From a virus: DNA of 25,995 nt. Below are positions 1-25,995 of this stretch, piece by piece. The notes under the pieces were generated by a model. That model ran no database searches and was not told where the DNA came from. It saw nothing but the letters and a program-made list of their open reading frames with translations. Position 1 is the stretch's first letter. Each line of letters begins with the position of its first letter. The DNA lies in the IMG/VR virus record IMGVR_UViG_3300021335_000075, positions 1 through 25,995 of that record; one strand, written 5' to 3'. Both the position numbers and the translations under genes were made by a program.

Positions 1-620
1 GTATCCAAGGACCTGCTGGTGTTGGTACTGGTGGAGGAACTCAAGGAACTCAAGGTATCCAAGGAACTACCGGAATAGGTGTTCAAGGTATTCAAGGAGC
101 TGCTGGTGTTGGTACTGGTGGAGGAACTCAAGGAACTCAAGGTATCCAAGGAACCATTGGTATCCAAGGAACTACTGGATCTGTAGGTGTTCAAGGTATT
201 CAAGGAGCTGCGGGTGTTGGTACTGGTGGAGGTTCTTCCATCTCAAGAACAATAGTATCTCAATCGACAGGATCTATTGGAATTGGATCAACGTCAAATA
301 TAACGATAACTGGATATAAGTCTTATGCTCTACTGAAATCTGAAGTATCTGATCCTGCTTGGGTGACGCTTTATTGTGATACTTCAAGTAGGACAGCAGA
401 TTCAACTAGATTAATTACAGAAGATCCTGCTGCAGGGTCTGGAGTTATTGCTGAAGTTATTACTACAAGTGCATCAGAAACTTTGTTATTCACTCCAACA
501 ACTATTGGATTTAATAATGATGGAACTCCTTCATCAAACATATATGCCAAAGTTGTTAATAGAGCAGGTTTTACCACATCAATTACAGTTTCTCTAACAA
601 TTGTTCAATTAGAATCATAA
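1..620 (+). CDS. Collagen-like tail fibre protein, C-terminal part (5' truncated)
   Basis: Open from the left edge; the reading frame begins at base 3 and stops at 620. The first ~75 residues are Gly-X-Y collagen-like repeats built on GIQG and GTQG, broken by two near-identical AAGVGTGGG linkers. A non-repetitive C-terminal domain of about 125 residues follows (TGYKSYALLKSEV... to IVQLES), which reads as a compact beta-rich fibre tip. Collagen-like repeats are common in fibres of T4-like cyanophages, where they form trimeric rods; the tip domain usually mediates trimerisation or receptor contact. The next gene starts 6 bp downstream, so the fibre and the protease are probably co-transcribed. 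The N-terminal attachment part lies outside the window. Function at the family level is fairly sure; the receptor is unknown. Confidence 0.85.
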   Translation, partial: IQGPAGVGTGGGTQGTQGIQGTTGIGVQGIQGAAGVGTGGGTQGTQGIQGTIGIQGTTGSVGVQGIQGAAGVGTGGGSSISRTIVSQSTGSIGIGSTSNITITGYKSYALLKSEVSDPAWVTLYCDTSSRTADSTRLITEDPAAGSGVIAEVITTSASETLLFTPTTIGFNNDGTPSSNIYAKVVNRAGFTTSITVSLTIVQLES

Positions 621-626
621 TCAATT

Positions 627-2495
627 ATGAAAATAATTTTAGACATTGTTTTAGAAGAAAACGTTGATAAGCAGGAATTTATTGATAGTTTTGATTCTGA
701 TACTCAAGTATCACTTTTAAATATATTTCAAAATATTCCTAAAGTTATTGCAGTAAAGGTTGAAGAATCTTTCTTAGAAGAATTTAAACAAGATTCTAGA
801 GTATTAGATGTCAGCGAAAGACTGCCATCTTTTCCTGCTTCTCTTCCTGCAGTTGAAACAATGTCTAATAAGACTATAATATCTACGACATTTCCATCAG
901 TTTCTTCTAATGGATCTGACTATGCTCCATTGAATTTTTATTTGGGAACTGATCAAATATTAAATTTTTCTCAAGTCACTAATCCCCAAAAAATTGGAAG
1001 ATCATCTTTATATGACGATTCAAATTCTTTATCCAATGCATCATATTCCTCTAGATGGACTGGAAAAAATGTAGATATTGTTACATTAGAAGTTGGTCCA
1101 GTTAGTTCCGGATTATCATCAATTCATGATACTCATCCAGATTTTGATGATCTTGATAATACAGGAACAAGTAGAATTATTCCTATGGATTGGTCTGGTC
1201 TAGAAAGTTCTGATAATAATCAAGTGTCTTCAAACTCTTGCTTATCTGCACATGGTATGGGAGTTGTTAGTGCTGCTGCTGGAACTATTTGCGGATTTGC
1301 TAAAAAATCTAGTATTAGATTGGTATACTTAAATAGTGGTGGTGAAGAGACTGTTCCAGGATCAACAACAGATGGTCCAATTGAAATTGCCAATGCTGTT
1401 ATTGATTGGCATAATAATAAATCAAATAATCCACAAACAGGTGTAAAAAATCCAACAATTTTAATTGGAGAATGGCAATATCTTCTTGACAGATATTATG
1501 CATACACAATTGATACAATTACAAATATTTCAGAATCCGGTACAGTAGTGGCAACTCGTCCGGGATCAAGTTGGGGAACAGATTTTACACCTTTCACATC
1601 GAGAAATATAATACCATTTCAAGTAGATACTCCAGATATTGGATTGCAATGGTGTATTGTTGTTCCAATTCAATCTATTAATTTAGCACTAAAAACTGCA
1701 TTAAATTCTGTTTGGGATGCAGGAATAACTTTTATCAATGCCGCAGGAAATAATGCAGGTGTATTTGAAAAGTATAATGATTCAACTAATACGATAGTTG
1801 GTTTAACAACAGGATCTAATTCATACAATATTAGAGCTACTGTTCCTACTGGAATTGTTTCATTTACTAATTTTTCTACTGGAGCTTATCCATTTTTAGC
1901 ATATGGTCCACACGGAAATGAGAAAGCAATTGATGTAGGTGCAGCATACAATTCAGAAGGTCTTTCAGTTGTTGATGGATATACCAATAGAGGTCCTGGA
2001 ATAGATATTTTTGGATATGGATCACAAACTTGGACTGCTTATCCTACAAGCGATTATGCAGACGGTAAATGGGGATATTTTAGTGGAACAAGTTGCGCAA
2101 CTCCAACAATAGTTGGAATGGCAGCTTGTATGATGGAAAGATACTTTTATTATAATGGAACTTGGCCAACCCCAGATGAAGTGAAGCAAATGGTAATTTC
2201 CAATGGAAAAAATGTTTTAAAATCTTCTGATACTACTAATTGGGGTAGTGTTAATTCTGCATCAACAAATATATTTACAAGACAAGGAACTGTTGGATTA
2301 AGAATTAATACAGCAACCTCCCCTAATGGAGGTTTTCAATTTGAAGATCTTGCAGGATCAACTCAAAAAAGAGGATTCTTTGACCCAGATGATGTTGAAG
2401 GAAATGTTTCTAAGCAAATTGGAAAAAGAAAAAATGGAGTTACATATCCAAGAAAAACGATTAGGTTTAATGAGGTATTACCAGAAGAATATTAA
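627..2495 (+). CDS. Subtilisin-like (S8 family) serine protease, virion-associated
   Basis: 622 residues. Residues 1-67 resemble an I9-type propeptide (MKIILDIVLEE..., then the V-x-V-x-E and DVSE pattern). The S8 core runs from about 145 to 520: His in SAHGMG (H209), oxyanion Asn in NAAGNN (N375), and the nucleophile in FSGTSCATP (S489). The strand that normally carries the catalytic Asp reads VDIVTLEVG, which puts Glu155 at the usual Asp place. No secretion signal is seen, which fits an intracellular maturation enzyme or virion protein. It lies between two fibre genes with 6 bp and 61 bp gaps, so it may process fibre or adhesin proteins; that role is inference. The family call is strong. Activity is uncertain because of the D-to-E change. 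Confidence 0.85.
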   Translation: MKIILDIVLEENVDKQEFIDSFDSDTQVSLLNIFQNIPKVIAVKVEESFLEEFKQDSRVLDVSERLPSFPASLPAVETMSNKTIISTTFPSVSSNGSDYAPLNFYLGTDQILNFSQVTNPQKIGRSSLYDDSNSLSNASYSSRWTGKNVDIVTLEVGPVSSGLSSIHDTHPDFDDLDNTGTSRIIPMDWSGLESSDNNQVSSNSCLSAHGMGVVSAAAGTICGFAKKSSIRLVYLNSGGEETVPGSTTDGPIEIANAVIDWHNNKSNNPQTGVKNPTILIGEWQYLLDRYYAYTIDTITNISESGTVVATRPGSSWGTDFTPFTSRNIIPFQVDTPDIGLQWCIVVPIQSINLALKTALNSVWDAGITFINAAGNNAGVFEKYNDSTNTIVGLTTGSNSYNIRATVPTGIVSFTNFSTGAYPFLAYGPHGNEKAIDVGAAYNSEGLSVVDGYTNRGPGIDIFGYGSQTWTAYPTSDYADGKWGYFSGTSCATPTIVGMAACMMERYFYYNGTWPTPDEVKQMVISNGKNVLKSSDTTNWGSVNSASTNIFTRQGTVGLRINTATSPNGGFQFEDLAGSTQKRGFFDPDDVEGNVSKQIGKRKNGVTYPRKTIRFNEVLPEEY

Positions 2496-2508
2496 TAAAA
2501 TTATAATT

Positions 2509-2516
2509 GATAAATA
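2509..2516 (+). promoter_or_regulatory. Possible T4-type late promoter
   Basis: GATAAATA matches the T4 late promoter core TATAAATA at 7 of 8 positions. It lies about 40 bp before the ATG of the collagen-like fibre gene at 2557, in the only sizeable gap of the virion block. Short motif in AT-rich DNA, so support is weak. Confidence 0.3.
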
Positions 2517-2556
2517 ATGAAAATAAGAATAATATAATTCCCTCTAGAGAAGTTAA

Positions 2557-4770
2557 ATGGCGAAATTAAATTCTGGAAGAGTTATTAGGACTCCACAAAC
2601 AGGAATAACATCAGACAGGTATCAATTTCTTGGTCTAGAGCAAGCTGAACCAAACTTAGGTGACCCTTTACTTGGACCTTCTTCTATTGGAGCAAACCCA
2701 ATTCCTGTTGGAACTCCTTACCAATTAATTGCTGTTGGTGGGCAAGATGGTGAAAGATATTGGGGTCAAGGTGTAGGAATAGGAACAACCTTAGGATATA
2801 TTTCAGTTTATAATAACGGCATTTTACCAAATAATAAATTTAATGCAATTCATGGTATAGACTTTGTTGGTGGTGGAGTTACTGTTACAGTTCCATCAAT
2901 TGATGGACCAGCTGCTGGAGTTGGAATCGCAACAGTTCTAATTGCCGTTGATGAAATTCTAAATCAAGGTAATGTTGGAGAAATTATTACAAATAGTCCT
3001 ACAGGATTTGCAACTGGAAATACAAGTGTTGTTTGGGATTATGATAGTAATAAATTATCTGTTCAGGGTGAGGCAGAATTTACTGGAGTTGTAACTGCTC
3101 CCACTTTTTATGGAAATTTAGTTGGTATCGCAACAACAGCATTGAATCTTGAAAATGCTGCAAATATTAATGCAGGATTTTTGAGCACTGATAGATTTGA
3201 TCCAACAGATTTTTATCCAATTACTGTTGAGAAAGCATTATTTGCACCAAAAACATCTGTTGCCGAAACTTCAACTAATGTTATTGGTGGTATTGGTTCA
3301 ATTACAAATCTTGTAGTTTCCGGAATATCATCTATTGTTGGTTTTGGAAGTACGGTAGGTCTTATTCTTGAAGGATATCTATCCAATAATGCTCAAGATA
3401 TTAGTGATCAGACATTTGCTTCCATTGGAACAACTGGTGATGTTTTAATGTCAACTTTTAATCCAGTTTCTAGAACTGGATATGGAGTTACTTGGGTTCC
3501 TGTAGAAGATGCAGCATTATTTGGTCGTCAAGGTATTCAAGGATCTATTGGTATTCAAGGAAATCAAGGAATCCAAGGAACTCAAGGAACTCAAGGTAGG
3601 CAAGGAATACAGGGCATTCAAGGTTTTCAAGGTATTCAAGGTATTCAAGGAGTTGATGGTACGATAGGTGCTCAAGGTCTCCAAGGAATCCAGGGTGCTC
3701 AAGGTATTCAAGGTGTTCAAGGTGTTCAAGGTGAGAGAGGTATTCAAGGTATTCAAGGTATTCAAGGTAATACTGGAGCTCAAGGTTTTCAAGGTATTCA
3801 AGGTATAGCTGGTGGTGCAGGAGGTGCTGGTGCTCAAGGTACTCAAGGTACTACTGGACTTCAAGGTATTCAAGGTGAGAGAGGTATTCAGGGTGAGCAG
3901 GGTATTCAAGGAAGCGATGGAACTGATGGAGTAATAGGACCTCAAGGAATCCAAGGAATCATTGGTATCCAAGGAATCCAAGGAATCCAGGGTGTTCAAG
4001 GTTTTCAAGGCATTCAAGGCATTAGGGGAGCTCAAGGTTTTCAAGGTATTCAAGGTATATCTGGTGGCGCAGGAGGTGCTGGTACTCAAGGTACTCAAGG
4101 TACTACTGGACCTCAAGGTATCCAAGGAGTCCTGGGTGCTCAAGGTATCCAAGGAATCCTGGGTATTCAAGGTATTCAAGGTTTTCAAGGTATTCAAGGT
4201 ATTACTGGACCTCAAGGAATTCAAGGTTTTACTGGACCTCAAGGCATTCAAGGCATTAGGGGAGCTCAAGGTGTCCAAGGCATTAGGGGACCTCAAGGTA
4301 TTCAAGGAGAAACAGGTATTCAGGGAAATGTTGGACCTCAAGGTATTAGGGGACCTCAAGGTACTCAAGGTGATACTGGTGATACTGGTCCTACAGGTCC
4401 TACAGGTCCTACAGGTCTTCAGGGTATTCAGGGTAGATTTGGACCAGCAACAATTCCACAAAATGCACAAAACGCTAATCCAACATATACTTTAGTAGTA
4501 GGCGATAGTGGAAAACATATTCTTATTGGCGGTTCTACAGTTAATGTTTCAGTTCCAGTAAATATCTTTAATTCAGGAGATAACGTAGTTATTGTCAATA
4601 GCCAAACTACATCAATCGATATAACCCCAGCAGGTGGAGCGACTCTTAGACTTTCTGGAACAAATCTAACTGGGACCAGACAATTAATTAGAAATGGAGT
4701 TTGTACATTACTTTGCACTGTTGGCGGTGCATCCCCAACATTTTATATCTCAGGATCAGGAGTGGTTTGA
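2557..4770 (+). CDS. Collagen-like tail fibre protein
   Basis: 737 residues, apparently complete. Residues 1-322 are a non-repetitive N-terminal region ([20 protein letters not shown]...), probably the virion attachment and shaft part. Residues 323-630 are an almost unbroken Gly-X-Y array dominated by GIQG/GFQG/GVQG, with two GGAGGAG interruptions 84 residues apart and a [10 protein letters not shown] run near the end. Residues 631-737 are a C-terminal domain ([12 protein letters not shown]...[10 protein letters not shown]) of the beta-rich kind found at fibre tips. Phage collagen-like segments form trimeric rods without hydroxyproline. The start follows GAGAAG at suitable spacing. The stop is 3 bp before the next ATG, so coupling with the adhesin-like gene is likely. 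The highly repetitive DNA is a hot spot for slippage and length change. Confidence 0.88.
3523..4440 (+). repeat. Collagen-like GGTATTCAA coding repeat
   Basis: About 920 bp of degenerate 9-bp units (GGTATTCAA and variants) encoding G-I-Q triplets. It contains a larger duplication of 252-bp period: the blocks starting at 3781 and 4033 share the order [23 protein letters not shown]. Related repeats occur in the fibre at 1-230, so recombination between the two genes is possible. Confidence 0.9.
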
Positions 4771-4773
4771 TAA

Positions 4774-7341
4774 ATGACTTTTCCAACACAACTTTTAGGT
4801 TTTACTAATCAAGCAACAGATCAAATTGCTTACAGCAGAATTACATTGGGTGCGGGAACAACAGAATTTACAGTTCCTGATGGAGTTTTTCAAATTTCTG
4901 GTGTTGTTATTGGTGGTGGAGGTGGAGGTAATGGTTCTGACGGAACCGGTATCAACACTTCAAATGGTGGAAGTGGGGGAGCATTATGTTGGGGAACTTT
5001 TTCAGTTATGCCTGGAGATGTTTTAAAATTGGATATTGCTGCTGGAGGAGTTGGAGGAAATCCTGCTGATGCTGCTGGTGGCAACGGATTTGAAGGTGGA
5101 AACAGTGGAATTTTTCTTGTAGAAAGAAATGGTAATGATTATAGATCAGCGCCAATAGAAATACTTTTTGCAGAAGGTGGTGATGGTGGAGTAAGAACTT
5201 CCCCAGGTGGTGCTGGGGGACAGGGTCTTGCCACAAACACGGTGACGCCCGAAGAGATTACAATTTATGATTCTGACACAGGAACCGGTGGCAGGGGTGG
5301 TTTTGTTCCATCTGGAGCTGCCGTTGGTGGTGGAGGAGGTGGTTGTGGTGGATATACTGGAAATGGTGGAAATGGAGGAAATAATAATCTAGAACCAACA
5401 GATTCTGCCACAGGAAGTGGTGGAGGTGGTGGTGGAGGAAGTCAAGGAAATGGTTTAGGGTTCGGTGGGGGTGGATCGGGATCTTTTGGTTTTGATGAAG
5501 GAACTCAAGGTGATGCTGGAATTAATGATACATCAGGAGGTACTGGAGGGTCTTTCTTCGAAGATCCAGGTCTTGGTATTAGAGCACAAAAAGTTGGAGA
5601 AACTATTGCAGTAACTGGTCCAGGAATTACAACAATTGCAATACCACCAGGCACCCAAGATGATGACTTTTTACTTCTTTTATCTGGTGCAGACAAGGAT
5701 AGTGGATTACCAATAAATCAACCATTTCCAGTTCCTGTCGGATTTACGACATTCAATCAAAGTCAAAATGGAGAATATTACATAAACTATGATGAATATA
5801 TTAAAGGTCCAGGTGTTGGTATAACAGAAGCAATTGCAAGTAATACTCCTATAATTTATCAAAATAGAGACTTGAATTTTGCAAATTCTTACCAATATGT
5901 TGAAGATATAACATCATTTGTAGAAGATCCACCTGGTAGTGGTCAACGTTGTATATCTGGACTAACAAATTCTCCAGCAATTCATAACTTAATCAGTTTG
6001 AGATTTATTCCTAATCCTGCACAAATTAATTGGGTAGCAACTTCCGGAGATCCTTCAATTAACAGCACTCCTACGGCAACATCAATGCCAGACCCACCAT
6101 CAATATCTGGAATTTCTAGTGGTTCTATAGCAATTGCTCTTGGTTATTTGGCAAACACTACAATAAATCCAAGCGGAAATATTGCTCCTACAGGTTACAC
6201 TGCAGTCCCAGATGTTGCAGATAATTCACAGGCAGCACCTCAAACAACTTCTTGTATTGCTGCATATAAACAGATAACTTCCACAGGTACAGAGAATCCT
6301 GGAGAATTTTTAACTGGAACAGCGTCTCATGCTCGCGCATATACACTTGAACTTGAATCAAATGGATCTACAATCCAATTTGTGGGATATGGGACAGTTA
6401 CCCAAGGTGATAGTAATTTTAATATTGGTACAGAATTGCGTGACGCAAGCGGAAATATATTCCCAACAAACCAAATGCAAACCAATGATCTTATTGTAGT
6501 TGCAACTTCTAAAGATAATCCATCCAACCCACGTATACCAGAATTGCCATCAGGAACTGATATGACTAGCTTTACTGTTGCAAATTCAGTTGGGGGAGCA
6601 ACTGAAACTTCATTTGGTAGGGAAGGTGATATTAGACAAATAGCGAATCCAACTGATGTTACTCCCGGATTGGCATATGGAATTTGGTATAGTCGTTACA
6701 GTGGAAGTGATAATATAGTGGATATAGATAATACAACTGGAACTGCTCCAGCAGCTTCTTTAGTAATGGTTTTTAGAAATGTTGATACTGTTGGTAGTCC
6801 ATTTCAACAAACACCAACATTTCTTGATACCAATGACATTGGTGCTGGTATTGCAGGAGCCCCAAATCCTCCACAACAAAATATGACTAGTGGAAATATG
6901 TCTTTAATTATTGGTATGATTGATGACCAAAAAGTATCTTTAGTTGATGTTATTACAGCACCCACAGATCAAGTAGATTCTATTGATTATACAATGCTTT
7001 CTCAAGCTTCATATGGAGAACAAAATAATGGACTTATTATTATGAGTGCAATTAGAGAAGATTGTAAAGATACAACAAATCCCAGTAGTTTTGTAGCAAA
7101 TGGTTCAAATATTTGGTCATCGCAAACTATTGTGATTGGTGGTCCAGGATCTCAAACTGGAGGAACTAGTACTTCTGCTGGACAATATGGTGGTGGAGGA
7201 GGTGGAAGATCGCAAAATAGTAATGGACGAGGTATGAATGGTGCTGATGGAGCAGTTAGATTGATATGGGGTTCTTCAAGATTATATCCATTTAGAGGTG
7301 GAAACACTGGAAACTTTACTTTGATTGACTTTGTACCATAA
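4774..7341 (+). CDS. Glycine-rich adhesin-like tail fibre protein
   Basis: 855 residues. Residues 1-45 form a short N-terminal module (FTVPDGVFQISGVVIGGGGGG). Residues 46-270 are a glycine-rich segment with many GGxGG and GGGGGG runs, as in polyglycine-II sandwich adhesins such as phage S16 gp38. Residues ~275-775 form a large region with recurring strand patterns (TIAIPPGTQDDDFLLLLSG, SIAIALGYLANT, NDLIVVATSKD, SLVMVFRNVD, MSLIIGMIDD) that look like repeated beta-sandwich modules. Residues ~780-855 return to glycine-rich sequence and end in GADGAVRLIWG, the usual closing motif of such glycine-rich domains. This suggests that modules were inserted into one glycine-rich fold. A role in host recognition is inferred from composition and position after the fibre. 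Confidence 0.75.
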   Translation: MTFPTQLLGFTNQATDQIAYSRITLGAGTTEFTVPDGVFQISGVVIGGGGGGNGSDGTGINTSNGGSGGALCWGTFSVMPGDVLKLDIAAGGVGGNPADAAGGNGFEGGNSGIFLVERNGNDYRSAPIEILFAEGGDGGVRTSPGGAGGQGLATNTVTPEEITIYDSDTGTGGRGGFVPSGAAVGGGGGGCGGYTGNGGNGGNNNLEPTDSATGSGGGGGGGSQGNGLGFGGGGSGSFGFDEGTQGDAGINDTSGGTGGSFFEDPGLGIRAQKVGETIAVTGPGITTIAIPPGTQDDDFLLLLSGADKDSGLPINQPFPVPVGFTTFNQSQNGEYYINYDEYIKGPGVGITEAIASNTPIIYQNRDLNFANSYQYVEDITSFVEDPPGSGQRCISGLTNSPAIHNLISLRFIPNPAQINWVATSGDPSINSTPTATSMPDPPSISGISSGSIAIALGYLANTTINPSGNIAPTGYTAVPDVADNSQAAPQTTSCIAAYKQITSTGTENPGEFLTGTASHARAYTLELESNGSTIQFVGYGTVTQGDSNFNIGTELRDASGNIFPTNQMQTNDLIVVATSKDNPSNPRIPELPSGTDMTSFTVANSVGGATETSFGREGDIRQIANPTDVTPGLAYGIWYSRYSGSDNIVDIDNTTGTAPAASLVMVFRNVDTVGSPFQQTPTFLDTNDIGAGIAGAPNPPQQNMTSGNMSLIIGMIDDQKVSLVDVITAPTDQVDSIDYTMLSQASYGEQNNGLIIMSAIREDCKDTTNPSSFVANGSNIWSSQTIVIGGPGSQTGGTSTSAGQYGGGGGGRSQNSNGRGMNGADGAVRLIWGSSRLYPFRGGNTGNFTLIDFVP

Positions 7342-7361
7342 TATAACAAAAAATTCATAAG

Positions 7362-7402
7362 AAGTCAATGACTTGACAAGGGTATCTGTTTTTGTATATA
7401 AT
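7362..7402 (+). promoter_or_regulatory. Sigma70-type promoter with palindrome, before the NPPY methyltransferase-like gene
   Basis: -35 TTGACA at 7373-7378, an 18-bp spacer, and -10 TATAAT at 7397-7402. A palindrome AAGTCA-A-TGACTT (7362-7374) overlaps the -35, a likely operator place. The -10 overlaps the ATG at 7401, so a transcript from here would need a later start, such as the ATG at 7443. It marks the switch from virion to modification genes. Confidence 0.7.
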
Positions 7403-8804
7403 GTGCCTTGTCACCGATGATGGATATCAACTTAAAGACTTTATGAATCCTCTAATGAATTTGATTAAGGAAGTTGATCCTGGATATCCAGAACCACTTT
7501 CTAATGAGACTATGACGATTTATTGCCATCAACAAGCAGCAATTAAAGAACTTATTGAACTTGGAAAGAGACCTGTTTGTTCTTTTGTTGGTATGACAAA
7601 AACATATAGAGGTTTTGCTAGATTTGATGATGGTGATTATTCTCATCTTCCAGAAGAAGTAATTCCAGATTTTATGATTCCTGTTCATAAGGATATTACT
7701 GATCACTATATCAGAGCAGAATTATATTCTCTTGGATTTAGAAAAAGTACTCTTGGTGGTTCAAATGAAGTTGTAGAATCTCCTCTTCATATTAAGACTT
7801 ATTCTGAGATGATTTCTTTTATAAGAAGTATAATTTTAAACATTGATAAAAGATTTAAGGAGTATCAGAAAACTTTTGGATTTACTCCAGAATCTCATAA
7901 AAAACTTATTAAAGAAAAAAATCCAGAAGCAATTAGAGCACCCAAACTACATCTAGTAAACTTTATTGTGAAAAAATTGAATAATCTTCCGAAAGATGCT
8001 AAAATATATGTACCTCAAGATGCTTTTGGACATTTTTCAATTACACTTTCAAATCTTGGATATTTAAATATCTTTACTGATAGTGATTATGAAATGAATC
8101 CAACGGGAATGAGTAATATTCCAAATTCTATTAAATATATCACAAGAGATGAGTATTCAAATATGAATGATTTTGATGCTGTAATTGGTAATCCTCCATA
8201 TGGAAAAGGTGGAAGATTGGCACTGCAATTCTTGAATGAATGTGTCGATAAAGTAAGAGAAAAGAAAGGACAAATTATTCTTGTTCTTCCCAAATCAATT
8301 AAGCAAGGTTCATCTAATTATAATAAGATTAATCGAGAACTTGAACTGGTTTGGACAAAAGATTGTAAGGATAATGATTTTGCTGCGAGTATTGATGCTT
8401 GTATTCAAGAATGGAAGATTGGTGATAAATTACGAGAGATTGATGTAGAGTATAAGGAACATCCTCATATTGAATTTCTTAGCTACGAGAATAGGTACGA
8501 CGCGGATATATTTGTTGGTGGAGATGGTGCTGGTGCTTCTGGTAAAGTTTTTCTTCCAGGAGAAAAGAATTCTGGTGGTAAGAAATGGACTGATTATGAA
8601 AAATCTGTGAGTCATAATTACATCAAAGTTCTTCCTGATGAAAATAATACTAAAGAACAGATTCTAGAAAGAATTATTTCTCTTGGACAGAAAGGTGATA
8701 ATACTTTCCGCGAAACTTCAATGGGAACAACTAATGGTATTCCTCATCTTGGCAAAACTAAACTGATTACAATCTACACAAAAAGATATGGTAATGGGCA
8801 CTGA
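7401..8804 (+). CDS. DNA adenine methyltransferase-like protein with NPPY motif but degenerate motif I
   Basis: About 467 residues from ATG 7401. A TTG at 7392 is possible; the promoter just upstream would favour ATG 7443. Motif IV is clear: FDAVIGNPPYGKGG, with NPPY encoded at 8190-8201, followed by a strand QIILVLP. The preceding region (APKLHLVNFIVKKL, then AKIYVPQDAFGHF, then LNIFTDSD) has the layout of a Rossmann-type SAM-binding fold, but the usual glycine-rich motif I is missing. The N-terminal ~180 residues are unassigned, and the ~120 residues after the catalytic half could recognise target DNA. It overlaps the next gene by 17 bp, and that gene carries a standard motif I. I infer a two-subunit or split N6-adenine methyltransferase, possibly protecting phage DNA from host restriction. 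A SAM-independent NPPY protein is the alternative. Confidence 0.7.
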   Translation: MCLVTDDGYQLKDFMNPLMNLIKEVDPGYPEPLSNETMTIYCHQQAAIKELIELGKRPVCSFVGMTKTYRGFARFDDGDYSHLPEEVIPDFMIPVHKDITDHYIRAELYSLGFRKSTLGGSNEVVESPLHIKTYSEMISFIRSIILNIDKRFKEYQKTFGFTPESHKKLIKEKNPEAIRAPKLHLVNFIVKKLNNLPKDAKIYVPQDAFGHFSITLSNLGYLNIFTDSDYEMNPTGMSNIPNSIKYITRDEYSNMNDFDAVIGNPPYGKGGRLALQFLNECVDKVREKKGQIILVLPKSIKQGSSNYNKINRELELVWTKDCKDNDFAASIDACIQEWKIGDKLREIDVEYKEHPHIEFLSYENRYDADIFVGGDGAGASGKVFLPGEKNSGGKKWTDYEKSVSHNYIKVLPDENNTKEQILERIISLGQKGDNTFRETSMGTTNGIPHLGKTKLITIYTKRYGNGH

Positions 8805-9276
8805 AAAGAACAAACATAATAAAAAAACTGGTTCTGAGATTGAGAGATCAAATGAAAGAATTGCAGAAACTCAAGAAGTATTCACACCAATGGAAATGTG
8901 TGAAGAAATGGTTCAGATGATTTCTCTTGAAAAGAGAATGAATCCAAACTCTAAATTTCTTGATAACTCTGCTGGTTCTGGAAACTTTATTCTCGCATTA
9001 AAAAAAGAACTTCTGAATTATCATTCTGAAGAACATATTCTAAACAATATGTTATATGCCGTTGAATTGATGGAAGATAATCATAAAGAACTCTGCGAAA
9101 GAGTTGGAGTTCCTTTGGATCATCCTCATTATGTTTGTCATGATGCACTCACATATGATTATTCTTTTGGAAAGTTGGTAAAATTAGAATCTCAATTAGG
9201 AAAGGTAAAAAAACCAGAATCTTATAGTCCACCTCCAAAAAATAATGAACCTAGTCAAGCTAAATTATTCTTGTGA
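8788..9276 (+). CDS. Methyltransferase-like protein with SAM-binding motif I, no NPPY
   Basis: 162 residues from ATG 8788; ATG 8794 is an alternative. Residues 30-46 (EVFTPMEMCEEMVQMI) match the start of the SAM-binding region in HsdM/Eco57I-type N6-adenine methyltransferases. Residues 57-67 (FLDNSAGSGNF) are motif I, AVEL (91-94) fits motif II and HDAL (118-121) fits motif III. The protein then ends in a Pro/Lys-rich tail with no motif IV. It is therefore only the SAM-binding half. It overlaps the NPPY gene by 17 bp, so the two are likely translated together. Its stop codon lies inside the left half-site of the next promoter cassette. A decayed remnant is the main alternative to a working half-enzyme. 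Confidence 0.75.
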   Translation: MVMGTEKNKHNKKTGSEIERSNERIAETQEVFTPMEMCEEMVQMISLEKRMNPNSKFLDNSAGSGNFILALKKELLNYHSEEHILNNMLYAVELMEDNHKELCERVGVPLDHPHYVCHDALTYDYSFGKLVKLESQLGKVKKPESYSPPPKNNEPSQAKLFL

Positions 9277-9330
9277 CGGTCTGTGAGGTGGCACAGGGCA
9301 TCACCAGAACCCTCTGGGATGCCCTACAAT
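9273..9330 (+). promoter_or_regulatory. GTGCCA-type promoter cassette, copy A
   Basis: Left half GTGACG (9273-9278), 10-bp spacer, right half TGGCAC (9289-9294), -10 TACAAT (9325-9330) starting 36 bp after the right half starts. Between them is a strong hairpin, AGGGCATC/GATGCCCT enclosing CCAGA/TCTGG with loop ACCC (9295-9325). It overlaps the stop of the gene at 8788 and lies 23 bp before ATG 9353. Confidence 0.65.
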
Positions 9331-9352
9331 AACTTCAGTTCAAACAAAGGCA

Positions 9353-9760
9353 ATGCCTACCCTCAACAAAGAGTTTTCTGACTACTGCGCCACTCAAGAT
9401 GCCAGGAACACCATCCAACTGAATGTTCGTAAGTGGACTCTGATGCTCTGTGATGCCCTTGTGGACAACTTCAAGTCCCGTAATCACGGCAAAGTCGGTG
9501 GTTACGATGCTCCTGTGTATAAGTTCTATCCCGAAGAAGGACGTAAGTATTTCAAAATCATTATGGAGATTCCTAATGAGAACCGTGATCCTTCCCGTAG
9601 TGTTCACGCTTTCGTAGATAAGAAGACTGGTGAAGTGTATAAATCTGCCACTTGGAAATCTCCTGCCAAAGGTGTTCGTTATGACCTGCGATTGATCAAG
9701 GATCGTGAGTGGTTGCTTGAGAATGCTGACTGGGCTGGTGGTTATCTTTACAAGCAATGA
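9353..9760 (+). CDS. Conserved cyanophage-type hypothetical protein
   Basis: 135 residues, hydrophilic, with no signal peptide or membrane segment. The sequence looks like one well-folded alpha/beta domain (YKFYPEEGRKYFKIIMEIP, then SVHAFVDKKTGEVYK, which reads as adjacent beta strands). I recall similar proteins in T4-like cyanophages but cannot name a function. Its codons are clearly GC-richer (GTTCGT, CTGCG, CCCGT) than those of the methyltransferase genes just upstream. It is a single gene between promoter cassettes A and B, which points to independent regulation and perhaps strong expression. Confidence 0.85.
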   Translation: MPTLNKEFSDYCATQDARNTIQLNVRKWTLMLCDALVDNFKSRNHGKVGGYDAPVYKFYPEEGRKYFKIIMEIPNENRDPSRSVHAFVDKKTGEVYKSATWKSPAKGVRYDLRLIKDREWLLENADWAGGYLYKQ

Positions 9761-9771
9761 TATACTTTTCA

Positions 9772-9830
9772 TGTCCAGTTGAGGAACTGGTACACTGAGG
9801 TCTCTACAGACCTCTCTGATGCCCTATACT
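9772..9830 (+). promoter_or_regulatory. GTGCCA-type promoter cassette, copy B
   Basis: TGTCCA (9772-9777), 10-bp spacer, TGGTAC (9788-9793); the inner part CCAGTT-GAGG-AACTGG is a perfect palindrome. Hairpin GAGGTCT-CTAC-AGACCTC at 9797-9814. -10 TATACT at 9825-9830 starts 37 bp after the right half. ATG 9853 is 23 bp further on. Confidence 0.6.
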
Positions 9831-9852
9831 TACAAAGTACCCGAGAAAATCG

Positions 9853-10053
9853 ATGCTTTCCACCAAAACAGTTCGTAACATTGCTGATGTACTCAAAAGT
9901 GAGGTTATTAGCCACATTTATGAGAATGAAAGTTATGTCTCTATGATGCAACAAGTGATTTCCGAGGCACTTGATGCCAAAATGGGCGAAATGGATGATG
10001 AAATCCATTTTGAACTTGGAATGATTCTGTTTGACACCATCGAACTGAAATGA
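9853..10053 (+). CDS. Small hypothetical protein, first gene of a tiny-ORF chain
   Basis: 66 residues, acidic and probably mostly helical (ISHIYENESYVSMMQQVISEAL, EIHFELGMILFDTIEL), with no membrane segment. Function not recognised. It is the first gene after cassette B, and its end overlaps the next start by 4 bp (ATGA). It therefore heads a run of seven small genes with overlaps or very short gaps, reaching 11135, which are probably translated in a coupled way. Confidence 0.8.
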   Translation: MLSTKTVRNIADVLKSEVISHIYENESYVSMMQQVISEALDAKMGEMDDEIHFELGMILFDTIELK

Positions 10054-10328
10054 GCACAATGACTAATCCGACACCAGAACAATTTGTTGAGGTACTTAAT
10101 CGGTTGAAAATGACACCTGAAGAGAGGGTAATTGCTGATGCTAAAGAGAGGGGTGAAAAAATCGGCAGAATGATCGCCGACATTATCATTATCTTTCTCG
10201 CTCCAACTATTATTTGGTTGGCACTTGTCTACCTAGTTGGTTTTCAGATTGCATGGGCAAAAGTGTTTGGCATTTTCTTCATCTTCAATTTCTTGAAGAA
10301 CATCATTGTCAACAGTTTCAAGAACTAA
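10050..10328 (+). CDS. Small membrane protein
   Basis: 92 residues. The N-terminal half is charged and helical (TPEERVIADAKERGEKIG). Residues ~42-62 and ~64-86 are hydrophobic and aromatic (IIIIFLAPTIIWLALVYLVG, VFGIFFIFNFL), giving two likely membrane helices. It starts in an ATGA overlap with the gene before and ends in a TAATG overlap with the gene after. No family recognised. A role in the host envelope is possible but not shown. Confidence 0.8.
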   Translation: MSTMTNPTPEQFVEVLNRLKMTPEERVIADAKERGEKIGRMIADIIIIFLAPTIIWLALVYLVGFQIAWAKVFGIFFIFNFLKNIIVNSFKN

Positions 10329-10543
10329 TGTCTTTATTCACAAAGATTTCTATTGGTTTTGAGAGTTTAAAAGATTCACTTTATTGGTGGATTGGCATTA
10401 TGACCATGGAGAATCATCATCTCTCTGATCCTACTGATGTTGCGGCATTTTGGGTTGAGTTGAATAGTGGTTATTATCAACTTCACCCAGACGAATATAC
10501 TAAAATCTACTTTACTTTTCCTGAAGTTTATCACATTAACTAA
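10328..10543 (+). CDS. Small hypothetical protein
   Basis: 71 residues from the ATG of the TAATG overlap (10326-10330): MSLFTKISIGFESLKDSLYW... A longer same-frame reading would start inside the upstream membrane gene and is less likely. It is rich in aromatic residues (YWWIG, FWVEL, YYQLH, YFTFPEVYH) and has no clear membrane segment. Function unknown. Confidence 0.7.
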   Translation: MSLFTKISIGFESLKDSLYWWIGIMTMENHHLSDPTDVAAFWVELNSGYYQLHPDEYTKIYFTFPEVYHIN

Positions 10544-10545
10544 AA

Positions 10546-10692
10546 GTGAGAACCCCTTACATCTTTCTGGCAATCATAGGCATTATGATGTATAATGCCA
10601 TTCTCGCAAATCGAGATGCCAAAATGTTTGAAGCATATGATAGAATCTGTGCTGAGCAACCTGCAAACCCTAACTGTATCTACGCAAAATGA
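10546..10692 (+). CDS. Very small single-span membrane protein (GTG start)
   Basis: 48 residues, from GTG 10546 (3 bp after the previous stop) to the TGA at 10690-10692, which overlaps the next ATG. An N-terminal hydrophobic segment (YIFLAIIGIMMYNAIL) is followed by a short polar tail with two cysteines (ICAEQPANPNCIYAK), suggesting a small envelope protein or a cleaved secreted peptide. The ORF exactly fills the space between its neighbours, which supports it. Function unknown. Confidence 0.6.
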   Translation: MRTPYIFLAIIGIMMYNAILANRDAKMFEAYDRICAEQPANPNCIYAK

Positions 10693-10877
10693 CACCTGAC
10701 ACACTGAACTTTAACGGCGATGCTACCACCTTCCTTGGGTTTGTTGGTATTCTTTCGACGCTTCTCATTATTGTTACTGCTTTTCGTCGCTTTTACAGCA
10801 GTCCTTACAATGTTCGTGTAACTTCAAAGAAAACTGAAGAAAAAAAATTTGATCATCTACCTATGGATGAATGCTGA
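10689..10877 (+). CDS. Small single-span membrane protein
   Basis: 62 residues, starting in an ATGA overlap. One hydrophobic helix at about 13-33 (TFLGFVGILSTLLIIVTAF) is followed by a basic, then acidic cytoplasmic-type tail (RRFYSS, KKTEEKKFDHL). It overlaps the next start by 7 bp. It is one of four membrane ORFs in this chain. No family recognised. Confidence 0.7.
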   Translation: MTPDTLNFNGDATTFLGFVGILSTLLIIVTAFRRFYSSPYNVRVTSKKTEEKKFDHLPMDEC

Positions 10878-11029
10878 TTTACTTTCTAATCATTAGTGCT
10901 GGAGTTGGATGGGCATTCTTTACCTTATTTTCTGAAAAGTTTAATCATCTAGACAACATTGAAAAGCAATTTTTCAAAAATTACAATGGAAAAACTCGCA
11001 AAACTTTTACTAGCAGAGATTCAGATTGA
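10871..11029 (+). CDS. Very small membrane protein
   Basis: 52 residues: MLIYFLIISAGVGWAFFTLF, a membrane helix, followed by a polar, basic tail (KFNHLDNIEKQFFKNYNGK). The start overlaps the previous stop by 7 bp and the end overlaps the next gene by 44 bp. It is supported by continuity of the overlapping chain rather than by homology. Confidence 0.6.
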   Translation: MLIYFLIISAGVGWAFFTLFSEKFNHLDNIEKQFFKNYNGKTRKTFTSRDSD

Positions 11030-11135
11030 TAATCTGATTGAATTGCTCAAAGAGAATCAGTATGAAGAATATTTGTACTCGAAGTTAATTCCAATTAAGT
11101 GTGAAATTAAACGACAACAATCTCACTTGATTTAA
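10986..11135 (+). CDS. Very small hypothetical protein
   Basis: 49 residues: MEKLAKLLLAEIQIDNLIELLKENQYEEYLYSKL then a basic tail. The whole protein looks like an amphipathic helix pair. It overlaps the preceding membrane ORF by 44 bp in another frame. No family recognised. It is the last ORF in the chain that begins at 9853. Confidence 0.6.
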   Translation: MEKLAKLLLAEIQIDNLIELLKENQYEEYLYSKLIPIKCEIKRQQSHLI

Positions 11136-11188
11136 TTTGGTTTCGATGCTAAATTATTAGTAAGAAACTTCATTTACCTCAAATCAAA

Positions 11189-11344
11189 ATGTCTGTTTTC
11201 AAATTGATGTCTACTACTGAAGAAGTTATGCTTGACCGTAAATTGCTCGCAATGATTGAATTTGAAGAGTATGATTTGGAAGAAATGATTGAAAAGATTG
11301 AATCTGATTTTCCAGAAGAAAATGTCACCTTTGATTATGAATGA
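11189..11344 (+). CDS. Very small acidic protein
   Basis: 51 residues, strongly acidic at the C-terminus (EFEEYDLEEMIEKIESDFPEENVTFDYE). An ATGA overlap with the next gene supports it as real. Function unknown; small acidic phage proteins sometimes mimic DNA or bind host enzymes, but nothing specific here shows that. Confidence 0.6.
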   Translation: MSVFKLMSTTEEVMLDRKLLAMIEFEEYDLEEMIEKIESDFPEENVTFDYE

Positions 11345-11550
11345 TGCTTGATTTAGAAACACTTTCTCACGAGCAAAAGGAACTCCTGGCAGAAGATTGT
11401 GAAGACTTTCTTCTCCACAGGAACATTCCTTTGCGATCCCATTCTTACGACAACATTATCAATCAAGCATTGAGGGAAGGATATCAATTGTCAAAATTTG
11501 ATCGCTCTGGTCCACCTAAACCTCCAGATAATTATCCAATGTTTCCATAA
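11341..11550 (+). CDS. Small hypothetical protein
   Basis: 69 residues (MMLDLETLSHEQKELLAEDCEDFLL...), helical in the first half with a proline-rich end (SGPPKPPDNYPMFP). Coupled to the upstream gene by a 4-bp overlap. The start is either of two adjacent ATGs (11341 or 11344). Function unknown. Confidence 0.7.
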   Translation: MMLDLETLSHEQKELLAEDCEDFLLHRNIPLRSHSYDNIINQALREGYQLSKFDRSGPPKPPDNYPMFP

Positions 11551-11588
11551 TTAATTCTAAATAATCAATACTTAATTTAATTTTTCTT

Positions 11589-11990
11589 ATGGTCCCTAGT
11601 AGAATCGGAATTAAACTTTCGGATGGAACGATTCAGTCAGTTTTTCATAAACACTTAGGACAAACTGTTGCATTGGGTCGTAATTTAGAATCGCATTATA
11701 ATACTGAAGAAAATGTATCAAATTTGATTAGTGGAGGTGATATAATTTCTTGTTGGACTGATAAAAGATCTGTTCTTAATTCTGATCCAGTTTTGGTAGA
11801 TGAGTTTGGTCCAGATTACTACTCAAATATTGGTTTAGATCTTCCTTTTCAGACTCATCAAGATTTAAATGAATACCTTGCGTATGCATCAGATAATAGT
11901 GCTCACTATGCATATGTTTTTAGTGATAATTCTTGGATAGCATATAAGTTAATTGGTGAAACTTCCCCAAGATTAATTCCAATTAATTGA
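11589..11990 (+). CDS. Hypothetical protein, diverged paralogue of the gene at 12087
   Basis: 133 residues. It shares with the 142-residue product of 12087-12515 the order SRIGI-L-DG/DE, SV-H, LGR-L-HYN, V--LI-GGD, SCWT, D, V-E-GP-YYS, D, DL-EYL, DNS--YAY-F---W. The charged motif HHWDGYPEW of its paralogue reads HKHLGQTVA here, so the most conserved part has been lost or changed. It is AT-rich and lacks the promoter cassette that precedes its paralogue. Family function unknown; related phage proteins usually begin with this SRIGI signature. Confidence 0.75.
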   Translation: MVPSRIGIKLSDGTIQSVFHKHLGQTVALGRNLESHYNTEENVSNLISGGDIISCWTDKRSVLNSDPVLVDEFGPDYYSNIGLDLPFQTHQDLNEYLAYASDNSAHYAYVFSDNSWIAYKLIGETSPRLIPIN

Positions 11991-12003
11991 TATTGTGACC
12001 ACT

Positions 12004-12061
12004 TTACCACTTGAGAAACTGGCACAAGGTACCTCCCATCTCCTGATGGATGCCCTATAAT
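12004..12061 (+). promoter_or_regulatory. GTGCCA-type promoter cassette, copy C
   Basis: Left half TTACCA (12004-12009), 10-bp spacer, right half TGGCAC (12020-12025), small hairpin CCATC-TCCT-GATGG (12036-12049), and -10 TATAAT (12056-12061) starting 36 bp after the right half. The downstream bases AATTAC-AAG-GTAATC form a palindrome shared with copies D and E. Confidence 0.65.
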
Positions 12062-12086
12062 TACAAGGTAATCAAAAAACACCACA

Positions 12087-12515
12087 ATGGCAACTCGTTC
12101 TCGCATTGGTATTCAACTTGCTGATGAGTCTGTTCTCTCAGTGTATCACCATTGGGATGGTTATCCCGAATGGTTGGGTCGTATTCTGAACACTCACTAC
12201 AACAGCAAAGAGAAGGTAGCAGAACTGATTAATGGTGGTGATATGAGTTCTTGTTGGACTGAGGATCGTTTTAGTGTTGATCCCACGCACGGTTGGAAAG
12301 TTCAAGAATATGGTCCTCAATACTATTCCGATCGCGGTGAAGATTGTCCTCCTCGACTTGATGCTGACCTGTGTGAGTATCTTCTGCCTGATAACAGCGA
12401 AGAGTATGCTTACATCTTCCGCAATGGTGAATGGGTATGCTATAATATGCACGAGTTTGATGACAGCAAACTACCTGAGATTGTTGAAATTCCCGAAGGT
12501 GCTCTTGCTGCTTAA
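12087..12515 (+). CDS. Conserved hypothetical protein (SRIGI / HWDGYPEW type)
   Basis: 142 residues with N-terminal MATRSRIGIQLADESVLSVYHHWDG... and a motif HWDGYPEWLGR at 22-32, as in a widespread family of small phage and bacterial proteins of unknown role. Strong alternation of strand-like and acidic segments suggests a compact beta-rich domain. It is GC-richer than its diverged paralogue at 11589 and has its own promoter cassette C 26 bp upstream. The tandem pair implies duplication followed by divergence in sequence, base composition and control. Confidence 0.85.
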   Translation: MATRSRIGIQLADESVLSVYHHWDGYPEWLGRILNTHYNSKEKVAELINGGDMSSCWTEDRFSVDPTHGWKVQEYGPQYYSDRGEDCPPRLDADLCEYLLPDNSEEYAYIFRNGEWVCYNMHEFDDSKLPEIVEIPEGALAA

Positions 12516-12557
12516 TACTGAAGGTGGTATGCCTGTACCAACCCTACAGATAAACAA

Positions 12558-12615
12558 GTGACACTTTAATATCTGGCACAACCCCCTTGACTTTCGCGGT
12601 CAGGGGGGTTAATAT
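12558..12615 (+). promoter_or_regulatory. GTGCCA-type promoter cassette, copy F
   Basis: GTGACA (12558-12563), 10-bp spacer, TGGCAC (12574-12579), a 12-bp hairpin AACCCCCTTGAC / GTCAGGGGGGTT (12580-12591 and 12599-12610, one mismatch), and -10 TAATAT (12610-12615) at the 36-bp offset. ATG 12642 follows 27 bp later. Without the downstream -10 this hairpin could be taken for a terminator. Confidence 0.65.
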
Positions 12616-12641
12616 GTATATATCGAAATCAAACGACCCCG

Positions 12642-13832
12642 ATGCTTCTGACTCTTCGCCCTCACCAGCAACGTGGTGTTGATGCTATGCGCCTTAATGC
12701 TAAAGGGCAACTCATTATGCCTACTGGTGCTGGTAAGACTCTGACTATGATTACCGATGCTAAGGCACAAATTGACACTATTGGTTCTACCACCATTGTT
12801 GTTGTGTGCCCTCGCATTCTTCTCGCAGAGCAACTCTGTAGCGAATTCCTTGAGGTGATTGATAGCAAGAGTGTGCATGTGATGCATGTTCACAGTGGTG
12901 AAACTTCTCACTTCAGCAGCACCAAACCAGAGCAAATTCATATGTTTGCTAATGTTGCTCGCACTGCTGGTGATGCTTGTGTTATCTTCACCACCTACAA
13001 CTCTCTTGACCGTGTGCGTCAAGCAGACATCGAAGTGAACACCATTTACTTCGATGAGGCACACAATAGCGTCAAGCGTAACTTCTTTCCCTCTACAGAG
13101 TTCTTCTCTGGTGATGCTGCCCGCTGCTACTTCTTCACCGCAACTCGCAAGACTTCTGTCACTATCAACAAACCAGGAATGAACGATGTTCCTGTTTACG
13201 GTGACATCATCTGCCGTGTTTCTGCACCTGAACTTGTGGAAGGTGGTTACATCATTCCTCCTAAGATTCAAGCAAAGACCTTCGATATCCACAAGGCAAA
13301 GCAAATCAATCCTAACATTGATTGTGCCAATGTGCTGGAAACTATCGATGACACTGATACCAAGAAGATTCTTGTTTGTGTGAAGACCACCAAGCAACTC
13401 ATCAACCTGATGAGTTTCACTGATTTTGCTTCTCAACTACATCAGCGTGGTTACTCCTATCTCTATATCACCAGCAAAACTGGTGCTGTGATTGATGGGC
13501 AGAAAGTGAATCGTGAGGTATTCTTCAACACTCTCAATGCTTGGGGCAAAGACGCAAACAAGCGTTTTGTTGTTCTTCACCGCTCCATCCTTTCTGAAGG
13601 TATCAATGTGAGTGAACTGGAAACTGTCATCTTCCTCCGTAATATGGATGTGATTGAGATGACTCAGACTATCGGGAGGGTTCTTCGCTTGGGTAGCGAT
13701 TCCAAGAAGTTCGGTCTCTGTGTTGTGCCTGTTTATTCTCAGGTTGGTATTTCCACCGAGCGAGCACTTCAGCGTGTTGTTGACACTGTGTTTGAGAAGG
13801 GTGAGATGCTTGACTCTGTGGTTCGGCGGTGA
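12642..13832 (+). CDS. DEAH-box superfamily 2 helicase
   Basis: 396 residues. Walker A is MPTGAGKT (26-33); Walker B is YFDEAH (136-141); motif III is FFTAT (164-168); motif V is SILSEGINV (315-323); motif VI is QTIGRVLRLG (342-351). An N-terminal RPHQQRGVDAM (6-16) is the Q-motif-like element of SF2 DNA translocases. Both RecA-like lobes are present and no extra nuclease or methylase domain is fused. It probably uses ATP to move on or remodel DNA during replication or repair; related helicases occur in T4-like phages (UvsW-like) and in restriction or defence systems, and the exact type is not decided. It is GC-richer than its neighbours and is served by cassette F. Confidence 0.88.
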   Translation: MLLTLRPHQQRGVDAMRLNAKGQLIMPTGAGKTLTMITDAKAQIDTIGSTTIVVVCPRILLAEQLCSEFLEVIDSKSVHVMHVHSGETSHFSSTKPEQIHMFANVARTAGDACVIFTTYNSLDRVRQADIEVNTIYFDEAHNSVKRNFFPSTEFFSGDAARCYFFTATRKTSVTINKPGMNDVPVYGDIICRVSAPELVEGGYIIPPKIQAKTFDIHKAKQINPNIDCANVLETIDDTDTKKILVCVKTTKQLINLMSFTDFASQLHQRGYSYLYITSKTGAVIDGQKVNREVFFNTLNAWGKDANKRFVVLHRSILSEGINVSELETVIFLRNMDVIEMTQTIGRVLRLGSDSKKFGLCVVPVYSQVGISTERALQRVVDTVFEKGEMLDSVVRR

Positions 13833-13882
13833 ACCTGCCCTGAGCAGCACACTCGGGGAGTCTCGGATGAGTCTCCCTGAGA
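13829..13882 (+). terminator. Hairpin after the helicase gene, possible degenerate cassette
   Basis: A 13-bp stem with two mismatches, CTCGGGGAGTCTC / GAGTCTCCCTGAG with loop GGAT (13853-13882), lies 20 bp after the helicase stop. It has no T-tract, so termination is uncertain. GTGAAC-N10-CAGCAC (13829-13850) just before it has the half-site spacing of the cassettes, but no -10 is present at the expected place. Confidence 0.35.
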
Positions 13883-13975
13883 ACCCAGTCCACCACTAGA
13901 GCAAAAACCCAAAAAACTTGAAATTTCGCCCGAAACGCCCTATGGCACCTTCACCGCAATAAAAACGAGGATTTT

Positions 13976-14173
13976 ATGGAAAATGGATTTATCGTGGGCA
14001 AATGGGAGGATCCAAATGTCTATGCTGCTATACCTTTTGGTATAAGTGGCACTCAACTTATGATCATACATAAAGGTAAGCAAATTAAACTCTGTCGCAA
14101 TGAAAAATCTGCAAGGAACTTTATTGAAAAGCATCGTAAAGGAAAAAGTGTAGCAAAGTTGCCAATCGACTAA
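13976..14173 (+). CDS. Small basic hypothetical protein
   Basis: 65 residues. A short N-terminal strand-rich part (GFIVGKWEDPNVYAAIPFGISGTQLMI) is followed by a basic helical part (KSARNFIEKHRKGKSVAKLPID) that could bind nucleic acid. GAGG sits 8 bp before the ATG as a plausible ribosome site. The 143-bp gap before it holds the hairpin at 13853-13882 and an imperfect TTTCGCCCGAAA palindrome. Function unknown. Confidence 0.75.
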   Translation: MENGFIVGKWEDPNVYAAIPFGISGTQLMIIHKGKQIKLCRNEKSARNFIEKHRKGKSVAKLPID

Positions 14174-14237
14174 CTGGCATACAACTTCACACAGTTTACT
14201 CAAAAGCACCTAAAATTACTGAAGATTTAAAACTGGT

Positions 14238-14441
14238 ATGACATCAAGCAAAAAGAAGTTTATTAACGTAACTCCAAAGAGTTCAAAAGCGAAGAACCGC
14301 TTTTTTAACATTATGGATAGTTTTCATTCTTGTCAAATTGAACAGGAAACTGCTGATAAATTTTTCCTCGTTTCACTGAATCGCCAATACTGCTTCTGGA
14401 TTCAAAAATCTGGTAATGAGCATTGGAAACTTCAAAAATAA
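14238..14441 (+). CDS. Small basic hypothetical protein
   Basis: 67 residues, very Lys-rich at the N-terminus (MTSSKKKFINVTPKSSKAKNRFF) and aromatic at the C-terminus (QYCFWIQKSGNEHWKLQK). It resembles the 65-residue protein just upstream in size and layout (ending with strand plus basic residues) but shares no clear motif with it. Function unknown. Confidence 0.65.
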   Translation: MTSSKKKFINVTPKSSKAKNRFFNIMDSFHSCQIEQETADKFFLVSLNRQYCFWIQKSGNEHWKLQK

Positions 14442-14471
14442 ATATCAATTGAAGTTGGAGGATCATTAACT

Positions 14472-14639
14472 GTGTTTAACATTCTTTTGGCATCATTAAC
14501 ATCTTTTTCTTTTTCTTGCGAAGATCTAAACAAAATAGTAAGCAATATTAACAATAATAAAGATCTTTCTTTTCAACTTAAGGAAGAACTTATTGTTGAG
14601 ATTGTAAAATTTAAACCCAAAAATTGTATCATAAAATGA
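14472..14639 (+). CDS. Small protein with signal or lipoprotein-like N-terminus (GTG start)
   Basis: 55 residues from GTG 14472 to the TGA at 14637-14639. GGAGG lies 10 bp upstream and decides the start. The N-terminus MFNILLASLTSFSFSC is hydrophobic and ends in Cys16, like a short signal or lipobox-type sequence, but it lacks an N-terminal basic residue. The rest is a small helical domain (EDLNKIVSNINNNKDLSFQLKEELIVEIVKF). The end overlaps the next ATG (ATGA). I infer an exported small protein, with moderate confidence. Confidence 0.6.
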   Translation: MFNILLASLTSFSFSCEDLNKIVSNINNNKDLSFQLKEELIVEIVKFKPKNCIIK

Positions 14640-15145
14640 CAAAATATGATTTAGAAACTCAATTTACTATCCTTCATCACTCTGCAAGGTATAAAGAAAC
14701 TATAAATCAAACCTCCAACTGGGCCTTTATTGATTACAATCTTGTCTTTACTGCACAAAACAGCACATTTAAAAAGATGTGTCACGAATTATGTTCGGAG
14801 TGGGTGGAAAGGATATATGTTAAAGATAAGAGTCTTGCTGAAAGATATTTTGATGGATTGGAAACTCGAAAGGATAAAGATACTGGAGAATGGATATCTT
14901 ACAATGAAGAAGGTCTAAAAAGGGATGATATATTCTTTAGGGGGTGGGAGCATCAATTTCCCCATTTTGTTTATAATGAAAAGTTTGATACATTTCAATT
15001 TAGAGACTATATTCAGGACAACCCTGTAACCAGAGGAATTATAACTTATATTGATAATCTTAAAGATATGATTGTTTATGGACATTGTGAACCATTTTCA
15101 GCATTTTATTCTTGTTTAAATAATCTACAGTATTGGTGGGATTAA
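14636..15145 (+). CDS. Hypothetical protein
   Basis: 169 residues from ATG 14636 (an in-frame TTG 12 bp upstream is less likely, because the ATG forms an ATGA overlap with the previous gene). Soluble and rich in aromatic residues (NWAFIDYNLVF, ERYFDGLETRKDKDTGEW, FFRGWEHQFPHFVY). No signal peptide, membrane helix or catalytic motif recognised. The next gene begins 3 bp after the stop. Confidence 0.75.
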   Translation: MTKYDLETQFTILHHSARYKETINQTSNWAFIDYNLVFTAQNSTFKKMCHELCSEWVERIYVKDKSLAERYFDGLETRKDKDTGEWISYNEEGLKRDDIFFRGWEHQFPHFVYNEKFDTFQFRDYIQDNPVTRGIITYIDNLKDMIVYGHCEPFSAFYSCLNNLQYWWD

Positions 15146-15148
15146 CCA

Positions 15149-15358
15149 ATGAAAGATCAGAACAGTATTCCTGATGGAGAATCTAAAGAAGATAAAATGT
15201 TGAGAGGGCTTGACATCTTTATTGAATCTGTTCATAAACCAGATTCATCACTTCGCCAATGTGCACACAATCAAAAGTGCTACAATGAACTGATGGAGGT
15301 TAGGGAAGAAGTTATCAAGTATCTCCACACAATGAGGTGTAGATATGGCGGACACTGA
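15149..15358 (+). CDS. Small hypothetical protein
   Basis: 69 residues, mostly helical (KEDKMLRGLDIFIESVHK, YNELMEVREEVIKYLHTM) with a Cys pair spaced CAHNQKC and a third Cys near the end. Too short for a confident zinc site. The start is 3 bp after the previous stop; the end overlaps the next ORF by 14 bp. Confidence 0.7.
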   Translation: MKDQNSIPDGESKEDKMLRGLDIFIESVHKPDSSLRQCAHNQKCYNELMEVREEVIKYLHTMRCRYGGH

Positions 15359-15473
15359 TCCTACAGCACCTTGGTATGAATTCATCTCTTATTTGAGATG
15401 TTGTGAAAGTTTGGGTGTTAGACCATCAATGCAAAGATTTCTTTACTATCAACAAAACTACGGACATTTGTAA
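15345..15473 (+). CDS. Very small hypothetical protein
   Basis: 42 residues: MADTDPTAPWYEFISYLRCCESLGVRPSMQRFLYYQQNYGHL. It starts within the end of the upstream gene and stops at TAATG, whose ATG starts the next ORF. Tight packing and plausible composition support it; no family recognised. Confidence 0.55.
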   Translation: MADTDPTAPWYEFISYLRCCESLGVRPSMQRFLYYQQNYGHL

Positions 15474-15640
15474 TGACTGAAAGAACAAATAAATGGAGAG
15501 AAATCTTCAGTGAAGTTACAGCGAACAATGGTTATTATGAAGTTGGGAAAGTCAACTTCTACAATCTTACTTCACTGATTGAAGATCTTTATGTTAGAAT
15601 TGAAGAACTTGAGGAGAAACTAAATGACAAAGGAAATTGA
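15473..15640 (+). CDS. Very small hypothetical protein, probable coiled-coil tail
   Basis: 55 residues. The C-terminal third (NLTSLIEDLYVRIEELEEKLNDKG) has a heptad-like pattern suitable for a short coiled coil, so it may act as a dimer. It begins in the TAATG overlap and overlaps the next gene by 17 bp; its last codons contain the GAGGAG ribosome site of that gene. Function unknown. Confidence 0.6.
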   Translation: MTERTNKWREIFSEVTANNGYYEVGKVNFYNLTSLIEDLYVRIEELEEKLNDKGN

Positions 15641-16166
15641 TCCAAAGACAGTTGACTTAATTCATGAAAATCTGAAGTGTCGTCTCTTTGATATAGTTGG
15701 AGAGTATCTTGATGATGATAAGTATTCTGCTTTAACATTTTTCAATGATCTGAATGACTCTATAAAAGAATGGAAAGATTATCATCAAAAGAAACAAGAT
15801 AAGGCATCAGGACTTGTATCACTTATCAAGGGTCCTTCTAATAAATTAACAGGAGATTTTAGTTATCCTGACAGGAGTTCTTACAGGAGTATTATTAACT
15901 CCAATTACACTGAAGAAGAACTGAATGCAATGTGCGACAAAGCAGCATCGGATCAGGAAAAACAACAGTGCCAAGAGTATAATCTGCGTGAAGCAGAATA
16001 CTACAATAAGCGCTTTCAATTAGATGTTCAAGCAAATTCTCCATATAATGATGGATGGACACAAAGATCATATAAGGATGAACTGAATATGGCACCAAAG
16101 TCTATACTTTCCGAAAATGTAGACCAAAAAGATTGGGATGATTTTTGGGAAAACAAGCACCTTTAA
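15624..16166 (+). CDS. Hypothetical protein
   Basis: 180 residues, hydrophilic and largely helical, with an acidic C-terminus (NVDQKDWDDFWENKHL). A strong GAGGAG precedes the ATG by 7 bp. A middle segment (TEEELNAMCDKAASDQEKQQCQEYNLREAEYYNKRF) is helix-forming with two cysteines. No recognised domain. It lies in a train of hypothetical genes with uniform AT-rich codon use. Confidence 0.75.
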   Translation: MTKEIDPKTVDLIHENLKCRLFDIVGEYLDDDKYSALTFFNDLNDSIKEWKDYHQKKQDKASGLVSLIKGPSNKLTGDFSYPDRSSYRSIINSNYTEEELNAMCDKAASDQEKQQCQEYNLREAEYYNKRFQLDVQANSPYNDGWTQRSYKDELNMAPKSILSENVDQKDWDDFWENKHL

Positions 16167-16184
16167 TTATAATTGAGAAAAAAT

Positions 16185-16415
16185 ATGGCACTAGCAAAAC
16201 AAGTAGAAGAATCACTTAAAGAAGCAGAATCTAATCTAAGAAATGCTCTGGCATTTGCTGCTAGAGGTGAGCGTCCAATGGTAACAAGTATGATTGCGGA
16301 AATGATTCATAAAATTGATGCTTTAATTTCAACGGATTCCCTTTTGGATAAGTTGGAATCAAGAAAACCTGGCAGTAAAGGTATCTGGGGAGATTTCTTT
16401 ACTGATCCTGAGTAA
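16185..16415 (+). CDS. Small helical hypothetical protein
   Basis: 76 residues from ATG 16185; an in-frame TTG at 16173 is possible but gives an unlikely MRKN extension. Two long predicted helices (LAKQVEESLKEAESNLRNALAFAARGE, MVTSMIAEMIHKIDALISTDSLLDKLES) suggest a helical hairpin that could oligomerise. Function unknown. Confidence 0.7.
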   Translation: MALAKQVEESLKEAESNLRNALAFAARGERPMVTSMIAEMIHKIDALISTDSLLDKLESRKPGSKGIWGDFFTDPE

Positions 16416-16478
16416 TTGTAAAGAATATTTTCTCAAACTTAAAGACAATATTAAAAAAATGAGACCATTCTACTACAT

Positions 16479-16709
16479 ATGTTAGAATATGCTAATAATT
16501 GCAATTCGATTATGACTAAAGAAGAATGGCAAGAACTTAAGGATCTCAAAGAAGCAATTACGCTTAGACCAGCATCAGTAGTTCCAGAAAAGCAGGAACG
16601 ATTTACAGAACTTTTGGTAAAGAGTTGGAGTTACATTAAGACTCCTTACAATGGTCCACAAAATAAAGTGTCACACCCACTTGATCAAATCGACGAAATT
16701 GCTGTATAA
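16479..16709 (+). CDS. Small conserved hypothetical protein
   Basis: 76 residues from ATG 16479. ATG 16512 would give a 65-residue protein starting MTKEEWQELKDLKEAI, which reads as the more natural beginning and is similar to cyanophage proteins as I recall them. No good ribosome site precedes either start. A hexamer TAGAAT at 16484-16489 could be a -10 for the shorter form. Function unknown. Confidence 0.65.
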   Translation: MLEYANNCNSIMTKEEWQELKDLKEAITLRPASVVPEKQERFTELLVKSWSYIKTPYNGPQNKVSHPLDQIDEIAV

Positions 16710-16733
16710 TAAAAACAATTCAAATTTAAATTA

Positions 16734-17204
16734 ATGGCTCAGTATTCTGGTGATGTTTGGATGGGTTCCGATGTTGGTCGTCAGACAGTTACTGTCAGTT
16801 CTAACACTGCTTATGGTGCAAAAAGAATGATGGCAGAAATCTACAATGCTGATGAAAATAACATCTACAATGTGAGGCAAGTAAGCAACTCTTCAGATTC
16901 TTCTAGTGGAGGGTCAATGGAAGGAAGTGGTATATTGCTCGGAGGAGCAGCAATTATATTTCTTATTGTATTTCTTGCTCCTTGGGTTTTTATGACCGCA
17001 GGTGGGGCACTTGGATATTGGGTATCTAAGAAACTATGTGGTACTGGATTATCTGATGCATTGGAAGATGAGAATGGTAAAGCAATTGCAATTATTCTTG
17101 CATCAACTCTTGCCCTTGGTGGATTTGGTTTTGTTCAAGGTAACAATTTTAAGGAAAGTATTAACACTGAAACAACTCAAACCCAACAACTTCAGCAGCA
17201 ATGA
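16734..17204 (+). CDS. Membrane protein with N-terminal soluble domain
   Basis: 156 residues. Residues 1-50 form a small soluble domain (DVWMGSDVGRQTVTVSSNTAYGAKRMMAEIYNADENNIYNVRQV) that reads as strand-helix-strand. A Ser/Gly linker follows (SSDSSSGGSMEGSG), then two hydrophobic segments at ~66-96 (ILLGGAAIIFLIVFLAPWVF) and ~116-134 (AIAIILASTLALGGFGFV). The C-terminus is Gln/Thr-rich. The layout suggests a small envelope protein with a cytoplasmic head. It overlaps the HNH gene by 4 bp. Function unknown. Confidence 0.75.
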   Translation: MAQYSGDVWMGSDVGRQTVTVSSNTAYGAKRMMAEIYNADENNIYNVRQVSNSSDSSSGGSMEGSGILLGGAAIIFLIVFLAPWVFMTAGGALGYWVSKKLCGTGLSDALEDENGKAIAIILASTLALGGFGFVQGNNFKESINTETTQTQQLQQQ

Positions 17205-17674
17205 ATCATCTTAGCATACAACCATATAAGACAATATTAGTCTTAAGTTCTGGTTATATGCCAATCAACTTTACATCTTGGAAAAGAGCAGTTGTTCTCA
17301 TACTTAAAGAAAAGGCACAGGTTCTTTCTTCCAAAGTAATTCGATTGGTTGATAACATCAAGATTCCATATAATACTTTTAACATTAAAAAACCATCCCG
17401 CAGTATGATATACAAACGGGACAGAAATAAGTGTCAATACTGCGGAGCAACAAAGAAACTAACTATTGACCATGTGATTCCTCGCTCTAAGGGTGGTGGA
17501 GATACTTGGGAGAATATGGTAGTTGCTTGCTCCTCTTGTAATGTAAAGAAAGGTGATAAATTGCTTGAGCAAACTAATATGAATCTGATGAAACAACCCA
17601 AATCTCATTACAATGGTGTGATGCTCTCTATTCTTGACACAAATGACCCAGAATGGGTTAATTATGCCTTTTGA
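17201..17674 (+). CDS. HNH endonuclease
   Basis: 157 residues. The HNH/McrA-type core is complete: CQYC (C78, C81), LTIDHVIPRSKGGGDTWEN with D90, H91 and N105, and CSSCNVKKG (C110, C113, N114), giving two zinc-binding Cys pairs and a metal-dependent beta-beta-alpha nuclease site. The N-terminal ~65 residues (VLSSGYMPINFTSWKRAVVLILKEKAQVL) match the extension found on a common cyanobacterial HNH protein family. It is coupled to the membrane gene by ATGA. It could be a free-standing homing enzyme, a packaging or recombination nuclease, or a host-derived enzyme; the sequence does not decide. Confidence 0.9.
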   Translation: MNHLSIQPYKTILVLSSGYMPINFTSWKRAVVLILKEKAQVLSSKVIRLVDNIKIPYNTFNIKKPSRSMIYKRDRNKCQYCGATKKLTIDHVIPRSKGGGDTWENMVVACSSCNVKKGDKLLEQTNMNLMKQPKSHYNGVMLSILDTNDPEWVNYAF

Positions 17675-17676
17675 GT

Positions 17677-17734
17677 GGTCCACTCCCTAAACTGGGACAG
17701 AGGCACCTTCTAGGGGCACAGAGCACGCTATGAT
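17677..17734 (+). promoter_or_regulatory. GTGCCA-type promoter cassette, copy D
   Basis: GGTCCA (17677-17682), 10-bp spacer, TGGGAC (17693-17698), and -10 TATGAT (17729-17734) at the 36-bp offset. The -10 runs into the palindrome GATTAC-TAG-GTAATC. It begins directly after the HNH stop and ends 24 bp before ATG 17758. Confidence 0.65.
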
Positions 17735-17757
17735 TACTAGGTAATCGACAAGCACCA

Positions 17758-18321
17758 ATGACTCGTCCTAATCTGGAAAAGGTTAAGACACTTTTCAAAC
17801 CCGATGAAAACGGATGCTCAGAATGGGTTACTGTTGAACAAGTTGTTGATCATGGTTTGAATTGGTCTGAAAATGGAAATGTTCGACGTGGAGTTGCTTT
17901 TGCTGTAGGGGAATATAAATGGGAATTTGGGCGCATTAAAGGTCCAAAATCTAAAATTCTTAAAATGCGTTTGGCTGGTATCAGCAACAAACTTGCATTT
18001 AATCAAACTATTCGTAAGGACATTCGGCAAGAGTTGCTTAAGCAAACTCGATCTGCTTTTGCTCCTAATTGCATTGTTCCCCTTGCAGAGAGTGATAAAG
18101 AGATTGACCATCGTTGGGGTCGTAAGGATCATCCAAACTATGATTATATCAACGATCCTGAGAAGCAAACCATCAATGATTTTATGCTTCTTTCTCATTC
18201 TCATAATCAATTCAAACGTGAACAATGTAAGAAATGCACGACAACTAATATCCGTTATGATGGTAAAGAATACACAACTTGTGAAGGTTGTCCTCTAGCA
18301 CAACCTGAATTATACTTATGA
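17758..18321 (+). CDS. Restriction-endonuclease-like HNH protein
   Basis: 187 residues. The C-terminal half carries EIDHRWGRKDHPNYD (D117, H118), then DFMLLSHSHNQFKREQCKKC (N150, C157, C160) and CEGC (C175, C178). This is the beta-beta-alpha metal layout of HNH enzymes in the type II restriction group (HphI-like, from memory), not of homing enzymes. The N-terminal 100 residues are helical and may bind DNA (GVAFAVGEYKWEFGRIKGPKSKIL). It is the only gene behind cassette D. Downstream lie a ParB-like gene and an adenine methyltransferase, so a modification-protected nuclease is possible. Sequence specificity is unknown. Confidence 0.7.
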   Translation: MTRPNLEKVKTLFKPDENGCSEWVTVEQVVDHGLNWSENGNVRRGVAFAVGEYKWEFGRIKGPKSKILKMRLAGISNKLAFNQTIRKDIRQELLKQTRSAFAPNCIVPLAESDKEIDHRWGRKDHPNYDYINDPEKQTINDFMLLSHSHNQFKREQCKKCTTTNIRYDGKEYTTCEGCPLAQPELYL

Positions 18322-18326
18322 TGCTA

Positions 18327-18332
18327 TATAAT
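18327..18332 (+). promoter_or_regulatory. Probable -10 for the ParB-like gene
   Basis: TATAAT, with no good -35 hexamer 16-18 bp upstream. It lies 55 bp before ATG 18387, in the 65-bp gap after the restriction-like gene, and precedes the leader palindrome at 18337-18359. Confidence 0.45.
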
Positions 18333-18336
18333 GTAC

Positions 18337-18359
18337 TGTTGACCTCATCAATGTCAACA
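18337..18359 (+). promoter_or_regulatory. Palindrome in the leader of the ParB-like gene
   Basis: TGTTGAC-N9-GTCAACA, 7-bp perfect arms. It begins a few bases after the -10, so it lies at or just after the transcription start. It could be an operator, perhaps self-regulatory for the ParB-like DNA-binding gene, or an RNA hairpin. Confidence 0.5.
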
Positions 18360-18386
18360 CAAAAATAAACTTCCGTACTAAAACAA

Positions 18387-19400
18387 ATGACTTACTCTAA
18401 AGAGGACAATCTTGTCCTGATAACTTCTATTGCAGACAATCTTGGATTCAAACCTGATAGATCAGCGTTTGATGTAGAAAAATATATTCCAATCACTCTT
18501 TTGAAAGTGAAAGAATTGTATTGTGATTCATCATTTCAGAGACTGATTAACCGAGCAATGATAAAAAAGGCAAAAGGATTTGATGCTAATCTTTGCCGTC
18601 CATTGTATGTTTTTAAGAGACCAAATGGAAAGTATTCTGTAGTTGATGGGCAACACACTACAACCATTGGTTATCTTTATACTGATGATGCTGGAGATCT
18701 TGTAGTTCCTTGCCAAGTCAGGGAACATGATTCTAATCTGACTGAAGAAGAATGTGTTATTCAGGAAGCAAACTTCTTTAAGTTGTTGAACTTTAGGCGA
18801 CGCAATGTTGGTAAGGTTGAAAAACTTCGTGCTGATATTGCTATCGGTGATGATGAAGCACTCAAAATTGAAGAGAAACTCATATCTATGGGAGTTAATG
18901 TTGAATTGATTGGTGATCCAAACGGTCTACCAGTTTATGGATACGATAAACTAATGGAAGCACATAATAATTACAAACTTCCAAATGTTCGTAGAGCAAT
19001 TCAACTTTATGACCAACTTAATCAAGATAAAAGAGCACCAAAGTGGGATAAAGACAAAGAATTAAATGGTGGATTGATTGGTGGTCTTTCTGCAATTTAC
19101 TATTTGATTGATACCGAACTTGGTTCTGGGGATAGAGCATATGGAATGACTGTCTATTTGGAAAATTTCCTAAAAAATGCTACTCCAAAGTCATTAACTG
19201 AAAAAACTGCTGGTGTTAGTCAGGCGGTTTTAATTGCAAGAAGAATTGTTGACAAATTCAATGCTTTGGTTGAGAATGGTATTATCAAAAAGAGAAACAA
19301 TGAATCACTCCAACAAACTATTGGAGAAAAAACAATGTCTTTAGCAGGTCTAGCAGATCCCTCTAAAATTGTAGTTAATGAAAGTGAAGATGAATCTTGA
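18387..19400 (+). CDS. ParB/Srx-fold protein
   Basis: 337 residues. Residues ~35-115 match the ParB N-terminal (ParB/Srx) fold: YIPITLLKVKELYCD, then RPLYVFKRPNGKYSVVDGQHTTTIGY with the DGQH motif at 87-90, where family members usually have GQHR or GERR. The rest is helical (RRNVGKVEKLRADIAIGDDEALKIEEKL...). ParB-fold proteins bind or hydrolyse nucleotides and often act with DNA modification genes in phages. Here the next gene, an adenine methyltransferase, overlaps by 23 bp. No helix-turn-helix for parS binding is obvious, so it is not a classic partition protein. Confidence 0.75.
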   Translation: MTYSKEDNLVLITSIADNLGFKPDRSAFDVEKYIPITLLKVKELYCDSSFQRLINRAMIKKAKGFDANLCRPLYVFKRPNGKYSVVDGQHTTTIGYLYTDDAGDLVVPCQVREHDSNLTEEECVIQEANFFKLLNFRRRNVGKVEKLRADIAIGDDEALKIEEKLISMGVNVELIGDPNGLPVYGYDKLMEAHNNYKLPNVRRAIQLYDQLNQDKRAPKWDKDKELNGGLIGGLSAIYYLIDTELGSGDRAYGMTVYLENFLKNATPKSLTEKTAGVSQAVLIARRIVDKFNALVENGIIKKRNNESLQQTIGEKTMSLAGLADPSKIVVNESEDES

Positions 19401-19962
19401 TAGTGGCAAACTGATGTACTCGGAGGGTAACAACGATGAGTGTTATACTCCTGCCTATGGTGTTACTCCCATCCTGAAGTATATTCCAAAGGATGCAAAG
19501 GTATGGTGTCCATTTGATACTAAAGAGAGTGAGTTTTTCAAGCAGATTGGAGCACAGAATTTAGTCATCTCAACACACATTTCAACTGGACAAGACTTTC
19601 TAACTTATGAACCTGACTTTGAGTGGGATGTGATTGTATCCAATCCACCATTCACAAACAAACGCAAGTTCTTTGAGCGAGCATTGTCTTTTGAGAAACC
19701 ATTTGCACTGATTATGACTAACACTTGGTTGAATGATAGTGCTCCAAAGCAGTTGTTCAAGGATAAGGACTTGCAGTTGTTGATGTTTGATAAGCGGATG
19801 AAGTTTCATAGCCCTGATGGTCGTCCAAATGATAAGATTACGTTCAGTAGTAGTTACTATTGCTGGAACTTTCTACCAAAACAAATCATTATGGAGGAGT
19901 TGGATGTGCCATCTTCCAAACTGGCACAGAGGTCACTCAGCAGTGCCCGTTTGCCTGTATGA
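19378..19962 (+). CDS. Phage DNA N6-adenine methyltransferase-like protein (NPPF)
   Basis: 194 residues from ATG 19378; ATG 19390 and 19414 (MYSEGNNDECYTP) are alternatives. ECYTPAYGVTPIL (21-33) and KVWCPFDTKESEF (41-53) correspond to the target-facing start and the unusual motif I of a phage Dam-like family, and DVIVSNPPF (84-92) is motif IV. The length fits this compact single-domain family. It likely methylates adenine, protecting phage DNA or marking it for its partner genes. It overlaps the ParB-like gene by 23 bp. Its 3' end contains the left and right half-sites of cassette E, so coding and control sequence are shared. Confidence 0.8.
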   Translation: MKVKMNLDSGKLMYSEGNNDECYTPAYGVTPILKYIPKDAKVWCPFDTKESEFFKQIGAQNLVISTHISTGQDFLTYEPDFEWDVIVSNPPFTNKRKFFERALSFEKPFALIMTNTWLNDSAPKQLFKDKDLQLLMFDKRMKFHSPDGRPNDKITFSSSYYCWNFLPKQIIMEELDVPSSKLAQRSLSSARLPV

Positions 19963-19963
19963 T
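19906..19963 (+). promoter_or_regulatory. GTGCCA-type promoter cassette, copy E (best match)
   Basis: GTGCCA (19906-19911), exact 10-bp spacer, TGGCAC (19922-19927), small hairpin CACT-CAGC-AGTG (19934-19945), -10 TATGAT (19958-19963) at the 36-bp offset, merged with GATTAC-AAG-GTAATC. The inverted repeat is perfect and lies wholly inside the methyltransferase coding sequence. Confidence 0.7.
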
Positions 19964-19989
19964 TACAAGGTAATCAAGAGAACGACCCA

Positions 19990-20232
19990 ATGCGCCTTCT
20001 GACCTCTGCCACTCAGATCGACTTCTACCCTGTTGCTGGTGGCAAGCGTTTCGTCAAGCGTGTCATCTGGCACCCCACTGAAGAGATCTCTCAGCAGATG
20101 ACTTCTTTCAGCACCCGTGTCAAGTCTGATGCTCTCTACGACATCCGTAACTACCTTGCTAACGGTGCTGAGGTTATTGACTTCAACGTTGAAGAGTACA
20201 GCGGTAAGGATTACTCTCCTGTTTACTGTTGA
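19990..20232 (+). CDS. Small hypothetical protein, GC-rich codons
   Basis: 80 residues, soluble, probably alpha/beta (QIDFYPVAGGKRFVKRVIWHP, then STRVKSDALYDIRNYLANGAEVIDFNVEEY). Codon use (CTGACC, CGTGTC, ATCCGT) is markedly GC-richer than in genes on either side. It is a single gene between cassette E and a hairpin at 20242-20272, so it forms its own transcription unit. Function unknown. Confidence 0.8.
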   Translation: MRLLTSATQIDFYPVAGGKRFVKRVIWHPTEEISQQMTSFSTRVKSDALYDIRNYLANGAEVIDFNVEEYSGKDYSPVYC

Positions 20233-20241
20233 TAAGATATA

Positions 20242-20282
20242 AAAGTGAGAGGTGTTGATTTCCTCTCACTTTATGTTATAAT
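20242..20282 (+). promoter_or_regulatory. Hairpin followed by -10
   Basis: Stem AAAGTGAGAGG / CCTCTCACTTT (20242-20252, 20262-20272; 11 bp, 9-nt loop), then TATAAT at 20277-20282, 27 bp before ATG 20309. The hairpin could end the upstream transcript. The order hairpin, -10, ATG matches the GTGCCA cassettes, but there is no GTGCCA repeat here. Confidence 0.55.
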
Positions 20283-20308
20283 TGTAATGTAAATCATCAA
20301 AACAAACA

Positions 20309-20464
20309 ATGCTGATGTATCAACAATTAGTTATCAACAATCTTGCATATGAAGAACTTATACTTCTTCAACAAATTATGATTGATGTTCAGGACAGTGG
20401 TATGTACGCAAAGTATGATAGTGATATATTTGATGAACTTTTTGAAAAAATTATGGTTTCCTAA
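20309..20464 (+). CDS. Very small hypothetical protein
   Basis: 51 residues, helical (YQQLVINNLAYEELILLQQIMIDVQD) with an acidic end. It is the first ORF of a long overlapping train to 22582, with the next start 3 bp after its stop. Function unknown. Confidence 0.65.
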   Translation: MLMYQQLVINNLAYEELILLQQIMIDVQDSGMYAKYDSDIFDELFEKIMVS

Positions 20465-20467
20465 TCG

Positions 20468-20707
20468 ATGAAGTATTTGTATCTTGTTAATTACTGGGTT
20501 CCTTTTCCAAGTTCTGAGTATGGAGGATTGATTGCAATTGTTGCTGAGAATGACAATCAATGTCATGATATTTTAATTGATTGGCGTGATGAATGTGAGT
20601 CTGATTATGATGATCGGATTCAAGAAAATGTATACAGAGCAACTCGTTTAATGTTGAGTCATGAAGAGAGCGAAGAAAACGGAGTTGTTGACTCTTTCCT
20701 TACCTGA
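20468..20707 (+). CDS. Small acidic hypothetical protein
   Basis: 79 residues with an N-terminal beta-like part (MKYLYLVNYWVPFPSSEYGGLIAIVAEN) and an acidic C-terminal helix (DECESDYDDRIQENVYRATRLM). No signal peptide or motif. It overlaps the next ORF by 47 bp if that one starts at 20661. Function unknown. Confidence 0.7.
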   Translation: MKYLYLVNYWVPFPSSEYGGLIAIVAENDNQCHDILIDWRDECESDYDDRIQENVYRATRLMLSHEESEENGVVDSFLT

Positions 20708-20981
20708 ATCATTCAAACACACAGCACCAGAGGGTTACAGTTATGAAGTTGAAGAATTTAAACGCAACATCATTGCTATTTGGATTCGCAATCATTACCA
20801 ATTTGTTTATAACGATGGTGTTAGTGCGCGAAGTATTTGGGGATTCTTCAATACAAAAACCCAATCCTATCACGTCCCTATTAACTCCACCAAGCACGGA
20901 GATTCGGTAGAGTTTGGAGACACCTCTCCATATTCTGCAATGCAACTTAAACTCACACCATTAGAACTATGTTTTTCGTAA
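20661..20981 (+). CDS. Hypothetical protein
   Basis: Up to 106 residues from ATG 20661. The 47-bp overlap is long for this region, and a TTG around 20685 is a possible later start. The middle reads as beta strands (YSYEVEEFKRNIIAIWIRNHYQFVYND, SIWGFFNTKTQSYHVP). The -IW- and GxFN-like parts suggest a small beta-sheet protein. Function unknown. Confidence 0.65.
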   Translation: MKRAKKTELLTLSLPESFKHTAPEGYSYEVEEFKRNIIAIWIRNHYQFVYNDGVSARSIWGFFNTKTQSYHVPINSTKHGDSVEFGDTSPYSAMQLKLTPLELCFS

Positions 20982-21157
20982 ATCAAAAATCCAAGGAGCA
21001 ACAAATTATCGATCTTGAGGCATATTGGAGCGGGCAAATGTGTGTGCTTGTTTCCGATGATCGAATTGATGATTCCGATGCATTGTATCAAGAATTTGTA
21101 GTTGATGGTGAGGAACCAAGTGAGTGGATATTTCTGGAGTATGTGAATGATATTTAA
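20969..21157 (+). CDS. Small acidic hypothetical protein
   Basis: 62 residues (MFFVNQKSKEQQIIDLEAYWSGQ...), acidic overall (SDDRIDDSDALYQEF, VDGEEPSEW). It overlaps both neighbours by about 11-13 bp. Function unknown. Confidence 0.65.
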   Translation: MFFVNQKSKEQQIIDLEAYWSGQMCVLVSDDRIDDSDALYQEFVVDGEEPSEWIFLEYVNDI

Positions 21158-21323
21158 ACAGGGAATGATGGTTCTATATGAGGATCAAATTGGATTCATT
21201 AATTTTGTTTCAGAGTATTATTGCACTGTGACAGTTTACTATGGAGAACATCCTTCTCAAGATGTAAATATTGTAGTTGTTCCTGATAAGTATGAAAAAA
21301 TCAAAATCTTTAAAGAAGGATGA
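21147..21323 (+). CDS. Very small hypothetical protein
   Basis: 58 residues from ATG 21147; ATG 21165 and 21168 are alternatives. The first start is preferred because GGAG lies 7 bp upstream. The sequence reads as several beta strands (MMVLYEDQIGFINFVSEYYCTVTVYYG, DVNIVVVPD). Function unknown. Confidence 0.6.
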   Translation: MIFKQGMMVLYEDQIGFINFVSEYYCTVTVYYGEHPSQDVNIVVVPDKYEKIKIFKEG

Positions 21324-21522
21324 TTTAATTGTTGTTAAACCATTTCACGAAACATTTCCTTATGGATTAAGTTGGACAACACAATTCGGAAAGAAAACTC
21401 TAGAACACTTTGCTTATTTCCCTTATGACGACTACCGAACCAAATACATTCAACAATACAAAAGAGATGGTGGAAAACGATTCAAACGATTCAAAACAAA
21501 ACCAAGAGATACAGTGGATTGA
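21292..21522 (+). CDS. Small basic hypothetical protein
   Basis: 76 residues from ATG 21292; an upstream in-frame TTG at 21277 is less likely. Strongly basic at both ends (MKKSKSLKKDD, YKRDGGKRFKRFKTKPRD), so it may bind nucleic acid. It overlaps the previous ORF by 32 bp and the next by up to 56 bp. Function unknown. Confidence 0.6.
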   Translation: MKKSKSLKKDDLIVVKPFHETFPYGLSWTTQFGKKTLEHFAYFPYDDYRTKYIQQYKRDGGKRFKRFKTKPRDTVD

Positions 21523-21712
21523 TGATGCTTTTAAGGTATATAAGACACGATTTGGTTTATGGCATAGTGAGGCAAAGAATGGTGAAAAATTGATTAGTTC
21601 ATTAAGTGAGGAACAATGTGTAAAATCAACGCGATTTTATTTAAAAGGAAAGCAAGAAGGATGGGATGAGAGTAGAGTATTGAATGATGGTATTGTAGGT
21701 GGAAAACTTTAG
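21467..21712 (+). CDS. Small hypothetical protein
   Basis: 81 residues from ATG 21467. An earlier ATG at 21410 would give 100 residues but lies deep in the preceding gene. Hydrophilic and helical (EIQWIDDAFKVYKTRFGLWHSEAK, EEQCVKSTRFYLKGKQEGWDES). Function unknown. Confidence 0.6.
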   Translation: MVENDSNDSKQNQEIQWIDDAFKVYKTRFGLWHSEAKNGEKLISSLSEEQCVKSTRFYLKGKQEGWDESRVLNDGIVGGKL

Positions 21713-21908
21713 ACTGGGAGATAAGGTGATTTATCTTGGTTGTACTCAAGAACAGATAAGATGGGGAGGTAATGATGATCCTTCAAAGATATTAATTGAA
21801 GGTGCAGTGTATTATGTGGAAAAGATTGAGGTTCATTCTTCACACACAAAATTGACACTTCGCGGTGTTTATGGTAAATTTAACAGTGTATGTTTTAAGA
21901 AATTATGA
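21699..21908 (+). CDS. Small SH3-like hypothetical protein (GTG start)
   Basis: 69 residues from GTG 21699. FRLGDKVIYLG at the start and GAVYYVEKIEVHSSHTKLTLRGVYGKFNSVCFKKL at the end have the strand pattern and Gly positions of a small SH3-like barrel. It overlaps the previous gene by 14 bp and the next by 4 bp. A binding rather than catalytic role is likely, on weak grounds. Confidence 0.65.
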   Translation: MENFRLGDKVIYLGCTQEQIRWGGNDDPSKILIEGAVYYVEKIEVHSSHTKLTLRGVYGKFNSVCFKKL

Positions 21909-22042
21909 CAGTTCGAACTTTTGTAAGTACCAAAGGTGAAACTTGGGAATGGGAAGAGACACCAGAAAGTGTCAAAGCACTTGAGATCTACTGGCATATT
22001 GTAGATCAAAATCAAAAACAGAATGAAAATGAAAAGGTATAG
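21905..22042 (+). CDS. Very small hypothetical protein
   Basis: 45 residues (MTVRTFVSTKGETWEWEETPESVKALEIY...), a short strand-turn-strand followed by a helix. It starts in an ATGA overlap and overlaps the next ORF by 20 bp. Supported by packing only. Confidence 0.55.
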   Translation: MTVRTFVSTKGETWEWEETPESVKALEIYWHIVDQNQKQNENEKV

Positions 22043-22184
22043 AATTGGATTTAGATGGAATGATGGAAGAGAAGAATATATAGAGTTTAAAAGTTCTCTT
22101 TCTTCAACTGAACTTGCTGAAGAATTAAAGAAAGCAGATAAAACTGGAAAACTCGAAACTGTTTACGTCAAATCAATCTCATGA
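22023..22184 (+). CDS. Very small basic hypothetical protein
   Basis: 53 residues from ATG 22023, or 51 from ATG 22029. Sequence: MKMKRYRIGFRWNDGREEYIEFKSS, then an amphipathic helix (STELAEELKKADKTGKLETVYV). The end overlaps the signal-peptide gene by 4 bp. Function unknown. Confidence 0.55.
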   Translation: MKMKRYRIGFRWNDGREEYIEFKSSLSSTELAEELKKADKTGKLETVYVKSIS

Positions 22185-22582
22185 AATTTCTAGCACTTGC
22201 ATTTGCTGCTGTTACTCTTATGCCCACCGCAGCATTTGCCGAACATCGTCGATCTGTATATACTCATCGATCTGAATACTGTCAAAGGTATCAGGTAAGA
22301 GAAGAGTATATTCCTGGAAGGTATGATGCTCACGGTAGGTATCAAAAAGGATATGTACAAATCTTCCGTGACGAAGCACCTTGTTGGCGTCATCGTCAAG
22401 AAAGGTATGAAAATCGTTATCGTCAAGAAAGGTATGAACACTCCTCTTGCCGCACAACTCCTACTGTTCTAGGTGGTTTGTTAGGTGGTGGTATTGCTGC
22501 TGGTATTTCAAAGAAAGATGCTTATGCTTGGTCAGTTCCTGTAGGTGCTGCTGTCGGTGGTGCACTGATTGGATGTACATAA
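22181..22582 (+). CDS. Exported protein with glycine-zipper C-terminus
   Basis: 133 residues. Residues 1-20 are a clear signal peptide ending in AFA before EH. Residues 21-90 are Arg/Tyr-rich with an internal repeat (RQERYENRYRQERYE) and four cysteines. Residues ~96-132 are a glycine-zipper 2TM-like segment (LGGLLGGGIAAGIS, VPVGAAVGGALIGC). Glycine-zipper proteins insert in or span membranes, so a role at the host periplasm or outer membrane, for instance in lysis or superinfection exclusion, is plausible but unproven. The last 61 bp are also read on the other strand by the GIY-YIG gene. Confidence 0.8.
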   Translation: MKFLALAFAAVTLMPTAAFAEHRRSVYTHRSEYCQRYQVREEYIPGRYDAHGRYQKGYVQIFRDEAPCWRHRQERYENRYRQERYEHSSCRTTPTVLGGLLGGGIAAGISKKDAYAWSVPVGAAVGGALIGCT

Positions 22583-23298
22583 AACCAATAACACCCACAC
22601 CAACTATACTTATGTGGATGTTTCAATGATTTGTGACATCCACTCTGACAACCCTCTAATGTATCACAAGCTTCTCTGATACTGTTAAATGTAAACCTTA
22701 TTCTATTGGTGCGCTTATCTAATCCATATATTTGTTTTGATATAGGACGATCATCTATTTTTATAATACGGTGACCTTTTACTTTCCATCCATTATTCAT
22801 TGAACGTGAAAGGTTAGAAGGAATTACACCTAATGCTTCTGCACATTCAATTAAACTCTCATACACATTCTCTTCAAGTGTATCGACGTTTATAGTCTTA
22901 ATTGCTCTTTTATGATGTAATCCACAGTGCTTATATGTTCTATTCCCAAAAGGTGATTTCTTTTTCTTAGGTTTGACTTCAACTGTAGGTTCTGATATAA
23001 TAGGAGAAGGATCAATGATGTTCTTAGGTTTAATGTTATATCCTTTATTGTAAGCATCATACTGTTCTATCCAATAAGATAGTTTCTCATTCAATAAGGA
23101 TTCATGACATTCTTCTAAGACCTTTAAAGTAAAGTTACCAGCACCATATTTCCTTATTGCTTTATACAATGCCTTTGAAGACATTCTGTTTGCTATATCT
23201 AAATGTTCCTTCCATTCCTTATTCAATTGTTTGGTAGTTGATCCAATGTAGTGCTTATCTGCATCTCTAGAGTAGATAGAGTATATTAATCCTTGCAT
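22522..23298 (-). CDS. GIY-YIG homing-endonuclease-like protein, catalytic residues changed
   Basis: 258 residues on the minus strand. Residues 1-90 form the GIY-YIG module: GLIYSIY (3-9), YIG (17-19), H32, and WIEQY...NKGYNI. At the place of I-TevI Arg27 the protein has Glu28, and at the place of Glu75 it has Leu73, as aligned from memory. Two NUMOD/IENR-like DNA-binding repeats follow: KTINVDTLEENVYESLIECAEALGVIPSNLSRSMNNGWKVKGHRI and IYGLDKRTNRIRFTFNSIREACDTL. The last ~20 residues are encoded antisense to the exported-protein gene. The only minus-strand gene here, it fits a mobile element insertion. It may be a decaying, inactive nuclease. Confidence 0.85.
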   Translation of the reverse strand: MQGLIYSIYSRDADKHYIGSTTKQLNKEWKEHLDIANRMSSKALYKAIRKYGAGNFTLKVLEECHESLLNEKLSYWIEQYDAYNKGYNIKPKNIIDPSPIISEPTVEVKPKKKKSPFGNRTYKHCGLHHKRAIKTINVDTLEENVYESLIECAEALGVIPSNLSRSMNNGWKVKGHRIIKIDDRPISKQIYGLDKRTNRIRFTFNSIREACDTLEGCQSGCHKSLKHPHKYSWCGCYWFYVHPISAPPTAAPTGTDQA

Positions 23299-23396
23299 AG
23301 ACTGATAGGGTAATTCTACTATACTGATACTCTATTTAATATACTGATAGGATACTAATACTCTAAGGTATTCCGGGATACTTACTCTCCGGGTTG

Positions 23397-23404
23397 TATA
23401 AATA
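23397..23404 (+). promoter_or_regulatory. T4-late-like TATAAATA
   Basis: Exact match to the T4 late core, oriented toward the repeat field and not toward any + gene for 750 bp. It may be chance, or may produce a noncoding transcript that is antisense to the GIY-YIG leader. Confidence 0.3.
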
Positions 23405-23434
23405 ACTTCTTGTCTTTTATATGGTTCGTAATGT

Positions 23435-23569
23435 CTTTAGAAATCCTTCTTAATTCCCTTAGAAATCCTTCTTAATCCCCTTAGAAATCCTTCTTAATTC
23501 CCTCTTAATTCCCTTAGAAATCCTTCTTAATCCCCTTAGAAATTCCCTTAGAAATCCTCAGGATCTTAG
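23435..23569. repeat. 22-bp tandem repeat, unit CTTAGAAATCCTTCTTAATYCC
   Basis: Four nearly complete units plus shortened copies (CTCTTAATTCC, CTTAGAAATTCC, CTTAGAAATCC). Read on the minus strand it is AAGGATTTCTAAGGGGATTAAG, so the leader of the leftward GIY-YIG transcript would contain many AAGGA and AAGGGG Shine-Dalgarno-like stretches with no start codon. Confidence 0.85.
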
Positions 23570-23585
23570 TGATTTTAGACCGCTC

Positions 23586-23614
23586 ATTATAACACGAGGG
23601 CGCGAAAAAGTCAA
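23586..23614 (-). promoter_or_regulatory. Leftward sigma70-type promoter
   Basis: On the minus strand, TTGACT (23614-23609), a 17-bp spacer and TATAAT (23591-23586). It directs transcription through the 22-bp tandem repeats toward the GIY-YIG gene about 290 bp away. The -35 lies inside a 16-bp direct repeat. Confidence 0.65.
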
Positions 23615-23640
23615 GGGGGCGCGAAAAAGTCACAGGGCGC
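23598..23640. repeat. 16-bp direct repeats GGGCGCGAAAAAGTCA at the leftward promoter
   Basis: Two exact copies (23598-23613 and 23617-23632; period 19) and a third GGGCGC at 23635-23640. The first covers part of the promoter spacer and most of the -35; the others lie just upstream. The placement and GC-rich contrast suggest operators. Confidence 0.75.
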
Positions 23641-23673
23641 ACACATAAAAACACACAGAGAGTTGACAAAAAC

Positions 23674-24055
23674 ACTACGAGATCCTGCGTGTCTTATTAC
23701 GAGATTGCGCTACGAGATATACACACTACGAGATATACACACTACGAGATATACACATATAACATAAGTACCATATACAATACGAGATATACACATATCT
23801 TATAACATACGAGATATAACATACGAGATATAACATATCTTATAACATACGAGATATAACATAAGTATCATATACAATACGAGATATACACATATCTTAT
23901 AACATAAAAGATATAACATAAAAGATATAACATAAAAGATATAACATAAAAGATATAACATGCTTCGAGATTATGTGTGTGCTTGTGTGTGATATGTGTA
24001 TATGAACACGAGATATGCACACAATTGCACATAACATAATATATAAAAATACGAG
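23674..24055. repeat. TACGAGATATA / AAAAGATATAACAT repeat field
   Basis: Ten TACGAGAT copies between about 23675 and 23885, three at a 16-bp period (23711, 23727, 23743, unit TACGAGATATACACAC), others at 14, 26 or 30 bp. Four tandem AAAAGATATAACAT units (14-bp period) follow at about 23905-23961, then three diverged copies (TTCGAGATT, CACGAGATATG, TACGAGAGA). Iteron-like and AT-rich; origin, protein-binding array or recombination site are all possible. Confidence 0.85.
23757..23906. repeat. 53-bp direct repeat pair inside the repeat field
   Basis: Copies at 23757-23809 and 23854-23906 (offset 97) differ at one base (C or T in TAYCATATAC). Each holds one TACGAGATATACACATATC unit. This shows recent segmental duplication in addition to the short-period repeats. 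Confidence 0.85.
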
Positions 24056-24099
24056 AGACTCACACACAATGTGACAGTTCTAGAAGTGGTTTCTAGACA

Positions 24100-24128
24100 T
24101 TGACTTCCTTATGCTTGCCTAGTATAAT
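24100..24128 (+). promoter_or_regulatory. Sigma70-type promoter for the gene at 24156
   Basis: TTGACT (24100-24105), 17-bp spacer, TATAAT (24123-24128). Two TTCTAGA elements (24078-24097) form an inverted repeat just upstream. AAGGAG at 24139-24144 precedes ATG 24156. Confidence 0.75.
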
Positions 24129-24155
24129 TAACAAAGTTAAGGAGCACTAGACCCA

Positions 24156-24329
24156 ATGCCCAGCATTCACTCAACGAGTTCAAAGGTAAAGTATCGCATA
24201 ACATTGGAACTTGATGTTTTCCAAGATATGAACCCTCATCAGATTCAATGGGATAAACTGCTTGAACTTGAACCTGCGGAGAAGATTAGCGCATATGTGG
24301 AGGATTTGTCAACCCCTGATAGATGGTAA
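24156..24329 (+). CDS. Small hypothetical protein
   Basis: 57 residues (MPSIHSTSSKVKYRITLELDVFQDMNPHQIQWDKLLELE...). A beta strand followed by an acidic amphipathic helix suggests a small alpha/beta protein. The start is fixed by AAGGAG 11 bp upstream and by a near-consensus promoter. Host-like promoter strength hints at early expression (inference). Function unknown. Confidence 0.7.
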   Translation: MPSIHSTSSKVKYRITLELDVFQDMNPHQIQWDKLLELEPAEKISAYVEDLSTPDRW

Positions 24330-24344
24330 GTTTTATTAAGTAAA

Positions 24345-24402
24345 TTGACAAATTCAAAAAATCCCCTTATAATAAAAGAATCCTTAAGTTATAAGGGGAT
24401 TT
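24345..24402 (+). promoter_or_regulatory. Sigma70-type promoter overlapped by a 13-bp inverted repeat
   Basis: TTGACA (24345-24350), 17-bp spacer, TATAAT (24368-24373). A perfect inverted repeat AAATCCCCTTATA (24359-24371) / TATAAGGGGATTT (24390-24402) has its left arm over the -10 and its right arm over the ribosome site AAGGGG of ATG 24406. Confidence 0.75.
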
Positions 24403-24405
24403 AAA

Positions 24406-24582
24406 ATGAATCAAGAACGACATTTTCACACTGAAAGTGAGCGAAGACAACTATCTGGATTAATTACAGATAGCAGCCTAAATGGTTGGATTATTTCTAA
24501 ACGAAACCGTATCACATCTCGATCTAACAATCTACCCGACAATTCCCTGATAGATACACACGATTACCCAGATGTTGCCTAA
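24406..24582 (+). CDS. Small basic hypothetical protein
   Basis: 58 residues, with a charged N-terminus (NQERHFHTESERRQLSG), a short central segment (LNGWIISKRNRITSRS) and an acidic end. AAGGGG lies 7 bp before the ATG. Because an inverted repeat covers both the -10 and the region of the ribosome site, this gene may be tightly repressed or self-regulated; a regulator role is a guess. No helix-turn-helix is clear. Confidence 0.65.
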   Translation: MNQERHFHTESERRQLSGLITDSSLNGWIISKRNRITSRSNNLPDNSLIDTHDYPDVA

Positions 24583-24596
24583 GTTCTTGACACCTT

Positions 24597-24654
24597 GTGC
24601 CAATATCTGAACTGCACACTATAAACCCCATTCGTACCTCGGATGGGGTATTGT
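24597..24654 (+). promoter_or_regulatory. GTGCCA-type promoter cassette, copy H
   Basis: GTGCCA (24597-24602), 10-bp spacer, TGCACA (24613-24618), a 10-bp stem hairpin ACCCCATTCG / CGGATGGGGT with a 5-nt loop (24625-24649), then TATTGT (24649-24654) at the 36-bp offset, followed by T-rich sequence. It could also work as a rho-independent terminator. Confidence 0.55.
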
Positions 24655-24676
24655 TGTTTTTGTTGAGGAATTCTTG

Positions 24677-24865
24677 ATGCCTACTGCTTCTGAAGTTCAC
24701 CAGTTCGATATCGATATCGCTCCCGCACTTCGTGACTTTATGTGCGGCAATCTTTGCGACCTGAATGACATCGTGGACTGGGTTTGTTATACTTTTGATG
24801 TAAATCCTACCGATTGGTTAATCGATCGTATCACTGATGAGTATGAAGAATTCAATGGCATCTAA
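24677..24865 (+). CDS. Small acidic hypothetical protein
   Basis: 62 residues from ATG 24677 (GAGG 10 bp upstream; an in-frame TTG just before is less likely). MPTASEVHQFDIDIAPALRDFMCG..., acidic and mostly helical, with two cysteines close together (MCGNLC) and one later. A single gene between cassettes H and G. Function unknown. Confidence 0.75.
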   Translation: MPTASEVHQFDIDIAPALRDFMCGNLCDLNDIVDWVCYTFDVNPTDWLIDRITDEYEEFNGI

Positions 24866-24880
24866 TTAATATTTTTCCTT

Positions 24881-24938
24881 GTGCCAATTGAACTAGTGGC
24901 ACAAACCCCCTTGTTAAACACCTGGAAATCGATTAGGT
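24881..24938 (+). promoter_or_regulatory. GTGCCA-type promoter cassette, copy G (weak -10)
   Basis: A perfect GTGCCA (24881-24886), 10-bp spacer, TGGCAC (24897-24902). At the 36-bp offset the hexamer is TTAGGT (24933-24938), a poor -10, and the ATG is 67 bp further on, longer than in any other copy. The operator is convincing; the start point is not. Confidence 0.5.
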
Positions 24939-25004
24939 TAGTTTCGTGGTTGAGAATTCTCTACATTTTCTCGCCACACATTGTTCTTCTCTACACTCAA
25001 AACA

Positions 25005-25379
25005 ATGAACATCCTTCAAATTTCTTCTTTCGTTCCTGCCATTGAGGCAATTGAAACTGTTGTTAACTACGGGACCAAAGTTTACATGTTCGCATCTGAA
25101 ATCTTCACCATTTCCGCACTTCTGTGGTGCCTGAATGCGTTGGCAACAGGTATTGAAAAGGTTTACAATGCTGGTTACATCGTGGGCACATTCTATCGCC
25201 ATCATCTACACGCTACTGTGAAAGAATGGACCATTAAGTTCATTGCTGCCGTGATCTTCGTGAGCATTCTGTTCTGGGAAGGTTGCGTGGTTCTGTATAC
25301 TCACCGCCATCAGATTCTGGCAACTCTGAATGACTATCGTAACAAGATTGGTGGTGCGTTTGTGTGTGCCTATGCGTGA
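25005..25379 (+). CDS. Two-helix membrane protein
   Basis: 124 residues from ATG 25005 (MNILQISSFVPAIEAIETVVNYG...); an earlier in-frame TTG at 24981 is unlikely. Likely membrane helices lie at ~35-53 (FTISALLWCLNALATGI) and ~78-98 (FIAAVIFVSILFWEGCVVLY). His-rich spots (YRHHLHATVKEW, THRHQ) occur between and after them. GC-rich codons set it apart from nearby AT-rich genes. A terminator follows. Function unknown. Confidence 0.8.
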   Translation: MNILQISSFVPAIEAIETVVNYGTKVYMFASEIFTISALLWCLNALATGIEKVYNAGYIVGTFYRHHLHATVKEWTIKFIAAVIFVSILFWEGCVVLYTHRHQILATLNDYRNKIGGAFVCAYA

Positions 25380-25402
25380 TATCTTCTCCAATTGAATACT
25401 TT

Positions 25403-25431
25403 AAAGGGAGGCAAAGTGTCCTCCCTTTTTT
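25403..25431 (+). terminator. Rho-independent terminator
   Basis: AAAGGGAGG (25403-25411) / CCTCCCTTT (25420-25428) with an 8-nt loop and a six-T run. It ends the membrane-protein transcript and precedes cassette I. Confidence 0.85.
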
Positions 25432-25454
25432 ATATAAACTCGGCGGCTGCCCGC

Positions 25455-25512
25455 GTGCCAGTTGAGGGAGTGGCACAAGACCCCTTGAGGTTCCCACCAA
25501 GACCTGCAATAC
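25455..25512 (+). promoter_or_regulatory. GTGCCA-type promoter cassette, copy I
   Basis: A perfect GTGCCA (25455-25460), 10-bp spacer, TGGCAC (25471-25476), and CAATAC (25507-25512) at the 36-bp offset, preceded by TG. ATG 25538 is 26 bp further on. Confidence 0.6.
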
Positions 25513-25537
25513 TAAGGACTCAAACGAAACGAACTCG

Positions 25538-25798
25538 ATGACCGTTCAATCTTTCATCACCAACCACTTCAGCGATGGAACTTTCAATGGTTGGGCAAAC
25601 TGGGAGACTTGGAATGTTGCTCTGTGGATTCAAAATGACCTTAGCATCTACAATGCTGCTAAGTATGATGTGACTTCTTATCAGCAACTGGTTCAACTTC
25701 TTCGTGATTGTGGAAGCAAAGAGACCCGCGATGGTTGCCGTTGGGATGACCCTAAGATTGACGGACTGGCAATCAACGCTATGATGTCCGATCTCTGA
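25538..25798 (+). CDS. NWETWNVALW-family small phage protein
   Basis: 86 residues with the motif NGWANWETWNVALWIQND (17-34), characteristic of a small protein family of unknown function found in many phages and some bacteria (I recall a DUF7249-type assignment). The rest is helical (YQQLVQLLRDCGSKETRDGCRWDDPKIDGLAINAMM). GC-rich codons; single gene between cassettes I and J. Confidence 0.85.
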   Translation: MTVQSFITNHFSDGTFNGWANWETWNVALWIQNDLSIYNAAKYDVTSYQQLVQLLRDCGSKETRDGCRWDDPKIDGLAINAMMSDL

Positions 25799-25843
25799 AG
25801 TGACACAAGGGGGGTTGAGATTCCCCCCATTTCGTTCTAATCT
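25785..25843 (+). promoter_or_regulatory. GTGCCA-type promoter cassette, copy J (degenerate left half)
   Basis: TGACAC (25801-25806) with a poor left half TGTCCG, hairpin GGGGGG-TTGAGATT-CCCCCC (25809-25828), then TAATCT (25838-25843) at a 37-bp offset, 26 bp before ATG 25869. Confidence 0.5.
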
Positions 25844-25868
25844 ACCTTTGTTCCTGAGAGATTCTAAC

Positions 25869-25995
25869 ATGTTTGATGAAATGTGGCAAGAGATTCAAGA
25901 TATGCCTGGTGAAATCTTTGACTATCAGGTGCTTGATTCTCGTGACTTTGATGACAACTTCACTGCTGAAGATTACGAACGGCGTGAATATGAAA
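25869..25995 (+). CDS. Acidic hypothetical protein, truncated by the window edge
   Basis: Open at the right edge; 42 residues are visible (MFDEMWQEIQDMPGEIFDYQVLDSRDFDD...), very acidic. Expression is probably from cassette J. Function cannot be judged from this part. Confidence 0.7.
   Translation, partial: MFDEMWQEIQDMPGEIFDYQVLDSRDFDDNFTAEDYERREYE

Follow-up and report, generated by a model that had tools for sequence, protein, structure and literature searches.

A pair of overlapping genes in a cyanophage-like record

The window, by which we mean the entire 25,995-base stretch of DNA that was analysed, is a cyanophage-like record from a virus fragment that encodes collagen-like GIQGIQG tail proteins. 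On its forward strand lie two overlapping genes (Table 1), the upstream one (gene 1) encoding a putative catalytic and target-recognition protein and the downstream one (gene 2) a putative stand-alone S-adenosylmethionine (SAM)-binding half. A scan of all 25,995 bases detected one copy of gene 2 and no second. Gene 1 is preceded by a perfect match to a sigma-70-type promoter; the overall number of sites in the promoter scan was not above that in shuffled sequences, and this perfect match alone is notable. Because the ATG at 7401 falls within the promoter box, and because alignments to most relatives begin at residue 15 of gene 1, the true start of the gene is probably the ATG at 7443.

Table 1. 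Features of the gene pair in the window and of related loci. Coordinates refer to the window unless another record is named.
Feature	Coordinates	Strand	Remarks
Sigma-70-type promoter match, TTGACA-18-TATAAT, before gene 1	7373..7402	+	12/12 consensus positions
Gene 1, putative catalytic/target-recognition protein	7401..8804	+	467 aa; likelier start ATG 7443
N-terminal domain of gene 1, possibly GIY-YIG-like	7509..7880	+	residues about 37-160; fastest-evolving part; weak profile match
Degenerate (pseudo) SAM-binding half of gene 1	7938..8165	+	residues about 180-255; AlphaFold strands 201-204, 223-226, 244-246; TaqI 21-407 aligned to model 179-464
Degenerate motif I, VPQDAFGHF	8010..8036	+	gene 1, residues 204-212; family pattern IY(V/I)PxDAxGxF
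Catalytic half of gene 1	8163..8801	+	residues 255-467; corresponds to entire gene 1 of P-SSM2-type phages
Motif IV, NPPYG	8190..8204	+	gene 1, residues 264-268
Overlap of gene 1 and gene 2	8788..8804	+	exactly 17 bp; gene 2 in +1 frame
Gene 2, putative stand-alone SAM-binding half	8788..9276	+	162 aa
Motif X, FTP	8881..8889	+	gene 2
Motif I, DNSAGSGNF	8962..8988	+	gene 2
Motif II region, VELMEDN	9061..9081	+	gene 2; motif II E at 9064
Motif III region, HDALTYD	9139..9159	+	gene 2 stops after it
Tandem NPPY-first catalytic halves of ACG-2014f	L228 1461-3102 (ACG-2014f 136960-138601)		
Bacterial restriction-like operons with stand-alone SAM half	L192 5968-10953; L230 771-5850; L231 1083-6238		helicase/NPPY protein with degenerate motif I; SAM gene first or last

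A first-pass annotation of this DNA had described an upstream gene with motif IV and a degenerate motif I, a downstream gene with FTP and motifs I to III that ends before motif IV, and a 17-bp overlap between them. All of these features were located, and the length of the overlap is exact. FTP is not intact in gene 1, whose motif I has also lost its first acidic residue; in gene 2 an NPP-type motif is absent, the coding sequence ending just short of its expected place, and the relatives aligned to gene 2 likewise end before motif IV. The variant motif I of gene 1 (VPxDAxGxF) is kept across relatives of the long type described below and is similar to motif I of M.TaqI (EPACAHGPF), so that residual SAM binding by gene 1 is possible. 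In S-SKS1 (L001) and in L082, motif IV reads NYPYG, not NPPYG, and gene 2 is intact.

Profile comparisons show that the motifs of the two proteins are more than chance matches. Matches of the pair to PHROG families are strong (phrog_5172, 8e-40; phrog_4376, 4e-66), and Pfam matches lie just below the gathering threshold, to Eco57I/MTS around the NPPY of gene 1 and to N6_Mtase at positions 24-88 of gene 2. On the PADLOC mad2 profile, gene 2 spans positions 270-352 and gene 1 positions 234-419, a coverage that would be expected if gene 2 were the SAM half, and gene 1 extended into the catalytic half, of one enzyme.

The N-terminal domain of gene 1 may be GIY-YIG-like. Its match to T5orf172-type domains is weak (hhalign P 7.5e-4, probability 25%), Pfam gave no GIY-YIG match in the window gene 1, and the matches listed in a fold search with the gene 1 model all fall on the methyltransferase domain. 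In other pairs the larger gene carries a clear GIY-YIG domain in PKO111 gp114 (2.7e-15), one above the cut-off in L056, and a sub-threshold T5orf172 match in Ah1.

Several other genes in the window are of interest in their own right. An IceA-like protein (17758-18321; PF05315, E 1.4e-22) lies beside an HNH endonuclease (17201-17674) and is unusual phage cargo; we take its family to include NlaIII-type restriction endonucleases. A second NPPF protein (P0003, 19378-19962) has an odd motif I, CPFDTKESEF, matches the DNA methyltransferase family phrog_799 only at 197-387 of 458, and overlaps a ParB-like gene (18387-19400, phrog_2558); this may be another divided methyltransferase. The possibility that P0003 is a second client of gene 2 was weighed and rejected: the protein matches phrog_799 and EcoRI-type methylases, and no link to gene 2 was found. 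A tail-fibre-like protein (627-2495, phrog_15006) contains a subtilase domain (PF00082, 5e-10).

Conservation and selection of the gene pair

With gene 2 as query, 330 relatives were found in viral contigs, and the adjacency that the first-pass annotation had proposed to look for in other phages is present in more than 100 loci. Adjacency was counted over unique loci, after deduplication. A catalytic gene lies directly upstream at 59 of 70 gene 2 loci and one gene off at five; at two it would lie beyond the contig, and at four it was undetected by profile, although at three of these (L056, L087, L079) an NPP-like protein was seen by eye. Searching in the opposite direction, from the catalytic half, gave 66 GGNLA-type catalytic genes, followed directly by gene 2 in 61 cases, with gene 2 one gene off in four and the contig ending in one; none of the 66 was without gene 2. 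For L218, a catalytic gene of A7 type, no gene 2 lies within reach.

A few gene 2 copies are parted from the catalytic gene by a 2OG oxygenase, a PD-(D/E)xK-like gene, a helicase or a second catalytic gene. The intervening gene is 2OG-Fe(II) oxygenase-like in L054, L055, L063, L073, L078 and L113, and PD-(D/E)xK-like in Bellamy, L077 and L079. Tandem catalytic genes that differ in their C-terminal (target) domains stand ahead of a single SAM-half gene in L085 (4247-6396), L064, L075, L116 and L215.

Both genes are under purifying selection. Against relatives, dN/dS values run from 0.06 to 0.17 in gene 2 and from 0.09 to 0.17 in the catalytic half of gene 1; they are 0.14-0.42 in the pseudo SAM half and reach 0.62 in the N-terminal domain. 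Of 51 diverse pairs compared, all 51 keep D-x-S-A-G-x-G-N-F in gene 2 together with the N and the second P of gene 1's NPPY, irrespective of the kind of gene 1; gene 1's own motif I is missing from 28 and degenerate in the others.

Catalytic partners of gene 2 in phages

Gene 2 is found with catalytic partners of several types. The long type, which includes the window and S-SKS1, is about 450-470 aa and carries a degenerate SAM half; the middle type, about 250 aa, has a degenerate GDPxGxHS half; and the minimal type, about 190-205 aa, starts 8-16 residues ahead of NPPY and is represented by P-SSM2 036/037 and dozens of contigs. In P-SSM2 the start lies about 8 residues ahead of NPPY, so that minimal gene 1 has no SAM half whatever, and its gene 2 is of the same kind. 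Further types include an LHLEF subfamily and helicase fusions of 1040-1093 aa. A direct comparison is offered by L081 and L083, in which gene 2 is 95% and the catalytic half 83% identical, yet only one of the two has the pseudo SAM half; the SAM half of gene 1 is therefore dispensable and gene 2 is not. On the gene 2 tree, which is poorly resolved, 19 changes of partner type are needed (minimum possible 7, shuffled mean 40), and partners have therefore probably been exchanged repeatedly.

In ACG-2014f the two halves lie far apart: a lone gene 2 at 36 kb has no catalytic neighbour, and at 137 kb, 100 kb from gene 2, there are two NPPY-first genes that lack a SAM half, one starting MSQRFDVVIGNPPY and the other MKFDVVIGNPPY. 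The only SAM subunit of this phage may serve both tandem catalytic halves. Relatives of the MKFDVVIGNPPY-type catalytic half were found in 32 records, and all 32 belong to Synechococcus phage groups having gene 2 (ACG-2014f, MW02 phages, S-CAM7), as matched by phage group and accession among the gene 2 matches listed.

The same two-gene layout extends to Klebsiella phage PKO111, Shigella PSD9, Aeromonas Ah1 and Vibrio phi-ST2, the genes abutting without overlap in Ah1. The PKO111-type catalytic gene occurs in 12 records (11 Klebsiella, 1 Shigella), and the SAM half is in the same set. In Lak megaphages (L091, L092), SAM-half-like ORFs are accompanied by an NPPY protein, some with an in-frame TAG (recoding).

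Vequintaviruses encode a single-chain relative with intact YTDP and EPSAGKGSF ahead of NPPF. Gene 1 homologues that occur alone with a working motif I had been named beforehand as evidence against a joint enzyme. They do exist, in these phages, yet the scan with gene 2 gave no vequintavirus among the matches listed: the intact motif I is found where gene 2 is lacking, as a two-subunit model predicts.

Natural fusions and bacterial versions

In Aeromonas phages (65, CC2, Aeh1, ZPAH1 and others) a single protein has NPPY at about residue 10 and a C-terminal SAM half, which is the order of the window genes. The sole SAM site of this natural fusion is the gene 2-like part; the C-terminal domain of the Aeh1 protein shares 38% identity with PKO111 gp115 and 31% with window gene 2. 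Bacterial versions are also found. On actinobacterial chromosomes a SAM half is followed by a helicase with a degenerate DLFSTAGLF and then by a catalytic half with NPPY at residue 10, and plasmids from Lactococcus, Enterococcus and other bacteria encode, in either order, an 'Eco57I' helicase-methylase and an adjoining 'N-6 DNA methylase' of about 230 aa. The helicase-methylase's own motif I reads LEINSKTGLYP in the two plasmids inspected.

Predicted folds

The AlphaFold model of gene 1 alone (pLDDT 84, pTM 0.74) superposes, from residue 179 to 464, on TaqI 21-407 with a Z score of 14.0 over 257 aligned residues at 3.7 A, the dead SAM half included. In this model window gene 1 adopts the whole TaqI-like fold, its SAM half being degenerate, and has an N-terminal domain besides; it is not a bare catalytic half.

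The model of the CC2 fusion is of moderate overall confidence (pLDDT 72, pTM 0.67), although values in the core of each half are mostly near 90 or higher. Its residues 1-364, spanning both halves, superpose on MboIIA (Z 10.9, 145 residues aligned, 3.3 A), and both halves are also covered by the superpositions on HpyAVI, BceJIV, CcrM (9.8) and RsrI (9.5), the Z scores for the beta class being about 10-11 overall; TaqI and CamA match the first 250 residues only. From its superposition on beta-class enzymes, both halves are predicted to build one Rossmann fold in permuted order. It was on this natural fusion that the joint SAM and catalytic site, which the first-pass annotation had required of the predicted pair, was assessed. 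Thus the earlier proposal that one motif set is spread over two overlapping genes, with the catalytic before the SAM-binding part as in beta-class enzymes, gains support from the adjacency in more than 100 loci, the NPPY-first halves, the fusions in the same order and the fold predicted for the fusion.

A two-subunit model and its alternatives

Taken together, the gene pair probably encodes one two-subunit DNA adenine-N6 methyltransferase, with the SAM pocket in gene 2 and catalysis and target recognition in gene 1. Gene 1 would give the target-recognition region and the NPPY catalytic loop, and gene 2 the pocket for S-adenosylmethionine, formed by FTP, DxSAGxGNF and motifs II and III. We infer that the overlapping genes are translated together and that their products associate physically; SAM, bound by gene 2 only, would then face the NPPY of gene 1 in the arrangement of beta-class enzymes (motifs IV to VIII and the TRD, then X and I to III). 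Adenine-N6 specificity is suggested by the NPPY and FTP families only. In minimal versions such as that of P-SSM2, gene 2 would fill in the half of the Rossmann fold that gene 1 lacks. In the window version, since gene 1 is modelled as a complete fold, gene 2 would have to displace or bypass the dead SAM half, and probably does so. The likely role is methylation of phage DNA against host restriction, and relatives fused to helicase or GIY-YIG domains may restrict competitors.

The first-pass annotation had spoken of one enzyme split in two. The complementary motifs agree with that description, but gene 1 is not just a catalytic half and gene 2 has several different partners, for which reason 'SAM-binding subunit in trans' is a more fitting description than 'one enzyme cut in two'. 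On the best reading, gene 2 encodes a distinct subunit that binds SAM and is used by several kinds of catalytic partner, both in phages and in the restriction-like operons of bacteria. An extension of this reading has rather less assurance, at little better than even odds: trans-split adenine methyltransferases would form a general class, sharing a small SAM half-domain protein as the interchangeable cofactor subunit of several catalytic subunits that differ in their target domains, nucleases and helicases. The class would span cyanophages, T4-like phages and the restriction-like operons of bacterial plasmids or chromosomes, and the SAM halves of gene 1 would decay because the subunit replaces them.

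Gene 1 might instead be a self-sufficient TaqI-like methyltransferase with an unusual motif I, and gene 2 a SAM-binding accessory or regulator outside the active site. The completeness of the modelled fold, which takes in TaqI 21-407, and the conservation of the variant motif I in long-type relatives are in keeping with such an arrangement, but minimal gene 1 proteins lack any SAM half beside the same gene 2, the SAM half comes or goes between L081 and L083, gene 1 has lost FTP as well as the acidic residue that opens motif I, and the only SAM site of the natural fusion is in its gene 2 part. We regard independent activity of gene 1 as unlikely.

A programmed +1 frameshift at the overlap, yielding a fused single chain for part or all of the protein, would account for the frame relationship, which is +1 in 102 of 104 unique overlapping pairs, and for the existence of fused homologues. 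No slippery sequence or stop context common to the overlaps was found among the 104 unique pairs, however, and the stops vary (TGA or TAA, with differing neighbours). The overlap is explained by an ATG that falls, in the +1 frame, within the final codons of gene 1; furthermore, S-CAM7 and phi-ST2 have 4-bp overlaps, and the halves are 100 kb apart in ACG-2014f. Frameshifting is thus quite improbable.

The first-pass annotation had also raised a METTL3/METTL14-like heterodimer, in which a full active methyltransferase is joined to a full but inactive scaffold partner. Both chains of METTL3-METTL14 are full MT-A70 domains, and the active chain has the SAM site and DPPW. Gene 1 does resemble a pseudo-enzyme, in that its methyltransferase fold is full and its SAM site dead, but NPPY stays in gene 1, and gene 2, like the relatives aligned to it, has no motif IV. 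Because gene 2 ends before motif IV, neither chain alone holds a full active site, and we give a heterodimer of this type very little credence.

Decay or frameshift of one former gene, leaving pseudogene remnants or reflecting a sequencing error, had also been raised earlier and would be in keeping with the overlap in different frames, the swapped order and the degenerate motif I, but it can be virtually discarded, as the same layout recurs in more than 100 contigs and isolates, distant T4-like phages included, dN/dS is far below 1 in both genes, and a swapped order cannot arise from a frameshift.

If the two-subunit model is correct, this would be a Rossmann methyltransferase with its SAM pocket and catalytic loop on different proteins and with swappable partners, and thus an unusual natural example of in-trans assembly of an active site. 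Many 'hypothetical' cyanophage genes (phrog_4376, phrog_5172; P-SSM2 036/037) would then be explained, as would many pairs of small 'N-6 DNA methylase' and 'Eco57I domain' proteins on lactococcal and enterococcal plasmids, and annotators should then read such pairs jointly. It would also provide ready-made split adenine methyltransferases for proximity-labelling tools.

Comparison with known systems

The two-gene division seems to be undescribed for adenine methyltransferases: no description of one with its SAM half in trans was found in the open literature, a search that took in few subscription papers and had REBASE outside its scope. METTL3-METTL14 is a two-chain N6-adenine methyltransferase with one degenerate chain (PMC5023411). 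In the window pair, unlike in the METTL3-METTL14 scheme described above, neither protein has both an intact SAM motif and the catalytic motif. Circularly permuted M.EcoKI-like adenine methylases have been noted in jumbo phages (Iyer et al. 2021, PMC7824862), where they are described as single proteins and no two-gene form was found.

Natural two-chain methyltransferases with motifs divided between polypeptides are known among C5-cytosine enzymes, in M.AquI and M.EcoHK31I (PMC3404938). The likeness lies in the building of one methyltransferase from two polypeptides, with which the distribution of motifs in the window pair would agree. M.AquI and M.EcoHK31I differ in acting on cytosine-C5 and in not being permuted, and AquI is cut between the TRD and motifs IX-X, not between SAM-binding and catalytic parts.

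Among gamma-class enzymes of the M.TaqI/CamA/Eco57I type, the gene 1 model resembles TaqI in its catalytic domain and TRD, and the gene 2 profile matches FTP and motif I of CamA. Those enzymes have FTP, motif I and NPPY in order on one chain, whereas in the window pair the order is not kept, the SAM half of gene 1 being degenerate, or absent in relatives, and the function apparently supplied in trans from a gene encoded downstream. The order of parts is instead that of beta-class N6-adenine methyltransferases (M.MboIIA, M1.HpyAVI, CcrM, RsrI). The gene 2 motifs (FTP, DNSAGSGNF) belong to the gamma/N6_Mtase group, and beta-class enzymes are single chains, a state found here only in the Aeromonas fusions, as opposed to the two chains of the window; yet in the window genes and the Aeromonas fusions alike, the catalytic motifs (IV-VIII, TRD) come before the SAM motifs (X, I-III), as they do in the beta class.

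Follow-up and report, generated by a model that had tools for sequence, protein, structure and literature searches.

Among T4-like phages, the middle promoters of T4 combine a MotA box with a −10 element, and PeSL cassettes place a stem–loop together with a promoter at gene borders, an arrangement that is linked to gene shuffling. In a 2016 study, Doron et al. reportedly described a new regulatory element of early genes in T4-like cyanophages, Syn9 among them. The portion of a 2010 review consulted here presents cyanomyoviruses as lacking motA and asiA, and early transcription as unclear in these phages, which are devoid of the polymerase-modifying proteins of T4 (PMC2984593). On the host side, the GntR regulator PMM1637, common to all cyanobacteria, binds CGRE1-containing yfr2 promoters and mediates Yfr2 induction, and the CGRE1 motif is stated to occur nowhere else in MED4, at least in the consulted portion of that report (PMC6778093).

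Here, we analysed 25,995 nucleotides of viral DNA (the whole stretch, hereafter the window), which is a fragment of a T4-like cyanomyovirus. It carries multiple copies of a promoter cassette that shares its dyad with the host Yfr2/Cyano-1 CGRE1 promoters, where the dyad stands equally far from the start of the transcript and the −10 lies at ~36–38. Judging from sequence comparisons, the promoter cassette of T4-like cyanomyoviruses probably copies the layout of these host promoters, borrowing the host GntR regulator. The two differ in that the host promoters drive an sRNA, whereas the phage cassettes precede phage genes, and in that the picocyanobacterial host dyads are more degenerate. As in the T4 middle promoters, a putative activator site plus a −10 would replace the −35, but this site is a 24-bp dyad centred near −53.5. 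Like PeSL, the cassette joins a stem–loop with a promoter at gene borders; unlike in PeSL, the dyad operator lies upstream, with the hairpin between the dyad and the −10, and neither T4 nor KVP40 contains a cassette match. The element of Doron et al. can be likened to the cassette by description, with the motif letters left uncompared, in that the same phages, Syn9 and P-TIM40, carry the cassette. Because the letters of this element and of CGRE1 could not be compared, part of the motif may already be known, and the statement in the original prediction that no motif like this has been described is doubtful given these two systems. The literature searched, with questions other than Yfr2 and GntR, contained no account of the phage motif that we recognized, and the phage–yfr2 link may be in print.

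Promoter cassettes in the window

The window contains ~13 cassettes, each made up of the dyad, a −10 located 36–37 bp from the right half and then an ATG; the dyad is 24 bp long, with the consensus TGTG(A/C)CA(C/G)TT-N4-AA(C/G)TG(G/T)CACA. Ten inverted repeats had been listed in the original prediction, and all of them read as described, while three further ones (at 14159, 16653 and 24071) had been missed. With ≤3 mismatches, GTGCCA-N10-TGGCAC matches 14 times in the window versus 5.67 expected, a count attained in 0 of 100 shuffles. These 14 matches include seven of the ten listed copies; the other three (9772, 24597 and 25785) exceed 3 mismatches, the weakest copy being 24597.

All cassettes are on the plus strand. 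The one at 9273–9330 comprises a dyad (9273–9294), a 12-bp hairpin in the spacer and the −10 TACAAT (9325–9330), and the gene 3′ of it (9353–9760, DUF7717) aligns with T4-GC68 genes. Cassette 9772–9830 (dyad 9772–9793, hairpin, −10 TATACT at 9825–9830) is upstream of an ORF at 9853–10053. The gene 3′ of cassette 12004–12061 (dyad 12004–12025, hairpin, −10 TATAAT at 12056–12061), located at 12087–12515, aligns with S-PM2 g016 and T4-GC66, and a helicase gene (12642–13832) lies downstream of cassette 12558–12615 (dyad 12558–12579, hairpin, −35 TTGACT, −10 TAATAT at 12610–12615). Cassettes 14159–14216 (dyad 14159–14180, −10 TAAAAT at 14211–14216) and 16653–16710 (dyad 16653–16674, TTGATC, −10 TATAAT at 16705–16710) precede ORFs at 14238–14441 and 16734–17204, respectively. 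The −10 is TATGAT both in cassette 17677–17734 (dyad 17677–17698, −10 at 17729–17734), followed by 17758–18321 (Pfam ICEA), and in cassette 19906–19963 (dyad 19906–19927, −10 at 19958–19963), followed by 19990–20232; the latter cassette overlaps the 3′ end of a methylase ORF (19378–19962). Cassette 24071–24128 has a weaker dyad (24071–24092), the −35 TTGACT and the −10 TATAAT (24123–24128) upstream of an ORF at 24156–24329, while the weak cassette 24597–24654, with the right half of its dyad (24597–24618) one base short, has a hairpin and the −10 TATTGT (24649–24654) upstream of an ORF at 24677–24865. Two dyads are free of mismatches: the one at 24881–24902 (cassette 24881–24939) is followed by a poor −10, TAGGTT, and by an ATG 65 nt on, and is weak as a promoter, and the one at 25455–25476 (cassette 25455–25513) is followed by TTGAGG, the −10 CAATAC/AATACT and 25538–25798 (DUF7249). 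The last cassette, 25785–25843 (dyad 25785–25806, hairpin, TTGAGA, −10 TAATCT at 25838–25843), precedes an ORF starting at 25869. The window has no Rfam family at the gathering threshold, no Cyano-1 RNA and no tRNA.

The central claim, that a cyanophage carries promoter cassettes with a constant distance between dyad and −10, is borne out. Its preset refuting check, a comparison with shuffled sequence, was run with ≤3 mismatches in the dyad and a TATAAT-like hexamer (≤1 mismatch) at an offset of 35–38; the window has 6 such sites, all at offset 36, against a mean of 0.26 and a maximum of 2 in 300 shuffles. The spacing is 36 in 9 of the 13 cassettes and 37 in three (9772, 24881 and 25455). At 25785, the script chose TCTAAT at 35, while TAATCT at 37 had been read originally, as had CAATAC at offset 36 for 25455. 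The distance from the −10 end to the ATG, put at 23–27 bp in nine copies, is 21–27 nt in 12 of 13 cassettes and departs from this range at 24881, with 65 nt. The dyad centre, placed near −54, is at ~−53.5. The supposed lack of a −35 is borne out only in part and not as a rule, given TTGACT-17-TAATAT at 12558, TTGACT-17-TATAAT at 24071 and TTGAGA-17-TAATCT at 25785, and weaker TTG hexamers occupy the −35 position at 25455, 16653 and 24881. A position matrix, the scores of which are not independent in the window because it was seeded from the window copies, contains, besides the dyad and the −10, only a weak TTGA, and is, as claimed, unlike NtcA (GTA-N8-TAC near −41.5) or MotA (box near −30) sites.

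Geometry and character of the dyad

The proposed scan of related cyanophages covered 653 related dyads (1306 sides) from IMG/VR loci picked for containing an exact dyad, with six Mic1-like loci left out. It upheld the spacing, with a TATAAT-like −10 at offsets 36–37 on 424 sides (264 at 36 and 160 at 37, versus 3.9 per position elsewhere). The first ATG is 21–28 nt past the −10 in 249 of 385 cassettes, and TTG occupies the −35 position in 77 of the 385. An apparent second class of −10 at offset 47 (15 cases) was rejected, at least five of these being second hexamers downstream of a normal −10.

Some copies could form a 10-bp stem with a 4-nt loop at gene ends, as would befit an RNA (or cruciform) hairpin serving as a terminator, a processing site or an attenuator of read-through transcripts. 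However, the two halves do not covary: excess pairing is significant in 0 of 12 position pairs, and pairing at positions 7/16 falls below expectation (z −6.3, and z −4.0 in 325 cassettes not selected by the search pattern). Moreover, a single dyad can serve −10s on both sides (35 two-way sites), and the dyad lies upstream of the Cyano-1 RNA start in the hosts. Given the missing covariation, we rejected the dyad as an RNA hairpin, an explanation that we regard as extremely improbable; by the same sequence criterion, the dyad is a DNA–protein site and not an RNA stem.

The dyad in host Yfr2/Cyano-1 promoters

In six dyad-bearing cyanobacterial loci, the Cyano-1 (RF01701) gene begins 62–64 nt after the dyad start. 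RF01701 loci picked by the RNA alone were scored with the phage dyad matrix against windows of the same locus; at the expected place, the score was in the top 1% of local windows for 24 of 29 loci from Cyanobiaceae and 18 of 29 from a filamentous order, with median scores of 1.3 and 14.0 versus backgrounds of −22.9 and −22.5, respectively. A −10 at offset 35–38 is present in 7 of 24 Cyanobiaceae and 14 of 21 filamentous loci, versus 2.4 and 1.8 in shuffles, the Cyanobiaceae count equalling the shuffle maximum (7). Eight of the 29 filamentous yfr2 loci are without the dyad (outside the top 5%). The Yfr2/Cyano-1 RNA was found in none of the 16 phage records searched.

The original prediction had implied an activator or a phage-modified polymerase. 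Because host Yfr2 sRNA genes have the same dyad at the same upstream position, the modified polymerase is disfavoured and a host factor favoured, and an activator remains the best reading. The dyad could instead be bound by a phage protein that enters with the virion or is made first, in which case the yfr2 likeness would reflect site mimicry or a shared ancestor. Consistent with this, the dyads of picocyanobacterial hosts stray further from the consensus than phage dyads do: of the 7 positions in the promoter-proximal half, 6.49 match in phages and 3.33 in Cyanobiaceae, the family to which the hosts of these phages belong. Sites with ≤1 mismatch are also rare in Cyanobiaceae, 192 of 201 genomes having none. 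We nevertheless consider a phage protein unlikely, as a host factor already accounts for the shared dyad and a phage candidate is lacking: phrog_385 (‘transcriptional regulator’) was rejected as not specific, for it also occurs in HTVC008M, which is without the cassette, and its Syn9 member has no Pfam match.

The link to GntR is drawn from where the dyad sits in yfr2 promoters, CGRE1 being known here by description and not by its letters. The dyad could instead be bound by some host factor other than this regulator, in line with that limit and with the many strict sites of the filamentous order away from yfr2 (28 of 34 away from any Cyano-1 match, including all six in genome G003), for which another regulon may therefore exist. 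One cyanobacterium has six dyad sites versus 0 in its control. Such a factor seems rather improbable to us, as a single regulator is named for yfr2 promoters and its motif is placed nowhere else in MED4, in the portion of the report consulted (PMC6778093).

A possible route to early transcription

The shared dyad suggests phage use of a host Yfr2-type operator as a new lead and offers a named, testable candidate for early transcription, the host GntR regulator of Yfr2. A regulator that the cell already contains, most likely the yfr2 GntR (PMM1637 in Prochlorococcus MED4), would bind the dyad near −53.5 and recruit the host RNA polymerase–sigma70 to the −10, which starts 36–37 bp past the beginning of the right half, in most cases with no −35. 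As this regulator would be host-made and available at once, the downstream genes are probably early. If true, this explains how these phages start transcription immediately in very different cyanobacteria, ties infection to the host control of light and nitrogen stress and predicts disturbed Yfr2 during infection. More tentatively, and with slightly less than even confidence, we propose that cyanomyoviruses have spread near-consensus copies of the host Yfr2 operator through their gene borders, taking over the GntR found in all cyanobacteria. This would tie their first transcription wave to a factor that has been connected with high light and with nitrogen stress, and might draw that factor off Yfr2, with the Mic1 copies perhaps acting as a sink.

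Distribution among phages

The cassette (model R1, trained without the named phages, with matches counted on both strands of the near-palindrome) was matched in all 9 cyanomyoviruses tested and in none of the 5 control phages; the panel includes S-8S55 and S-BM3, chosen for their resemblance to the window. Matches are few and weak in S-SM2 (2) and S-8S55 (3). The cassette is present in Syn9, P-TIM40 and other T4-like cyanophages, where it lies upstream of genes in the small-ORF region. In the consulted portion of the S-PM2 report, an early promoter is placed at 5322–5350, before g016 (PMC4503421); it is not among the cassettes, the nearest being at 5077. Dozens of dyad copies occur in the unrelated Microcystis phage Mic1.

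The spacer hairpin and a mosaic junction

The spacer between the dyad and the −10 (~30 bp) often contains a second hairpin, diverse in sequence, which is a feature of one-way cassettes and not of two-way ones. In the window, where a hairpin had been predicted, 6 of 13 cassettes have a spacer that folds better than its shuffled versions (p≤0.05); at the same threshold, the share with a hairpin is 31.7% among 388 one-way spacers, compared with 11.4% among 70 spacers from the 35 two-way sites and 9.0% among opposite flanks. A U-tract is missing from most hairpins (TTTTT occurs in 6.2% of spacers versus 2.2% upstream), and mutual exclusion of hairpin and −35 is not significant (odds ratio 0.60, p 0.13). 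In many of the cassettes that stand behind a gene of the same direction, this hairpin may end or protect the upstream transcript.

The cassette could also travel with its gene and provide a joining point when genes are shuffled; a way in which small genes get insulated and swapped is suggested by the nested hairpin and the mosaic junction. One clear mosaic junction is found at the 19906 cassette, and 47 of 286 alignment ends fall in cassette zones, versus a mean of 17.2 for shifted zones (2.3% of shifts reach 47). Both observations would suit a cassette serving mainly for recombination, with an incidental promoter, which is, however, very improbable: the tight spacing to the −10 and ATG is a constraint on promoters, as is the layout shared with host sRNA genes.

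The cassette in the window and its relatives

The window, an IMG/VR source record of 25,995 bases, is a fragment of a T4-like cyanomyovirus. Its interval 8700-14500 finds matches in 380 phage records, all named as cyanophages, and a helicase is named among the features in most of the 40 matches listed. The original prediction was of ten copies of a promoter cassette, in which a dyad (GTGCCA-N10-TGGCAC or a near variant) precedes a -10 hexamer at a fixed distance and an ATG. All ten are present where they had been placed, and three more were found, at 14159, 16653 and 24071. The 13 cassettes all face rightward, and 12 have an ATG 21-27 nt past the -10; those at 24597 and 24881 are weak. The motif also exceeds its frequency in shuffled sequence: with up to three mismatches allowed, the window holds 14 dyads against 5.67 expected, a count equalled in 0 of 100 shuffles. 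A dyad with a TATAAT-like hexamer (at most one mismatch) 35-38 bp from the start of its right half (the offset) occurs six times, and in all six the offset is 36; shuffles average 0.26 such pairs, with a maximum of 2.

The exact dyad pattern was found in at least 120 IMG/VR stretches. When dyads were scored alone and both their sides inspected (653 dyads, with six Mic1-like loci left out), a -10 stood at offset 36 on 264 sides and at 37 on 160, compared with 3.9 per position elsewhere, and TTGA stood at offset 13-14 on 146 sides versus 8.8 per position. The claim that the cassettes have no -35 is correct for most copies and fails for a fifth, TTG occupying the -35 place in 77 of 385 oriented cassettes. 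If the first -10 base is taken as -12, the dyad centre lies near -53.5.

A cassette model matched all nine cyanomyoviruses searched (Syn9, S-PM2, S-8S55, S-BM3, P-SSM2, P-TIM40, S-CRM01, S-SM2 and P-HM2), weakly in S-SM2 and S-8S55, and none of T4, KVP40, P-SSP7, Ma-LMM01 and HTVC008M (0/5); S-RSM4 carries the cassette too. Seven of the nine plus-strand matches scoring above 18 in Syn9 fall at 44.8-53.0 kb, among small ORFs, and shuffles of this genome gave 0.2 matches above 11. A helicase gene is preceded by a cassette in the window, Syn9, P-TIM40, S-BM3 and P-SSM2; in P-TIM40 its annotated start lies upstream of the cassette -10, which implies a later start.

Three window cassettes share ATTAC(A/T)AGGTAATC immediately after the -10 (12056-12074, 17729-17747 and 19958-19976), which forms a short inverted repeat surrounding the position where transcription is expected to begin. 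The first dyad contains the stop codon of ORF 8788-9276, which overlaps ORF 7392-8804; methylase-like motifs are divided between the two, the latter carrying NPPY and the former the likely SAM-binding motif. Tandem repeats with units of 11-22, 14, 16, 40 and 97 bp occupy 23419-23962, adjoining a leftward GIY-YIG gene (22522-23298).

A protein site shared with host sRNA genes

The dyad has the character of a protein site on double-stranded DNA. No position pair showed significant excess pairing between its halves, and positions 7/16 (0-based, 24-mer) avoid pairing, with a z of -4.0 also in 325 cassettes outside the search-pattern selection. This pair often reads C..C or G..G and so breaks the palindrome, as though full symmetry were disfavoured. 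The promoter-proximal half of phage dyads is the more conserved (6.15 of 7 versus 5.31 of 7).

Strict sites (at most one mismatch) are rare in Cyanobiaceae, with 12 sites in 9 of 201 genomes, and none of the 11 read has a -10 at offset 36-37; the order of one filamentous cyanobacterium has 34 in 21 of 60 genomes. The reversed pattern, used as control, gave 0 in both. A Cyano-1 gene (Yfr2 family, RF01701) starts 62-64 nt after the dyad in 5 of 20 filamentous-order loci and in locus L174, and genome G230 holds a further such pair; 28 of the 34 strict sites in this order have no Cyano-1 match alongside.

In the converse test, RF01701 genes, matched in 57/61 Cyanobiaceae and 60/60 filamentous-order genomes, were chosen by RNA alone, 30 loci from each group. 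With the GTGAGG element as anchor, the phage dyad matrix was scored 55-80 nt upstream of it (29 of 30 loci in each set; one per set could not be anchored) and ranked against windows of the same locus. It fell in the top 1% at 24/29 Cyanobiaceae and 18/29 filamentous-order loci. A -10 at offset 35-38 was present in 7/24 of the former (shuffled 2.4, maximum 7) and, at a top-2% cut, 14/21 of the latter (shuffled 1.8, maximum 6). The promoter-proximal half matches at 6.49 of 7 in phages versus 3.33 of 7 in picocyanobacterial hosts. The Yfr2/Cyano-1 sRNA itself was absent from all 16 phage records searched. We infer that CGRE1, the motif named for yfr2 promoters and bound by the GntR regulator PMM1637 (PMC6778093), is the dyad described here.

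In the favoured mechanism, the phage would exploit a regulator that the host cell already contains, acting through dyads nearer consensus than the picocyanobacterial host's own; the bound dyads would drive phage genes, probably early, with sigma70 -10s, mostly without a -35, as start elements. Binding, activation, timing and termination are all inferred in this reading. A novel early element in Syn9, reportedly described by Doron et al. 2016, is probably this motif.

Among host loci, L218 has four Cyano-1 genes within 3 kb, and the two inspected are each preceded by a dyad-like sequence. Six dyads with at most one mismatch (L202-L207; reversed control 0) occur in one Oscillatoriales genome (G003); none adjoins a called Cyano-1 gene, and they possibly mark a further host regulon.

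A mosaic junction and the spacer hairpin

At the 19906 cassette the window changes partner: the 300 nt upstream have 0.76 identity to P-SSM2 and 0.27 to S-RSM4, and the downstream gene 0.86 to S-RSM4 and 0.28 to P-SSM2, each of which has its own cassette at the matching border. At 12004, 9 of 23 alignments over the downstream gene start at 11982-12018, and overlap with the upstream gene never exceeds 9 nt. Overall, 47 of 286 alignment ends fall in cassette zones versus 17.2 in shifted zones, a value attained by 2.3% of shifts; this general excess is modest, because L071 and L102 apparently represent one phage and possession of a dyad was the criterion by which the IMG/VR loci were picked.

The spacer, some 30 bp between dyad and -10, frequently forms a strong hairpin whose sequence varies among cassettes. 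In one-way cassettes (n=388) its mean Z is -1.15 and 31.7% fold at p<=0.05, compared with 9.0% of their opposite flanks and 11.4% at two-way sites (35 sites, 70 spacers), where a few second -10s will be due to chance. The hairpin thus accompanies the absence of a promoter on the other side, a pattern as would be expected of a terminator or 3'-end protector of the upstream gene. Textbook terminators are few (P-SSM2 53916 and 68505, S-BM3 2552), and most of the hairpins have no U-tract. Six of the 13 window cassettes show significant spacer folding.

In P-TIM40 (L171, record 50296-55025), the spacers of several cassettes have a CACTACCG-like block in common. A single P-SSM2 dyad (L172, record 66592/66613), flanked on both sides by a -10-like hexamer, is likely a divergent promoter. 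The non-T4 Microcystis phage Mic1 (L201) has 49 dyad copies in 24.8 kb, and L014, L020, L023, L045, L055 and L069 are Mic1-like. The Mic1 dyads are often arrayed at ~56-62 bp spacing, and in many of them TTGAC again lies at the 14-nt offset; within the part inspected by eye, their orientation opposes that of the adjacent genes. They perhaps serve as a sink for the regulator.
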